Of a stretch of 54,522 nucleotides of DNA, positions 1-54,522 are shown piece by piece; the first letter of the stretch is position 1; the number at the start of each line of letters is the position of its first letter. The notes below the pieces were generated by a model. The model saw nothing but the letters and a program-made list of their open reading frames with translations, made no database searches and was not told where the DNA came from. Position numbers and translations under genes: made by a program. This DNA comes from a virus, in the IMG/VR virus record IMGVR_UViG_3300031963_000195, positions 1-54,522 of that record; one strand, written 5' to 3'.

Positions 1-300
1 ACCAATTCAATCCTTACCGGATAATCTTCATGTTGGGGGAGATTTGAGTTTAGTAGGAACACCAATTCAATCCTTACCGGATAATCTTCATGTTGGGGGA
101 TATTTGGATTTATATGGAACACCAATTCAATCCTTACCGGATAATCTTCATGTTGGGGGAAGTTTGTATTTAAGAGGAACACCAATTCAATCCTTACCGG
201 ATAATCTTCATGTTGAGGGAGATTTGTTTTTAGGTAAAACACCAATTCAATCCTTACCGAATAATCTTGACGTTAAGGGGACAATTTATATTAAAGGAAC
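1..300 (+). repeat. Tandem 60-bp repeat, five units visible
   Basis: Units begin at 1, 61, 121, 181 and 241 with the shared words accaattcaatcc and ataatctt. The first four units are nearly identical over their first 40 bases and differ mainly in the last 15; the fifth is more diverged. The period is exactly 20 codons, so unit gain or loss keeps the frame. The array matches the one at 48018-48497. Confidence 0.9.
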
Positions 301-367
301 ACCATTAAATGATAATGATGAATTGGTTAAGAAATATGAAGAAAAATATAGAATTATTAGAGTTTAA
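2..367 (+). CDS. Leucine-rich-repeat protein, 3' part only
   Basis: The reading frame is open from base 2, so the 5' part of the gene lies outside the window; a TTG at 44 is in frame but is not a likely start. The visible protein consists of 20-residue repeats of the type GTPIQSLPDNLHVGGxLxLx, followed by a short cap (GTIYIKGTPLNDNDELVKKY). The same repeats and cap occur in the gene at 47809-48570, whose N-terminus carries the tag discussed in the findings, so this copy probably begins the same way. The regular spacing of L, P and V residues suggests a bacterial leucine-rich-repeat-like solenoid, often used for protein binding. Target and function are unknown. Confidence 0.75.
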   Translation, partial: PIQSLPDNLHVGGDLSLVGTPIQSLPDNLHVGGYLDLYGTPIQSLPDNLHVGGSLYLRGTPIQSLPDNLHVEGDLFLGKTPIQSLPNNLDVKGTIYIKGTPLNDNDELVKKYEEKYRIIRV

Positions 368-394
368 TAATAAACACATAACACACATAAAAAA

Positions 395-703
395 ATGGGA
401 ATATTTGAACTAGTTAATACATTATTTGTATTATCATCGTTAGTTGTCGTTGCTTCAGAATATGCAAGCAAATATACAAAAGTTAAAGGAACGTTATCAC
501 AAATCCAATCTTGGGTAATTTCAATCCTAATTGGTATTTTTTGTGCATGGTTAAACTTTGGAGTATTCAATGGTGTGGACACCAAAGGGGGCATTCTCTA
601 TGGAATATTAATCGGATTAATATCAAATGGAATATTTGACATGTCATTCGTTAAACAAATCTTAACAATGATTGGTGCTAGAGCAAATACTTTAAAGGAT
701 TAA
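395..703 (+). CDS. Small multi-span membrane protein, putative holin
   Basis: The 102-residue protein has three hydrophobic segments, about residues 5-22, 39-58 and 68-84, separated by short polar loops, and a short charged tail. Size and topology suit a phage holin, which forms holes in the inner membrane to end the infection. The pattern of a C-terminal segment ending in NGIFD resembles holin-type proteins I recall from Bacteroidetes phages, but this is from memory. It converges with a cell-wall-enzyme candidate at 700-1308, sharing a TTAA stop overlap, which makes a lysis pair plausible. A generic small membrane protein is the alternative. Confidence 0.55.
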   Translation: MGIFELVNTLFVLSSLVVVASEYASKYTKVKGTLSQIQSWVISILIGIFCAWLNFGVFNGVDTKGGILYGILIGLISNGIFDMSFVKQILTMIGARANTLKD

Positions 704-1308
704 ACGATATCTTTACTTTCAATTAAGGTGTAGGTAAATCTATTACCGTGGATATTTCTTGCTTTATTTAAAATTGTCATAAATTCATTAAAGTCTTTGA
801 CTCTTTTAAATACAGAACATCCTTCGCTCCAATCGTTTACAAATTGTGATTCAGTTTTTGGATTTGAACGATGTATATTAATACCAAAAACACCCTCATG
901 AATTGTTGCGGGGTCCATATCAAATTTCATATCTTTATTTTTATCACGATAAACTTTAACAGGTCTGTCTTGACATAAAGCATCATATTTTCCTTGGTGC
1001 TTTCTTATAATATATGCACTTCTATATTGACCCGGAACAAGAATTGCAACACCCCTTGTATTACTAAATTCTCTCACAGCTTTTGTTCCCGGATCTGTGG
1101 TAATATCCCACTCATGATATTTCCACACACCATTTTCTTTATATGTTAATGTTAATTTATCATCAAAAACATTTGTAACTCTTGAACCCGGTCCTGAGTT
1201 TCTAATGCTAACAACGTTAACATCAAATCCTTTATTTGAATCATCATTAAACCAAACATAACCTTTTGATTTAAGAGCGTTTTCTATTTTTTCTTTTGAG
1301 TATAACAT
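700..1308 (-). CDS. L,D-transpeptidase-like cell-wall enzyme, putative endolysin
   Basis: The 202-residue protein has a GINIHRSNP segment followed about 20 residues later by WSEGCSVF. A histidine followed by S-x-G-C is the arrangement of the catalytic His and Cys of YkuD-type L,D-transpeptidases, which act on peptidoglycan stem peptides. The middle contains a DITTDPG motif and a PGQYRSAYIIRKHQGKYDAL segment, which I recall from conserved phage proteins of this type. It faces the holin-like gene at 395-703, with the stops overlapping in TTAA, so a lytic role is reasonable. A late-promoter-like motif on the minus strand lies at 1327-1334. The biochemical class is an inference from the motif. 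Confidence 0.55.
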   Translation of the reverse strand: MLYSKEKIENALKSKGYVWFNDDSNKGFDVNVVSIRNSGPGSRVTNVFDDKLTLTYKENGVWKYHEWDITTDPGTKAVREFSNTRGVAILVPGQYRSAYIIRKHQGKYDALCQDRPVKVYRDKNKDMKFDMDPATIHEGVFGINIHRSNPKTESQFVNDWSEGCSVFKRVKDFNEFMTILNKARNIHGNRFTYTLIESKDIV

Positions 1309-1326
1309 GTGATATATAGTTTAACC

Positions 1327-1334
1327 ATAAATAT
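1327..1334 (-). promoter_or_regulatory. ATATTTAT late-promoter-like motif for the gene starting at 1308
   Basis: Reads ATAAATAT on the plus strand, so ATATTTAT on the coding strand, 18 bases before the minus-strand start. It belongs to the recurring set described in the findings. Confidence 0.5.
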
Positions 1335-1383
1335 TATTGATTTATTTTTTATATAATTTATTTTTTCATAAAAACTTAAACAA

Positions 1384-1626
1384 ATGTCAATATTAAAAGA
1401 AGAAATCAAAGGAACGAAGATTTATAATGAAATTCAATCTTCAAATATTGTGAGAACAGAATATGATACACAAACTGAAATTATGATAGTTGAATTTAAA
1501 AATGGTTCTAGGTTTGAGTATGAAAAAGTACCCCATAAAATATATTCTCAATTTAGATTAGCTGAATCGCAGGGAAAGTTCTTTTCATCCTCAATATCAA
1601 AAGCATATAAGTATAAAAAAATTTAA
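1384..1626 (+). CDS. KTSC domain protein
   Basis: The 80-residue protein matches the KTSC domain pattern over nearly its full length: SSNIVRTEYD near residue 19, then VEFKNGSRFEYEKVPHKIY around residues 36-54, then a SQGKFFSSSI segment before the end. KTSC domains are small folds common in phages and bacteria and are sometimes fused to lysyl-tRNA synthetase-like proteins; a precise role is not established. The start is preceded by an A-rich leader and no Shine-Dalgarno sequence. It sits between the lysin candidate and the multidomain cell-wall protein. Confidence 0.8.
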   Translation: MSILKEEIKGTKIYNEIQSSNIVRTEYDTQTEIMIVEFKNGSRFEYEKVPHKIYSQFRLAESQGKFFSSSISKAYKYKKI

Positions 1627-1653
1627 TAAATTTAAAAACTTATTGGTTACCAT

Positions 1654-1661
1654 ATATTTAT
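1654..1661 (+). promoter_or_regulatory. ATATTTAT late-promoter-like motif
   Basis: Lies 21 bases upstream of the start at 1683, in the short gap after the KTSC gene. Confidence 0.55.
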
Positions 1662-1682
1662 GGTTAAAGCTTTTTTAAATAT

Positions 1683-3674
1683 ATGAGTGAAGAATCGAAA
1701 ATAATTTCATCGTTTTCATTACAAGAAACATTAAATCCGAAAATTTGGGATAATTATAAAAATCCTGAAAAAGCTTCGCTTAAACCAGAAATAAGAAAGA
1801 AACTTCTTGAGATTGCTCATGAGTTTATGGATTTTATTGATATTGAGTTTTTTGTTGATGATATTATTTTTACCGGTTCTCTTTCAAATTTTAATTGGTC
1901 AGATTTTTCTGACGTTGATTTACATCTTGAAGTTGATTTTACCCAGTTTGATACTGATTCAGTTGAGTTATATCGTGAACTGTTTAATTTAAAAAAACTC
2001 TTATTTAATACCAATCATGATATTACCATAAAGGGGTTTGAGGTTGAGCTTTATGTTCAAGATATTATTGAACCCCACACAAGTGGTGGGATTTATTCGG
2101 TTCTTTTTGATGAATGGACGGTTGTACCACAAAAAAAAGATGTTAAAATAGATAGGAATCTTTTAAAGAAAAAAATTAAAACGTGGACCAATAAAATTGA
2201 TGAAATTACCGAACAAGTTAAAAATGGTGATTATGACGAATCAATTTTATTAATTAAAGAATTAAGAGATAAGATTAAAAAATATAGAAAAGCTGGTCTT
2301 GAAAAGAATGGTGAATTTTCATATGAGAATTTGGTATTCAAATACTTAAGAAGGGGTAAATATATTGAAAGATTAATAGACTTATCCAATCAATTAAAAG
2401 ATAAAAAGCTGTCTTTAGAATCGTTAAATGAAGCTAAATTAATTGGTGGTGATTTTAAATGGGGTGGTGGACCAAAAGAACACGGTAAAAGAGCATTCGG
2501 TAATTGGCAATCTGATAACGCTTATGATTTAATGGCTCCGGTAGGTACGCCCGTTTATTCATTAACTGATGGGACAATCACAAAAACATATTTCACTGAA
2601 GGAGGTGAAAGTGGAAAACAAACTAAAATCTATGGTTGGCAAGTAACTATAAAAGGTGATGATAATAATTTTTTTTATACCCATTTAGGTGAAATAAATC
2701 CAAACATAAAGGTTGGTAATAGAATTTCTAAAGGTGATTTAATTGGTACAATTGGCGCACCTACAAGTGGTAGAAAATGGTATCCACATTTACACATTGC
2801 GGTTCAAAATGGTGATTTAAAATCATACATAAATGATACGGCAATTATAAAAAAAGAAGAAAGTATTTTTGATAAGATTTTAAAGTTTTTAGGTCTTGAA
2901 GGATTAATAACATCAGAAGAAACAAATTTTGTTAAAGAGTTAGAAAGTTTAATACAGTCAAATACTGAGTTAAAATGGGAAAAAAATAAAAAGATAGAAT
3001 ATAATGATAATACTAAAACACTGCAAAGCATTCTACAATTATTAGGATATTCTTTACCCAAATGGGGTGTTGATGGAAAGTTTGGTCCTGAAACAAATAC
3101 GGCTGTTATTAATTTCCAAAAAGAAAATAATTTAACACCAAATGGTGTTGTTGATAACATCACACTTAAAGTAATTCTTAAAGAATTATCAAAAATTGAT
3201 TTGAATCAAGATAAAATTAGTGGAATTCAAAAAAATAAAGAAAATCTAAAAATAAACCCAACAAGTAATAAAAATAAAATTTTAAAGTTTTTAACCGATA
3301 AGGGATTAACAATAGAACAAGCATCTGGAGTAGCTGGTAATTTACAAGCAGAATCTAATTTTAATCCGAGTGCTGTTGGCGATAATGGAACATCTTTAGG
3401 TATTGCTCAATGGCATAAAAGTAGAAAAGATAATTTAATTAATTTTTGTAATTCAAAAAAACAAAATTCAGAATCACTTGATTGTCAATTAGATTTCTTG
3501 TGGAGTGAGTTAAATACAAAATATTCAAATGTTTTATCCTCTATTAAGGCAAGTAACTCTGCTGGTGATGTAGCTGAAATTTTTGCATCAAAATACGAAA
3601 AACCAAGTAGTACAGATTATAGTAAAAGAATAAATTTTGCAGAAAAAATATATAGTGATACAACAATTTCTTAA
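1683..3674 (+). CDS. Nucleotidyltransferase-M23 peptidase-PG-binding-lysozyme fusion protein
   Basis: Four domains can be read in 663 residues. Residues about 44-150 look like a nucleotidyltransferase fold, with TGSLSNFNWSDFSDVDLHLE matching the G-S...D-x-D metal-binding motif. Residues about 270-375 resemble an M23 (LytM-type) endopeptidase, with APVGTPVYSLTDGTI and the HLH metal-binding motif at 369-371. Residues about 444-500 match a peptidoglycan-binding helical domain (GVDGKFGPET...FQ). Residues about 533-658 match the phage tail lysozyme family (AGNLQAESNFNP...GIAQW). The protein probably degrades cell wall during entry or exit. The nucleotidyltransferase is an unusual partner. A LNE|A sequence at 250/251, exactly between the first two domains, fits the prohead protease rule and could separate them. 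Confidence 0.8.
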   Translation: MSEESKIISSFSLQETLNPKIWDNYKNPEKASLKPEIRKKLLEIAHEFMDFIDIEFFVDDIIFTGSLSNFNWSDFSDVDLHLEVDFTQFDTDSVELYRELFNLKKLLFNTNHDITIKGFEVELYVQDIIEPHTSGGIYSVLFDEWTVVPQKKDVKIDRNLLKKKIKTWTNKIDEITEQVKNGDYDESILLIKELRDKIKKYRKAGLEKNGEFSYENLVFKYLRRGKYIERLIDLSNQLKDKKLSLESLNEAKLIGGDFKWGGGPKEHGKRAFGNWQSDNAYDLMAPVGTPVYSLTDGTITKTYFTEGGESGKQTKIYGWQVTIKGDDNNFFYTHLGEINPNIKVGNRISKGDLIGTIGAPTSGRKWYPHLHIAVQNGDLKSYINDTAIIKKEESIFDKILKFLGLEGLITSEETNFVKELESLIQSNTELKWEKNKKIEYNDNTKTLQSILQLLGYSLPKWGVDGKFGPETNTAVINFQKENNLTPNGVVDNITLKVILKELSKIDLNQDKISGIQKNKENLKINPTSNKNKILKFLTDKGLTIEQASGVAGNLQAESNFNPSAVGDNGTSLGIAQWHKSRKDNLINFCNSKKQNSESLDCQLDFLWSELNTKYSNVLSSIKASNSAGDVAEIFASKYEKPSSTDYSKRINFAEKIYSDTTIS

Positions 3675-3691
3675 TTTTTTTAAAATCAACT

Positions 3692-3699
3692 ATATTTAT
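3692..3699 (+). promoter_or_regulatory. ATATTTAT late-promoter-like motif
   Basis: Lies 17 bases upstream of the small gene starting at 3717. Confidence 0.55.
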
Positions 3700-3716
3700 A
3701 TATAAAAAATAATAAA

Positions 3717-3890
3717 ATGCCAGAAACAGTATCAGCGGGAACTTATAACTATGTAATACAAGATTGCGCTTGTACGGGTAATACTCAGTTTTATTCACCA
3801 CATCCTGAATATGTTAACCCAAAGAATGGTGATACCGTTGTTCAAATCTCTTCCATTGAGCTTGGTGGGTTCAATGGATTAAATAATTAA
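3717..3890 (+). CDS. Small hypothetical protein (57 aa)
   Basis: An ATG at 3717, preceded by an A-rich leader and the ATATTTAT motif, opens a 57-codon frame ending TAA at 3888-3890. The protein begins MPETVSAGTYNYVIQDCACT and contains a CxC pair and a proline/tyrosine-rich middle (YSPHPEYVNPKNGD). It ends 12 bases before the next gene, which has the same strand, so it may be the first gene of the head operon. I do not recognise it. The correctly spaced motif and tight packing argue that it is real. Confidence 0.6.
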   Translation: MPETVSAGTYNYVIQDCACTGNTQFYSPHPEYVNPKNGDTVVQISSIELGGFNGLNN

Positions 3891-3902
3891 AAATATAAAA
3901 AA

Positions 3903-5090
3903 ATGGGAACATTAAAACCAGTAGGTAGTGAAAAATTACAGGGGGCGGATAAAATCGCTCGTATTATGGAAATTGCCAGATATAAAGAAGCTTTACCTAA
4001 TCAAGAAAAAAATTTACAAACAGAATCATTTTCAGTTCAGTTAGCTGATGGTAATACCTATAGAATTTTATACGAGAAGAACGGCTATATTATTCAGAAA
4101 TCTGTAAATGAATCATTTGATTATATTGAACCGATGAAGAATAGAAAATATTATTCATCATATTCTGACGCATTTAAAAGAGTAAATTTGATTGCTAAGG
4201 AATTAAATACTTTGTATGAAAATAAAGACGGTGTTTCATTATTTGGTGAACAAAAAAAGTTCGTTTTAAAGGCTCCAACACCTCCCGCACCAGAAATGGC
4301 TCCCGAAATTAGTGCTCCAGCACCTAATTCCGGAATACCAGAAACACCTGCGGTTGATGATATTTCTTTAGATATTGAAACACCTTCTACTGATTTAGCG
4401 GAACCAATGACCGGTGAAGTTCCTTCAGAAACAGGTGAAGTATCGTTTAAACAAATACAAAAATTAACCGGAAAACTTGCTCAAAAATTAAGAGAATTTA
4501 AAGTTTCTGGTGAAATGTCATCAAAAGATATAAAATACGTTGTTAATTCAATATTATCTGCTTTGGATTTAACATCGCTTGAGGAGGAAGATAAAGAAGA
4601 AATTTTATCAAGATTTGATAGTGAAGATATGGATATTGACATAGAAACTGACATGAGTGCTGAAGCTGGTCTTGAAACACCGGAAGAGGAAATTCCTATG
4701 GGTGAAGGTTGGGATGTTGAGGAATCATATGAGGAGGTTGAGGAGGAAGAATCACCTGAAAATAAATTCACAAAAGATATTATGGATTCAATTTTTTCAG
4801 AATCAAAAGTTGAATCTACATTAACAAAGTATTTTGAAAAAACAAAATCAGAAATTTTAAGTGAACAGAAAAAATATAATCAATTTAAGGAAAGTTTAAA
4901 AACTAAAATTAAACAAGAATTAAGTGAAATTAAAAAATTAGCTGAGAATACTAATCAAGAAAAAAATGCTAAAACTTTCTTACGTGAGAACCCTACTTTT
5001 AACTTTGTTGGAAAAACTAATAAGAAAAGTTTAGTGTTTGAAAATAAAGGCGAACAAATAAGAATCACAAAGGAAGGTAATGTATTATGA
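3903..5090 (+). CDS. Hypothetical acidic, Pro/Ala-linker head-region protein
   Basis: Unrecognised 395-residue protein. Residues about 1-115 look folded, with SFSVQLADGNTYRILYE. Residues about 123-180 are a low-complexity Pro/Ala/Glu linker. A helical acidic part then runs to about 290, and the C-terminal hundred residues are lysine/glutamate-rich and probably coiled coil, ending with a short strand-like segment (FVGKTNKKSLVFENKGEQI). It is the first large gene of a tightly packed series leading to the terminase and overlaps the next start by four bases, so a virion or head-assembly role is likely from context only. Confidence 0.7.
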   Translation: MGTLKPVGSEKLQGADKIARIMEIARYKEALPNQEKNLQTESFSVQLADGNTYRILYEKNGYIIQKSVNESFDYIEPMKNRKYYSSYSDAFKRVNLIAKELNTLYENKDGVSLFGEQKKFVLKAPTPPAPEMAPEISAPAPNSGIPETPAVDDISLDIETPSTDLAEPMTGEVPSETGEVSFKQIQKLTGKLAQKLREFKVSGEMSSKDIKYVVNSILSALDLTSLEEEDKEEILSRFDSEDMDIDIETDMSAEAGLETPEEEIPMGEGWDVEESYEEVEEEESPENKFTKDIMDSIFSESKVESTLTKYFEKTKSEILSEQKKYNQFKESLKTKIKQELSEIKKLAENTNQEKNAKTFLRENPTFNFVGKTNKKSLVFENKGEQIRITKEGNVL

Positions 5091-5488
5091 GTCATCTAGT
5101 ATATGTGAACGGGTTAGGACCAAATTATAAAGGTGAACATATATATGAATTTATTTTTTCAGAATCTGATGAAATTAGTGGTGATTATTGGGACGCAAAA
5201 CCATCGCATGGTCAACCAAAACCTCCAGATTTGGAGTATGTAAAAAAAGTTGGTATACTTAGAAATAGTGGTGTTATTTTTGACTTAATACAGAACTCTG
5301 ACGTTTTTGGAATGGAAGACGCTGTAGATGGTATTATAGCATTAGCTTGGGAAAACGACGAAACTAAAACTAATTTTAAAAAATTGGTATTCTTATTTGG
5401 TGAAGAAGAAAAAATTATAAAAGATAAACTATATTCAAGAGATTTAATTCTTGAATTTGAAAAAGAAATGAGTTATGAAATCGATTAA
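5087..5488 (+). CDS. Hypothetical protein in head operon
   Basis: Unrecognised 133-residue protein beginning MSHLVYVNGLGPNYKGEHIY, with an aromatic N-terminal half (FIFSESDEISGDYWDAKPSH) and an acidic, lysine-rich helical C-terminal half. There are no membrane segments and no catalytic motif that I can identify. The start overlaps the stop of the previous gene by four bases (ATGA), and its own end overlaps the next start by 14 bases, so it is almost certainly translated in one operon with the terminase-side genes. A small conserved structural or assembly factor is the most reasonable guess. Confidence 0.65.
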   Translation: MSHLVYVNGLGPNYKGEHIYEFIFSESDEISGDYWDAKPSHGQPKPPDLEYVKKVGILRNSGVIFDLIQNSDVFGMEDAVDGIIALAWENDETKTNFKKLVFLFGEEEKIIKDKLYSRDLILEFEKEMSYEID

Positions 5489-6173
5489 AGAAAAATACAA
5501 CGAATTAATTCAAAAAGGTTTTTCCAAAAAAACCCTTTATTCTTTAAATGAGACTGAACTTTCAGATCTTCATAAGCTAATTACTGAACAAGTAAAACAA
5601 ACAACTAAACAAGTTACAACCACAACAATTCCCTCGTCTGTTGCAAAATCAACCGGTGCTAATGTTGGTAATGTCGATATAAAACAGGACGCTTCCGGAA
5701 ATATTGTTGCAACAAAAATGGAGGGTGAAATGAAAGAAGGTGGAAAGAAAAAAGTAAATCCTTGGGCGGTTTGTACTTCAAATATGGGTAAAAAGTTTGG
5801 TACAACTGAAAGAAGTGAGTGGAATAAAGAACAAATGGATGAATATGAGCGTTGTATTATGGATGTTAAAAAATCCGCAAAAAAATATAAGAAAAAAATT
5901 GATGAAGAATTGGAAAAACAACTTGTAAAGTTAGTTGAAAAGCATATCTCACCAAGAATGACTAAGGGTGATTTACTTAATTTAATTGAGCAAGGAACAA
6001 AAGAAGCGCCAACAAAACCTAAAGAAAAGGAAAAGGAGCGTACAAAACCTTGGCATCCCGGAAGAGATCCCCGTCCCGGTGTTGAACCAGCACCGAAAGC
6101 TAAAAAATCGGATGAGAAGAAAAAAGAGGATATTATGAAAATAATTGCAAAAATATTAAACAATAATGAGTAA
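5475..6173 (+). CDS. Tagged hypothetical protein; candidate internal head protein
   Basis: The 232-residue protein has an N-terminal segment LNETELSDLHKLITEQ (residues 24-39) that matches the tag shared by several proteins in this window and ends in ITE|Q, a fit to the T4 prohead protease rule. A Thr/Val-rich stretch follows, then NPWAVCTSNMGKKFGTTERS and ERCIMDVKK, then a basic, proline-containing tail (KPWHPGRDPRPGVEPAPK). The two cysteines around residues 99 and 132 may be structural. It overlaps both neighbours and sits just upstream of the terminase, so packaging into the capsid is plausible. The function after packaging is unknown. Confidence 0.65.
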   Translation: MKSIKEKYNELIQKGFSKKTLYSLNETELSDLHKLITEQVKQTTKQVTTTTIPSSVAKSTGANVGNVDIKQDASGNIVATKMEGEMKEGGKKKVNPWAVCTSNMGKKFGTTERSEWNKEQMDEYERCIMDVKKSAKKYKKKIDEELEKQLVKLVEKHISPRMTKGDLLNLIEQGTKEAPTKPKEKEKERTKPWHPGRDPRPGVEPAPKAKKSDEKKKEDIMKIIAKILNNNE

Positions 6174-7410
6174 AAAATTTAAATTATCTGAAGCTCCGGT
6201 TGATTATGGTGATTATCCGGAAAGAATGGACCCAGAAACTGAAAGAAAAGTTTCAAGTCCCGAAAATCCATTTGCAAAAGCATTAAGAGGTGGTGTTTCT
6301 GATGTTGAAAAATTAATCGGTTCTCGATTTAAAAAAGTCGTTGATAAACTCAAAGCTGCGACTGGAATTGAGGATTTGAGCAATCATGAGGTTACTAGTA
6401 GCTTGGTCAAAGATTTGTTTAATAATATAAATAGCGTTGTTCAAATTGAATCGAGATATAAAGAAGAGTTAACAGAATTAGCGATTAAATTAGCGATAGA
6501 CGCTGCTGATGCTGAAGAAGATTGGTATGAGATTGAGGCTCGTCTTAATCCGATTGGGATTGATACTTCAAAGTTTAGATTGAAAAAAGAAGCGCCGCCC
6601 AAATTTCAACCCTCAACTTCATTTGAAATGGATACTTTAACAGATGAGGAAAAATTTGAATTAGAAAAGGCAAAAAGAAATATAATTAATGCTATTGTAC
6701 AAGGCTCATCAAAAAAAGGACATTATATTTTTCAATTACCAGAAGTTAAAGAAAAGTTAGATGAAATTAATCCTTCGTTATATGATTTTTACTCTAAAAT
6801 AATGGCGGTTAATGATATTATGTATTTTACTATGGATAAGCTTATTGAAGCTGCGAGTAAAACTGGTCGGGGTGTTGCTGGTAAAGTACAAACAATGAGT
6901 AATGATGATGAAGACGATGAAAATGCACCAGACATAAAAATTGTTGCTGAAGGATTAATGTTTCCGATATTAGTTCATGAAATAATAAAAGGTATTGAGG
7001 AAGCAAAAGCTAAATATGGTTTACCCGAAGACCCTGAAATGGCGATGAAAGTTATGGGTCAAACAGATGTTCTTTCTCAGGAACCCATGCAATTAAGAAT
7101 TGGACCTGAATTAGTGGAGAAAATAAAGTTTGCGTTACCCGCAGAAATTTTTGAACCCGAAAATAAAGGTTTAATTAGCTTTTTCCAAACTGAACTTTAT
7201 TCTTTACCAGCTAAAGAATTCTTAGATGTTATTAGTGATATTGTTTCTGAAAATGATGCTGAGAATAGAAACGGAATAAAAAAATTCAATGATTTATTGA
7301 AAATTGCAAAAAACAAAAAAAACCAATACGACAAATCAAAAAAATCAACTGATTCGGGTGATGATGAGGATGAGGAATTTGGTTCATTTTTAAAGGACTT
7401 AGGTTTATAA
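6166..7410 (+). CDS. Hypothetical protein upstream of terminase
   Basis: Unrecognised 414-residue, mostly helical and acidic protein. It begins MSKKFKLSEAPVDYGDYPER, where LSE|A at residue 9 also fits the prohead protease rule, although the flanking sequence does not match the common tag. The C-terminus is a charged tail with KKNQYDKSKKSTDSGDDEDE. It starts eight bases before the previous stop and ends just before the hairpin preceding the terminase. T4 has the small terminase gene (16) in this position, but the length and sequence give no support for that assignment. A head or packaging role is suggested by position only. Confidence 0.65.
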   Translation: MSKKFKLSEAPVDYGDYPERMDPETERKVSSPENPFAKALRGGVSDVEKLIGSRFKKVVDKLKAATGIEDLSNHEVTSSLVKDLFNNINSVVQIESRYKEELTELAIKLAIDAADAEEDWYEIEARLNPIGIDTSKFRLKKEAPPKFQPSTSFEMDTLTDEEKFELEKAKRNIINAIVQGSSKKGHYIFQLPEVKEKLDEINPSLYDFYSKIMAVNDIMYFTMDKLIEAASKTGRGVAGKVQTMSNDDEDDENAPDIKIVAEGLMFPILVHEIIKGIEEAKAKYGLPEDPEMAMKVMGQTDVLSQEPMQLRIGPELVEKIKFALPAEIFEPENKGLISFFQTELYSLPAKEFLDVISDIVSENDAENRNGIKKFNDLLKIAKNKKNQYDKSKKSTDSGDDEDEEFGSFLKDLGL

Positions 7411-7417
7411 AATCACT

Positions 7418-7436
7418 CTATTAGTTATTCTAATAG
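7418..7436 (+). promoter_or_regulatory. Short hairpin before the terminase start
   Basis: CTATTAG, five-base loop, CTAATAG form a perfect 7-bp stem ending ten bases before the terminase ATG. It has no T-tract, so it is more likely a processing or translation-control hairpin than a terminator. Confidence 0.35.
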
Positions 7437-7446
7437 ATAATATATA

Positions 7447-9216
7447 ATGCAAGGATTAACAAAAGAGCAATTAGCGTTAGAGTATGTTAGGTGTTTAAAA
7501 AGCACACCATATGCACTTAAAACGTATTTACAAACATATGATAACACGGTACAAAAATATGTCCCTCTTGAGCTATTCAAAGACCAGCAACAACTAATCA
7601 ACGATTATGATACGTTTGAAGAAAACATTGCGTTAAAATATCGTCAAGCTGGCGTATCAACAGCTACAGCGGGTTGGGCTTCAAAAATACTTGCTTTTGC
7701 GAAAAAAGAAAAACCTGAAAAAATTCTAATTATTGCAAACAAATTGGATACCGCCGTTGAGATGGCGAATAAGATTAGAAGTTTTATTGACCAGTGGCCT
7801 AAATGGGTTGGTATTGAGTTTTCAGATGAAAAGAACGCTGCTAGACATTTTAAATTAAATAATGATAGTGAGGTTAAAGCTGTTGCCACTTCTAAAGATG
7901 CTCTTAGAGGTTATACACCAACAATTCTTATTTTTGATGAGGCAGCTTATATTGAAGCTGATGATGATTTCTGGGCTGCTTGTATGGCATCTCTTTCCAC
8001 CGGTGGTAAAGTCATTGTAATATCAACACCAAACGGATTTGATCCAATTTATTATGAAATTTATGACCAATCAATTCGTAATATGAATAACTTCAAAATT
8101 ACAGAAATGTATTGGTATAGAGATCCCAGATATACAAAAGATTTATATCTAGTTAAAACAAATGATATCGTGGATTATCTTTTAAATAGAGAAGAAAGAA
8201 AAGATTTAGAAATTATTGATTTTTCACATATAAGTCCACATGAAAGAGATTTTAATATAATCAAGGATTATATTGGTCAAGGGTTCAAACCATGCTCAAC
8301 ATGGTTTGAAAATATGGTTAAAAAATTAAAATATGATAGAAGAAAAGTTGCACAAGAACTAGATTGTCAGTTTTTAGGTTCAGGTGACAACGTTGTAGAT
8401 TCAACAATTCTTGAAGATATTAGAGAAAATCAAGTTTGTGAGCCAAAATATAAAACAATGGGAGGTTCTTTATGGGTTTGGAAAGAACCCGAACTTGGTC
8501 ATAAGTACGTTTGTGGCTTGGATGTCTCAAGAGGAGACAGTGATGATTTTTCAGCTTTTCAGATAATTGATTTTGAAACCAGAGAACAAGTTGCGGAATA
8601 TCTTGGTAAAGTACCACCAGATGTGATGGCGGAAATAGCGTATAAGTGGGGAACAACATATAACGCTTATATTGTTATTGATATTACCGGTGGTATGGGG
8701 GTTTCTACTGCTAGAAAATTACAAGAATTAAATTATAAAAATTTATATATCGATGGGCTTGAGCTTGGTAATAAATGGAAATATGATGCAAAAGCACTTG
8801 ATAAAATTCCCGGTATTAATTTCAATAATAAAAGAGTTCAGATTATTTCTTCATTTGAGGAGGCTTTAAGACATAAATTTAAAGTTTATAGTAGTAGATT
8901 ATTAAATGAGTTAAATTCATTTGTTTATATTAATGGTAGACCTGATCACCAAAAGGGTCGTCATGATGATTTAATCATGTCAATTGCTATGGCAATTTAT
9001 GTTTCCGAATTTTCTTTCACACAATTAGAAAAAGTTACGGAACATACGAAAGTTATGATTGAATCATGGCAAGTTAATACATATGAACCAAAACAAACTT
9101 CACAATTCTTTAATCCAAGCGTATCTTTTACTGATGATAAAAGTATATATAGAAATAACCCAACAAGAAAAGACTATGAACAACATTCTTGGTTATTTGG
9201 TGGGATAAGAAGGTAA
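7447..9216 (+). CDS. 17: Terminase large subunit (T4 gp17-like)
   Basis: The 589-residue protein has both halves of a T4-type DNA-packaging motor. In the ATPase half, the Walker A-like loop is RQAGVST at 66-72, Walker B is LIFDE at 161-165 with the catalytic Glu, and the coupling motif STPNG is at 193-197. The C-terminal RNase H-like nuclease has GLDVSRGDSDDF with Asp359, IDITGG with Asp412, and GRHDDLIMS with Asp507/508. It cuts and pumps concatemeric DNA into the prohead at the portal. Unlike T4, where genes 18 and 19 lie between, the portal gene follows after 12 bases. Length is close to T4 gp17 (about 610). Confidence 0.95.
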   Translation: MQGLTKEQLALEYVRCLKSTPYALKTYLQTYDNTVQKYVPLELFKDQQQLINDYDTFEENIALKYRQAGVSTATAGWASKILAFAKKEKPEKILIIANKLDTAVEMANKIRSFIDQWPKWVGIEFSDEKNAARHFKLNNDSEVKAVATSKDALRGYTPTILIFDEAAYIEADDDFWAACMASLSTGGKVIVISTPNGFDPIYYEIYDQSIRNMNNFKITEMYWYRDPRYTKDLYLVKTNDIVDYLLNREERKDLEIIDFSHISPHERDFNIIKDYIGQGFKPCSTWFENMVKKLKYDRRKVAQELDCQFLGSGDNVVDSTILEDIRENQVCEPKYKTMGGSLWVWKEPELGHKYVCGLDVSRGDSDDFSAFQIIDFETREQVAEYLGKVPPDVMAEIAYKWGTTYNAYIVIDITGGMGVSTARKLQELNYKNLYIDGLELGNKWKYDAKALDKIPGINFNNKRVQIISSFEEALRHKFKVYSSRLLNELNSFVYINGRPDHQKGRHDDLIMSIAMAIYVSEFSFTQLEKVTEHTKVMIESWQVNTYEPKQTSQFFNPSVSFTDDKSIYRNNPTRKDYEQHSWLFGGIRR

Positions 9217-9228
9217 AAAAGATATAAA

Positions 9229-12200
9229 ATGGAAGATGAAAAACTAACAATATGGCAACGACTTTCTAAAGGATTTGGTCCAAACTCATTACTTGGACAA
9301 GAAAGTCCAACATTTAAATTTGATAAGAAGGTTTTATTAAAAACACCGAATAAGCAAGAGTACGAAAGAGAAAAACTCCAAGCACAACAAACAGCTTATT
9401 TAACATACCAATGGAGTAAGATTGAAAATAATTTATATACACAATCAGTATATTATGAACCCACTAGATTAGCATCATATTATGATTATGAGAGTATGGA
9501 ATATTTTCCGGAAATTTCAGCAGCATTAGATACATTTTCGGAAGAATCTACAACGCCAAATCAAGATGGTCAAATGTTACAGATTTATTCTGAATCAAAA
9601 AGAATTAAATCAATTTTAACAGATTTATTCTATAATCAATTAGATATTAACACAAATCTACCCATGTGGACAAGAAATACTTGTAAGTATGGTGATAATT
9701 TTGTGTTTTTAAAACTAGACCCAGAAAAAGGTATTGTTGGTTGTTTTCAACTACCAAATATTGAAATTGAACGTATTGAAAAGGGGATGGTTAAACGTCC
9801 GGGTGGGACACCAAATAGCGACCCAGAAAATAAACAAATGAAATTCTCTTGGAAACAAAAAGATTTAGATTTTAATACTTGGGAGGTCGCACATTTTAGA
9901 TTATTGGGTGATGATAGAAAATTACCATACGGTACTTCGATGTTAGAAAAAGCGAGAAGAATTTGGAAACAATTAGTTCTTGCTGAAGATGCAATGTTAA
10001 TTTATAGAACATCTAGAGCACCGGAAAGAAGAGTATTTAAAGTTTTTGTTGGTAATATGGATGATAAAGATGTTGAAGCATATGTGCAAAGATTTGCAAA
10101 TAAATTTAAGCGAGACCAAGTAGCGGACCCAAAAACGGGTAATGTGGATTTACGTTTTAATCAAATGGCGGTAGACCAAGATTATTTTGTACCGGTTAGG
10201 GATATTGCTGCACCTAATCCGATTGATACATTACCGGGAGCGTGTATTGATTTAAATACCAGAATTCCCCTTCTTGATGGTAGAACTTTAACTTTACAAC
10301 AAATAATTAATGAGTGGGATAATGGTAATAGAAACTTATGGGTTTATTCTTGTGACCCAAATACAGGGTCCGTACATCCGGGTATGGTAACTTGGGCTGG
10401 TGTAACAAGAAAAGACGCTGAAGTTATTAAAATTACATTAGACAATGGTGAAGAGGTGATTACAACTCCAGACCATAAATTTGTTCATAGAACTAGAGAA
10501 TTTGTTGAAGCGAAAGATTTAATTGTTGGGGATAGTTTAATGCCTTTTTATTCAAGAACCGAAAAAATAAAGACCAACACTAATGATTATCACCAAATTT
10601 TTGATAATGAAAAAAATCAATGGGTTTTTACGCATAGAATGGTAAAAAACAGTACTGTTGGTAGTTCTTTAGTAAAAGAATGGGTTTTTAATTCTGAATT
10701 TAAAAATAAAGATAAAAAAATAATTCACCATAAAGACCATAATCGCTTTAATAATAATCCAAATAATTTACTAATAATGAATGGTGAAGACCATTTAAAA
10801 TATCACCAACATATCATAAAAGAAACGATTTGGAAAGATATTGAACTTAATAAGAAAAAAATTTCAGAAGGTATTAAAAATTATTTAAATAATCTTTCTT
10901 CAGATGAATTACAAAAAAGACATGAAAGAATTAATAATCCAATATCAAAAGCTAAAACAACTAAAAAGTTATTGGAATGGAATAAAAATGATGAAAATTT
11001 AAAAAATAAAGGTAAAAAAATTTCAAAAGCTTATACAGAAGAAAGAAAAAATAAGATAAAGGAATTAAATTTAATAAGGTGGTTGAATGATGATTATCGA
11101 AATAAAGTTTTTTCTAAAAAACAAACAATAACATTTGATGATTATATATATAATTCATTTGTTAGTGAATTTAAAAAGACTTTACGTGCTGATTTAGCGT
11201 TAAAGAACTTAAATAATTCTTTTGAATTTATTTCACATTTTAAACAAATTAATGAGGAAATTAGAAGTTCGTTAACAAACTTAAATGAATTCACGCAAAA
11301 CCATGTAGATAAAATGGTTAAACAACAAGGGTTTAAAAATTTTACTGAATGGAAACATTTTGAGTGTAAAAAGAGAGGATTTAAAAATATTCGTCAATGG
11401 AAATATAATGTTGAGAAAGAAATTTATTTTAACCATAAAATAACAAAAATTGAATGGTTAACAAATAAAATTGACACTGGTACGATTACGGTTGATGGTA
11501 ATGAATTATATTCAAAATCTCACACTTTTGCTATTGAAAGTGGTATTTTTATTAAAAATTCTAACCTTTCTGAAATTGCAGATATAGAATACATCCAGAA
11601 AAAACTTTTAACAGCATTAAGGATACCAAAAGCGTTCCTTGGGTTTGAAGAAGTTGTTGCTGATGGTAAAAATCTTGCGTTACAAGATATTCGTTTTGCT
11701 AGAACAATTAACAGAATACAAAAAAGTATGTTAGCGGAATTAAATAAAATTGCTATTATACATTTATTTATTTTAGGTTTTGAAGATGAACTTTCTAACT
11801 TTACATTAGGATTAACAAACCCATCAACACAAGCTGATTTATTAAAGGTTGAGGTTTGGAAAGAGAAAATCTTACTTTATAAAGACGCTGTTGCAGGAAT
11901 TGAGGGTATTGCACCAACTTCACATTCTTGGGCTAAAAAACATATTCTTGGTTTCTCGGATGATGAAATTAAACTTGATATTCAACAACAAAGAATTGAA
12001 AAGGCGGTCGCAAAAGAACTTGAGAACACACCAAATGTGATTGTAAAAACAGGTATTTTTGATAGTGTTGATGCAATCTACGGTCAAAAAGGTGGTGGTA
12101 CTCAAGCTGGAACTCCCCCTCAAGAACCAACATCTGATATGACAATGCCTGAAACTAGTCCAGCATCATCACCATCAATAACTCCACCAGAAGCTCCTGA

Positions 12201-12369
12201 GAGCGCACCAACTGAAACTCCAACAACAGTACCTGAATCAAAACAGGAAAGAGTAAATATTTTACTTGAAGGTGGTCTTTTAAATGAAGATGAAGAAATC
12301 GATTTGAGTAAAGCTAGAATTCAATTAGGTGAAATGGAAGAACATTTAAATAAACTTCTAAAGTCGTGA
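9229..12369 (+). CDS. 20: Portal vertex protein (T4 gp20-like) interrupted by an in-frame intein
   Basis: The 1046-residue precursor contains a 439-residue intein at 339-777; removing it leaves a 607-residue portal, compared with about 524 in T4. Extein signatures include the N-terminal YYEPTRLASYYDYESMEYFP region, LPYGTSMLEKARRIWKQLVL near residues 232-251, and SNLSEIADIEYIQKKLLTAL directly after the intein. These match gp20-type portals of marine T4-like phages. The portal is the dodecameric ring through which DNA enters and to which the neck attaches. The C-terminus adds a Pro/Thr/Ser-rich linker and an acidic helix not typical of T4. Splicing would be needed to make a functional portal. 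Confidence 0.93.
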   Translation: MEDEKLTIWQRLSKGFGPNSLLGQESPTFKFDKKVLLKTPNKQEYEREKLQAQQTAYLTYQWSKIENNLYTQSVYYEPTRLASYYDYESMEYFPEISAALDTFSEESTTPNQDGQMLQIYSESKRIKSILTDLFYNQLDINTNLPMWTRNTCKYGDNFVFLKLDPEKGIVGCFQLPNIEIERIEKGMVKRPGGTPNSDPENKQMKFSWKQKDLDFNTWEVAHFRLLGDDRKLPYGTSMLEKARRIWKQLVLAEDAMLIYRTSRAPERRVFKVFVGNMDDKDVEAYVQRFANKFKRDQVADPKTGNVDLRFNQMAVDQDYFVPVRDIAAPNPIDTLPGACIDLNTRIPLLDGRTLTLQQIINEWDNGNRNLWVYSCDPNTGSVHPGMVTWAGVTRKDAEVIKITLDNGEEVITTPDHKFVHRTREFVEAKDLIVGDSLMPFYSRTEKIKTNTNDYHQIFDNEKNQWVFTHRMVKNSTVGSSLVKEWVFNSEFKNKDKKIIHHKDHNRFNNNPNNLLIMNGEDHLKYHQHIIKETIWKDIELNKKKISEGIKNYLNNLSSDELQKRHERINNPISKAKTTKKLLEWNKNDENLKNKGKKISKAYTEERKNKIKELNLIRWLNDDYRNKVFSKKQTITFDDYIYNSFVSEFKKTLRADLALKNLNNSFEFISHFKQINEEIRSSLTNLNEFTQNHVDKMVKQQGFKNFTEWKHFECKKRGFKNIRQWKYNVEKEIYFNHKITKIEWLTNKIDTGTITVDGNELYSKSHTFAIESGIFIKNSNLSEIADIEYIQKKLLTALRIPKAFLGFEEVVADGKNLALQDIRFARTINRIQKSMLAELNKIAIIHLFILGFEDELSNFTLGLTNPSTQADLLKVEVWKEKILLYKDAVAGIEGIAPTSHSWAKKHILGFSDDEIKLDIQQQRIEKAVAKELENTPNVIVKTGIFDSVDAIYGQKGGGTQAGTPPQEPTSDMTMPETSPASSPSITPPEAPESAPTETPTTVPESKQERVNILLEGGLLNEDEEIDLSKARIQLGEMEEHLNKLLKS
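10243..11559 (+). mobile_element. Portal intein with HNH homing endonuclease domain
   Basis: The in-frame insertion runs from Cys1 (CIDLNTRIPLLDG) to a terminal Asn before Ser+1 (IKN|SNLSEI). Intein residues 75-78 are TPDH, the block B motif with the conserved Thr and His. The C-terminal part reads SHTFAIESGIFIKN, typical of blocks F and G, except that the penultimate residue is Lys rather than His. Intein residues about 128-190 carry an HNH nuclease motif, IIHHKDHNRFNNNPNNLLIM followed by EDHLKYH. The insertion falls at a conserved portal site, LPGA/SNLSEI. The endonuclease presumably spreads the intein to intein-less portal alleles. Confidence 0.9.
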
Positions 12370-12376
12370 TATTTAT
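12369..12376 (+). promoter_or_regulatory. ATATTTAT late-promoter-like motif
   Basis: Overlaps the stop codon of the portal gene and lies 20 bases upstream of the start at 12397. Confidence 0.5.
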
Positions 12377-12396
12377 TTAAAAATATATTTTGAAAA

Positions 12397-13104
12397 ATGA
12401 AAACCTTTGGAACTATAAAAACAAAAATTGAGGATAAATTAACTGATTCCTACAAAAAAAATACATTTAAAAAAGAATTAAAGAAATTTAAAACACTTGT
12501 TTTAGAAGATAAAAATGTTGTGCAAATTTATCACATTTATGACAATTTATCTAAACCTCAAGGATATTCCGAAGAAACATCAAAATTATTTTTAGATGAA
12601 GCAATTAATATGGTTAAAAAATCAATCGAAAAAACTGATTTTAAAAAATTAAATGAATGGATAAGTGATGTAAAATCTGAAAACAGATATTCACATATTG
12701 ATATGATTGTTGAGGGTAAAGTCCAACAAATTGAATCTATTATTAATAGTAAAAAATTAATAATTGAAAATTTACAGAAAAAACAAGATAAGAAAGAGGT
12801 AATTAATCTACCACTAAAAACTATGTTAGGTGTAGCAAATAAAGCATTAAATTCAATTGTGTCTAATTTGAATGAGGAAGAGAAAAAAGAGTTAACTCAT
12901 ATTATTTCTTTATCTGAAAATGATATAAAAATTCAATTTAGTGATTTAAAGGAAAGTACAATAAAAAAATTAGAAAGTTTATTATTAGAACAAACTGATG
13001 TCGAGTTGGTTAATAAGATTCAAGATACTATTACAAAAATAAAAGATGAGACTCCCGGAAGTTTAAGTCTATATAAGTTACTAACGTTAAATAAAACATT
13101 TTAA
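12397..13104 (+). CDS. Hypothetical helical protein between portal and protease
   Basis: Unrecognised 235-residue, lysine/glutamate-rich, almost entirely helical protein with several heptad-like stretches (for example IESIINSKKLIIENLQKKQ) and no catalytic motif. In T4 the corresponding gap between genes 20 and 21 holds the prohead core genes 67 and 68, so a core or scaffold role is suggested by position and composition, not by detectable similarity. A site-like LLLEQ near residue 193 fits the prohead protease rule, as would be expected of a core protein. It has its own upstream ATATTTAT motif. Confidence 0.65.
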   Translation: MKTFGTIKTKIEDKLTDSYKKNTFKKELKKFKTLVLEDKNVVQIYHIYDNLSKPQGYSEETSKLFLDEAINMVKKSIEKTDFKKLNEWISDVKSENRYSHIDMIVEGKVQQIESIINSKKLIIENLQKKQDKKEVINLPLKTMLGVANKALNSIVSNLNEEEKKELTHIISLSENDIKIQFSDLKESTIKKLESLLLEQTDVELVNKIQDTITKIKDETPGSLSLYKLLTLNKTF

Positions 13105-13174
13105 AAAAAATTTGTTAATTCAGTATTTGTTTTCTATACTTTAAAAAATAAACTTTTATGTGAGATGAGTATAG

Positions 13175-13645
13175 ATGAAGACAGGAAAAACATTAAAACT
13201 AACCGGTTATAATAATATAAAAGTTAGTTACGGTACGGTGGATTTTAAAAATTTTAAATCGTTATATTTAAATATTCAAAGTTGGTTGCAACCAAAGATT
13301 GATTTGGAAGATTGGGATCGAGTCGTGGGTAATTTACGAAAAGATGTAAAGCACGTAATTCATGATATATTAAATCCAATTTTTTTTGAAAATAATTATA
13401 TTGTTGATTTGGATTTAAGAACTAGCGGAATCCAATATGGAAAAAGGAGTTTTATGAATTTAGAAATAACACTTTACGTTAAAAACAATATAAACTTTAA
13501 ATCAAGTGAACTTAGAAATGAACTTAATTACATTTCAAGAACAATAAATGATAATGTCTTTTTAAATAATAAATATTTTACATATTCAATAACAAAAAAG
13601 ATTACACAAGAAAATATATTAGAAAATACACATATTTATAGATAA
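13175..13645 (+). CDS. Hypothetical head-region protein
   Basis: Unrecognised 156-residue protein of mixed alpha/beta character, beginning MKTGKTLKLTGYNNIKVSYG, with an alternating-strand middle (YIVDLDLRTSGIQYG and FMNLEITLYVKNN) and a polar C-terminus. There are no membrane segments or nucleotide-binding motifs. It lies between the core-like protein and the prohead protease; the ATATTTAT motif for the protease overlaps its last codons. The 70-base gap upstream contains no recognised promoter motif. Virion or assembly function is inferred from location only. Confidence 0.65.
   Translation: MKTGKTLKLTGYNNIKVSYGTVDFKNFKSLYLNIQSWLQPKIDLEDWDRVVGNLRKDVKHVIHDILNPIFFENNYIVDLDLRTSGIQYGKRSFMNLEITLYVKNNINFKSSELRNELNYISRTINDNVFLNNKYFTYSITKKITQENILENTHIYR
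13632..13639 (+). promoter_or_regulatory. ATATTTAT late-promoter-like motif
   Basis: Lies 16 bases before the prohead protease start at 13656, inside the end of the preceding gene. Confidence 0.5.
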
Positions 13646-13655
13646 AAAATTATCT

Positions 13656-14378
13656 ATGAAAATCTTAGGACCAAACGAAATAGGACAAAGAGGTATTCTT
13701 ATTGAAATGGATGCTGGTTATATTTCACCAAGTGATGAACGTAATTTAGCAATCATTAAAGAATCTAAAAACTTATTGGATTATTCAAAACCATTTGAAT
13801 TTTATGCTGTATTACAAAAATACGGAGTACCAAACAGAAATGGTAGAATTTATCCTGAAAGTATATTAAAAAGAGAATCTGAAAATTATTTAAAATTAAT
13901 CAAACAAGGGAAAGCTATGAGTGAATTAAATCACCCAGAATCTTCCCTTATTGATTTGGATAGAGTTTCACATCTTATTACAGATATGTGGTGGGACGGT
14001 CATATTTTAATGGGTAAATTAAAGTTATTAACATCACCCGGATTCCATGAAAGAGGTATTGTATCAACAAAAGCGGACATTGCTGCTAATTTGTTAAGAC
14101 ACGGTGCAACTTTGGGTATTTCCTCAAGAGGTGTTGGTTCATTGGTTAAAAAGGGTGAACAAAATGAGGTTCAATCAGATTTTGAATTAATTTGTTTTGA
14201 TTTGGTATCATCACCTTCAACACCGGGTGCGTATCTCTTTAGTGATGTTAATGATAGAAACAAATTTGAAGAGAATATTGAGGAAGAGAAAAAATTGAGA
14301 CAGCAGCCTATTTCAGATAAAAAAGAAATTAAGTCACTTGACTTAATGAAAAGATTATCCGATTATTTGGGAAAATAA
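13656..14378 (+). CDS. 21: Prohead core protease (T4 gp21-like)
   Basis: The 240-residue serine protease matches the T4 gp21/U9 type: NRNGRIYP at 60-67, the catalytic histidine in ELNHPE (His93), and the nucleophile region GISSRGVG (Ser156/157), followed by a conserved FELICFDLVSSPSTPGA segment. The enzyme is packaged in the prohead and cleaves capsid, core and internal proteins after [LI]xE, then digests itself. In this window the expected site exists in the major capsid protein (LINE|A), and matching sites end the N-terminal tags of several accessory proteins. Length is close to T4 gp21 (212). Confidence 0.93.
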   Translation: MKILGPNEIGQRGILIEMDAGYISPSDERNLAIIKESKNLLDYSKPFEFYAVLQKYGVPNRNGRIYPESILKRESENYLKLIKQGKAMSELNHPESSLIDLDRVSHLITDMWWDGHILMGKLKLLTSPGFHERGIVSTKADIAANLLRHGATLGISSRGVGSLVKKGEQNEVQSDFELICFDLVSSPSTPGAYLFSDVNDRNKFEENIEEEKKLRQQPISDKKEIKSLDLMKRLSDYLGK

Positions 14379-14395
14379 TCTAAAACATTTTAAAA

Positions 14396-14611
14396 ATGAA
14401 CGAAAATCAAAAGTATTTTGTGGCAAAAGTTTCTTTGGACATTCCAGATCTTGACAGCGGTAGAATTAAAACAAAAAAAGAAGAGAAATTAGTTATGGGA
14501 TATTCCGTAACTGATGTTGAAGCTAAAATTACAAAAAAATATGAAGGATTTCCTAGTGATTGGAGAATTACTGCGGTAGTTGAGAGTAAAATAGATGAGG
14601 TGATAAGTTAA
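14396..14611 (+). CDS. Small DUF4494-like protein
   Basis: The 71-residue protein reads YFVAKVSLDIPDLDSGRIKT, then EEKLVMGYSVTDVEAKITKK, then WRITAVVESKIDEVI. This strand, 'A-E-A' helix, strand pattern resembles DUF4494 proteins, which I remember as common in Bacteroidetes and their phages. The function is unknown. It lies between the protease and the scaffold and ends about 20 bases before a strong terminator, so it is the last gene of this transcript. Confidence 0.6.
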   Translation: MNENQKYFVAKVSLDIPDLDSGRIKTKKEEKLVMGYSVTDVEAKITKKYEGFPSDWRITAVVESKIDEVIS

Positions 14612-14632
14612 TAACTTTATAAATAATTTAAT

Positions 14633-14660
14633 AAAAAGAGGACATTTTGTCCTCTTTTTT
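14633..14660 (+). terminator. Rho-independent terminator
   Basis: A perfect 12-bp stem, AAAAAGAGGACA pairing with TGTCCTCTTTTT around a TTT loop, is followed by a run of T residues. It separates the portal-protease transcript from the scaffold-capsid transcript. Confidence 0.9.
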
Positions 14661-14690
14661 TGTTTTTTTATGATTTTTTCAAATTAGCAC

Positions 14691-14698
14691 ATATTTAT
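14691..14698 (+). promoter_or_regulatory. ATATTTAT late-promoter-like motif
   Basis: Lies just after the terminator and 17 bases before the scaffold start at 14716. A terminator followed directly by this motif is good circumstantial evidence that it is a promoter. Confidence 0.65.
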
Positions 14699-14715
14699 TG
14701 TTAAAAATATAATAA

Positions 14716-16263
14716 ATGTCAGAAAAAAAATCATTAGTAGAAGATACTCTAATCCAAATGAGAAATTTGGAGGAAGCTATCCAAGAAAATGCAAAAGGAA
14801 TACTTGCTTCAACCATGAAGGAAGAAATCAGTGATTTAGTAAAAGAGTCTTTAAATGAGACTGAAACAGAAGAGGAAATGGATGAAATGGAAATGGAGTC
14901 CAAGACCGATGATAAAGTTGACGAGCAAGAGTCATCCGATTTAGAAATGGACATGGATATGGAAGATGAAGTTAGTGACGAATCTGAAGAAGAGTCTGAT
15001 GAAGATTCAGAAGAGATGATGGGCGCTGAAATGAATCTTGACATGGACGTAGAAGATGAAGTCCCGATGGACTTAACAAACGCATCAACAGAAGAGCTTT
15101 TAAAAGTTTTTAAAGCTATGGGTGAAGAAGATGGTATTATCGTTAAAAAAGAAGATGATAAAATCCATCTAAAAGATGATTCAGAAGGTGTTGAATATAT
15201 GATTGATTTAGGAGAAAGCATTAATGAACAACCTCTTGATTTGGGCGATGAGTCTGAGGAAGAAGAATTTGACTTTAATTTAGATGATGAATCTGAAGAT
15301 GAGGAATTTGAATTCGATGAGTTTGAAGAAAGAATGCCAATGCGTAAATCACATAGAATTCGCAAAATGAAAAGAGATGAAGAAATGCATGAACAATCAT
15401 TTGCGGATGAGACAGAGTCTGAAAAACAAGCCGATATTGATGCGATGTTAGACGATATCTTTAATGAATCAGAAGTATCTGAGGAGGAAGAGGTTGTCTA
15501 TGAAATTGAGCTAGATGAAGAGGATGATAATGAAGATATGACGGAAGAAACTGAAGAAACAGATGAGGAAATGAATGAAACCTATGATTTAGAGGAAGCA
15601 TTCAAACCAAAAATGTTCAAAGGTAAAAATCCTGAAAATAAAACAAATAAAGGTCCGAAAAAGATGTTAATGAAAAAACCTACCGGAAAAATGTTTGGTA
15701 TGACACCAAAAATCGGTAAAACAACAAAAACATCGGAATCTGATGTAAAGAAAGTTGAGACCAAAGAAGCAGCAAGAACCTTGGGTATGGGTAGTAAATT
15801 TAGAAAAGGTGGTTTACCAAAACCTAAAGCTGCCCCAAGACATCTCGGAGAAGATTTTGATTTTGAAGCGATGAACGCTGAGTTAGTTTCTTTAAGAGAA
15901 AAAAATGAAGAATATAGAAAAGCATTAAATATCTTCAGAGAAAAACTTAATGAGGTTGCTATATTCAATTCAAATCTTGCTTATGCGACAAGACTTTTCA
16001 CCGAACATTCAACTTCTAAGCAAGAAAAAATTAATATTCTTAGAAGATTTGATGGTGTTGAGACAATTAAGGAATCTAAAAATCTTTACACAACAATAAA
16101 AGAGGAATTAAGTTCCAAGGGTGTTACACCAATAACCGAATCGATTGAGTCAAAAATTGAAAAAACTCCATCTAGCGGTTCTGCGGCTAATTTGATTGAG
16201 TCAAAAACTTATGAGAATCCGCAGTTCTTGAGAATGAAAGACCTCATGAATAAAATAAAATAA
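14716..16263 (+). CDS. 22: Prohead core scaffold protein (T4 gp22-like)
   Basis: The 515-residue protein is extremely acidic over residues about 45-320, with long Asp/Glu/Met runs, followed by a basic Lys/Pro/Gly-rich stretch (about 300-375) and a helical C-terminal region of about 130 residues (LVSLREKNEEYRKALNIFRE). It ends in NPQFLRMKDLMNKIK. Position immediately before the major capsid gene, composition and C-terminal helices fit the gp22 scaffold, which is degraded by the prohead protease. Candidate sites such as AIQE|N (residue 24) and SINE|Q (residue 171) agree. It is nearly twice as long as T4 gp22 (about 270), so primary sequence alone does not prove the assignment. Confidence 0.8.
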   Translation: MSEKKSLVEDTLIQMRNLEEAIQENAKGILASTMKEEISDLVKESLNETETEEEMDEMEMESKTDDKVDEQESSDLEMDMDMEDEVSDESEEESDEDSEEMMGAEMNLDMDVEDEVPMDLTNASTEELLKVFKAMGEEDGIIVKKEDDKIHLKDDSEGVEYMIDLGESINEQPLDLGDESEEEEFDFNLDDESEDEEFEFDEFEERMPMRKSHRIRKMKRDEEMHEQSFADETESEKQADIDAMLDDIFNESEVSEEEEVVYEIELDEEDDNEDMTEETEETDEEMNETYDLEEAFKPKMFKGKNPENKTNKGPKKMLMKKPTGKMFGMTPKIGKTTKTSESDVKKVETKEAARTLGMGSKFRKGGLPKPKAAPRHLGEDFDFEAMNAELVSLREKNEEYRKALNIFREKLNEVAIFNSNLAYATRLFTEHSTSKQEKINILRRFDGVETIKESKNLYTTIKEELSSKGVTPITESIESKIEKTPSSGSAANLIESKTYENPQFLRMKDLMNKIK

Positions 16264-16286
16264 ACCTAAAAAACAATTAAAAAACA

Positions 16287-18146
16287 ATGGGTGCATTATT
16301 AGAAAGCGGTCTTGTTGGTAACATTGGTCTTAAGCATCTTAAGGTTATCAAGGAAGACACAATTAACAAGTGGGACAAATTAGGATTCTTAGAGGGTCTT
16401 AGAGGTCACTTAAAGGAAAACATGGCTCAGTTGTATGAAAACCAAGCTTCACATCTTATTAACGAAGCTGCTTCAACAACTGATAGCGGTTCATTTGAAA
16501 CCGTAGTTTTCCCGATTATCAGAAGAGTTTTCTCAAAACTCTTGGCGAACGATATCGTATCAGTTCAAGCCATGAACCTTCCTATCGGTAAGTTATTCTA
16601 CTTTATTCCGAGAATTCAGGGTTATACCGGCGCTACTGCTGATGCCGCTATCCCCGGTGGTTTCTCAGATTCAGGTCAGCACTACGCTCCGGTTGGTTCT
16701 CCCGGTAACTATCCCGGAGATCCTAACACTGGATATCCCCCTGCTTCAAATGCTTATGGAAAGAATCTTTACGATCTCTTCTATGAGGGTAATGAGCCGG
16801 GATTAAATCCTGCCGGTCTTTTCGATTACTCAAAGGGTAGATTCCTCATCGTAACTGCTAACACACAAACTGTTGCTTGGAGCGGTTCTGACCTTATCGC
16901 TTCTGCTTACACCGCTGGTGAATTCAGAAAGATTTTAGTCGCTCTTTCAGGTTTCTCAACTGTAGGTGCTGGTAAGCTTATTGGTCCTGATGGTCAAGAA
17001 ATGGATACAGAGTCATTCTTGTCAGATCTTACTCTTTATACTTCAAACGCAACAGTTGCTTCACAATTAGGTACTTCGACAATAACTCCTCTTCTTTACA
17101 GAGTTGTAACTCAGAAGTATGGTAAGGGTATTGTTGAGTACGGTACCACAACTCAGGCTCCGTTTAACAGAACTACAACTGGTGGAAATGGTGGTTACTT
17201 TGATAACATCTGCTCACCGACCGGTATCATTTACCTCGAAGTTGACGCTCAAGTCCCTGTTTGTATTTCATGTAATAACGCTAACACAATTGATGGTTAC
17301 TCTGGTGCCACTATTACATCTGCCGCTTGGTCAGGTTCATCTGGAAGTGGTCAAATTATGGCAGCTTGGAAGCGTTACGAAGAACTCGAATTTGAAGACA
17401 AGATTGGTGAAGTTTCGTTTGACCTTCAGTCAGTAACTGTTTCAGTAACTGAAAGAAAGTTAAGAGCACAATGGTCACCTGAACTCGCTCAAGACGTTGC
17501 GGCTTTCCACAACATTGATGCTGAGGCTGAATTAACCGCTCTCTTATCTGAACAAGTTGCTGCTGAAATCGACAGAGAAATCTTAAGAGATTTAAGAAAG
17601 GGTGCTGCTTGGACATTAAGATGGGATTACAATGGTTGGAAGAGATTAGGTACCGCTGCTGTTCCTTATACCCAAAAGGACTGGAACCAGACCCTCATCA
17701 CCGCTATCAACCAAATCTCAGCACAAATCCACAAGTCAACCTTAAGAGGTGGTGCTAACTGGATTGTTGTATCATCTGAAATCTCAGCTATCTTCGACGA
17801 TCTCGAATACTTCCACGTTTCAAACGCTGCTCCTGAACAGGATCAGTACAACATGGGTATTGAGAAAATCGGTACATTAGCTGGAAGATATCAGGTTTAC
17901 AGAGATCCTTACTTCCCACCCAACACTGTGTTGCTCGGTCACAAGGGAACCTCTCTCTTAGATACTGGTTACGTCTACGCTCCGTATGTACCTCTCCAGT
18001 TAACTCCGACAATGTACAATCCGTTCAACTTTACCCCGATTAAGGGTATCATGACCCGTTACGCCAAAAAAATGGTAAATAACCGGTTCTATGGTAGAAT
18101 TACTGTTGACGGTGTTCGTTCATTTGACTTAAGAGAATTGAGATAA
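16287..18146 (+). CDS. 23: Major capsid protein (T4 gp23-like)
   Basis: The 619-residue protein carries the gp23 pattern: an N-terminal basic delta domain (KEDTINKWDKLGFLEGL), then ENQASHLINE|AAST, where LINE|A at 60/61 corresponds to the T4 maturation cleavage after residue 65, then the conserved VFPIIRRVFSKLLANDIVSV and QAMNLPIGKLFY segments. The C-terminus holds MYNPFNFTPIKGIMTRYAKK. It forms the hexamers of the capsid shell and is about 100 residues longer than T4 gp23, with Gly/Ser/Asn-rich insertions around residues 130-165 and 330-365. Codon use is strikingly richer in C-ending codons (AAC, TTC, TAC, CTC) than its neighbours, as expected for the most expressed phage gene. Confidence 0.96.
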   Translation: MGALLESGLVGNIGLKHLKVIKEDTINKWDKLGFLEGLRGHLKENMAQLYENQASHLINEAASTTDSGSFETVVFPIIRRVFSKLLANDIVSVQAMNLPIGKLFYFIPRIQGYTGATADAAIPGGFSDSGQHYAPVGSPGNYPGDPNTGYPPASNAYGKNLYDLFYEGNEPGLNPAGLFDYSKGRFLIVTANTQTVAWSGSDLIASAYTAGEFRKILVALSGFSTVGAGKLIGPDGQEMDTESFLSDLTLYTSNATVASQLGTSTITPLLYRVVTQKYGKGIVEYGTTTQAPFNRTTTGGNGGYFDNICSPTGIIYLEVDAQVPVCISCNNANTIDGYSGATITSAAWSGSSGSGQIMAAWKRYEELEFEDKIGEVSFDLQSVTVSVTERKLRAQWSPELAQDVAAFHNIDAEAELTALLSEQVAAEIDREILRDLRKGAAWTLRWDYNGWKRLGTAAVPYTQKDWNQTLITAINQISAQIHKSTLRGGANWIVVSSEISAIFDDLEYFHVSNAAPEQDQYNMGIEKIGTLAGRYQVYRDPYFPPNTVLLGHKGTSLLDTGYVYAPYVPLQLTPTMYNPFNFTPIKGIMTRYAKKMVNNRFYGRITVDGVRSFDLRELR

Positions 18147-18171
18147 TAGACTCAAAAACAACAAAATAAAG

Positions 18172-18199
18172 AAGGCGGGAGATTTCTCCCGCTTTTTTT
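18172..18199 (+). terminator. Rho-independent terminator after the major capsid gene
   Basis: GCGGGAGA pairs with TCTCCCGC in a GC-rich 8-bp stem, extended by A/T pairs and followed by seven T residues. It begins 26 bases after the capsid gene stop. Confidence 0.93.
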
Positions 18200-18244
18200 A
18201 TTTATATTTTTCATGGTTAATTGACGATTCTATGGATTAATGTT

Positions 18245-18252
18245 ATATTTAT
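18245..18252 (+). promoter_or_regulatory. ATATTTAT late-promoter-like motif
   Basis: Lies 13 bases before the ATG at 18266 and helps choose that start over the upstream in-frame ATG at 18221, which precedes the motif. Confidence 0.55.
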
Positions 18253-18265
18253 TAAAAAGGTAAAA

Positions 18266-19693
18266 ATGAAAAAAATAGAACCAACAAAAGAACAAGTAGA
18301 AGAAATGCTACATTTATATAATGTCGAGTTACTTGGTTCTCCGACAATAGCGGAAAAAATGGGGCTATCAAAACCAACTGTAATACGTATCCTAAAAGAA
18401 AATGGTGCTAAGTTTGGACCGTCTGGTAGAAAATTTAAAGGGGGTAAATCAGTTTCCGATAAAAAATACCGAACTAAAAAAGAAGTTGTTGATAGAATAA
18501 AAAGTTATTTTAAAAATTGGTCAAAAGAAAACAAAGAACATTTAAATGAATATTGTAAAAATTGGACTGAAAAAAACATAGAAAGGGTAAGAGCAAAAAA
18601 AGCCCAATATGAGCGAGAGAAAAAAGCAAAAGACCCCAAATACAAAATATCCAGCGTATTTAGAACCGCACTATATACAGCGTTAAAAGAAAAGGATATT
18701 CTTAAAGATAAAAAATGTTTTGAGTTATTAGGTTACACTAAAAATGATTTAATAAAACATTTAACTAAATTACTAGAACCCGGAATGACCTTAGAAAATT
18801 ATGGTGAGTGGCATATCGATCATATAATTCCAATATCTAAATTTAATTACACCTCAACGCAAGATGATGAATTTAAGGAATGTTGGTCATTAAGTAATTT
18901 AAAACCCATGTGGGGTCCAGAAAACATTAGTAAGAGTGATAAGATTATTGCGCATCAATATAAAATAAGACAACAAAAAGAAATCGAACAACAAAATGCA
19001 ATTGATTTTAATATTACAAAAGTAAGTTTAAAGAATTGTGAAATTAGACAGATAACTAGAAAAGAATGTGAACCAATCATAAATGAATATGAATGGTTAG
19101 GTTATCTTCCAAGATATACAAATTATTATTTTGGTATTTTCTTTAAGATTGACGATAGAGAAATTCTTGGGGGTGTTGTCGCATATCAACCCGAATATGG
19201 TGAGAATATGGGGGTATGGGATAAATATGGTTATACGGGTAAAATAATACAATTAAGCAGAGGTGTTTGTCTTTGGTGGACACCAAAAAATACAGCATCT
19301 TTCTTTATTACAAGAACAAATGAATGGTTAAAAAAGAATACACACTATAAGGTAGTTACAGCAACCGTGGACTCTTCCGCTGGTGAAATTGGTACTATAT
19401 ATCAATCAATGAATTGGTATTATGTTGGTACGTTTGGTGGTAATATAACAAAAACCGGTAAAGAGAGAATTCGTTATGGTTATATTATAAATGGTAAGAC
19501 ATACAATCAAAGACATATAAGAAGTATGATTGGTACAGCAAAAAAAGAAAATGTGTTAAAGCATTTTCCAGATGTTAAAATGGTTAATTTGGGTAGGAAA
19601 AAAAGATATTTTACTTTCTTAGGTAATAAGAAAGAAAACGAAGAACTATTCAAACCAATAAAAAATTTAATTAAGGAATATCCGAAACGATAA
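18266..19693 (+). CDS. HNH endonuclease fused to a Mom-like (GNAT-fold) domain
   Basis: From ATG 18266 (upstream in-frame ATG 18221 rejected because it precedes the promoter-like motif) the protein has 475 residues. Residues about 22-45 form a helix-turn-helix (GSPTIAEKMGLSKPTVIRIL). Residues 181-224 are an HNH nuclease (EWHIDHIIPIS, then CWSLSNLKPMW and NISKSDKI). Residues about 265-455 resemble phage Mu Mom-type DNA-modification proteins of the GNAT superfamily: YFGIFFKIDDREILGGVV, IQLSRGVCLWWTPKNTASFF and DSSAGEIGTIYQSMNWYYVG. A free-standing homing endonuclease next to the capsid gene is common; a Mom-like partner is not. It may be a homing enzyme that also modifies DNA, or a degenerate fusion. 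Confidence 0.75.
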   Translation: MKKIEPTKEQVEEMLHLYNVELLGSPTIAEKMGLSKPTVIRILKENGAKFGPSGRKFKGGKSVSDKKYRTKKEVVDRIKSYFKNWSKENKEHLNEYCKNWTEKNIERVRAKKAQYEREKKAKDPKYKISSVFRTALYTALKEKDILKDKKCFELLGYTKNDLIKHLTKLLEPGMTLENYGEWHIDHIIPISKFNYTSTQDDEFKECWSLSNLKPMWGPENISKSDKIIAHQYKIRQQKEIEQQNAIDFNITKVSLKNCEIRQITRKECEPIINEYEWLGYLPRYTNYYFGIFFKIDDREILGGVVAYQPEYGENMGVWDKYGYTGKIIQLSRGVCLWWTPKNTASFFITRTNEWLKKNTHYKVVTATVDSSAGEIGTIYQSMNWYYVGTFGGNITKTGKERIRYGYIINGKTYNQRHIRSMIGTAKKENVLKHFPDVKMVNLGRKKRYFTFLGNKKENEELFKPIKNLIKEYPKR

Positions 19694-19695
19694 TA

Positions 19696-19938
19696 TTACC
19701 AAATTATTTTTTTCCAATCATCAATAAGTTTTTTTCTTTTTTCTTGGTCAATTCCAAGACTTTTTAAATCGTCCTCAATTTTTTGAACTAGTGTTGTTCT
19801 TTGTTCAATGATATTATCAACACCACCACCAAATGAAATTACCTTTCCAATTTTTGTTACATTAGATAAAACTTCATGGTATTCTTGGGATGTTAATCCG
19901 GTTAAATGAAAGTTTGCTTGATATAATTGTTCACTCAT
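19696..19938 (-). CDS. Small hypothetical protein
   Basis: Unrecognised 80-residue protein, MSEQLYQANFHLTGLTSQEY at the start and a lysine-rich helical end (QEKRKKLIDDWKKIIW). There are no membrane segments. It is downstream of, and overlaps by eight bases, the gene at 19931-20143 on the same strand, so the two form a small operon opposite to its neighbours. Its stop faces the stop of the HNH-Mom gene with a two-base gap. Confidence 0.6.
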   Translation of the reverse strand: MSEQLYQANFHLTGLTSQEYHEVLSNVTKIGKVISFGGGVDNIIEQRTTLVQKIEDDLKSLGIDQEKRKKLIDDWKKIIW

Positions 19939-20143
19939 TGGTCATTATATATCTTAAAGCTTTGGATACAACTTCACTCTCCTCAAGAGAAAAGACTCCT
20001 CTTGAGTGTGCTGCTTTTATTGCTTGATTTAAACAATAAATTGCTTGTTCATTTGTCATTCCATTTGAAAAAGCATCCAAATCATTATTTGAATAATAAT
20101 TTATTGAATTAAATAACGTACCTATTGGTGTTTTTTCTTCCAT
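19931..20143 (-). CDS. Small hypothetical protein
   Basis: Unrecognised 70-residue, mostly helical protein (NEQAIYCLNQAIKAAHSRGV then SLEESEVVSKALRYI). It reads like a compact helical bundle, possibly a small regulatory or structural subunit. It is the first gene of a two-gene minus-strand unit and its start lies 59 bases from the divergent start at 20203. The upstream sequence has only a one-mismatch version of the ATATTTAT motif. Confidence 0.6.
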   Translation of the reverse strand: MEEKTPIGTLFNSINYYSNNDLDAFSNGMTNEQAIYCLNQAIKAAHSRGVFSLEESEVVSKALRYIMTNE

Positions 20144-20181
20144 TTTTATTTAAATATATAAAAATTTATCTCGCATTCAAG

Positions 20182-20189
20182 ATATTTAT
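20182..20189 (+). promoter_or_regulatory. ATATTTAT late-promoter-like motif
   Basis: Lies 13 bases upstream of ATG 20203 and supports that start over the ATG at 20125, which is upstream of the motif and would add a hydrophobic N-terminus. Confidence 0.55.
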
Positions 20190-20202
20190 TGTAAAAACTT
20201 TT

Positions 20203-21804
20203 ATGAAAGTTAAAAAAGAAATAATTTTTAGATTTTTGGATTTAAGATTTAGTCGATATACGTTGGTTAAATCAAAATGTTCTGTTACTGGTGATTTGAG
20301 TTTTATCGTACCAGCTTGGGCAATGTATGCAATTGAATGCGGTAATTACGAGACATTAAGTGAAGAGGAAATTGAAAGTCTTAATGATTTTTTGGATGAT
20401 TTGGTTAAAACTTATGGTAATGCTGTGTTAGCTTTTGGGGATGAATCATATTTTTCAACAATCAATGATATTGATAATTTAGGTGGTGACGTTTTTCAGG
20501 CTAGTTTAGTTCCAAGTGTAGTAAATACCTATATTGTGGATTTAAATAACGATAAATTAATAATGAAACACGAATTTAAAAGTAATTATGTTTTTTTTAA
20601 GGATATAATATTTGAAATGAATTCTATTTTTAGTTTAAAAGAAGACGATTACAATTCACTTAGAGAAATTATTAATGAGTGGGTTGAGGACAGATTTAAT
20701 ATACCAAGAAGTTTATCGACATTTCATACATTCTCAAAAATAAATTATCGTAACGATTTAATTTCATGTATAATGCGTAAGGCAGTTGAGACAAAAAAAC
20801 TAGATTATCTTAATAATAAAAAAAATAATGTTTCAGAAAATTCAAGTTCTAGATTTGCTGGTGAATATAATGGACCGATTGAGTTGGGTTTAAGAAAGTG
20901 GAAAAATCCTGAACTTAAACCTTTTAGTGAAATTTCTTCGCATTTAGCAAATAACGATAGTAAAAGCAAAACACTTAAAGATAACATAAAACGTATTGTT
21001 GGAATGTGGGAAAAAGGTTCAGATGGAACATATGATATACCAACACATGATGTTGATACAATTAATGAGGATTTAGCTGTTTGGTTTGGTAAGAAAAAGA
21101 AACCAAAAGGTAGTAAACAACCACAAGGTCCGTGGGTTAATATTTGCAAAAAAGATAAAAATGGTAAACATCCCCCATGCGGTAGAGGTGAAGCAAAAAC
21201 ATCTGCATATCCAAAATGTCGTGGATATGCTGCTGCTAGAAGAATGTCAGATGAAGCAAAAAGAAAAGCTTGTTCTCAAAAAAGAAGAGCGGAAAAAAAA
21301 GAACCAAAAACTGGAAAAGGAAATAAACCAACAATGGTTTCACATAAAAAGAAAGTTAAAATTAAGGAATCCGACCTTTATAATATTATAAAGCGAGTTC
21401 TTCTTGAGCAGGAGGAAGAAAAAAGAACTGTTACATTTCCTGCGGGAGCATTTAAATCTTTCATAACATCATCAAATGAAAAATTTGTTAAGATTCTTAA
21501 TAACAAATATGATAGAGTTATTGTTAGTGGAGATTTGGATTTAGATGAGACAGATATTAAGATTTTACCAAATAATCTTGAAGTTAAGGGTATTCTCTTC
21601 TTAAGAGGGTCTTTGATTAAAGAATTACCAGAAAATCTTAAAGTTAATGGACAAATAGATTTAAGAAGTACTAATATTAAATCTTTACCGAATAATCTTG
21701 TACATGAAAAAGGTTTTATTTGGATATTAGACACACCGTTAAATTACAATGAAGAATTAATAAATCATTATGTGGATAAAAATTACGGGTTTTATAGATA
21801 TTAA
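20203..21804 (+). CDS. Composite protein: unknown N-domain, basic Cys motif, internal capsid-tag, leucine-rich repeats
   Basis: From ATG 20203 the protein has 533 residues in clear modules. Residues 1-295 are unrecognised. Residues about 308-365 contain WVNICKKDKN, PPCGRGEAKTS, YPKCRGYAAARRMSDEAKR and KACSQ, a basic motif with four cysteines that I recall from phage and giant-virus proteins. Residues 383-403 contain KKVKIKESDLYNIIKRVLLE followed by Q, the shared tag that is N-terminal in other proteins. Residues about 405-533 are the same TFPAGAFKSFITSS region and repeats (ILPNNLEVKG, LPENLKVNG) as the gene at 47809. Cleavage at LLE|Q would release the repeat domain. An internal ATG at 21334 could alternatively start a shorter tagged protein. 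Confidence 0.75.
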   Translation: MKVKKEIIFRFLDLRFSRYTLVKSKCSVTGDLSFIVPAWAMYAIECGNYETLSEEEIESLNDFLDDLVKTYGNAVLAFGDESYFSTINDIDNLGGDVFQASLVPSVVNTYIVDLNNDKLIMKHEFKSNYVFFKDIIFEMNSIFSLKEDDYNSLREIINEWVEDRFNIPRSLSTFHTFSKINYRNDLISCIMRKAVETKKLDYLNNKKNNVSENSSSRFAGEYNGPIELGLRKWKNPELKPFSEISSHLANNDSKSKTLKDNIKRIVGMWEKGSDGTYDIPTHDVDTINEDLAVWFGKKKKPKGSKQPQGPWVNICKKDKNGKHPPCGRGEAKTSAYPKCRGYAAARRMSDEAKRKACSQKRRAEKKEPKTGKGNKPTMVSHKKKVKIKESDLYNIIKRVLLEQEEEKRTVTFPAGAFKSFITSSNEKFVKILNNKYDRVIVSGDLDLDETDIKILPNNLEVKGILFLRGSLIKELPENLKVNGQIDLRSTNIKSLPNNLVHEKGFIWILDTPLNYNEELINHYVDKNYGFYRY

Positions 21805-22202
21805 CCCAAAGACTCCAAAATTCTACTTAATGAGTGTTTAATATTTGAATTAATTTCCTTTTCCATTTGAAGTCTGCGTTTCTCAACTTCATTGTTAAAC
21901 TCAGAAATAATTTTTTCATAATTTACGCCCTCCATAAAAATAGTATACGAATATACGTGGTTGACAATTTTTACCGTACCATCATGAATTACAATAAAAA
22001 TACCGAGAGAATCGTTTTTAATATATCTTTTTTCACTAATTGGTGTTAAAAGGAGTGTAGTATCCTCTTTATGAATTAATTTCTCACAGATTTTAAAACA
22101 TTTAAATTCATGTTGCTGTTTTTTTGTTAAAGCAACATTACCAAATCTTTTAAATTTAATATAATTTTTTTGAAAAAATCTTTTAATTTTATGTAATAGC
22201 AT
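21801..22202 (-). CDS. Hypothetical protein
   Basis: Unrecognised 133-residue protein. The basic N-terminus (KIKRFFQKNYIKFKRFGNVA) is followed by a strand-rich middle (DSLGIFIVIHDGTVKIVNHV) and a helical C-terminus ending SLSRILESLG. It converges with the composite gene, sharing a TTAA so that both stops overlap by four bases. There is no ATATTTAT motif upstream, so it may be expressed in an earlier class than its neighbours. Confidence 0.6.
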   Translation of the reverse strand: MLLHKIKRFFQKNYIKFKRFGNVALTKKQQHEFKCFKICEKLIHKEDTTLLLTPISEKRYIKNDSLGIFIVIHDGTVKIVNHVYSYTIFMEGVNYEKIISEFNNEVEKRRLQMEKEINSNIKHSLSRILESLG

Positions 22203-22253
22203 GTTGGTTAATTAATTTAATGCAAAGATATGGAATGTTTTTCAAATTCCAAA

Positions 22254-22261
22254 ATATTTAT
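22254..22261 (+). promoter_or_regulatory. ATATTTAT motif four bases from a start codon
   Basis: The motif ends only four bases before ATG 22266, much closer than the usual 13-27. If it is a -10-like element, the transcript would be nearly leaderless. Confidence 0.4.
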
Positions 22262-22265
22262 GGAT

Positions 22266-23789
22266 ATGAAAAATATTTTAATAAATGATAATCAGTTAAA
22301 AAATTTGGTGGAATCAGTTAAACACATTTTAACTGAAGCCGATAAAAGAAATGTTATTATAGACAAAATTGGTTATTCAAAAGAATGGGCGGATGAGTTC
22401 CATAACTTAAGCGATAAATATTCTGTGTGGATTGCTGACTCTTATCTAAAAAAGAAAATGTCTGATAATAACCGAACCAAAGAAGAAGTTTTAAAAAAAA
22501 TAAATGAAAAAGGACCGGATGCAACATACACTTGGTTTAATGGAATTCAAGCAACATATCAATATATTTTAGATTGGTTAAAGGTACCAAGAAGAGAAGA
22601 AATTGATTTACAAAATTTAACATATGATGATGCTTATTTAAAAGCGCGTGAATGGCATGAATCATTAAAGACCGGTGAAACAAAAAAATATGAAGAAACG
22701 GGCGAAATTATAATTGATTATCGGAATTCAAGAGGGGTTGGTTATTATTGGGTCAATCGAAAAACAAAGTATTGTAGCGAAGAACAAAAAAGAATGGGGC
22801 ATTGTGGTAAAACAGATTTGGGTGATACATTATTTTCATTAAGAAATGTTAATGAATTTGGTGAAGGACAAAGTTTTATTACAATAGCCTATAAAAATGA
22901 TGGTACCGTTTATGACTTCAAAGCATCGGGTAATCAAAAACCATCACCAAAATATCATAAATATATTATAGACATTTTAACTCAGGATAAATATCCAATT
23001 AATAATTTATCAAGTGCTGGTCATTCACCAGAAACAAATTTTAAAATTTCTGATTTAAAACCAGAACAAATTGAATATGTGTACTCGAAGAATAAAGCAT
23101 TAAAATATAATATTAATGATAAATCATCGCATCCATATATTGTTAAAGATATTTTAGACGGTAAACTAAATTTATCAAATTACTCAAAATCAGACCAAAT
23201 TGATTTGATTAGAGCATCGAATGAGAATCCAAAATTAATGGAAATATTTAAAAACGAATTATCACATTTCAATAATTTATTATTGGGTAACACAAATAAT
23301 ATTAAGTTTATTGTTAAAAACTTTTTGGATGTATTTAAAGATTTATTAATTGGTTATATTAATGAAAAAAATTATCCGCAGTTTAAACAAGCGTTGATTG
23401 TTATTAGTAGACTATTAAATGATTATAGGATAAATTTAATTGAACCATTTTGCGGAATTTTAGGAAAAGGTTTTACTAAATTTAAAAATAAGGAACTAGA
23501 TATTATTAGTACCAGTGAAATTAACAGAGCAGTTTTAAGTTGCGCTAAAAAATATAAGTTAACCGATAAGTATGCTTATATATCTGATTTAAATAGACTT
23601 AATCACAGAATTGTAATTCCGGATGGTAAAGATAAAACGTTTGGTGTTATAGATGAGAAAGGAAATATAATTATAGGTTTTAATTATGTTAGCTTAAGTC
23701 TTAATAAAGATGGTAATTATATTGGTAGAACATTAGGTAATGAAATTGAGGTATTGGACAAGACTGGAAATTTAATTATACCGCAATAA
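22266..23789 (+). CDS. Tagged conserved phage protein with C-terminal WG-like repeats; candidate internal head protein
   Basis: ATG 22266 is chosen because it begins MKNILINDNQLKNLVESVKH followed by ILTE|A, a match to the shared tag with a prohead-protease-type end. An in-frame ATG at 22230 lies before the promoter-like motif. The 507-residue protein has a conserved-looking core around residues 140-220: a G-Y-Y-W-V-N motif, KYCSEEQKRMGHCGKTDLGD, LFSLRNVNEFGEG and DFKASGNQKP. I recall similar segments in large-phage proteins of unknown function. The last 50 residues (GVIDEKGNIIIGFNYVSLSL, then LDKTGNLIIPQ) resemble WG repeats. Cys/His clustering in the core could bind metal. The role is unknown, but packaging and injection are plausible. 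Confidence 0.7.
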   Translation: MKNILINDNQLKNLVESVKHILTEADKRNVIIDKIGYSKEWADEFHNLSDKYSVWIADSYLKKKMSDNNRTKEEVLKKINEKGPDATYTWFNGIQATYQYILDWLKVPRREEIDLQNLTYDDAYLKAREWHESLKTGETKKYEETGEIIIDYRNSRGVGYYWVNRKTKYCSEEQKRMGHCGKTDLGDTLFSLRNVNEFGEGQSFITIAYKNDGTVYDFKASGNQKPSPKYHKYIIDILTQDKYPINNLSSAGHSPETNFKISDLKPEQIEYVYSKNKALKYNINDKSSHPYIVKDILDGKLNLSNYSKSDQIDLIRASNENPKLMEIFKNELSHFNNLLLGNTNNIKFIVKNFLDVFKDLLIGYINEKNYPQFKQALIVISRLLNDYRINLIEPFCGILGKGFTKFKNKELDIISTSEINRAVLSCAKKYKLTDKYAYISDLNRLNHRIVIPDGKDKTFGVIDEKGNIIIGFNYVSLSLNKDGNYIGRTLGNEIEVLDKTGNLIIPQ

Positions 23790-24207
23790 TATCACCATCT
23801 TCTGTTACCATTATACCATCATCATATTTAAACGTTCCGTTATTACCCCTTATGTACCATTGATTTTTTTCTTGGTAAATACCAACATTTCTACAATTCA
23901 AAAATTTATTTAATCTATCTTTTGTTGTCGGTGTCCACCAACCTTTGGTATCTAATTTTATAATATTTGTGGGGTCTATTTTAATGATATATGTGCTATG
24001 GTATCTAATACCAATTTCGTTAATATCTGTTTTACTTAATAAAGTATTGTGACCAATTTTCTTACTTTCTCTATTACCTAACTCTTCTTTTAATTTATCA
24101 TAATTTAATGATGTGCATGATAGATTAACTCTTTCTTTTATTAATCGTTTGGTTGAGTTAATCAAAGTTTCAAGTTGTGATTCTGTTATTATTATATTCT
24201 TTTTCAT
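23776..24207 (-). CDS. Tagged conserved phage protein; candidate internal head protein
   Basis: The 143-residue protein begins MKKNIIITESQLETLINSTK then RLIKE|R, the shared tag, though with Arg after the Glu. The body contains IRYHSTYIIKIDPTNI, DTKGWWTPTTKDRLNKFL and GIYQEKNQWYIRG. The G-W-x-T-x-T-T-K-x-R-x-N pattern recurs, in my memory, in many phage proteins of unknown function. It overlaps the 3' end of the tagged gene on the other strand by 14 bases, so both stops are embedded in each other's coding sequence. No ATATTTAT motif was found upstream. Confidence 0.7.
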   Translation of the reverse strand: MKKNIIITESQLETLINSTKRLIKERVNLSCTSLNYDKLKEELGNRESKKIGHNTLLSKTDINEIGIRYHSTYIIKIDPTNIIKLDTKGWWTPTTKDRLNKFLNCRNVGIYQEKNQWYIRGNNGTFKYDDGIMVTEDGDIIAV

Positions 24208-24226
24208 TTTGTTAATAATTTATTAT

Positions 24227-25087
24227 TTATTTATTTCTCCAACCACCACCTTGTTTTTTATACCATTTTGCCGCCCAACCACTAGCATAAGCCGAAGGCC
24301 AAACTTTATATTTTGATTTTGCTAAAGATTTTGCTTTTGACCATAGTTTTTTATTTGTTGGTTCACGTTTTGTTTCCTCATCCAATGGTCCAACAACAAA
24401 TTCATCGTCCTCTTCATTCATCATAAAATCAAAAACTTGATCCAAATTTTCTGTTGCGGTTGTAATGTGGTCATCCGCCCAATCATGTCCATTTTGAAGT
24501 ATGTCTTCAATCATTTGCGGTTCTAATGATAATAGTTTATCAATCTGTCTTCGCATTTGCTTCAAGTTGCTAAAAAACATGTAATTACCTGTTTTTTGCT
24601 CTTGGATTTTTGCATTTATTAATTCTATTAACTGCGATTCTGTTAATTTAATTGTTTTTTTCATTGTTATATTTCTATTTTCTTTTATTCCATCTCTTTT
24701 CTTTATTAAATCCGAAACTTTACCATGTGGGGGAAATTCAATAAACTTAAATAATTCTAATGCCCAACTTTCAACATAAGGTACAATTTCTTTTCTCTCA
24801 ACACCCATAGCTGATGTGATATTATCTACTAACATACTTCGCATTGAGACCGAAGTTCTATCATGTTGTGTAGGTTCAAAACCTATTTCACTAAATTTTT
24901 GTTTTTCATTATAAAAAACTATTTCATTTTTAGCGTCACGTAATTCTTCTTCGGTATAGGATGGGTCAGCAAAAAGTTCAGGACCATAAGCTATTATCAT
25001 AGCATTATAATATGTCATAACTAAACATTTAGATAATATAGCATCTAAATAAACATAAACCCCCCTCTTTATTTTTTCCGGATTCAT
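24227..25087 (-). CDS. Composite protein with internal capsid-tag and PSAYASGWAAKWYKK motif
   Basis: The 286-residue frame has two parts. Residues 1-141 (MNPEKIKRGVYVYLDAILSK...) are an unrecognised helical domain. Residue 142 is a Met that begins MKKTIKLTESQLIELINAKI followed by QEQ, the shared tag ending IQE|Q. The C-terminal 40 residues, LWSKAKSLAKSKYKVWPSAY then ASGWAAKWYKKQGGGW, are a basic motif recurring in phage and giant-virus proteins. This is either a fusion of two genes in which the tag became internal, or two proteins, with the second starting at 24664. The first base of its start overlaps the stop of the upstream structural gene. Confidence 0.7.
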   Translation of the reverse strand: MNPEKIKRGVYVYLDAILSKCLVMTYYNAMIIAYGPELFADPSYTEEELRDAKNEIVFYNEKQKFSEIGFEPTQHDRTSVSMRSMLVDNITSAMGVERKEIVPYVESWALELFKFIEFPPHGKVSDLIKKRDGIKENRNITMKKTIKLTESQLIELINAKIQEQKTGNYMFFSNLKQMRRQIDKLLSLEPQMIEDILQNGHDWADDHITTATENLDQVFDFMMNEEDDEFVVGPLDEETKREPTNKKLWSKAKSLAKSKYKVWPSAYASGWAAKWYKKQGGGWRNK

Positions 25088-26673
25088 TATTTCTTATTAA
25101 CAATTTGAAATTTAATGGCTCTCTTATAAGTATCCTTTTCTCCACTAGTATTCACTTTTAAGTCAACAAAATATTCATTCGGGAGCTTATCTCTCATATC
25201 AAAAATAAAATAATATTCATTTGGTGTTCTATTAACTAATGTCCAATCTTGAACCTGAACTTCGGTTTGACCCTCTCTCACATAAACTCTATAATAAACC
25301 TCAACATCGGTTAAAAGTTGTTGTGTTGTATATGCTTTTTTAACAATAACACCAATTTTTCTAACATCAGTATTTAATATTTTTTCATCCTGTTTAATTC
25401 CATAAAAATCAAATCCTAAAATCGCGGGTTCTTTTGATTCAGTACCAATGTTAAAATAACTACCATAAGGTTTTATGATTAAATCATTTTCAACATTTGG
25501 TAATGGAATTCCATTGATTGCAATATTGCTCCAAACATCGGTATATTGACAAGGTGTTGTAATTCCTGTTATAGAGGGAATCGTTACCTCATATATACCT
25601 TTTGTTATTAAGCACGTTGTTAACCCCATATAACCAGATATCGGGTCTCCATTGGTATCTAAAATTGATACAACTGGATTGTTATCAAAATTTACATAAT
25701 CACCATTAACATATGCGTAAAGATAAAGTTTGTTTTGTCTGTACTGAACAAAATTATTTCTATCATCTTGTATTAAATCATCATAAACCGTCTCAAGATA
25801 TGGTTCATAAAATGTTTGTGTGTGTCTGGTAAAGAATCCAACGGAATAATTTTCAGATAAGCCGGTTAAATTCTCAAGTTCAGGTTTAAATGCAATTCCC
25901 CAACCTGTAACACCCGTTAATGAACCATTTATAATTGAATTTATTTCATTTGTCATATCAAATTCAATATCCTCATTTCCAAATTCAAAATGTTGGATAT
26001 TGACAATGGTAATTGCGCTATAATTAATATTTCCGTTATTCTCATTGTTATATATTCCCGGTTCAGACCAATAATCTAAAGTTGTTCTTTTTAACCAATT
26101 TGAGGGTCTCTGAGAGTATGACTTGTCTTCTGGTTCATAAAGTGGAACAGAAGCTCCCTGAGTCGAATTTAATGAGGTTGAGAAGTTATTATAATCATAA
26201 CCAACACCTTCATCCCATAAAGCCAGTCCTTGGTCATAAATGCAAGTTGTTATTGCGGTTGGGTTTGGTATAATTGGGTCGCAAGGGTCAATTGGTGTTG
26301 GTATTGGATTTCCGCTAATTGTACATGCTGCAATTTGGGGAATTCTAAATAAAATTAAATCAAAAGATGTTGCTCTTCTTCTACCGGAAGAATCTAATAT
26401 ATTTAATAGTTCTTTGTCAAAAGCGGATGTATTTGTCATACGTAACGTGTGGGTCATCGCTGTTGTACACCCAGTTGAAATTGTTGTTCCAGTTATCTTA
26501 TCAATTAATGGTTCTAAGTCCAAATCAAAGATAAATCTTGTATAACCTTTTGGAGCGATAGAATTGGGGTTTGTACCAAAATACAACTCAGTTACCGGAT
26601 TTTGTCCGGTGTTTGTGCAATTATTGTAAATAATGGTATTATTTCTGCTAAAATATGACCTGTGTATTGACAT
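25087..26673 (-). CDS. Putative virion structural protein (tail/baseplate region)
   Basis: The 528-residue protein is strand-rich and Thr/Asn/Cys-containing, in the style of phage tail, baseplate or fibre proteins: MSIHRSYFSRNNTIIYNNCT at the start, repeated short DNA-encoded beta segments (GYTRFIFDLDLEPLI, SAITIVNIQHFEFGNEDIEF), and a C-terminal domain of about 100 residues (VEVYYRVYVREGQTEVQVQD) ending KRAIKFQIVNKK. No catalytic motif is visible. The first half recalls fibre-type proteins that describe small-molecule-like folds, but I cannot name a family. A minus-strand ATATTTAT motif lies 16 bases upstream of its start. Confidence 0.6.
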   Translation of the reverse strand: MSIHRSYFSRNNTIIYNNCTNTGQNPVTELYFGTNPNSIAPKGYTRFIFDLDLEPLIDKITGTTISTGCTTAMTHTLRMTNTSAFDKELLNILDSSGRRRATSFDLILFRIPQIAACTISGNPIPTPIDPCDPIIPNPTAITTCIYDQGLALWDEGVGYDYNNFSTSLNSTQGASVPLYEPEDKSYSQRPSNWLKRTTLDYWSEPGIYNNENNGNINYSAITIVNIQHFEFGNEDIEFDMTNEINSIINGSLTGVTGWGIAFKPELENLTGLSENYSVGFFTRHTQTFYEPYLETVYDDLIQDDRNNFVQYRQNKLYLYAYVNGDYVNFDNNPVVSILDTNGDPISGYMGLTTCLITKGIYEVTIPSITGITTPCQYTDVWSNIAINGIPLPNVENDLIIKPYGSYFNIGTESKEPAILGFDFYGIKQDEKILNTDVRKIGVIVKKAYTTQQLLTDVEVYYRVYVREGQTEVQVQDWTLVNRTPNEYYFIFDMRDKLPNEYFVDLKVNTSGEKDTYKRAIKFQIVNKK

Positions 26674-26689
26674 TCAAATCTGTTTTCTA

Positions 26690-26697
26690 ATAAATAT
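26690..26697 (-). promoter_or_regulatory. ATATTTAT late-promoter-like motif for the gene starting at 26673
   Basis: Reads ATAAATAT on the plus strand, 16 bases from the minus-strand start. Confidence 0.55.
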
Positions 26698-26729
26698 TGG
26701 GTTTTTAATTAAAATTGATTTGTTTCAAG

Positions 26730-26737
26730 ATATTTAT
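26730..26737 (+). promoter_or_regulatory. ATATTTAT late-promoter-like motif
   Basis: Lies 25 bases upstream of the exported-protein gene starting at 26763. With the minus-strand motif at 26690-26697 it makes a divergent pair. Confidence 0.55.
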
Positions 26738-26762
26738 ATAATACCAAACCAACAACAACCAA

Positions 26763-27179
26763 ATGAAAAAATGTTTAATTTTTTTATTGTTTTTATTATT
26801 TGGTAATCTAGCTATATCTCAGGATAATAAAACTATGATGTATGTCAGAATAGTTGATAGTAATTTATTAAATCCTGTGGAGTGCGAAGTTCAGATTTGG
26901 AAAGAAACTGAAGGAGGAAAATACACTAGAGGGTCGATAGTTTTTATTCAGCAAGCAAAAATTTCATTAAGTAAAGGTAAATATACTTTTTATTTTAAAA
27001 TTAACGATAAAATTATACATAAAGACTATATTGAGGTTGGTCAGTATGATAATAGTATTATATATAATTTATACGCTAACCCATTAAAATTATTGGATGC
27101 CGATTTTAATCAAATTTCAATAATTACACCGGAAGTTCATAGATTTTTAAATCATAGAACGGTTTATATTGAATTATAA
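26763..27179 (+). CDS. Exported small protein with signal peptide
   Basis: The 138-residue protein opens with a clear Sec signal peptide, MKKCLIFLLFLLFGNLAISQ, whose end (I-S-Q) is typical of Bacteroidetes secreted proteins. There is no lipobox. The mature part is strand-rich (MYVRIVDSNLLNPVECEVQI, then GKYTFYFKINDKIIH) and resembles a small beta-sandwich of the kind used in periplasmic or surface proteins, but I cannot name a family. It is a lone plus-strand gene between two minus-strand structural genes, with its own promoter-like motif, and stops one base from the neighbour's stop. This arrangement suggests a moron that alters the infected cell's envelope. Confidence 0.65.
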   Translation: MKKCLIFLLFLLFGNLAISQDNKTMMYVRIVDSNLLNPVECEVQIWKETEGGKYTRGSIVFIQQAKISLSKGKYTFYFKINDKIIHKDYIEVGQYDNSIIYNLYANPLKLLDADFNQISIITPEVHRFLNHRTVYIEL

Positions 27180-27180
27180 A

Positions 27181-28746
27181 TTAGTTAATTCTCACATTTT
27201 GATTTAAAATATTATCCGCAGCGTTTCTTATTTTATTTAGAATGTCTTGTGACTGTATTCCAGTTGTGCTAACAGGAACCGGAGGTAATCCCGGAAATGG
27301 ATGTACGTGGGTTGTTAAAAACTGAACGATTAAATTTAATAAATCCATTAATTCCTCACCCCTTACCATTGAATTTGTCTTTGGTAATATTTCTGAATTC
27401 ATTAGTTCTTGGGAAATTCCATATACCGTTCCATCAATATTTATCTTTCCTTTACTTGGTATTGTGGAATTATGTGATAATAAGACCAATTTATCTCCAC
27501 CCATAATACCGACAGTTTGAGTTAATGGACTTACCGATTTTTCAACATATTCCTCATTTGTAAATTGCAATGGTTTACCAAAACTATTTTTTGTATATAA
27601 TACACCTGTACCAAATATTTTATCAGATGGTTGTAATTTTACATTAGAATAAATATAACTAACATTATTAAATTGAACCGAATATTGAATTGGGTCTTCG
27701 GTTGATATCCATTTATATGTTATTTTATTTGGTCTAAATGCTAACGGAAATACATTTGGTAATGTTATAGTTACACCTTGTGTTGTTGTAATTCTACCCT
27801 CATTATTTAATTTCTTTATTGTATCATTAATGAATTGAGTTGTTAATTCTTTTGTTAAAGAATTAAATTGAACTGAAGTAACTAGTGTTATATCGCTAGG
27901 ATTTAATTGCGTATCAACAGTAAACTCAACATTTTTTAGATATTCTATATTATCTTTTAATTGATATAAATCAATTGTTCCGGTAAAATTATTAGGTATT
28001 GTATTGTTTTCCGGATTAATAATTGACCATTCCAATAAGAATTTAACTTGTGGTGAACCAGTTGTTATTTTTGTAAGCTTTCTCGTACCAACACTGTTTT
28101 CAGTTGTTCTATATGCGGAAAGTTGTAAGAATGATCTTTTATCGTAATATCTAGGAAGTTGATTGATTTTTTGTGGAATGTTTCTACCTGCTCTTAAAAT
28201 AACATCATCATCTTTGACGATAATATCACAAGTTCCTCTACCAATAATTGCGTTGTCTCTTGGTTCAGGATAAACACCTTTACTGAAATTATTATAATAT
28301 TCATCAGTTCCCGGTTTTTTAATGTCGGGTAATGGTTTAACTTGCGTACCCTGTGAGGTGTATTTTCTGGAACTTAAATAACTTTCAAAACTTGATGCAA
28401 CAGGTGAAGAAAATCCTCCCTGAACGTAATATTTATTTTGATATGGAAATTCTTTATCAGCATAAAAAATATTTACAGATTCCTGAGTTTCAGGTTGTTG
28501 ATTTATAAAAAATGGTAATAGTGGTAAACATAAAAACGGATCTCTAGTAGTCCACTTATATAATTCTGGAATATCTTCTTCAGTATCTTTTGTTGTTTTC
28601 TTTAATTCTAAAGCATCGCTCCATACAGCTTGAACAATTTGTACTTTATTGTCTAATTGTGAGACAGCACGAATTCTTCCCAATAACAAAGGATCTTTAT
28701 TATCAATGACAATTGCGGGAAAAATTATTTGATTTTTATTTTTCAT
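27181..28746 (-). CDS. Putative baseplate hub/spike protein (gp5-like OB-fold N-terminus)
   Basis: The 521-residue protein starts with IIFPAIVIDNKDPLLLGRIR, the 'DPLxxGRIR' pattern of gp5/VgrG-type OB-fold domains in T4-like baseplates. A second OB-like or strand-rich part follows (GRGTCDIIVKDDDVILRAGR, the signature of spike proteins that test as 'GDDITLEA'-like segments). The C-terminal 60 residues contain LLNLIVQFLTTHVHPFPGLP, a His-rich element typical of such hubs. The protein would sit at the baseplate centre. It lacks a recognisable lysozyme domain, unlike T4 gp5. Overlap by one base with the next upstream gene indicates one operon with the small coiled-coil and membrane-like structural genes. 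Confidence 0.6.
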   Translation of the reverse strand: MKNKNQIIFPAIVIDNKDPLLLGRIRAVSQLDNKVQIVQAVWSDALELKKTTKDTEEDIPELYKWTTRDPFLCLPLLPFFINQQPETQESVNIFYADKEFPYQNKYYVQGGFSSPVASSFESYLSSRKYTSQGTQVKPLPDIKKPGTDEYYNNFSKGVYPEPRDNAIIGRGTCDIIVKDDDVILRAGRNIPQKINQLPRYYDKRSFLQLSAYRTTENSVGTRKLTKITTGSPQVKFLLEWSIINPENNTIPNNFTGTIDLYQLKDNIEYLKNVEFTVDTQLNPSDITLVTSVQFNSLTKELTTQFINDTIKKLNNEGRITTTQGVTITLPNVFPLAFRPNKITYKWISTEDPIQYSVQFNNVSYIYSNVKLQPSDKIFGTGVLYTKNSFGKPLQFTNEEYVEKSVSPLTQTVGIMGGDKLVLLSHNSTIPSKGKINIDGTVYGISQELMNSEILPKTNSMVRGEELMDLLNLIVQFLTTHVHPFPGLPPVPVSTTGIQSQDILNKIRNAADNILNQNVRIN

Positions 28747-28943
28747 TATTTTACTCTAGAAGTATACTCTGTATGTATTTTATTATAAGTTTCTTCAATT
28801 AAATCTAAGTGTTTTGATAATTTAATAATTAAATTTTTTGTCTCTTCAAAATCATTATTTAATGAATCCATAGCCATCGTCAAGTCTTTATTTGACGAAT
28901 TTTTATATTCACTAATTATTGAATTTAATTTTTCTTTATCCAT
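28746..28943 (-). CDS. Small coiled-coil protein
   Basis: The 65-residue protein is nearly all helix, with heptad-like hydrophobics (LNSIISEYKN, FEETKNLIIKLSKHLDLIEE). It lies between the spike-like gene and the large structural protein, overlapping the former by one base. A small assembly chaperone or structural linker for the baseplate is the likely type. I do not recognise a family. Confidence 0.6.
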   Translation of the reverse strand: MDKEKLNSIISEYKNSSNKDLTMAMDSLNNDFEETKNLIIKLSKHLDLIEETYNKIHTEYTSRVK

Positions 28944-28948
28944 TTTAA

Positions 28949-30859
28949 TTATGCTTTAATTCCATACAATTTTATTGGTGCTGGTGCTGGTAATAAAACA
29001 TTAACAACACCATTTTGAATGTCTTCGTTTTGCACTCCAGTGATTTCAGCAAATTTTGATGCTAACATTAAATTTGGACTACCATCTGGCATCGGTCCTG
29101 TTGGTAGTCCTAATCTTTGATATTCAGTGATAACATTTGTAAATGCTCTAGAATTGTCAAAGCCGGGTCTTAGTGGTGCCGCAGCTAAAAGAGGTGTTGG
29201 TATATAAAAAGGAGTACTTCTTGTTGCTAATGATAAAATTTGTAATATCTCATCAACAACACTCTTACATCTTCTATAATCAGAAACTAAATTTGCAACG
29301 ACTAACGCTAATTCAATTAAAGATAAAATCATAGCATATCTTTTAGTAATGGCATTTCTTGCTAAATCACCAATAATCGCTTGCACTAAAATTCTTAAAT
29401 CTTTTACTATAATATCAAACAATTCTTTAACAAAAATTGCAAAAATTTTAGAGGTTAAATTAACCATTAATTTAATATTCTTTTTTATAAATTCGGTTAA
29501 ATTGGTGAACTCATAAACAAATGTTTTACCTAATGCTAATGACATAACAACAAAAGGAAAAAGAATTTTTGGTGTTAAAAGTGCTAAAACAACCGCTCTA
29601 GGTAATGATTTTAATATATCTGTATTAATACTAACTTCTAGTCCTGTCGGTAAAGTAATACCGCCCCATCCTTGGCTTTGTAATAAAGTCTGAGTTAATG
29701 AATCTGTTATATTATCTTCAGCATTTGGGTCCGAAACAAAGTTCATTTGATTAATTAAATCAAATAAAGAATCGATATCCACAGGAAATTTAACATTATC
29801 ACAATCAGTAAATTCAACAACACCTAACTGAATATCTGATATTCTAGCATCAATAGTTCTTAAATCAATTTCCGTTAATTCAAAAAAACTTTGGTCAATT
29901 GCGTCAACTTCTGGTGTTTTTGCAATTCCGCTAACATCAATTTCACGATTAAAATCAAAACATAACCCTAAAATTCTTTGCAAACGAAGTAAAAATTTAC
30001 TTTGTTCCTCCATATCCGACATAAGTTTAATTGATATTGCGCCAGTCAATATTTCAATAATTTGAGCTAAGATATTTTTCGACTCAATCACTTTTATTTT
30101 TCTAAAGTAGTCAGCAAAAAATTCGGATACTTTTGGGTTTGGTCTATTACCCAATGTAACAATAAACGATTCGGTTTGATAATTAAATGGTGGTGGTAAT
30201 GTTGCTGTTGGGTTAAAGGTAATATCAAATAATGATTGATTAGAGTAACCTAAATAGGATGAACCAAAATTCTGATTAAAATAATTAGGGTTTGTGTTTT
30301 GTGTTGCATAATAAAAACTTCTATTTAAACTGAACGGTGATGTTCCAATCGATGTACTATCCGATTTTTCATAAAAAAGTTTACCAGTTACTGAATTCGG
30401 TTCTTGTTTAAGTTGTTTAAATAAATCAATCGACCAAAGAGGTACTGTGACCTGTATTCCCTGTTGATATTCTTCTTGCTCAGAACAACCAAGAGCATTT
30501 ATCATCTCATCCTGTAAAAGTTTCATTATTTTTGGACTACTTCTATTTGCTGAAGCAATTAATGCTTTTTTAATATAGTTAAGTGTTGTTGAGTTACCCT
30601 GAGCACCTCTTCCGTTCGGATTAAATTTCGCAAAATCTAAAAGTCTATCAAATTGATTTTTTACCTCCTGTTCATATTTTTTAGTCACGTTACTTAACCC
30701 ATCCGGTAAGCCTTTATTAACGAGCCTATCGGCCTGTGTTAAGTTATTACCAGCGGACTTTTTTAAACTTTTAATATCGTCAGTGACTTGCTTATATGTT
30801 GCATAAGCCTTACTCTTCTCTTCAACTTCCCTATAAGAGCTTTCTAAATCTGCCGCCAT
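28949..30859 (-). CDS. Putative large structural protein (tail/baseplate region)
   Basis: The 636-residue protein has a helical N-terminal region of about 130 residues, a Ser/Asn/Tyr-rich middle (SLNRSFYYATQNTNPNYFNQ), a long mixed region, and a hydrophobic part at about residues 425-560 with segments such as ALLTPKILFPFVVMSLAL and MILSLIELALVVANLV. The C-terminus is Pro-rich (FYIPTPLLAAAPLRPGF). Such hydrophobic stretches occur in tape-measure-like or membrane-interacting tail proteins, but the length is short for a tape measure and no tandem repeats are present. It sits in the minus-strand structural operon. Function is inferred from context only. Confidence 0.55.
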   Translation of the reverse strand: MAADLESSYREVEEKSKAYATYKQVTDDIKSLKKSAGNNLTQADRLVNKGLPDGLSNVTKKYEQEVKNQFDRLLDFAKFNPNGRGAQGNSTTLNYIKKALIASANRSSPKIMKLLQDEMINALGCSEQEEYQQGIQVTVPLWSIDLFKQLKQEPNSVTGKLFYEKSDSTSIGTSPFSLNRSFYYATQNTNPNYFNQNFGSSYLGYSNQSLFDITFNPTATLPPPFNYQTESFIVTLGNRPNPKVSEFFADYFRKIKVIESKNILAQIIEILTGAISIKLMSDMEEQSKFLLRLQRILGLCFDFNREIDVSGIAKTPEVDAIDQSFFELTEIDLRTIDARISDIQLGVVEFTDCDNVKFPVDIDSLFDLINQMNFVSDPNAEDNITDSLTQTLLQSQGWGGITLPTGLEVSINTDILKSLPRAVVLALLTPKILFPFVVMSLALGKTFVYEFTNLTEFIKKNIKLMVNLTSKIFAIFVKELFDIIVKDLRILVQAIIGDLARNAITKRYAMILSLIELALVVANLVSDYRRCKSVVDEILQILSLATRSTPFYIPTPLLAAAPLRPGFDNSRAFTNVITEYQRLGLPTGPMPDGSPNLMLASKFAEITGVQNEDIQNGVVNVLLPAPAPIKLYGIKA

Positions 30860-30868
30860 AATAAATAA

Positions 30869-31237
30869 TTATTTTAACTTATATGACGTATTGTCAGAAA
30901 TATTCTCAATATCTTTTTTCATTAAGTTTTCAATTAATGTTGGATCAATGTCAGCTAAATTATAATCCTCTTGTTTTCCGGAGCTTTTTTCCCAAATGGA
31001 CGCTTGTAATTTAGCTAAGGATAGTTTTTTTTCAACAACATCATTAATTATTTTTTGTTGTTTTTCAATAACCGGCCCAATCGTTTGCATGTCCTCAGGA
31101 TCCTTTAACATTACCAACATTTTATTTTGAATTCTAATAGCGGTATTTCTCTGCTCAACGAGTTCGTTGTAGATTTCCTGCATCATTGCAAGAATCGATT
31201 CCTTTGTTAGATTTATTTCTTTTTTCTTCCCTGACAT
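30869..31237 (-). CDS. Small helical structural-region protein
   Basis: The 122-residue protein is helical and charged (IYNELVEQRNTAIRIQNKML, then IIEKQQKI-like heptads). It is the first gene of the run 31237 to 27181, and its ATATTTAT motif is only four bases from the start codon. The role is probably a baseplate or tail component or chaperone, judged by operon context. No family is recognised. Confidence 0.55.
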   Translation of the reverse strand: MSGKKKEINLTKESILAMMQEIYNELVEQRNTAIRIQNKMLVMLKDPEDMQTIGPVIEKQQKIINDVVEKKLSLAKLQASIWEKSSGKQEDYNLADIDPTLIENLMKKDIENISDNTSYKLK

Positions 31238-31241
31238 AATT

Positions 31242-31249
31242 ATAAATAT
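31242..31249 (-). promoter_or_regulatory. ATATTTAT motif four bases from a start codon
   Basis: Reads ATAAATAT on the plus strand, with exactly four bases to the minus-strand start at 31237, the same short gap as at 22266 and 47809. It overlaps the stop of the sigma-factor gene. Confidence 0.4.
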
Positions 31250-31980
31250 TAGTCTAACATATTTTTTAAAGTACCATTATATAGTATTTTAAACTTCTTT
31301 ATTGAAATTCGTATTTCTTTTGTTGATAAATTTGTTAGTTCTCTTAGTGTTAATAAAATTAAATTTTTATTAAATTTATTATTTCTTGTTTCATAAAATA
31401 AAGATTGATAATTTGAAAATAACTCTATTAGACCATATGCTAATTTTTTTTCATTCTCATTTAGATTTGAATTTTCCGCAAAATTGATTAAATCAGATAA
31501 ATATGTTTTAACAATATCTTCTTCATCAATTTCATAATTCTCTATTAAATAAGACATTTCATAATTATTCTCTAGACTACTACATACATCTTCATAAGAA
31601 ATTTTTTTATTTTTTTCTTTCTGATCTTTAATGATTTGACCCATTAAATAATTTTTACAAATTGTGCCAAAATAAGAATATGCTTTCTTTTCTCTTGACG
31701 GTTTGAATTTATCAACTTTAGTCATTAAAAAAGAATGTGTGTCTGTATGAATTTCTTTAAAATCCATATCTTTTCTATATAACTTATATCTTCTTATGAT
31801 AGAAGATATCATTTTGTCAAGAGGGTGTCTTAAATACTCGTTGTATATCTTATTCTTTTCTTCAATTGTTGTTGCGGATAAGAACACTCTAACCGCGTGT
31901 TCTTGTTCCTCACCAAAATAATTTTCTTTTTCTATTTGTTCACCTCCTGTTTTAGTAACCTTTTTTGGTTTTACAGGCAT
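31249..31980 (-). CDS. 55: Late-transcription sigma factor (T4 gp55-like)
   Basis: The 243-residue protein contains a sigma region-2-like block around residues 75-125: FKEIHTDTHSFLMTKVDKFK then KKAYSYFGTICKNYLMGQII. The 'AYSYFGTICxNYL' pattern is the hallmark of gp55-type late sigma factors of T4-like phages, which direct host RNA polymerase to late promoters together with the clamp and a coactivator. The N-terminal 50 residues are basic, and the C-terminal half is helical without a clear region 4 helix-turn-helix, as in gp55. The most likely target motif in this genome is the recurring ATATTTAT. It is transcribed with two glycosyltransferases upstream. Confidence 0.85.
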   Translation of the reverse strand: MPVKPKKVTKTGGEQIEKENYFGEEQEHAVRVFLSATTIEEKNKIYNEYLRHPLDKMISSIIRRYKLYRKDMDFKEIHTDTHSFLMTKVDKFKPSREKKAYSYFGTICKNYLMGQIIKDQKEKNKKISYEDVCSSLENNYEMSYLIENYEIDEEDIVKTYLSDLINFAENSNLNENEKKLAYGLIELFSNYQSLFYETRNNKFNKNLILLTLRELTNLSTKEIRISIKKFKILYNGTLKNMLD

Positions 31981-32786
31981 TAAACTTCTTGTTGTTCATA
32001 TTTTATGCTTCTATCTTTTGTGAAGAAATATTCTTTTTTAGCAATATTCACCCAGAATTTAACCTCGTCTTCAGTAAGGACATTTTCACCATTCTTATAA
32101 TTCCAAAAAATAGAACCTTCTCTTAAATTAATGTGTTTATAACCAACTCTAGGTATAGTCATTATTTTTGCTGAGTTATATGTCATTCTTAACAAGAACT
32201 CATAAACGAAGGTTAATTTCATTGATGCTTTGAACATTCCAAATTCCATTACTTTGTCACGTTTAATAACCATTCCAGATGTTTGGAAATTTTGATAATT
32301 TTGTAATGTTTCATTTGTTAAAATACCCATTTCCATTGCAAAGTTCGCAGCAAATGTTGCTTCATTCGTGAAACCCGCAAAAGTACCCTTCGAGTCAACA
32401 TCAACAACAATTGGAAGAAATGCTTGAACATCTGGATAGATTTCAGCATATTTCTTAACATTTTTAAACCAAATGCTAGAGTATTCATCATCAAATTCAA
32501 AAAATGAAACCCATTCAGATGATGACGATTCAATACCTAAGTTAACTTGGGATGCAAAGTTTGGAGTTTCGTTATATTCAACAAGTTTAACATTTAACTC
32601 ACCAAAATCAGTTTCTTTTAGTTTACCAACTAACTGTTCCTCAGTTGTATGTACGATAATTAATTCGTTAATACCAACTTGTTGTGTCTGTAATGATTTA
32701 ATTGCTTTTTCAAAATATTCATTAAAATCTTTTACCAAAGCTGATTTAATTGGTAAAATGACGGATACGTTTAATTTGTTTTCCAT
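31980..32786 (-). CDS. Family-2 type glycosyltransferase
   Basis: The 268-residue protein has a GT-A fold signature: an N-terminal NVSVILPIKSALVKDFNEYF Rossmann-like strand-helix, then EWVSFFEFDDEYSSIWFKNV, whose FDDE is the metal-binding DxD-type motif, around residues 92-111. The first part also contains a conserved 'NFASQVNLGI' loop before that strand. It is expected to transfer a sugar from a nucleotide donor. The acceptor is unknown; phage cell-surface glycans, structural proteins or DNA bases are all possible. The last base of its stop overlaps the sigma-factor start at 31980, so the two genes are translationally coupled. Confidence 0.8.
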   Translation of the reverse strand: MENKLNVSVILPIKSALVKDFNEYFEKAIKSLQTQQVGINELIIVHTTEEQLVGKLKETDFGELNVKLVEYNETPNFASQVNLGIESSSSEWVSFFEFDDEYSSIWFKNVKKYAEIYPDVQAFLPIVVDVDSKGTFAGFTNEATFAANFAMEMGILTNETLQNYQNFQTSGMVIKRDKVMEFGMFKASMKLTFVYEFLLRMTYNSAKIMTIPRVGYKHINLREGSIFWNYKNGENVLTEDEVKFWVNIAKKEYFFTKDRSIKYEQQEV

Positions 32787-32787
32787 G

Positions 32788-33855
32788 TTATGCTTCGACT
32801 GTTTCGTTAAGTTTATTTAATTGTGAGACAAATGATTCCTTTCTTGAATTTAAATAAGAATCAAAAAGTTCAATTACTTTATTATCAAACTTTTCAGCAT
32901 CTGAGAATTGTGCTGCGGTTTTTTCAATTTCATCAAATAGTTCTGGTTTAATATTATCTTCAATCCAGTTTTGAACAAAATCAGCGGTAATATCAGCTAA
33001 CTGTGTTGGGTTTTCCAACCAAATACCATTTTCTTCTTTCATCCAAGAAGGAACCAAATTTGGGACTTGTCCAATAACCGGAACACCAACCTTCATTGAC
33101 TCCAATGGGAATGTACCAAAAGCACTTGTTGGGTCAATCCAAACGGAAAGGAAGCAATCTTTCAATCCATTTGCGAATTCTTTTTCAGTTAAACCTCTTA
33201 AATCTCTAAATGTGACCCATCTAAACTGGGGATATTTTAAGTAGAATGTTTTAATGAAATTTAAACCATCTCTTTGCTCTCTAGCATGTACAGCAACAAT
33301 CGGTTTTGCGGGAAGAGTTGCTTTTTCAAAAGTGTCGGGAATATATGGTTCCAAAATATCAATTGAAGCGGTTTTCATTATTTTTGAAATGAAATCCTTT
33401 TGAGTTTCAGAAGTTGTAATACACTTAACAAAACCATATTGCATCCAAGTTGCACCCGGTTGTAGTGTTTCCATCATATGGTCATATGCTTGACAAAGAA
33501 CAATTTTACCGCAAGGTAAGTTTTTAACTTGGTCCATAACGAAAGCAAATATTTCCGGAATTACAAGATAATCTTCGGGTGAAATTTCTAAGCTAGTACC
33601 CTCAATAGATTTGTGTGGAAGTTCCTTCATATAATCATCACCCAACCAATTTGCAACACCAACATAATCGGGTTTTTCATGAAGAATTATTGCATTATAA
33701 CCCGCTCTTTTTAAGGTTAACGCCATTTGATAAATATATCTAATGGAACCTTTAGCATTTCCTTTAGTATCTTGAACAAAGAAATAAATTTTAGAATTTT
33801 TTTGTTCTATATTTGAAATAGAATTTTTTAATTTTTCAACAACACTATTATCCAT
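32788..33855 (-). CDS. GT-B fold glycosyltransferase
   Basis: The 355-residue protein looks like a GT-B glycosyltransferase: an N-terminal Rossmann domain (KIYFFVQDTKGNAKGSIRYI then YQMALTLKRAGYNAIILHEK), and a C-terminal nucleotide-sugar domain with SAFGTFPLESMKVGVPVIGQ around residues 252-271, where the Glu of 'PLESM' corresponds to the donor-binding Glu of family 4. The C-terminus is a lysine/glutamate-rich helical tail. It lies one base before the family-2 enzyme gene. With the other enzymes of this operon it could decorate the virion or DNA late in infection. Confidence 0.75.
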   Translation of the reverse strand: MDNSVVEKLKNSISNIEQKNSKIYFFVQDTKGNAKGSIRYIYQMALTLKRAGYNAIILHEKPDYVGVANWLGDDYMKELPHKSIEGTSLEISPEDYLVIPEIFAFVMDQVKNLPCGKIVLCQAYDHMMETLQPGATWMQYGFVKCITTSETQKDFISKIMKTASIDILEPYIPDTFEKATLPAKPIVAVHAREQRDGLNFIKTFYLKYPQFRWVTFRDLRGLTEKEFANGLKDCFLSVWIDPTSAFGTFPLESMKVGVPVIGQVPNLVPSWMKEENGIWLENPTQLADITADFVQNWIEDNIKPELFDEIEKTAAQFSDAEKFDNKVIELFDSYLNSRKESFVSQLNKLNETVEA

Positions 33856-33856
33856 A

Positions 33857-34117
33857 TTAAATTTTGTTAAGTATTTTATGTTTTATTAATGTATTAAAAG
33901 CTAGCTTAAAGGGAATAGAAATTGATTGTCCTTTTAAACCTAATGTTTCATCAATTTGTTCTTCATTAGAAAGAATGACTTCAATCATCGCTTTAATAAC
34001 TTCAAATTTAACCGCGCTTATACTGAGTTCAGTTCCACCAGATACGCTTGGTAATGCGACATATTCATCAAATTGGTCTATGTCAATGTAATATGCGTCT
34101 CCAAAAAGTTTAATCAT
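33857..34117 (-). CDS. Small hypothetical protein
   Basis: Unrecognised 86-residue protein starting MIKLFGDAYYIDIDQFDEYV, with a helical C-terminus (AVKFEVIKAMIEVILSNEEQ). It overlaps the upstream HAD-like gene by eight bases and precedes the GT-B gene by one base, so it is part of the operon. No motif or membrane segment was found. It resembles small accessory subunits of phage operons only in size. Confidence 0.55.
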   Translation of the reverse strand: MIKLFGDAYYIDIDQFDEYVALPSVSGGTELSISAVKFEVIKAMIEVILSNEEQIDETLGLKGQSISIPFKLAFNTLIKHKILNKI

Positions 34118-34778
34118 TTTTTAATGTTTTAATAATTCCTTCCAATTCCTTAATTTTATTTATTTCGTATTTTGAAGGAATATGTTTATTATATTCTTGA
34201 TTGAATTTTATAACTGTTTTGTTGGATGGGTGATTTACGAGTAAGTCAGGGTTAGCTGTGATTAGAACATCAATTTCATCCCACATTGAATTGATTGTGG
34301 AATTACTGTAAAATCTTATGGTCTCAATTAAGCAACCAAACTTGGACAAAAAGAATAATGAAGCTGGTTTTGATTTACCGATTTCATCTGAAACAATAAC
34401 CAAATCATGTTCATCTCGCAAATTTCGATAAATATCATTTAAATCATTAAATGAGAAGTATTCAATAGAGGGCGCATGACCAAATATTTGCATGGGAAAT
34501 TCTTCGTACATAAATGAGTATAATTCATCATCATTTCTAAATGCGAAATGTTCTTTAAGATTTAAAGACGTTATTGGTCTTTTTATTTCATAGGTAAAGT
34601 TATCTTCAGCACTTACTTCGGTAAATGTTGCTTCATCAGTATCTAAACTGGACTCACCTTCATGTTGTTTTAATGGTTGTTCTTCAACATCTTGCTCAAG
34701 ATAGGTTTTTTCATAGATTTGAACAATCTTACCAAGAGTATCTCTTAAAACACCATTTAATTCAATACCAATTCTCAT
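34110..34778 (-). CDS. HAD-like protein with altered nucleophile motif
   Basis: The 222-residue protein begins MRIGIELNGVLRDTLGKIVQ. The HAD-superfamily first motif is D-x-D; I recall phage relatives reading IDLNGVLRD, but here the nucleophile position is Glu. The second and third motifs may be IVSDEIGKSKPASLFF (Ser/Asp then Lys) and EIDVLITANPDLL. An acidic insertion lies between residues 25 and 60. The substituted nucleophile predicts loss of phosphatase activity, making it a possible binding or regulatory protein. It is the first gene of the five-gene minus-strand operon ending at the sigma factor. Confidence 0.6.
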   Translation of the reverse strand: MRIGIELNGVLRDTLGKIVQIYEKTYLEQDVEEQPLKQHEGESSLDTDEATFTEVSAEDNFTYEIKRPITSLNLKEHFAFRNDDELYSFMYEEFPMQIFGHAPSIEYFSFNDLNDIYRNLRDEHDLVIVSDEIGKSKPASLFFLSKFGCLIETIRFYSNSTINSMWDEIDVLITANPDLLVNHPSNKTVIKFNQEYNKHIPSKYEINKIKELEGIIKTLKND

Positions 34779-34811
34779 TAATACTTTTTATGAAAAATTA
34801 AAAAGTAATTT

Positions 34812-34831
34812 TAATAACTAAATAGTTATTA
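34812..34831. promoter_or_regulatory. Perfect palindrome in divergent intergenic region
   Basis: TAATAACTA and TAGTTATTA flank two bases, giving a 20-base near-perfect palindrome between divergent genes at 34778 (minus) and 34912 (plus). An operator for a dimeric regulator or a transcript hairpin are both possible. Confidence 0.4.
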
Positions 34832-34911
34832 TTTGTAAAACGATATTTTTCTATTTATATCTAAAATATAATTTTTATTTTATATTAAAAATAAACATAT
34901 AATTTATAATT

Positions 34912-35205
34912 ATGGAAAAAATTGAACAGCATGAACTGTCTTTAAAAATTAAAGCGATGTTTAATGATGAACGTAACAAGACAAAAAAAGAAGAAAGACC
35001 TGAATTCTTATTTTGTAATCACACAAAGGAAGTTAAACAAGTTTTAATTGATTCAGCGGATGTTATTTTTAATAAGTTACTTGATAGTTTATCTTATTGC
35101 GATGAGGGAACAATTAGAAATAACTTAAATTCATTTATAAATGATTTGGTTTTGTATGTAGAAAAAGAAGTTAATGCTATTCTTATTGAAGAAAAGAAAA
35201 TTTAA
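34912..35205 (+). CDS. Small hypothetical protein
   Basis: Unrecognised 97-residue helical protein: HELSLKIKAMFNDERNKTKK, then ADVIFNKLLDSLSYCDEG and a C-terminal helix (DLVLYVEKEVNAILIEEKKI). It is the only plus-strand gene between two minus-strand blocks and faces the PhoH gene across a strong bidirectional terminator. There is no exact ATATTTAT motif near the start, only CTATTTAT at 34851-34858, 53 bases upstream. Function unknown. Confidence 0.55.
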   Translation: MEKIEQHELSLKIKAMFNDERNKTKKEERPEFLFCNHTKEVKQVLIDSADVIFNKLLDSLSYCDEGTIRNNLNSFINDLVLYVEKEVNAILIEEKKI

Positions 35206-35222
35206 TAAAAAAGTTTAAAAAC

Positions 35223-35260
35223 AAAAAATAAATCCCATAAATTGTGGGATTTATTTTTTT
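35223..35260. terminator. Bidirectional Rho-independent terminator
   Basis: ATAAATCCCA pairs perfectly with TGGGATTTAT around a seven-base loop and is flanked by A-runs on the left and T-runs on the right. It therefore works for both converging genes (34912 plus and 35279 minus). Confidence 0.9.
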
Positions 35261-35278
35261 AGAAAAACGAAGCAAAAA

Positions 35279-37099
35279 TTAAGATTGGTATCTTTTTAAT
35301 ATTTTGGATATTATAGGATTTCTGACAATATCTTCTTCGGTAAATTCAAATAATCCGATTTCATCAATATTTTGTAATCTTTTCATTGCATCATATAAAC
35401 CCGATTTTTCTAATTGTTTAAATTTATCAGATTGCTCAACATCACCAATTATAAAGAATTTACTATTATGACCTATTCTTGTTAAAATAAGTTTCATTTC
35501 CGCAGGTGTACAGTTTTGACTTTCTTCAAGAAGTAAAATTGAATTTTCAACCGAAATTCCGCGAATAAATGAAATTGACATAACTTCAATTATGTTAAAA
35601 AACTCTAATTTACCAGCAACACCTTCACCTAATATTTTATTTAATAAATAAAATGATGCGTACATATATGGGTTCATTTTTTCTCGTTCATTTCCCGGAA
35701 GCGAACCTAACCTGCTTTCACCACCCTCTACGGCTGGTCGTATAATTATAATTTTTTCATATGGTGTTGTGGGATCTAATATTAATTCTATTGCAGTTCT
35801 TAATGTGAGGTGTGAATTATGTGTAACTATAAAATTATCCGTTAAATAAAGACCTTTTTCTGAATTAACAGTAATACATTTAGCTTCTTTATTACCAATA
35901 AATTCAACATTTGTTATATATCGTTTTGGTAAATATCTACTTTTTGGTTTGACCAATTTTAATTTTCTTTTTAATCTAAAAGGAGTAATTTCGTTTGGTA
36001 AACAAATACATAATTCGTATGCTAATAATCCCATAATTTTTTCGCCTTCTTTATTTCTATAAAATGGTTGTTTTAACCATCTTTTAACAACACCACCTAA
36101 ACTATTAACTAAAAAAACCATATCATCTGCTAATTTTTTAGATGTGGTTGTAAAAAATACTGAACCAGATTTTGAATCTACTGTACCGTCAGTATCCATT
36201 AGACCTTGTAATAGAGAAATTCTATTTTCAATCGAATTGAACATATATTCATAAGGTATAAATTTATTTTCACTTTTTTTATAAAGTAAATTTAATTGGT
36301 TTAGCTCATTCAAAAATTCGTTTTTCCCGTTCTCACCAATAATTGAATATTTATATTTACCTTTTGGTTTGTTTAGGTGAATATTTTCTGGAATTAAAGC
36401 TTTTATGTTCTCAACAATTTCATTATCTGCACATGTAAACGTAATGTATTGTGTTAATCCCCCATCACCAATAAGTACCCCCAATATATATGGGTCAATT
36501 AATAATTTTTGTTCATTAAATTGAACAGGTTTTGTAACTGGAATTGAATGATTTTTATCACCTCTTTTTGTTGTTAATGTTTCTTTAATTTTTTTTAGTG
36601 TTTTAACACTATAATCTTTTGGTGAAGAAATTCTTTTATTTAATCTATTTTCACCGACTCGTTTTCTGGCATTTCTCTCATAATAAGTTTTTGTATACCA
36701 TAAATGATCTTCACATGATTCGGTAAAAGTACCGTCATTAAATAATACTCTATAAATCGGCTTTTCCCCTTGTGGATGAACCGCAATAACCTCAACCGGG
36801 TTTCCATTTTCATCAATAACAAAATCTCCTACGACTATATCACCCATATTAACCATTCCGGTGGGTGTAATTATTTTGGCATCAATTGGTTGTGCTTTTC
36901 CTGTACCAGCACTTCCTGAACAAATTGTAATTTCTTTTTCTTTTAAGAGTTGATAAAATTTTTTTTGGTTTTCGTTTAAAAATTTTTCTTTTGGTCTTTT
37001 TGTTATGATATTAGCAATTAAATCTTTCTTATTTATTTCCTTTGGTTCTTCAGGAACTTGATTTACCGTTTTTGGTTTTGCTTTTTGTTTTGCTGGCAT
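35279..37099 (-). CDS. phoH: PhoH-like ATPase interrupted by an intein in its Walker A motif
   Basis: The 606-residue precursor has extein residues 1-68 and 429-606 (246 after splicing) that make a PhoH-family ATPase. The Walker A motif is rebuilt as SAGTGK|SHLTLRTA across the splice. Downstream are ENSILLLEESQNCTPAEMKL (Walker B, with Glu where most PhoH proteins have Asp), RIGHNSKFFIIGDVEQSD, and the terminal helical segment. PhoH proteins are widespread in phages of marine T4-like type; they bind ATP and have been linked to RNA metabolism, but their phage role is unproven. The intein disrupts the nucleotide-binding loop, so function depends on splicing. Confidence 0.9.
   Translation of the reverse strand: MPAKQKAKPKTVNQVPEEPKEINKKDLIANIITKRPKEKFLNENQKKFYQLLKEKEITICSGSAGTGKAQPIDAKIITPTGMVNMGDIVVGDFVIDENGNPVEVIAVHPQGEKPIYRVLFNDGTFTESCEDHLWYTKTYYERNARKRVGENRLNKRISSPKDYSVKTLKKIKETLTTKRGDKNHSIPVTKPVQFNEQKLLIDPYILGVLIGDGGLTQYITFTCADNEIVENIKALIPENIHLNKPKGKYKYSIIGENGKNEFLNELNQLNLLYKKSENKFIPYEYMFNSIENRISLLQGLMDTDGTVDSKSGSVFFTTTSKKLADDMVFLVNSLGGVVKRWLKQPFYRNKEGEKIMGLLAYELCICLPNEITPFRLKRKLKLVKPKSRYLPKRYITNVEFIGNKEAKCITVNSEKGLYLTDNFIVTHNSHLTLRTAIELILDPTTPYEKIIIIRPAVEGGESRLGSLPGNEREKMNPYMYASFYLLNKILGEGVAGKLEFFNIIEVMSISFIRGISVENSILLLEESQNCTPAEMKLILTRIGHNSKFFIIGDVEQSDKFKQLEKSGLYDAMKRLQNIDEIGLFEFTEEDIVRNPIISKILKRYQS
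35816..36895 (-). mobile_element. PhoH intein with LAGLIDADG homing endonuclease
   Basis: The in-frame insertion of 360 residues (precursor 69-428) runs from Ala1 (AQPIDAKIITPTG) to the terminal His-Asn before Ser+1 (FIVTHN|SHLT). Intein residues 61-65, CEDHL, hold the block B histidine. Two dodecapeptides, ILGVLIGDGG (137-146) and LLQGLMDTDG (228-237), mark a LAGLIDADG endonuclease. Ala1 instead of Cys or Ser is the class of inteins that bypass the first acyl shift. The insertion splits the P-loop between Lys and Ser, a classic intein site. Confidence 0.92.
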
Positions 37100-37133
37100 T
37101 AAATTTTTTGATTTTTTTAATTATTATTTATAT

Positions 37134-37141
37134 ATAAATAT
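37134..37141 (-). promoter_or_regulatory. ATATTTAT late-promoter-like motif for the PhoH gene
   Basis: Reads ATAAATAT on the plus strand, 34 bases from the minus-strand start at 37099. The spacing is longer than at other sites. Confidence 0.4.
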
Positions 37142-37154
37142 AAATCAAAACTAA

Positions 37155-37173
37155 AGTAATAAAAATTATTACT
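37155..37173. terminator. Weak hairpin at the end of the glycan cluster
   Basis: AGTAATAA pairs with TTATTACT around AAA, an AT-only 8-bp stem located just downstream of the last gene (37187) of the minus-strand glycan cluster. It has no strong T-run on the relevant side, so termination is uncertain. Confidence 0.35.
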
Positions 37174-37186
37174 AATGTTTTTTTAT

Positions 37187-37789
37187 TTAATTTTTAAACT
37201 TATATAAACATAAACCAACGGAATCAAATTTTAAATTATCAAAATTTGAATTTTTTTTGTTTGCATGAAGTTGTTCTTGTAAAATCCATTTTTTAGATTT
37301 TTCCATGTAATCTTTTATGATTATGGATTTGGTTGAATAACCTTTATCATACGGTCTATAATAATCCCAATCATGCATACAAAAATATGTTCCATCTTCT
37401 ATATTTTGCTCTAATAATATGATATCATCATATGCTATATTTGGGTCTTCAGGTCCGTCAAACATTATAAAGTTGGGCTTAATATTTGATTCTAATAAAT
37501 TGACGAGCATTTTTTGTGACTGCTCTTTAAAATACTTTACAAATGGAAATTCATTAAAAAACTCTTCTGTTGGTTTTCTTATTGGATCACAAGTAAAAAT
37601 TTTCGAATTTAAATTATTATTTTTTATTGATTGAGATATAAAATAAGTAGAACCTCCACCGTCACCAGTACCAACCTCAAAAATAATATTAGGTTTTATT
37701 TCCGAAATCCAATTATATAATTTATATCTTTCATATGGTAACATTTCACCATTATATGTTATTTCTCTAAAATTTATTTTTTCATCCAT
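37187..37789 (-). CDS. SAM-dependent methyltransferase-like protein
   Basis: The 200-residue protein has a Rossmann-type motif I, IIFEVGTGDGGGSTYFI (about residues 35-51), followed by a motif II acidic strand (FTCDPI) and MFDGPEDP and HDWDYY segments, matching SAM-dependent methyltransferases used on secreted sugars or small molecules. It is the last gene of the glycan cluster, four bases after the FkbM-type gene. The acceptor is not evident. It is of lower G+C than the head genes. Confidence 0.7.
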   Translation of the reverse strand: MDEKINFREITYNGEMLPYERYKLYNWISEIKPNIIFEVGTGDGGGSTYFISQSIKNNNLNSKIFTCDPIRKPTEEFFNEFPFVKYFKEQSQKMLVNLLESNIKPNFIMFDGPEDPNIAYDDIILLEQNIEDGTYFCMHDWDYYRPYDKGYSTKSIIIKDYMEKSKKWILQEQLHANKKNSNFDNLKFDSVGLCLYKFKN

Positions 37790-37792
37790 ACT

Positions 37793-38422
37793 TTAATTTA
37801 TTTGTAAATTATCAATAAAAAGGTAATCATGTACCACAAATTTATCTATTTTAGAATAGTTGTTTTTTTTCATAAAATCAAAAATTTCATCTTTATGTGT
37901 CGCCTCTATTAAAATATACTTAGGTCTGTATTTTTTAATATTCATTCCCATTAATACTTCTAACTCATGACCCTCAACATCCAATGAAAAAAAATCAATT
38001 TTTTCTACTTTTTTTTCGTCTAAAATTGTTTCTAGTTTTTTTGTTGTTAAACTTAAAACATTTTTTTTTAAACTTTGACAGCGTTCGCCTTCTATTATCC
38101 AATCATTATCAGCGTCTTCTGATTTTCTAGAATTTTTTATAAAAGACATTAGATTAACATCATAAAAAATAATTTCTTCATTTTCTGTATTTGATAGACA
38201 ACAATTATAACAATTTGAGTTTGGTCTATTTTTTTTCATTAATTCAAATTTATGTGGTAATGCTTCTATTAAGATACCGCTCCAATTTTTATAGAATTCT
38301 AAATGCGCTGTATTTGATTGAAACATTCCATCATTTCCTCCAACTTCTATATAAAACCCAAATTCAAAATTTAGGTACCTATCAATAATTTGTTTATCTA
38401 TTTTTTCAACACCATAATACAT
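37793..38422 (-). CDS. FkbM-family methyltransferase
   Basis: The 209-residue protein shows the FkbM pattern: FYIEVGGNDGMFQSNTAHLE (SAM motif I), GILIEALPHKFELMKKNRPN, CCLSNTENEEIIF, and IDFFSLDVEGHELEVLMGMN followed by YILIE. FkbM enzymes O-methylate sugars and polyketides. In this cluster it may cap or modify a glycan made by the neighbouring glycosyltransferases. Gaps to both neighbours are under five bases, so it is co-transcribed with them. Confidence 0.85.
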   Translation of the reverse strand: MYYGVEKIDKQIIDRYLNFEFGFYIEVGGNDGMFQSNTAHLEFYKNWSGILIEALPHKFELMKKNRPNSNCYNCCLSNTENEEIIFYDVNLMSFIKNSRKSEDADNDWIIEGERCQSLKKNVLSLTTKKLETILDEKKVEKIDFFSLDVEGHELEVLMGMNIKKYRPKYILIEATHKDEIFDFMKKNNYSKIDKFVVHDYLFIDNLQIN

Positions 38423-38424
38423 AC

Positions 38425-39231
38425 TTATAATTCTTTAGATTTATTTTTTATTAAATTTAACCAATAACTATATTTTAAACTTTCTCTGCTATTATTTTTT
38501 ACTTTTTTTATTTCATTTTTTATAAAAACAAAATCTTTTAATTTTTCTTCATCGTTAATATAAACAACTGGTAAATTTTTATATATTTTTTCATATATTA
38601 TTTTGTAATCATTAAATGGTCCTACAACTATTGGTATGCCTCCGAGATAAAGAGTTTCATATGTACGAATACATTCAATTCCATTTCCTCTTGGGGAGAT
38701 TACACCAAGATATGATTTTACATAATTACTAAATTCTTTAAAAGAAATTTCATCATAAGAATCTACATAATCAAGTTCATTACAAATATTTTTTATTTTT
38801 TGTCTTAAATCATAATTTGTATTTACCCTAAAATTAGAAATCAATTTTTCTTTTATTATTGGCTGCGGAATCAAATGTGGGTTTAGTAAATATTCTTTTT
38901 TTTCAAAAATACCTTCATTTATTATACCATGACCTAATCTAATAGGTAATATATCTATTTCAATACCCAACGGTATTGGAGTGACTTTATCACTATTACA
39001 ATTTGTGTTAGTTGCAAAAATGTGATAAACATTTTCAGGACATAAAGATAATCGTCTATCGTCAAAAGTTATGTCACCATTTGCTATTATTAGAACACAC
39101 TTATTATTTTTATTTTTTAATCTTATAAATTCTTTTTCTATAAAATCTATTTTACAAAAAACTATTTTTTCGTCATCATGTAAATCATTACAGAACCTAG
39201 TCATTTGAATTAACTCATGATTAATCATCAT
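38425..39231 (-). CDS. Exostosin/GT47-like glycosyltransferase
   Basis: An ATG at 39231 is preferred to the upstream ATG at 39267, because the latter would run 47 bases into the acetyltransferase; the adjacent ATG at 39228 is equally possible. The protein has VLIIANGDITFDDRRLSLCP, then FATNTNCNSDKVTPIPLGIE, and near the C-terminus YLGVISPRGNGIECIRTYET followed by LYLGGIPIVV. 'P-x-G-x-G-I-x-x-x-R-x-x-E-x-L-x-x-G-x-I-P-I' is the donor-binding pattern of exostosin-like GT47 enzymes. The acceptor is unknown. It overlaps the acetyltransferase end by 11 bases. Confidence 0.7.
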   Translation of the reverse strand: MMINHELIQMTRFCNDLHDDEKIVFCKIDFIEKEFIRLKNKNNKCVLIIANGDITFDDRRLSLCPENVYHIFATNTNCNSDKVTPIPLGIEIDILPIRLGHGIINEGIFEKKEYLLNPHLIPQPIIKEKLISNFRVNTNYDLRQKIKNICNELDYVDSYDEISFKEFSNYVKSYLGVISPRGNGIECIRTYETLYLGGIPIVVGPFNDYKIIYEKIYKNLPVVYINDEEKLKDFVFIKNEIKKVKNNSRESLKYSYWLNLIKNKSKEL

Positions 39232-39706
39232 TATTAATTTTTTTTTTAATTTTAGCAGGGTTTCCAAAAACTAAACTATTATCTGGAACATCTTTTGTAA
39301 CGACAGAACCAGCACCTATTAAACTATTTTCACCAATAACTATACCGCAAATTATAACACTATTAGCACCAATTGAACATCTTTTCTTAAATAAAGTTTT
39401 TCTAAACCTATCATTATTTTTCCAATCACCATCAACTTTTGGTCTATAATCATTTGTTGTTACCGTATTTGGACCTAAAAATACGTTGTCCTCTAATGTA
39501 ACACCCTCATAAATTAATGAATTATTTTGTATTTTACAATTATTACCAATAATAACGTTTGGACCGATATAAACCCCTTCACCAATAGTACAATTTTTAC
39601 CTATTTTTGCGTTTTTACAAACATGTGAAAATGCCCATATTTTAGTATTTTCACCAATATCTTCTGTCTCAACTATTGATGTTTCATGTAAAAAATAATT
39701 TTTCAT
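39221..39706 (-). CDS. Hexapeptide-repeat acyltransferase (WbpD/WlbB-like)
   Basis: The 161-residue protein is a left-handed beta-helix acyltransferase. Hexapeptide repeats run from about residue 20, with IGENTKIWAFSHVCKNAKIG, CTIGEGVYIGPNVIIG, NNSLIYEGVTLEDNVFLGPN and IGANSVIICGIVIG, ending in VTKDVPDNSLVFGNPAKIKK. This closely resembles N-acetyltransferases such as WbpD/WlbB that acetylate a 3-amino sugar in surface polysaccharide pathways. The partner dehydrogenase and aminotransferase for such a sugar are not in the window, so the phage may borrow a host intermediate. It is translationally coupled to the exostosin-like gene. Confidence 0.85.
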   Translation of the reverse strand: MKNYFLHETSIVETEDIGENTKIWAFSHVCKNAKIGKNCTIGEGVYIGPNVIIGNNCKIQNNSLIYEGVTLEDNVFLGPNTVTTNDYRPKVDGDWKNNDRFRKTLFKKRCSIGANSVIICGIVIGENSLIGAGSVVTKDVPDNSLVFGNPAKIKKKINNDD

Positions 39707-39708
39707 AA

Positions 39709-40497
39709 TTAGATAAATTTTGGAATATTAAAAAATAAATTATCTAAATAAGTTTTATGATGATTATAAGGTCTACATGCATGACATTCTATAAAGAAAT
39801 TAGAATTTAATTTTGATATATCATAAGATACTTCATTATGTCTATGACAATCAATTCGTCTATTTAAAAAAGTTGACGCTAAACTCAAGCTTGAAATTCT
39901 TGATTTATCTTCAAACGAGGAAAGTATTTTACAACTATAAGCTTCATCCGTACCCCATTTATCTCCCCACATTGTTTTAAGATTTAAAGAATTTATTTTT
40001 TTTATTTCCAATTCAAATGATTCTTCAAATTTATAAATATCACAAAAAGTCTGTCCTTTTGCAATATGATATGCTGAAGGACTAAATCCTCCTTCATCCC
40101 ATTTTTTGGGATATTTGTTTTCAAATTTATATTGGTCGTCAATTAACATAATATAATTATTTTCGTCAATTAAGTTAATAGTTTCTTTAAAAAAATAAGT
40201 CCCTAATGGTATTTGATCAATACCCATTATAATACAAGTTTCACTTGGATAAAATTTAGTAAAATAAAATAAAGCCCAAGTGTATTGCCATTCTGAGATA
40301 TTAGATATTTTTTTCTCAATTAAAATTTCACCGTATTCAGTAGATAAATTTGCATTTTTTAATTCATCTTCTTCACCAAAAAAGATTAAAGTTGGGGTTA
40401 TGCCGAATTTTTCTTTATAAGTATATGATAAATTATTCCAAAAATCATAATATAAAGGGTTATTATTAGTTACTAATATTACTCTATCTATTTTCAT
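39709..40497 (-). CDS. Putative glycosyltransferase, GT-A like
   Basis: The 262-residue protein starts KIDRVILVTNNNPLYYDFWN, a Rossmann-like strand, and contains CIIMGIDQIPLGTYF, where I-D-x may act as the metal-binding motif of a GT-A enzyme. Later segments, such as TMWGDKWGTDEAYSCKIL and DCHRHNEV, contain conserved-looking Trp, Asp and His. I cannot assign a CAZy family. Two-base spacing to the acetyltransferase and a short gap to the GT15-like gene show that it is part of the cluster. Confidence 0.55.
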   Translation of the reverse strand: MKIDRVILVTNNNPLYYDFWNNLSYTYKEKFGITPTLIFFGEEDELKNANLSTEYGEILIEKKISNISEWQYTWALFYFTKFYPSETCIIMGIDQIPLGTYFFKETINLIDENNYIMLIDDQYKFENKYPKKWDEGGFSPSAYHIAKGQTFCDIYKFEESFELEIKKINSLNLKTMWGDKWGTDEAYSCKILSSFEDKSRISSLSLASTFLNRRIDCHRHNEVSYDISKLNSNFFIECHACRPYNHHKTYLDNLFFNIPKFI

Positions 40498-40503
40498 TTG
40501 TTA

Positions 40504-41313
40504 TTAATTAATTTGTACATTATGACTTGCGTGATAATAAGAAATTGTTTTACATTCACTGTAATGTTTTTCGTTAATTAGCGTTGATAAAATCATACCC
40601 CAAATAGGTAAATCGCCCCATCTATTACTATATATTCCGTGAGATAAATCAATTTTTTTTAAAATTTTATTCAAAATTTTATTATTTCTTAAAAAGTCAA
40701 CATTAACAATCATAAAATTAGTATAAGGACATTTGATATTATTAAATGTTTTATGTGGCTGAATATTTGTTTCAATTAAAAATTCGTTTAATAATCTTTC
40801 AAGACCCACAATAACTCTACTATCATCTTGATCTTGAAATTTTGGGCTTACAAAATAAATTTCTTTTTCATTCATCTCATTTAAAATATTATTATCAAAT
40901 TTGGTAATAAAACAATCTTCATCAATTCTTATAATAAATTTATAATCCTTAAGGTATTCTAAAAAATCTATTGACCAAAAATGACACATATGTTTATAAC
41001 CTAACGGAAAATGTGAGGATAAAAAATTAGGAGGACATAAATCATTATTAATTATATTTTTATTATTATCGAACGCTTTTTTATTTCCACATTCTTTAAC
41101 ATTTTTAAAAATTAAACTTTGTTTTGAATTATTGGAAATATATAATTGATGATCTTCCGGAATATTTCCTTCATGAAATATTACCATATCAAAATCAAAA
41201 TTAGATTTACTAATTATATTTTCATAAATTAATGTATTACGTTTAATTAACGAATTATATTGTGATACATTTTCATAGCCTCTAGTTAAGACTGTTATCG
41301 CTATTTTGTTCAT
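40504..41313 (-). CDS. GT15-like mannosyltransferase-type glycosyltransferase
   Basis: The 269-residue protein contains SSHFPLGYKHMCHFWSIDFL, then KFIIRIDEDCFI. The 'Y-x-H-M-C-x-F-x-S/W' element followed by an 'R-I/V-D/E-x-D' motif recalls GT15 (Kre2/Mnt1-type) mannosyltransferases, which are otherwise mainly fungal. The C-terminal KTISYYHASHNVQIN is unremarkable. The resemblance is from memory of the family pattern and the acceptor is unknown. It lies between two other glycosyltransferases, all on the minus strand. Confidence 0.6.
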   Translation of the reverse strand: MNKIAITVLTRGYENVSQYNSLIKRNTLIYENIISKSNFDFDMVIFHEGNIPEDHQLYISNNSKQSLIFKNVKECGNKKAFDNNKNIINNDLCPPNFLSSHFPLGYKHMCHFWSIDFLEYLKDYKFIIRIDEDCFITKFDNNILNEMNEKEIYFVSPKFQDQDDSRVIVGLERLLNEFLIETNIQPHKTFNNIKCPYTNFMIVNVDFLRNNKILNKILKKIDLSHGIYSNRWGDLPIWGMILSTLINEKHYSECKTISYYHASHNVQIN

Positions 41314-41321
41314 ATCTTTAT

Positions 41322-42047
41322 TTAATTTTTATACATAAAGTTTAATATATGTAAATCCTCGACATCACAAAAATCATATTGAGTCCTAATCCAATCACTT
41401 TCTTTTTTAGGGATACCGGTATCAGCTTGACTTCTAACACACCTATCTTTCCAATCATCAAATGTTTTATGGTGATAATGATTTAATTGTGCAATATCGT
41501 CAGTCCCATTTTCATTAAATGGTCCAGTAAAATAATTTTTAGCTGTATTCATAATTTTTACATTCGGATAATGAGGACTAACCATAATACTATCTGATTG
41601 TAAATTTAGTATTGTTTTAATATGTTTATCAACATCTTTTTGTCTTATAGTAAATTGTTTAATTAATGAATTACTATTTTCACTTCTTGTCAACCTACCA
41701 CAAGCGCCGAAAAAAACCCAATTAATTCCAATACCATAAGGATTATTAAACTCGTTTATAAAATCTTTAATATTTTGATGTTTTTTTAAAACTAAAAATT
41801 CATCAACATCAAAGAAAGCTACCCAATCATATTTAGTTTTATATTTTTTAATAAAATCATTATACGCGGATATCTGTCTAGCAATACCATCATATTTTAT
41901 TTTTTTAATAAAATCGTGTTCTAAATTACAAATCCAATCATTTTCATAAATGATTATATCATCAAAACCTAATTTTTTATGATACAATACCCATTCTTTT
42001 ATATAGAAATCTTCCATTTTAGCTATACAAACTAATGCAACTCTCAT
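41322..42047 (-). CDS. GT92-type glycosyltransferase
   Basis: The 241-residue protein matches the GT92 / Glyco_tranf_2_4 pattern: MRVALVCIAKMEDFYIKEWV, LYHKKLGFDDIIIYEND, then WVAFFDVDEFLVL with the DxD metal motif, and INWVFFGACGRLTRSENSNS. Such enzymes often add galactose or related sugars to N-glycans or surface polysaccharides. Later parts include HYHHKTFDDWKDRCVRSQAD. It is one base from the neighbouring gene and co-directional with it. Confidence 0.8.
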   Translation of the reverse strand: MRVALVCIAKMEDFYIKEWVLYHKKLGFDDIIIYENDWICNLEHDFIKKIKYDGIARQISAYNDFIKKYKTKYDWVAFFDVDEFLVLKKHQNIKDFINEFNNPYGIGINWVFFGACGRLTRSENSNSLIKQFTIRQKDVDKHIKTILNLQSDSIMVSPHYPNVKIMNTAKNYFTGPFNENGTDDIAQLNHYHHKTFDDWKDRCVRSQADTGIPKKESDWIRTQYDFCDVEDLHILNFMYKN

Positions 42048-42048
42048 A

Positions 42049-42789
42049 TTATAACAATTTATTATAATTATTTATAAACTTTTGTTCACCAATTCCTTGT
42101 GTTTGATGACTATCAAATTGAAAATGTGTAATTGTATTATTTAGTATTTTATATGGTATTTGATTTAACAAATAAAAAACACTAATACTTCTTTCAATCT
42201 CATGTCCGGAAAAAATTGATTTTTTAATATCGTTAACTAAAATATCAACCCATTCCATGTATTCATTAAACCTATCAAGTTTAAACGTATGATTAGATGT
42301 CATACTGCAAATAGTATTTTTAGGTAAAGACTCAATAAAATCAATTATATTAATATTATAGTTTTTAATCAAAGAAGTAATTAAATTTTGACTCCAAGGT
42401 GTATGACGTAAATATTCATATGAATGAACGTTATGTGGTATATAGCCAAAAATATCAAATTTTTTAGTTTCTATAACTTCATTTAAAATCTCCTCTAAAT
42501 TAGATATTGTATTTATATCATATTCAAATAAGTTTATATACTTACCTTTAAGTAAATTATTTTTCCATAAAGCATACCAACCGGTATATGATGTTAATTT
42601 AGGATATTCTTCAATATTATTTTCTAAATTTCTTGCTATAATCACATTATCTAAATTTTCTAATTTAGATATATCGTTTTTACCTAAAAAAACATACGTT
42701 AAATTACTAAAATTATTAAATTTTTTATGTCTAATAAAATCTAAAATAATATCTTGATTATGAACAAATATAAATGTTTGAAACGTCAT
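42049..42789 (-). CDS. Hypothetical glycan-cluster protein, possibly glycosyltransferase
   Basis: Unassigned 246-residue protein. It begins FQTFIFVHNQDIILDFIRHK and has LLKGKYINLFEYDINTISNL near residue 80, in which the acidic pair could serve a GT-A metal site. SYTGWYALWKNN precedes it. The C-terminal half has GHEIERSISVFYLLNQI. Location within an uninterrupted series of glycosyltransferases makes a sugar-related role likely, but this is inference. Confidence 0.5.
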   Translation of the reverse strand: MTFQTFIFVHNQDIILDFIRHKKFNNFSNLTYVFLGKNDISKLENLDNVIIARNLENNIEEYPKLTSYTGWYALWKNNLLKGKYINLFEYDINTISNLEEILNEVIETKKFDIFGYIPHNVHSYEYLRHTPWSQNLITSLIKNYNINIIDFIESLPKNTICSMTSNHTFKLDRFNEYMEWVDILVNDIKKSIFSGHEIERSISVFYLLNQIPYKILNNTITHFQFDSHQTQGIGEQKFINNYNKLL

Positions 42790-42797
42790 GAATAAAC

Positions 42798-44297
42798 TTA
42801 ATTAGTTATGAAAAACTTATTTAATTTTCTCATATTATCAATAACAAATGGTGCTAAATTTTTGTTATAGTCGTTATTCATTAAATAAGAATCCTCATCA
42901 TTTTCTTTTCTAGTCTGAGACTCATAATGATAAGAAACTAAATTACCATCCAAATAATTTTCAAAACCTAAAGTAAGGTAATTAAGATTTAATTCGACAT
43001 CTTCAAAACATGATTGATATGTTTCATTAAACATACCACATTTTTCAAATAAAGTCTTTTTAGTCATCATTAATCCGCCCGTATTACCAATTACTTTTTT
43101 AAGTGACGTTGAATGATTATAGTATGATTTAAATCCAACGTGTCCAAGAACAAATTTTTTATTCTTATCGAATCCTGCAAAGATTCCATCATGCTGAACC
43201 GTATTATCTCCGAAATGTAATCTACATCCAACAGTTCCAGCTTTATTATTTTCTTTAAAAACTTTTAACATACCATAAATAACATTATTTAATAACTTAA
43301 TATCGTTATTGCAAAATAATAAAAATTCATAATCATTTGTAACATGATTTTTTACAACATCGTTATTAATTTTAGCAAAATTATAATAATCATATTCAAT
43401 TAATTTAATATCACCGAGTGGTAAGATATTATCTTTAATCCATTCTTTTTCATCCGCCGATGAACCAGTATCTGCAATAAAAATATCAAATAAGTTTGGA
43501 TTGCAATGGTCATAAAAAGATTTAACACAATCAAATAACATTTGAACCTTACCTTTAGTTGGGATTATTACCGCAACTTTACTGAAACCTTTTATTGACT
43601 TTTCTTTTATCTCAGGAACGAATATTTTTTCTGGTTTTAAATCTAATGGTAATTTACTTCCCCATTTTTCCAAGAATTTATTTTTGCTCTCCCAAAACTC
43701 TTGGTTTGGTTGTCCAATTGATTGATGTGTGATTTCAAAAGAAGATGTAACACCAATTTTAACTCCATCTAAATAATTAGGTACGCAAAATAAATGATCA
43801 TAAAAATGGAATTTACCTATTGTTTCATCGAATCTATGTTTGATTTTATTTTTATCAAATGCAATAAACAATCCATCAATTGTTACAACGGGAATTAAAA
43901 ATGGAAATTTTGGTGAATATTTACTTAACCATTTCTTTTGACCCTCAGGGTGATGATAAACTTGACCAACCATTGTTTGTTGCATTCTTTCCCAATAAAC
44001 ACCTGATTCCGGAAAATAACAAGAACCAGCTTTACCAATTATACCAAAATCAGGATTTTCATTAAAATCTTTTGATAACTTTACTCCCCAGTTGGTTTCT
44101 AATTTTATATCATCATGAATCAAAACAACAATATCATTGTTTGATTCTGAAATAATTTCATTATAAACAGTTGATAATGATTTAATTCCGGGATTAACTT
44201 TCTCAATAACTTGAACGTTTTTTAAACCACAAGTATCGATGATGTATTTAGTAAAGTTTGGTTTACTAGATTTTGTACTATATCCGATTGTAATCAT
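42798..44297 (-). CDS. Two-domain family-2 type glycosyltransferase
   Basis: The 499-residue protein has two GT-A-type halves. The first half (about 1-220) resembles the Glyco_tranf_2_5 type, with NDIVVLIHDDIKLETNWGVK as its metal-binding site (HDD) and VVTIDGLFIAF. The second half (about 240-499) is a family-2 domain: KVAVIIPTKGKVQMLFDCVK, FADTGSS-like donor loop IFIADTGSSADEKEW, FLLFCNNDIKLLNNVIYGML and GNTGGLMMTKKTLFEKCGMF. Such twin enzymes can alternate linkages in a polymer. It is the first gene of the cluster, and a 16-base palindrome lies just upstream. Confidence 0.8.
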   Translation of the reverse strand: MITIGYSTKSSKPNFTKYIIDTCGLKNVQVIEKVNPGIKSLSTVYNEIISESNNDIVVLIHDDIKLETNWGVKLSKDFNENPDFGIIGKAGSCYFPESGVYWERMQQTMVGQVYHHPEGQKKWLSKYSPKFPFLIPVVTIDGLFIAFDKNKIKHRFDETIGKFHFYDHLFCVPNYLDGVKIGVTSSFEITHQSIGQPNQEFWESKNKFLEKWGSKLPLDLKPEKIFVPEIKEKSIKGFSKVAVIIPTKGKVQMLFDCVKSFYDHCNPNLFDIFIADTGSSADEKEWIKDNILPLGDIKLIEYDYYNFAKINNDVVKNHVTNDYEFLLFCNNDIKLLNNVIYGMLKVFKENNKAGTVGCRLHFGDNTVQHDGIFAGFDKNKKFVLGHVGFKSYYNHSTSLKKVIGNTGGLMMTKKTLFEKCGMFNETYQSCFEDVELNLNYLTLGFENYLDGNLVSYHYESQTRKENDEDSYLMNNDYNKNLAPFVIDNMRKLNKFFITN

Positions 44298-44321
44298 TAA
44301 AATTTATTAAAAATATAAAAA

Positions 44322-44337
44322 ATTTTCTTAAGAAAAT
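44322..44337. promoter_or_regulatory. Perfect palindrome in divergent intergenic region
   Basis: ATTTTCTTAAGAAAAT is a perfect 16-base palindrome between the glycan cluster (starting at 44297, minus) and the tagged genes at 44386 (plus). It could be an operator. It is AT-only apart from one C/G pair. Confidence 0.35.
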
Positions 44338-44356
44338 CAATCTTTTTTTTTTGGAT

Positions 44357-44364
44357 ATATTTAT
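44357..44364 (+). promoter_or_regulatory. ATATTTAT late-promoter-like motif
   Basis: Lies 21 bases upstream of the tagged-protein start at 44386. Confidence 0.55.
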
Positions 44365-44385
44365 AATGTATAAAACATTATAAAA

Positions 44386-44670
44386 ATGAGAACAAAAAAT
44401 AAAAAACCAACAAGAATAACTGAAAAACAGTTAGTAGCAATACTTAAAAAAGTAATTAATGAGCAAGATTCTTCAGAATATGATGATAATGAAGATGAAA
44501 AAGAAGAACATATTAAATTTATTGAAGATGCGGTATATGATTCGGCAATGAGTATTATAGGAAATTTAATAGCGGTTATTGATGACAACTATGAAGAAGG
44601 TATTGTTTTTGCTTTAGAGGAATTGGATTCTATTAAAAAAATTATAATGGATGTAAAAACAAGTTATTAA
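44386..44670 (+). CDS. Tagged small acidic protein; candidate internal head protein
   Basis: The 94-residue protein starts MRTKNKKPTRITEKQLVAIL, then KKVINE|Q, a match to the shared tag with a prohead-protease-type end at residue 26. The remaining 68 residues are acidic and helical (SSEYDDNEDEKEEHIKFIED, then ALEELDSIKKIIMDVKTSY). There are no enzymatic motifs. It is followed after one base by a second tagged gene and is preceded by its own promoter-like motif. Confidence 0.65.
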   Translation: MRTKNKKPTRITEKQLVAILKKVINEQDSSEYDDNEDEKEEHIKFIEDAVYDSAMSIIGNLIAVIDDNYEEGIVFALEELDSIKKIIMDVKTSY

Positions 44671-44671
44671 T

Positions 44672-45085
44672 ATGAAAAATTTATTAAAAATTACAGAAGA
44701 CGAAAAAAAGCATATTTTAACTATGCACAAAACCAAAATTAATGAAAGTGATTTTGGTAGAATTGCTGGCGCTATTGCGGCAACAGGAGCAATAATGACA
44801 CTAATATTGGCGCAAAGAGCGGTCGATATTTATGATTCAGAAGGAAATTCTGTTGAGGCTAATGTTGGTGATACATATACTGGTATTGTAACTGAAATGG
44901 TAGCAAAACCAAAAATGGGATTTGTTGTTAAAATGGAAACAGATGATGGTCATACTTTAGATTTCATGACATATTACAATAATTTTGTAACAGGTGATAA
45001 AATTAAGGTTGTTATTGGACGAGAATTTAATTCAGGTGGAATGATGGTGTTTCCTGATGTAACACACACAGAAAAAGTTAAATAA
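44672..45085 (+). CDS. Tagged small protein with SH3-like body; candidate internal head protein
   Basis: The 137-residue protein starts MKNLLKITEDEKKHILTMHK, then TKINE|S, a more divergent version of the shared tag. A short glycine/alanine-rich hydrophobic segment follows (AGAIAATGAIMTLILAQRAV), perhaps a membrane or amphipathic helix. The rest (VEANVGDTYTGIVTEMVAKP, then VVKMETDDGHTLDFM) is strand-rich, in the style of a small SH3-like barrel. It is co-directional and contiguous with the previous tagged gene and ends before a strong bidirectional terminator. Confidence 0.65.
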   Translation: MKNLLKITEDEKKHILTMHKTKINESDFGRIAGAIAATGAIMTLILAQRAVDIYDSEGNSVEANVGDTYTGIVTEMVAKPKMGFVVKMETDDGHTLDFMTYYNNFVTGDKIKVVIGREFNSGGMMVFPDVTHTEKVK

Positions 45086-45106
45086 TAAGTTTTATATTTT
45101 TAATAA

Positions 45107-45144
45107 AAATTCCCCCACTAGTTTTTAGCTAATTGGGGGAATTT
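45107..45144. terminator. Bidirectional terminator hairpin
   Basis: AAATTCCCCCA pairs perfectly with TGGGGGAATTT (11 bp, five G-C pairs) across a 16-base loop, between converging genes ending at 45085 (plus) and 45158 (minus). The T-tract is short. Confidence 0.8.
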
Positions 45145-45157
45145 ACTATTAAAAAAT

Positions 45158-45739
45158 TTAAATTCCAGTCGATCCAAACCCGTTTGAACCTCTTGTTTTT
45201 TCGTTTATTACGTCAACCTCAGAAACTGAAACATAACCACCACAGATTGCAGGTGATAAAACACCTTGTCCAACCTTCATTCCCTTTTTAATAACAATAT
45301 CATGACCATTGGTGTTAAACAATATAACTTTTACCTCTGAAGTGTATCCATTATCTATTGTCGCAGGAGAATTTAATACCATTAATCCCTGATTAATCGC
45401 TAGACCGCTTTTACTTCTAATTTGTAACTCATGTCCAGCGGGTAAATCAAAAGCTAATCCAGTCGGAATTAAAGCCCTTCCAAACGGTCCAATTGTTACC
45501 TCTTCAGTCGAATGAAAATCAAATCCCGAATCACCATCATAATTATATTTTGGTAAAACAGCATCGGGATGAAGTTTCTTAACGTTTAATTCAATTTTTG
45601 GTTGCGCCATGCTAAATAATGTTGTAAATTCATCAAGTTCAGAATCAATTTCATCACCAATAGTTTCTTGCCAATTAGGTGATTGCATTTTCTGTTTAAG
45701 TTGTTCTAATTTTTCTCTAAGTTCATCAAGACTATCCAT
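45158..45739 (-). CDS. dut: dUTP diphosphatase (dUTPase)
   Basis: The 193-residue protein has the five trimeric dUTPase motifs: GDSGFDFHSTEE (motif 1), RSKSGLAINQGLMVLNSPAT (motifs 2-3 start), IDNGYTSEVKVILFN, GMKVGQGVLSPA, and RGSNGFGSTG at the C-terminus (motif 5). It hydrolyses dUTP to dUMP, keeping uracil out of phage DNA and feeding dTMP synthesis. It has an extra N-terminal helix of about 45 residues (LDELREKLEQLKQKMQSPN) not found in typical 150-residue enzymes; this could mediate oligomer or partner contacts. It is in an operon with the exonuclease and a glycosyltransferase. Confidence 0.95.
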   Translation of the reverse strand: MDSLDELREKLEQLKQKMQSPNWQETIGDEIDSELDEFTTLFSMAQPKIELNVKKLHPDAVLPKYNYDGDSGFDFHSTEEVTIGPFGRALIPTGLAFDLPAGHELQIRSKSGLAINQGLMVLNSPATIDNGYTSEVKVILFNTNGHDIVIKKGMKVGQGVLSPAICGGYVSVSEVDVINEKTRGSNGFGSTGI

Positions 45740-45740
45740 G

Positions 45741-46439
45741 TTAATTTAATTTTTCAAGTTTAGATACGACCATCATTAATACCTCGACATCTTTCTCACA
45801 ATATTCAGCAATTTCTTTAGTCCCCTTGCTCCAATAATGTTCATGTACTTTACTTCCATTTACTTCACCAGTTTTAGATGAGTCAACACCAAGAGAAGCA
45901 CACATTAATTCGAGAGTTGCGATTGAGAAATTATTACCATATTGCCAAAAATCTTTTGTATCAATTGCTTTAACCTCCCAAGGTTTTGTATCAAATGCGG
46001 GAAGAATAGCTGGTGGTTTTATTCCATTAATAATCATTCGTTTACATAGCATTGGGATATCGAATAATTTAATATTATGACCACACAAACTAAAATCCAT
46101 TTTTGCAACTTTATTAAGCAAAGCCTTAACTTCACTTAATAATGTTTTTTCATCCTCATTTGAAAACGTTTGAATTTTAATTTCTCCATCAGGAGTTATA
46201 AAACCAAAGCTAGCAACAATTATTTTACCAAATTCAGGTAATAAAGCCGATTTACTTAAATAAAGTTCGTCAATTGTTAAATCTTTATCTTCAGGATATC
46301 GTTTTCTAAACCAGTCTTGGTATTTCTCAAACTGAATCGCTAAACTTGGATGATTTTCCTTTAAGGTTGTGAAGTCTTTTTCAAGCCCAACCGTTTCCAA
46401 ATCAAAAAAAAGGATTTTACTAATAGGTTTATTAAACAT
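45741..46439 (-). CDS. DEDD-family 3'-5' exonuclease
   Basis: The 232-residue protein shows RNase H-like exonuclease motifs: Exo I in KILFFDLETVGL (Asp13, Glu15), Exo II in CGHNIKLFDIPML (with the HN of the 'GHNxxxFDxP' pattern), and Exo III in EYCEKDVEVLMMVV (with Tyr and Asp). It resembles the PolB-type proofreading exonuclease domain as a stand-alone protein. A role in phage DNA replication or repair is likely. It lies one base from the dUTPase gene. Confidence 0.85.
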   Translation of the reverse strand: MFNKPISKILFFDLETVGLEKDFTTLKENHPSLAIQFEKYQDWFRKRYPEDKDLTIDELYLSKSALLPEFGKIIVASFGFITPDGEIKIQTFSNEDEKTLLSEVKALLNKVAKMDFSLCGHNIKLFDIPMLCKRMIINGIKPPAILPAFDTKPWEVKAIDTKDFWQYGNNFSIATLELMCASLGVDSSKTGEVNGSKVHEHYWSKGTKEIAEYCEKDVEVLMMVVSKLEKLN

Positions 46440-46443
46440 TTTT

Positions 46444-47577
46444 TTAAATTATTGATTTATAAAATTCCGCTCTGTTTTTAGTAACAATTGATAATTCATA
46501 TTTATCTTTGACTGTTTCATAAAGTCTTTCACCAAGGTCTTTAGCCCAATTTGGATTTTGAATAAGTTTCTTCATGTACTTTGCCCAATCACCATGATTT
46601 CTATTTTCATTTACCAAAAGTGCATTACCATCAACAAATTTACCATTTTCCAATGCATGGGTCAAGTCAATGGTATATGGACCAACATCTGAAGCTATAA
46701 TTGCTTTCTTATAGAAACCCGCTTCAATAACTTTAAGCTGCGATTTCATTCGATTAAACATATGATTCATAATTGGTGCTAAGGATACATCAAATTTTGT
46801 ATAATTCTTTGCATATGATGTTATTGGTCGGGTCCAAACTCTTTCATATGGTTCATTCTTAAATTTAGTTGTATCAAATTCAACAAATTTATCCAATTCT
46901 TTTTTATATTCCGGTGAAACCAAATTGTATTTATTTGTAAAAATTTCTTCATATTTAACCCACACCGTTTCATGTGGTTTAATTGGTCTTTTCTTTTGTT
47001 CACCAGTTTGCTGATTAATTTCAGTTATTTCACCTCTAGTATCAAAACCACAAAGGAAAACTTTCATTTTATCTTTTTCTGATGAAAGTGCGTTAAATGT
47101 ACCATCCAACAATTTTAAATCATGTAAGTGAGATGAACCACCTAACCAACCAAAACGAAGTCTCTCATCTTCTTCTGTAACACCTTTAAATTGTTCTGTT
47201 TTTGTATCAATTGCATTTGGAAATACAACAACATCATTATGGAATTTTCTTATTTGGTCAGCAAAAATTTCTGTTGTTGTTGTAATATATTTTGCATATC
47301 TAAGACTTTCAATAATCTTCTCATTAATTTTATGTTGTACAATTACCGAATGCAAAGGATGTTCTTTTGTGGGTAACCAATAATCATCGATATCTGCAAT
47401 CGTGATAATACCCATATTGTTAAGCATTTTAACAATTTCTGGAGACCTATCATAATCTCTACCAATACTTCGATGGTAGTGAACAATTTGATATTGCTTC
47501 CAATAATTTAAATTATCAACTTGTGGGTCGTAATCGATATCCACATGAAAATCATCCGGATACATGTTTTGTAACAT
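46444..47577 (-). CDS. GT-B glycosyltransferase, main ORF (N-terminal part frameshifted)
   Basis: The 377-residue frame from the ATG at 47577 has YWKQYQIVHYHRSIGRDYDR, ITIADIDDYWLPTKEHPLHS, LRFGWLGGSSHLHDLKLLDG and VIEAGFYKKAIIASDVGPY, typical of GT-B glycosyltransferases of phages. The upstream in-frame sequence continues as coding (VDPHIMLQNMYPDDFHVDID), so this ATG is internal; no other start exists before a TGA at about 47630 in this frame. The true N-terminus, MTNTQISPLNGREKIRVLVL then PSDRSGVG, is encoded 1 base out of frame at 47607-47693. The active gene therefore needs either frameshifting or a corrected sequence. Confidence 0.7.
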   Translation of the reverse strand: MLQNMYPDDFHVDIDYDPQVDNLNYWKQYQIVHYHRSIGRDYDRSPEIVKMLNNMGIITIADIDDYWLPTKEHPLHSVIVQHKINEKIIESLRYAKYITTTTEIFADQIRKFHNDVVVFPNAIDTKTEQFKGVTEEDERLRFGWLGGSSHLHDLKLLDGTFNALSSEKDKMKVFLCGFDTRGEITEINQQTGEQKKRPIKPHETVWVKYEEIFTNKYNLVSPEYKKELDKFVEFDTTKFKNEPYERVWTRPITSYAKNYTKFDVSLAPIMNHMFNRMKSQLKVIEAGFYKKAIIASDVGPYTIDLTHALENGKFVDGNALLVNENRNHGDWAKYMKKLIQNPNWAKDLGERLYETVKDKYELSIVTKNRAEFYKSII

Positions 47578-47606
47578 TATGTGGGGGTCTACTGATCTGT
47601 AGGAAC

Positions 47607-47693
47607 CTAACCAACCCCCGAACGGTCAGATGGGAGTACTAAGACTCGAATCTTTTCACGACCGTTAAGGGGCGAAATTTGTGTGTTTGTCAT
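47607..47693 (-). pseudogene. Frameshifted N-terminal segment of the glycosyltransferase
   Basis: ATG at 47693 opens 28 codons (MTNTQISPLNGREKIRVLVL then PSDRSGVG) ending in TAG at 47607-47609. These residues look like the N-terminal beta-strand and 'SDRSGVG' donor loop expected at the start of the glycosyltransferase at 46444-47577. The next residues of the family, Y-R-S-V-D-P-H, are found just downstream in the -1 frame. On the coding strand the junction reads ggttggttaggttcc; removing five bases (for example taggt) would join SGVG to SYRSVDPH. This looks like a small tandem duplication, a sequencing error or programmed frameshifting. Confidence 0.7.
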
Positions 47694-47796
47694 CTTTATC
47701 TATAAGATATAGTAATAATTTATTGTTTTTATAAATTATAATCAAAATTTTTGATTAGTTCAAGTTTTTTATAATTTATTTTTTTAAACCAATAGA

Positions 47797-47804
47797 ATAT
47801 TTAT
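47797..47804 (+). promoter_or_regulatory. ATATTTAT motif four bases from a start codon
   Basis: The motif ends exactly four bases before ATG 47809, as at 22266 and 31237. Confidence 0.4.
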
Positions 47805-47808
47805 AATT

Positions 47809-48570
47809 ATGAAAAAGATAAAATTAACAGAATCAGATTTATATAGAATTGTTAGAAAGGTTCTTCTTGAGCAAGAGGAAGAAAAGAGAAGTTTTACATT
47901 TTCTCCGGGAACATTTGCGTCTTTTATAACATCATCATCAGGTGAAAGATTTGTTAAACATCTTAATAACAAATATGATGAGGTTATTATTAATGGTGAT
48001 TTGGATTTAGATGGAACACCAATTCAATCCTTACCTGATAATCTTCATGTTGGTGGGGATTTGAATTTATATGGAACACCAATTCAATCCTTACCGGATA
48101 ATCTTTATGTTGGGAGAAATTTGGATTTAAGAGGAACACCAATTCAATCCTTACCGGATAATCTTTATGTTGGGAGAAATTTGGATTTACAAGGAACACC
48201 AATTCAATACTTACCGGATAATCTTCATGTTGGGGGAAGTTTGTGGTTAAATGGAACACCAATTCAATACTTACCGGATAATCTTCATGTTGAGGGAAGT
48301 TTGGATTTAAGAGGAACACCAATTCAATCCTTACCGGATAATCTTTATGTTGGGGGATATTTGAATTTACATGAAACACAAATTCAATCCTTACCGGATA
48401 ATCTTTATGTTGGGGGATATTTGAATTTACATGAAACACAAATTCAATCCTTACCGGATAATCTTTATGTTGGGGGGACAATTTATATTAATGGAATACC
48501 TTTAAATGATAATGATAAGTTGGTTGCAAAATATAAAGAAAAATATAGAATTGATAGAGCACTTATTTAA
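47809..48570 (+). CDS. Tagged leucine-rich-repeat protein; candidate internal head protein
   Basis: The 253-residue protein has the cleanest version of the shared tag, MKKIKLTESDLYRIVRKVLL then E|Q, followed by a conserved linker (FTFSPGTFASFITSSSGERF), then eight 20-residue repeats of GTPIQSLPDNLxVGGxLxLx, and a cap (INGIPLNDNDKLVAKYKEKY). The linker also occurs, diverged, in the composite gene at 20203. The repeats look like an LRR-type solenoid and the tag like a capsid-targeting peptide. The last two repeat units are identical DNA, implying recent expansion. If cleaved after LLE, the whole repeat domain would be released into the head. Confidence 0.85.
   Translation: MKKIKLTESDLYRIVRKVLLEQEEEKRSFTFSPGTFASFITSSSGERFVKHLNNKYDEVIINGDLDLDGTPIQSLPDNLHVGGDLNLYGTPIQSLPDNLYVGRNLDLRGTPIQSLPDNLYVGRNLDLQGTPIQYLPDNLHVGGSLWLNGTPIQYLPDNLHVEGSLDLRGTPIQSLPDNLYVGGYLNLHETQIQSLPDNLYVGGYLNLHETQIQSLPDNLYVGGTIYINGIPLNDNDKLVAKYKEKYRIDRALI
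48018..48497 (+). repeat. Tandem 60-bp repeat, eight units
   Basis: Units begin at 48018, 48078, 48138, 48198, 48258, 48318, 48378 and 48438. They share accaattcaat or acaaattcaat, ccttaccggataat and atgttggg words with the array at 1-300. The units from 48358 to 48477 include a perfectly duplicated 60-base block. Confidence 0.9.
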
Positions 48571-49150
48571 CCTTCTTAGCCTTTGTAATTTTACCCTCAA
48601 AAATTGTTTTACCAACTTTGAACTGGATAGTTTCATTTACTTTTGATGTATTTTCAATCAATAACCCATTTTCCTCTAAAAGTTCTTCAAATACTTCGCG
48701 CATCATTGACTTTAATTCATTTTTATTCGGTAATGATGTAATTTGTTTTGATTGAACATTAGACGGAGTTTCTTGTCGTTTTGTACCCATCAATCTGCTA
48801 GCTTTCTCAACTAATTCATCAGATAGTGCTGTTGTTGGTGGTTGCGGTTGCTGAATGGGGTGTTCAATCATTAATTTCTTAATTTCATCTGGAAGTCTTG
48901 AATTTAAAATTCTATCCTTAACAGGAACCGCTGAATTAATTGGTTTTGGTTTTACTTGCTGTTCTGAAAGATATTCCTGTGGGATATTATATTTAACATC
49001 GGGAACTTCAAAATCGTCAACCTGAGGTCTTTCTACATTTATTCTAGTATTTTCACTTATTCCTATATCACTAGTCTGACCTCTAGGAATTTTATTGTGT
49101 TTATCCATTATTTTTTTGGATATCATTAGTTTTTCAATAAGTGCGTCCAT
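48563..49150 (-). CDS. Hypothetical protein, head-proximal type
   Basis: Unrecognised 195-residue protein with a low-complexity Pro/Gln middle (HPIQQPQPPTTALSDELVEK) and a helical C-terminal region ending in a strand-like KFQ segment (IQFKVGKTIFEGKITKAKKV). It contains YLSEQQ, resembling a protease site, but no tag. It overlaps the LRR gene on the other strand by eight bases at its 3' end. A virion-assembly role is guessed from the co-directional run of unknown genes 51548 to 48563. Confidence 0.55.
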   Translation of the reverse strand: MDALIEKLMISKKIMDKHNKIPRGQTSDIGISENTRINVERPQVDDFEVPDVKYNIPQEYLSEQQVKPKPINSAVPVKDRILNSRLPDEIKKLMIEHPIQQPQPPTTALSDELVEKASRLMGTKRQETPSNVQSKQITSLPNKNELKSMMREVFEELLEENGLLIENTSKVNETIQFKVGKTIFEGKITKAKKVK

Positions 49151-49155
49151 AGTTT

Positions 49156-49959
49156 TTAGAATTTAGCATTAATAATAAGACGATTCATGGATTTGTCACC
49201 AGTTCTGTTATAATTTGGTCTAACTTCATTAAATTTTTCATCGGTAGGGATGTAAGTCATGATTTTATCAACCCTAAATAAACGCCAACCCGGAAGTGGT
49301 TGTGTACCCAAAAAATCTGTGTGTGATGCACCCAAAAAGTCCCAAGCTCTTAATACTTGATTACCAGCTTTTGAGTAACCAAAAGCAACAGGTTCAATTT
49401 CTCTATTACCTTTACCTCCGGGTTCATCACCATCATAATACATGACCGTAATTCGTTTATTTTTTATCGAATCCATAATCGAATCAATTTTATTTCCAGT
49501 TTTTGGAACATCAGTTGGTATTTCTGGTTCATATTCGTCTGGTCTAAAATTCTTGATTATAAGTTTAATCGCATCATCGGTATAACCAGCAGATTTTAAA
49601 TCACCAACTAAATCTTCAGATGGTTCATATTTTCTTTTGAATGTTGTTGTATTAATTAATTCTTTTGCAACAGCATCCATAAGATTTTTATCCATACCCG
49701 TATTTTTAAGTATGGATGCGGTAATTTTACCAAACTCTTGAACAGTAATTCGCCCTTCTTTTATTGCGTCAATAAGTTCTTGACCTGTTTTAGCGACAAC
49801 TGGATTACCTTCAGAATCTACGTAGGTAATACGTTTAAATCTTGAAACAGAATCTAATGCATTTTTGACAATATCATCGCTAACCCCCGCAAAAACATCT
49901 TCTCTTGCAGGAATTAATTGTTCAATAATTAAACCGGTTAGCGATTCAAGTAATCTCAT
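49156..49959 (-). CDS. WYL-like domain protein with short tag-like N-terminus
   Basis: The 267-residue protein begins MRLLESLTGLIIE|Q, a short sequence ending in IIE|Q that fits the prohead protease rule. Its C-terminal 100 residues resemble a WYL domain: SIMDSIKNKRITVMYYDGDE, NREIEPVAFGYSKAGNQVLR, AWDFLGASHTDFLG and GWRLFRVDKIMTYIP. WYL domains bind nucleic acids or nucleotides and regulate phage defence and transcription. The middle is helical. It lies in a cotranscribed series of unknown genes and overlaps its upstream neighbour by four bases. Confidence 0.6.
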   Translation of the reverse strand: MRLLESLTGLIIEQLIPAREDVFAGVSDDIVKNALDSVSRFKRITYVDSEGNPVVAKTGQELIDAIKEGRITVQEFGKITASILKNTGMDKNLMDAVAKELINTTTFKRKYEPSEDLVGDLKSAGYTDDAIKLIIKNFRPDEYEPEIPTDVPKTGNKIDSIMDSIKNKRITVMYYDGDEPGGKGNREIEPVAFGYSKAGNQVLRAWDFLGASHTDFLGTQPLPGWRLFRVDKIMTYIPTDEKFNEVRPNYNRTGDKSMNRLIINAKF

Positions 49960-50252
49960 TGTCCAAAATCAGGATATGGCTTATTGTTGCTGTATTTATT
50001 AAATTTTAAATCACCAATTCTTTCGACATTATCTGTTAAATTACCTGCGGCTGTGTTATAAACATCTAAATCACCACCGGTACCTTTACCTTTTTCATCT
50101 CCGTCAGCAAGAGCATTTGGATTAACATCCGAATATTCGTTCGTTTTCTTATAGTCGTTCTTTGGGAACAATTTTGCCCTTTCAGCTTCAGCTATCTTTG
50201 AAAGGTTATTATTTTCTATTTGATTTGTATCAATTGGTTCTAAGTTTGCCAT
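49956..50252 (-). CDS. Small hypothetical protein
   Basis: Unrecognised 98-residue, polar, probably disordered protein: IDTNQIENNNLSKIAEAERA, then ALADGDEKGKGTGGDLDVYN and a C-terminus ending PYPDFGQ. It overlaps its downstream neighbour by four bases and its upstream neighbour by one. The composition fits a small virion or assembly linker. No family is recognised. Confidence 0.55.
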   Translation of the reverse strand: MANLEPIDTNQIENNNLSKIAEAERAKLFPKNDYKKTNEYSDVNPNALADGDEKGKGTGGDLDVYNTAAGNLTDNVERIGDLKFNKYSNNKPYPDFGQ

Positions 50253-50713
50253 TATAGTAATTTTTTCATTAAATCATTTATTCTTTTTAGACTTTCAGTA
50301 ACCTGATTATCAAATTTTTGAATCATTTTACTGTTATTTGCATCGACTTTTGCAATGTTAGGAACAATGTCGATAAATTCACTATTATCAACAGTATATT
50401 CTTTTTTTCTATCTTGTGTTGTTTTTAGAGATTCTCTTGACGAACCTAATGTTTGTTCAATCCAATTTTTAACTTTGTCTCCACCATTTAATACATAGGG
50501 AACATCTTCTTTTCTTCCTTGGTATTTATCGAACCAATTTTTCATTCTTTTCAATTGCTGATACGTAATTGAATTAGTATTTTGTAGTTCTTGGTTTCTT
50601 CTATAACCTTCAATATTAGAATCTGCATCAGGACAAAGACGGAAGCACACTTTTAAATGTTGTCGAAGATAGTCAGGAAATGGATATTTTTTACCATATA
50701 AATTACTGTTCAT
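50252..50713 (-). CDS. Hypothetical protein
   Basis: Unrecognised 153-residue protein. It begins MNSNLYGKKYPFPDYLRQHL followed by KVCFRLCPDAD (two cysteines), and has a helical, charged middle (YQQLKRMKNWFDKYQGRKED) and C-terminus (SKMIQKFDNQVTESLKRIND). It overlaps the 5' gene by 11 bases and the 3' gene by one. I recall similar KYPFPDYLRxHL starts in large marine phage proteins of unknown function. Confidence 0.55.
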   Translation of the reverse strand: MNSNLYGKKYPFPDYLRQHLKVCFRLCPDADSNIEGYRRNQELQNTNSITYQQLKRMKNWFDKYQGRKEDVPYVLNGGDKVKNWIEQTLGSSRESLKTTQDRKKEYTVDNSEFIDIVPNIAKVDANNSKMIQKFDNQVTESLKRINDLMKKLL

Positions 50714-51548
50714 TTTTAAGTAAATTAAGTAACTCTTTTATTGATAAACCCTCTCTATTAGCCATTTTCTTTAAAGACTTCATATTCTTCATAAGAATTT
50801 TGCTAGCAGTTTTTTGTTCTTTAGGTCTTACATCATAATCATCAACATATTTTTTAGTTAAGATGTCTTCAACCATTTTAACCATTTTTTCTTTTTGTTT
50901 TTCAGAAAGTGTCATTCTATCCACAAAACCTTCTTTATTTTTTATGCTATTAGGAGCTTTTTTTGTTTTATTACCCGAAGGGTCTTTACCAAATTGTTTT
51001 GTTCTTTTTTTAGCTTCATCTGATTCTAAACCCATTTTTTCTAAATGTTTTTTAGTTTGTTTACCACTCATATTTTTTGTTTCATCATATCCGAAAGCAT
51101 CTGAAAAATCGGTTTCCGTTATTTCGCCCTCATTATAATATGTTCTAAATCCTCGAAGAAGTGGATCATTTGTTTGTCTTGTTGCTGGAATTGTCTGATC
51201 AGTTGTTTTTCTTGGATGTTGTGTTAAATCCAAAATAGGAATTTTTGAAGAAGATAATGTCCCATCCGCATTTATAAATTCTTCAAGCTCATGTTTATCT
51301 TTTATTTTAATTAATTCAAATTTTTTCTTAATGTCGTCTTTTGAATATTTTTTCTTTGATTTAGCGATTTCATATATTAATGATTTAATTTTTGGTAAAT
51401 CTGAGGTTGGAAAATCGATTTTTACATCATTTTTTCTAGCCTCACTTATTGTCGTCTCAACAGAAAAATATAAAGAAATTCTTTCTTTATTCTCTTTTAA
51501 GAAGAAATAATAAGGTTTTATAAAATATTCTTTGTTTGTATGAATCAT
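50703..51548 (-). CDS. Hypothetical protein, first gene of minus-strand series
   Basis: Unrecognised 281-residue, lysine-rich protein. It starts MIHTNKEYFIKPYYFFLKEN and has TTISE|A at residue 36, matching the prohead protease rule but without the rest of the common tag. The middle includes GFRTYYNEGEITETDFSDAF, and the C-terminus is helical (KILMKNMKSLKKMANREGLS). It is the first gene of the series down to 48563 and has an ATATTTAT motif upstream. Head or tail assembly is inferred from context only. Confidence 0.55.
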   Translation of the reverse strand: MIHTNKEYFIKPYYFFLKENKERISLYFSVETTISEARKNDVKIDFPTSDLPKIKSLIYEIAKSKKKYSKDDIKKKFELIKIKDKHELEEFINADGTLSSSKIPILDLTQHPRKTTDQTIPATRQTNDPLLRGFRTYYNEGEITETDFSDAFGYDETKNMSGKQTKKHLEKMGLESDEAKKRTKQFGKDPSGNKTKKAPNSIKNKEGFVDRMTLSEKQKEKMVKMVEDILTKKYVDDYDVRPKEQKTASKILMKNMKSLKKMANREGLSIKELLNLLKNEQ

Positions 51549-51563
51549 TTTTCTTTTTAATTA

Positions 51564-51571
51564 ATAAATAT
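51564..51571 (-). promoter_or_regulatory. ATATTTAT late-promoter-like motif for the gene starting at 51548
   Basis: Reads ATAAATAT on the plus strand, 15 bases from the minus-strand start. Confidence 0.55.
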
Positions 51572-51581
51572 CATTCACTTT

Positions 51582-51589
51582 ATATTTAT
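51582..51589 (+). promoter_or_regulatory. ATATTTAT late-promoter-like motif
   Basis: Lies 27 bases upstream of the start at 51617 and about ten bases from the divergent minus-strand motif, so the pair forms a compact divergent promoter. Confidence 0.55.
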
Positions 51590-51616
51590 CTATAAATACA
51601 AGAAAAAACACTAAAT

Positions 51617-53482
51617 ATGGCACAACAAAATATAAATCAACACGTTTTTGATAAATTTTATTTATCGCCAATTAATGGAAATATGGATTTAAGTTTAGCG
51701 ACAAATAATAATTATAATGAAGAGATTATATTTTCAAATGAAGTAATTGCATATCTTGATGGTAATAGACTTCCATTACAATTCGATATTAATGATTTGG
51801 ATTCTAACCCAGAATATACATTAATTTATAAACAATATAATCCAAATAATGTGTTATTATCAACAAATTATTGGAATCCAAATAATTTGGTTTTAACTTG
51901 TTCTACCATGTTTAACTTATGTGATATTGGTTTAACTGGAACAGATAATGGTTTGGTTGACCAAATGACCGGAGAAACAATAACCGTAACAAATGGTTTA
52001 TTGCCGGATGTTGATAAATTTAATAGGTTAATGTTTGACAGAAGAATGAAATTGTTTCAGGTAACAGGATATACTAGTTCACGAAATGAAAGATTTTCTG
52101 GCTATTCTGCGACAACATTATATGAGGTGGTTTCAAAGACAGGTACAACTGAAGGAGTTTATCATGAGCTTTATGGTGGTTTCTATCAAGGATTTTATAA
52201 ACTATTTGGTTATGATTATCAAACAATGCCAACTAGAATGCCTAAAGGATGGACGGTTGAGTTGATGTTAAAACCTCGACTATACCCCGAATATTTTCCA
52301 TCTAGTGGGGAAACAACTCTCAATGGGTATTATCCTGAAAATAGTAATATGTTTTTTTATATGGGGACTAGAGCAGAAAATAAATATTATCATTATGCGG
52401 ATGGTTCTCCTGTGTCAGATTCCGGGTATACTAGAGCAACATCTGGTTTAACTTGTTTAAAAACCTGTGCTTGCTCAAATACTGCGGTAACAAATTCTGA
52501 TTGTATTGAAGTTTATCCACCATCAGCGGTAACTGTTGACCATTCTTATGGTGGTTGTGGTTACTATAATGAAGTTGTTTTAGAACCGGAATTAGACCCC
52601 GCATGGGATAGTATATCAAATGCAATTTCGCTGAAGTTTTGTGGCAATTTATCAAATCCTAAACTCGGTGTTAAGGTATTAAGGTTCGTTGGGGATTGTG
52701 TTGTTACCGGAAGTTGTGAAACTACTGGTACTACATATACAACAGGATACACCGTTACAGAATATTGTTCCCCAAATGGAATTTATGATATTTGTCCATC
52801 GGGTAGTTCTTTTGTACAGGTAGAACATTGGGTACAAATTGATGTTGTCTTTGAAAGGAATGCTTGGATGGATGAATGTGATTTAATTTATAAAGGAGGA
52901 TTGGGTTCAATAACAAAATTTGAATATTTAGATTCACTTTTAGATAATTCTGTAGCGTTGGTTTCACCACCTATAACTCATCAACAAACAACCCCAGAAC
53001 AAATAGAAATTGTAAAGTTAAATGAAGAATGGTTGCTTGAGAAGAAGTATAGAATGGGAACCTTAAAGTTTTATGTAAATGGTAAATTATTCTACACAAT
53101 AGAAGATTTTGAAGAAATAATCCCAAGAGGTGAAAATACTAGGAAAGAAAGACAAATCGGTGTACCGTTTAATATATCGGTTGGGGGCGGCACTCAAGGA
53201 TTACACGAAGCATTAATTTTTACTGGGTGTGTAACTGGTTTAACAACAACATATAAACAAGACCCAGAATTAGTACCTAACCAAATTTTAAGTGCGACAA
53301 CATTATCTGGGTTATCAACAAATATTTTAATTGAACCCAATTTTGCGGGTAATTTTGAAGGAGCAATTGCTCAATTTAGAATGTATATAGAACCATTAAG
53401 TGCTGCACAAATCCAACATAATTTTAGAATTTTAAAAGATAAGTTTTTACTATTCGATTATTTTTGCGATACTTGTAATTGA
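51617..53482 (+). CDS. Virion structural protein with concanavalin-A-like C-terminal domain
   Basis: The 621-residue protein is strand-rich and Asn/Thr/Tyr/Cys-rich. The N-terminal part includes MAQQNINQHVFDKFYLSPIN and FSNEVIAYLDGNRLPLQFDI. A cysteine-rich middle (TCLKTCACSNTAV, SYGGCGYYNEV, YCSPNGIYDICPSGSS) may be disulphide-stabilised. The C-terminal part, GTLKFYVNGKLFYTIEDFEE, FNISVGGGTQGL, then FEGAIAQFRMYIEPLSAAQI and QHNFRILK, matches the lectin-like concanavalin-A/LamG pattern common in tail fibres and receptor-binding proteins. A fibre or head decoration protein that binds a glycan is likely. Confidence 0.7.
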   Translation: MAQQNINQHVFDKFYLSPINGNMDLSLATNNNYNEEIIFSNEVIAYLDGNRLPLQFDINDLDSNPEYTLIYKQYNPNNVLLSTNYWNPNNLVLTCSTMFNLCDIGLTGTDNGLVDQMTGETITVTNGLLPDVDKFNRLMFDRRMKLFQVTGYTSSRNERFSGYSATTLYEVVSKTGTTEGVYHELYGGFYQGFYKLFGYDYQTMPTRMPKGWTVELMLKPRLYPEYFPSSGETTLNGYYPENSNMFFYMGTRAENKYYHYADGSPVSDSGYTRATSGLTCLKTCACSNTAVTNSDCIEVYPPSAVTVDHSYGGCGYYNEVVLEPELDPAWDSISNAISLKFCGNLSNPKLGVKVLRFVGDCVVTGSCETTGTTYTTGYTVTEYCSPNGIYDICPSGSSFVQVEHWVQIDVVFERNAWMDECDLIYKGGLGSITKFEYLDSLLDNSVALVSPPITHQQTTPEQIEIVKLNEEWLLEKKYRMGTLKFYVNGKLFYTIEDFEEIIPRGENTRKERQIGVPFNISVGGGTQGLHEALIFTGCVTGLTTTYKQDPELVPNQILSATTLSGLSTNILIEPNFAGNFEGAIAQFRMYIEPLSAAQIQHNFRILKDKFLLFDYFCDTCN

Positions 53483-53495
53483 TATCATTATTAAA

Positions 53496-53678
53496 ATGAG
53501 TTTTAACAAAAAAATTATTACTAAAGAAAAATTAATTGAAGCTCTTAATAGTGAGATTTCATTAGAGAAATTTTTTTCTGCGGATTCAATAGTTTTTAAA
53601 GATGATTTATCTCATTATGCTTTTGGGTTATTTAAAGAAGGATTCTCAAAAGAAGAAATTTTTAAAAAAATCTTGTAA
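53496..53678 (+). CDS. Small helical hypothetical protein
   Basis: The 60-residue protein, MSFNKKIITKEKLIEALNSE then a helical, charged remainder (FGLFKEGFSKEEIFKKIL), starts 13 bases after the structural gene. The beginning, ITKEKLIEALNSEIS, faintly echoes the shared tag but has no [LI]xE end in the right place, so I do not count it. It has no promoter motif of its own and is probably co-transcribed with the structural gene. Confidence 0.55.
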   Translation: MSFNKKIITKEKLIEALNSEISLEKFFSADSIVFKDDLSHYAFGLFKEGFSKEEIFKKIL

Positions 53679-53695
53679 ATAGTTGATTACTACGT

Positions 53696-53725
53696 ATTAT
53701 GAGTTAGTTTTAAATAACTCATAAT
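53696..53725 (+). promoter_or_regulatory. Inverted repeat just before a start codon
   Basis: ATTATGAGTTA and TAACTCATAAT form a perfect 11-bp inverted repeat with an eight-base loop, ending four bases before ATG 53730. It could be a translation-blocking hairpin, an operator or a weak terminator (no T-run). Confidence 0.5.
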
Positions 53726-53729
53726 TCAC

Positions 53730-54522
53730 ATGGAAAAAAAACTAAATATTTTAGCACACGCCTCTTTTATTGGTAAAACCGGTTATGCTAATCATGCTAA
53801 ATCATTTTTTTGCGCGTTAAATAAGTATGCTAATGTTAAAGTTAGAAATCTGACAGTAGGTGATAGTTGGTGTGGATTATCGGAAAAACCTCATGATAAA
53901 GAAGAGTATTTTACCGATGAAATGCGTAATATGCTTATACTGCAAACATTATACGAACAAGATAATACAAGAAAAGATTATCCAATATACGGTTACGATG
54001 GGTCTTTCATTCCTGATATTCATATCGTTTTAAATGATGTTAATAACCCATATTTTTATGATAACTATGATGGATATCGCATAGCTTATAATGTTTGGGA
54101 ATCAACGGAATACCCAAAAGATTTTTTTGAAAGATTATTTTATTTTCATGAGGTTTGGGTACCATCTAAATGGCAAAAAGATAATTTAATTAAACAAGGT
54201 TACCCAAAGGAAAGAATTTCGGTTGTTCCAGAAGGTGTTGACCCTGAAGTTTTTAAACCAACAAATGAAATTGATTTATCAGAAAAGTTTACATTTTTAC
54301 TTTTTGGTAGGTGGGAATATAGAAAATCAACAAGTGAAATAATTAGAGCGTTTAATGAAGAATTTAAAAATGAGGATGTTAACTTAGTTGTTTGTGCAAA
54401 TAATCCATTTGCTAATGATGGGTTTAAAACAACTGAAGAAAGAATAATTGCAAATGGTTTGGAAAATAAAAATCTTAAAATAGTTAATTTTCCAACTAGA
54501 GAAGAATATATTAATTATTTAA
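53730..54522 (+). CDS. GT4-type glycosyltransferase, 5' part
   Basis: The frame is open from ATG 53730 to the right edge (264 codons, no stop), so the gene continues outside the window. It begins MEKKLNILAHASFIGKTGYA and has VWVPSKWQKDNLIKQGYPKE, then RISVVPEGVDPEVFKP, the hinge and donor-domain entry of family-4 GT-B glycosyltransferases, followed by FTFLLFGRWEYRKSTSEIIR. The enzyme transfers sugar from a nucleotide donor; the acceptor is unknown. It is the third separate place in the window where glycosyltransferase genes appear outside the main cluster (others at 31980-33855 and 46444-47693). Confidence 0.8.
   Translation, partial: MEKKLNILAHASFIGKTGYANHAKSFFCALNKYANVKVRNLTVGDSWCGLSEKPHDKEEYFTDEMRNMLILQTLYEQDNTRKDYPIYGYDGSFIPDIHIVLNDVNNPYFYDNYDGYRIAYNVWESTEYPKDFFERLFYFHEVWVPSKWQKDNLIKQGYPKERISVVPEGVDPEVFKPTNEIDLSEKFTFLLFGRWEYRKSTSEIIRAFNEEFKNEDVNLVVCANNPFANDGFKTTEERIIANGLENKNLKIVNFPTREEYINYL

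Follow-up and report, generated by a model that had tools for sequence, protein, structure and literature searches.

Short, swappable tags ending at a protease site seem to load many unrelated proteins into the heads of giant uncultured phages

A group of giant uncultured phages seems to load many unrelated proteins by means of short, swappable tags that end at a protease site. We found these tags in a 54,522-nt stretch of viral DNA (the window), which is base for base part of a 256-kb phage contig, G001. They are probably capsid-targeting propeptides that would dock on the head core and be cut after Glu by a gp21-type protease, with some cargos probably injected. The best reading is that they would work like the capsid-targeting sequence (CTS) of phage T4, greatly expanded, interchangeable and without detectable homology. 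An earlier note on this DNA had proposed N-terminal targeting propeptides cut by a gp21-type protease. At the level of sequence, this proposal is strongly supported by the sharp [ILV]xE end of the tags, the same rule at the capsid maturation site, co-occurrence with gp21, tag classes that are swapped with the site kept, and the T4 propeptides being the sole such group in T4.

Tags and head genes in the window

A family search revealed a T4-like head module in the order terminase (phrog_2, at 7447), portal (phrog_213, at 9229), protease and gp23-type capsid protein (Table 1). The protease and the LINE↓A at the expected site of the capsid protein, both pointed out in the earlier note, were confirmed. 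This capsid site is [ILV]xE[AS] in 32 of 33 distinct N-termini of relatives, and LINE[AS] in all 25 of the 33 that were printed. The N terminus of the protease itself reads GILIE↓M, and GIL[IV]E is conserved there in 51 of 60 hits, fragments counted. Between the protease and capsid genes lies the gene of an acidic protein (149 D+E and 69 K+R among 515 residues) with no PHROG match, which is presumably the scaffold on which the basic tag docks. Its 19 [ILV]xE triplets are not a significant excess over shuffled versions (mean 15.2, with 158 of 1,000 shuffles reaching 19).

Eight main tags and a ninth, short one had been described, and all were found at or inside their ORFs when read back base by base. 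The count of at least eight holds for the window and is an underestimate for the genome, in which a de novo search gathered 17 tagged ORFs of G001 into one group. ORFs 20203 and 24227, with internal tags, are either fusions or have internal starts; in the former, the tag comes after an internal ATG at 21334 and the body behind it has LPxxL-like repeats. Relatives in contig G003 retain VILTE↓A (22266) and have VITE↓M (23776, the body of which matches Pfam Kyano_Gp96). The 49156 tag forms its own class, with MxL...[ILV]xE in the same place in all six distinct N-termini found in the family. The 5475 gene stays near the head genes in relatives; of 20 rows caught for it by a loose regular expression, 18 have [ILV]xE at the matching position, and the two without it, as well as at least L132 among the 18, resemble unrelated ORFs. 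A further, very short tag may be present in 6166, relatives of which read MKRKINE↓A, MKSKRIKE↓Q and MKKKQIVRE↓A, with ETRE and DTKE, outside the rule, in 2 of the 12 rows printed (19 distinct).

Table 1. Tags and head genes in the window; arrows mark predicted cleavage sites
Feature	Position	Strand	Sequence and end	Basis or remark
Tag of ORF 5475-6173	5475..5588	+	MKSIKEKYNELIQKGFSKKTLYSLNETELSDLHKLITE↓Q, end LITE↓Q	sequence reading
Candidate very short tag of ORF 6166-7410	6166..6192	+	MSKKFKLSE↓A, end KLSE↓A	comparison with relatives
gp21-type prohead protease	13656..14378	+		phrog_207, E 5.7e-42
Putative acidic scaffold/core protein	14716..16263	+		position and composition only
Major capsid protein	16287..18146	+	predicted maturation site LINE60↓A61	phrog_138
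Internal tag in ORF 20203-21804	21334..21408	+	MVSHKKKVKIKESDLYNIIKRVLLE↓Q, end VLLE↓Q	sequence reading
Tag of ORF 22266-23789	22266..22337	+	MKNILINDNQLKNLVESVKHILTE↓A, end ILTE↓A	sequence reading
Tag of ORF 23776-24207	24133..24207	-	MKKNIIITESQLETLINSTKRLIKE↓R, end LIKE↓R	sequence reading
Internal tag of ORF 24227-25087	24599..24664	-	MKKTIKLTESQLIELINAKIQE↓Q, end KIQE↓Q	internal ATG at 24664
Tag of ORF 44386-44670	44386..44463	+	MRTKNKKPTRITEKQLVAILKKVINE↓Q, end VINE↓Q	sequence reading
Tag (ITEDEK class) of ORF 44672-45085	44672..44746	+	MKNLLKITEDEKKHILTMHKTKINE↓S, end KINE↓S	sequence reading
Tag of ORF 47809-48570	47809..47871	+	MKKIKLTESDLYRIVRKVLLE↓Q, end VLLE↓Q	LPxxL-repeat body
Short tag of ORF 49156-49959	49921..49959	-	MRLLESLTGLIIE↓Q, end LIIE↓Q	family comparison

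A sharp end on unrelated bodies

The tag consensus is about MKKIVRLTESDLxxLVKRVIxE↓Q, ending sharply at [ILV]-x-E. In the loci examined, 256 distinct ORFs match the tag profile (A1), and in 250 of them the tag begins with a Met or has one close to its beginning. An unbiased view of the end comes from a core-only profile of the first 13 columns, without the Glu, which picked 238 distinct ORFs, 211 of them with the full core and 80 further residues. [ILV]xE occurs at +4 to +14 in 207 of these 211, compared with 29 and 23 in two downstream windows. Likewise, the ITEDEK class (44672, ITEDEKxxIL) has [ILV]xE 4-30 residues on in 22/22, and 5/22 in the next window. The commonest residue at P1' is Gln (86/208; Ala, 7/208). 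An alignment of 94 tagged proteins, one for each of 94 body clusters, only illustrates the boundary since its rows were chosen with the full profile: the Glu column is E in 93, P3 is I, V or L in all 94, and the information content, 3.45 bits at Glu, drops to 1.56 at P1', then to 0.25 and 0.05. In a set of 50 contigs, a decoy profile of exactly reversed tags gave two weak matches (E 0.002 and 0.007), whereas 26 contigs matched the true profile at E ≤ 0.01, including 23 at E ≤ 0.001 (lowest E, 3e-14). The tag pattern is far above chance. In several small tag groups from the de novo search, the downstream control window is nearly as rich in [ILV]xE as the tag (e.g., 5 vs 4 of 5 in G014; 3 vs 3 of 3 both in G012 and in phage immuto). 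A pattern opening MKxITE[ST]QL occurs in 27 stretches, at least 11 of which start with MKKITE[ST]QL on proteins similar by eye. When five of the larger records were tested, A1 matched seven times in one (G145) and not at all in the other four (G141-G144), three of which carry gp21.

The tagged bodies had been called unrelated, and 230 of them indeed fall into 147 clusters, 117 being singletons. For 94 representative tagged proteins there were almost no functional matches, only six Pfam families with one protein each. With 21 members, the largest cargo cluster found is that of the 24227 body, the C terminus of which shows a weak match to DUF5872 under the cut-off of that family. All 30 distinct sequences of this family have [ILV]xE at most 18 aa before the conserved body, their N termini display several tag classes or internal tags, and E22 is invariant in the 28 that were aligned. 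As this comparison shows, tag classes replace one another on one cargo family while the predicted site is kept.

Spread of the tag and co-occurrence with gp21

Among contigs with the tag pattern, gp21 was found in 9/9 of 130 kb or more and in 11/14 of 100 kb or more, and three contigs of 107-130 kb had no gp21 match. Overall, 17 of 42 tag contigs tested carry gp21, where 12.5-16.5 would be expected for one copy per 250-350 kb genome, so that gp21 is about as frequent as contig sizes permit. Random contigs, collected by means of an arbitrary AT-rich 14-mer (80 of 120 loci listed, 37 of at least 19 kb tested), carry it in 2/37 (Fisher p 0.0004); with lengths matched at 38-130 kb, the figures are 8/33 for tag and 0/19 for random contigs (p 0.02). 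These random contigs replaced crAss-like controls, for which a protein search yielded just a single record that matched crAss001 at 100% identity across the query. A further 18/18 gp21 matches were dropped as support, as they hold by construction in loci fetched with the protease. An outcome that would count against the earlier note, the tag being equally common in phages without a gp21-type protease, was looked for and not seen. Part of the association is shared ancestry, because A1 matches stay within a single large lineage.

At the DNA level, a strict tag pattern occurs in at least 120 stretches in IMG/VR vs 3 among 84,980 cellular genomes. One MAG that itself carries gp21 accounts for two of the three, and one of the two tag-bearing MAGs has no gp21 match. 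None of ten named gp21-carrying phages matches A1. A tblastn search of named phages with consensus tags of 23-30 aa found nothing, a result of little weight since tblastn copes poorly with queries of this length, and a literature search by tag words returned no relevant paper.

Known systems, competing explanations and meaning

The L/I-x-E protease rule and the CTS are known for T4, as described in PMC9026906 and PMC3012670. Like the CTS of IPI, IPII and IPIII, the tags are short N-terminal peptides on unrelated bodies that end at [LI]xE (here V is also allowed at P3), in a phage with a head of the same kind and a gp21-type protease in the same genome. They differ in length (21-38 aa for most vs 10-19), in number (17 ORFs in one genome vs 3), in having several mutually replacing classes, and in P1', most often Gln here and Ala after T4 sites. 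In T4, where the CTS reads MKTYQEFIAE, A1 matches nothing at E ≤ 0.01; the tags would thus be functional analogues of the CTS and not detectable homologues. As a positive control, the de novo search was run on T4 and gave a single group with at least three members, the propeptides of the internal proteins. It returned no such group in crAss001 and phi38:1, both without a gp21 match, or in the gp21-carrying isolates syn9, HTVC008M and Mel-JY01. PA5oct, a gp21-carrying isolate the record of which flags proteins detected by MS, served as an outside check: its one group of three has the ending in only one member, with no comparable shared tag, and N-terminal [ILV]xE is not enriched among MS-detected virion proteins (16/89 vs 55/302 others). 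A bare [ILV]xE triplet without a shared tag means nothing.

Other phages offer partial likenesses. According to PMC9026906, a gp21-related protease processes many of the proteins inside the heads of phiKZ-like phages and SPN3US; the phiKZ record gave neither a Peptidase_S77 nor an A1 match. For DarB of phage P1, the available part of PMC9024508 reports that a reporter enters the head when it has the N-terminal 30 residues. This was shown for one protein; P1 has a protease of its own (Pro), and that part gives no [LI]xE rule. In Flavobacterium phage immuto, a gp21-carrying isolate, ORFs also share N-terminal peptides with [ILV]xE behind them, one form (MENFDLKKFLVEN) on 4 ORFs, but with other tag sequences and no A1 match.

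In the mechanism that we propose, each cargo would be made with a basic, amphipathic N-terminal peptide, which would dock on the acidic scaffold core during prohead formation. The gp21-type protease would then cut after the Glu of [ILV]-x-E, as the sequence rule suggests, so that the cargo would come off the core and stay enclosed with the DNA in the maturing head. In the weakest step, some cargos would probably be injected and act on the host like T4 IPI. Any body could be carried, because targeting and release would both reside in the tag.

Were the tag instead a lineage-specific sorting or docking helix (e.g., for the host polymerase, a membrane or a compartment), [ILV]xE would be just the helix end. 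This would suit a profile confined to one lineage, and a low-confidence model of one cargo (pTM 0.44; no fold match at E ≤ 0.001) predicts a helix (9-46) running through the site, with the tag not separated from the body. We nevertheless consider it unlikely, with Glu in 207 and Asp in 7 of the 211 core-selected ORFs, [ILV]xE kept in 22/22 of an ITEEEK class that varies in spacing, the same triplet at the capsid site, and the site kept under differing tag classes in 30/30 of one cargo family. That the tag is a functionless mobile 5' cassette (promoter, start and leader) spread by recombination is very improbable. ATATTTAT does occur at most 45 nt upstream of 28/57 tagged vs 150/959 other genes, an excess by which upstream DNA may be partly shared, and G001 holds near-identical copies, but diverged tags hold the same pattern, Glu included, across the 94 body clusters. 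Harder still to credit is a role as leaders of ribosomal peptide natural products, which likewise have a conserved leader with a variable part behind; those leaders typically end in Gly-Gly and the tag in Glu, the bodies reach 484 aa, which is long, with a median of 126 aa, and a general rather than dedicated scan found no maturation enzyme among family matches of the scanned proteins.

With targeting accepted, it is possible, if doubtful, that most cargos belong to the head core or condense DNA and are not injected effectors. Relatives of 5475 and 24227 recur in gp21-centred loci, and at least 5475 may be a head-core protein instead of an effector; T4 IPIII aids head assembly, according to PMC9026906. 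Against this, a turnover that leaves 117 of 147 body clusters as singletons fits arms-race cargo more than structural proteins, and one genome has several tagged LPxxL-repeat copies.

In T4, a ten-residue tag common to three small proteins loads proteins into the phage head. If the tags described here work in the same way, the proteins carried in the heads of a large group of uncultured giant phages could be read off from sequence alone (147 body clusters here), in the way that marker domains led to the effectors of bacterial secretion systems. We see even chances that widespread uncultured giant T4-like phages run a general address-tag system that loads a dozen or more fast-changing, unrelated proteins per virion for delivery to the host, with several mutually replacing classes all ending at the protease site. 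If so, the tags alone would define hundreds of unknown families of phage-injected effectors, and internal tags would let one ORF deliver a cut-out part. New short tags would be on offer for loading proteins into phage heads, and the question of which cargo giant phages send into the host as infection begins would become a testable list.

Reality and ending of the tag

All nine tags that the earlier note had listed are present in the window, and a seed profile made from the window tags matched N-terminal copies in relatives. To avoid circularity, we built a core-only profile (columns 1-13, without the terminal Glu), and 238 distinct ORFs in the collected loci matched it. Among the 211 of these having the full core plus 80 further residues, [ILV]xE occurs at +4 to +14 in 207, compared with 29 in one window further downstream, 23 in another, and with [ILV]xD in 7, counts that are not independent events since the rows have common ancestry. 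The tag ending is beyond chance. The residue after the Glu (n=208) is Gln in 86, Glu in 30, Ser in 24, Asn in 21, Asp in 11, Gly in 10, Ala in 7 and another in 19.

The bodies following the tags, called unrelated in the earlier note, are mostly so: 230 bodies (median 126 aa), retained from 256 tagged ORFs where the profile match extended to column 20 and left 50 aa or more, fall into 147 clusters, 117 of them singletons (blastp, 1e-4). When 94 of the 147 cluster representatives are aligned (an illustration rather than a test, because they were selected with the full profile), columns 1-23 are strongly conserved, with 3.45 bits of information at the Glu and approximately zero three residues on. 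Scanning 94 tagged proteins gave one match each to six Pfam families (peptidoglycan binding, OmpA, alpha/beta hydrolase, annexin, UPF0227 and DUF6576) and to twelve PHROGs, several of which are endolysins. One cargo structure model was poor (pTM 0.44), and a fold search with it found no fold. On several tagged proteins of the larger genome G001 (e.g., 42858, 91118, 116400, 152091 and 226950), an FTFSPG... body with LPxxL repeats resembles a multi-copy family.

Genomic setting and link to the prohead protease

The window is identical over all 54,522 bases to positions 43331-97852 of a 256-kb IMG/VR contig (G001), which we therefore took as the larger genome. Within the 54.5-kb record, the head genes form a T4-like module (see table).

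Features of the window (slashes mark sites)
Position	Feature	Observation
3903-5090	ORF	[IV]NE ~38 residues in, kept by most relatives among those listed; LQTE in the window
6166-7410	ORF	Orthologues start MKRKINE/[AQ], MKSKRIKE/Q and similar; perhaps a minimal targeting peptide
7447	Terminase	T4-like head module
9229	Portal	T4-like head module
9229-12369	Portal ORF	Two portal-matching stretches (aa 39-338 and near 786-852) flank HNH-endonuclease matches (aa 448-579); insert probably an intein
13656	gp21-type protease	T4-like head module
14716	Acidic protein in scaffold position	T4-like head module
16287	gp23-type capsid protein	T4-like head module
24227-25087	Tagged gene	LDE/E at the second Glu
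30869-31237	ORF	N terminus INLTKESILAMMQEIYNELVE/Q resembles the tag; likeness may be chance, since conservation continues beyond the Glu
35279-37099	PhoH-like ORF (by eye)	Split after SAGTGK by an intein-like insert ending VTHN/S
37187-44297	Gene block	Resembles glycosyltransferases, methyltransferases and one acyltransferase (by eye only)

The LINE/A-type site that had been pointed out in the capsid protein recurs as [ILV]xE[AS] in 32 of the 33 different N termini compared, and GIL[IV]E is found near the N terminus in 51 of 60 protease matches. The tag profile A1 matches 26 of 50 gp21-bearing contigs, drawn from the larger ones among 160 protease loci, at E <= 0.01 (23 at E <= 0.001), against one partial match in a comparison set of 50 genomes (37 viral contigs taken at random, 13 named phages); a decoy profile (the reversed tag) gave weak matches in 2 of 50 contigs. 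Peptidase_S77 is present in 12 of the 50 comparison genomes (10/13 named phages, 2/37 random contigs), and the ten named phages bearing it have no A1 match. The co-occurrence for which the earlier note proposed searching relatives is thus seen, but it partly reflects common descent, since the tag is restricted to one lineage, and it does not reach the named gp21 phages.

Searching with a stringent nucleotide pattern for the tag retrieved at least 120 stretches from IMG/VR versus 3 from 84,980 cellular genomes. After retrieval with this pattern or a separate MKxITE[ST]QL-type one, gp21 was found in 21 of 49 records tested: 17 of 42 tag-pattern contigs of at least 40 kb, where 12.5-16.5 would be expected given one gene per 250-350-kb genome and where the random contigs gave 2 of 37; one of the two MAGs; and three of the five other-pattern contigs. 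Three tag contigs of 107-130 kb, which may be fragments, lack gp21. Tags also occur in contigs binned as bacterial, L531 and L532 (MAG UBA3650, with a gp21-type match) and L533 (a Bacteroidota MAG, with none); at least the first two look like phage contigs.

In four genomes, 28 of 57 tagged genes have ATATTTAT in the 45 nt preceding them, as do 150 of 959 others (odds ratio 5.2; Fisher p 1.5e-8), an enrichment that is inflated by paralogous copies and hence only hints at late expression. The sequence is also found ahead of the protease and scaffold genes and of a gene that by eye resembles one for a tail sheath. Similar boxes near start codons, e.g., upstream of 14716, 22266 and 47809, are a possible late promoter.

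Exchanged tags on one cargo family

Judged from sequence, the cargo family of gene 24227 is the strongest single item of evidence. In 30 distinct members the conserved body is marked by YMFFSNL or YMFFQNL, and the preceding N termini vary (MKKTIKLTESQL..., MEKLIKKILKE, MSDLTNIIKKVLRE, MITDNQIRKALRRLHE and MKKLILTKEQYEKLSKILSE); [ILV]xE nevertheless lies within 18 residues before the body in 30/30, and the tag Glu is invariant in the 28 sequences aligned. In two members (L164 and L127), the tag is inside a longer ORF with no Met at its start and so would act internally, cutting there freeing the body from the upstream part. E98, a second Glu that is almost invariant and often lies in [VIM]xE/G, precedes a PSAYANG domain, and the cargo may be cut twice.

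Tag classes and relation to T4

We searched de novo for N-terminal peptides common to ORFs without body similarity, counting groups of at least three. T4 yielded a single group of three, which we take to be internal proteins I, II and III. The propeptides of these proteins are described as resembling one another (PMC9026906). The gp21-bearing Flavobacterium phage immuto gave groups of 5, 4 and 3, the group of 5 resembling Sec signal peptides, and among the viral contigs G001 gave one group of 17 ORFs, G012 one of 3, G014 groups of 7, 6, 5, 5 and 5, and G102 groups of 13, 5, 4, 4 and 3. No such group was found in syn9, HTVC008M, Mel-JY01, crAss001 or phi38:1. PA5oct, a gp21-bearing isolate with virion proteins flagged by mass spectrometry, has one group of three with the [ILV]xE ending in one, and there the triplet by itself did not predict virion proteins.

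[ILV]xE lies near the N terminus in 17/17 of the G001 group (control window, 7/17) and in 13/13 of the largest G102 group (4/13), whereas several small groups are less well founded as classes because their control windows are nearly as rich in it; no site stands out clearly in the MKYLITESK form. Several putative tag classes share one ending: LTESDL...VIxE, ITEEEKxRIL...LxE ([ILV]xE in 22/22), MKDLIRKILRE, MNLQENIxRIKEMMGLxxE and MKLLxSLxxLIxE (ending kept in 6/6). Three contigs caught by the MKKITESQL pattern (G141, G142 and G143) have gp21 and no A1 tag; they may have their own tags.

The L/I-x-E rule and the capsid-targeting sequence (CTS) of T4 (PMC9026906), diverse internal proteins with the CTS as sole conserved part (PMC3012670) and, as a parallel, the DarB signal of phage P1 (PMC9024508) are described in the literature. 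The literature searched, which mostly excluded subscription journals and preprints, yielded no description of the present tags. Since the tags of the window lineage are alike to the T4 CTS in apparent working, without detectable homology, we place them as a variant of CTS-type targeting. They are probably peptides that work like the T4 CTS, and the set looks as if it were an expanded, multi-class capsid-targeting system.
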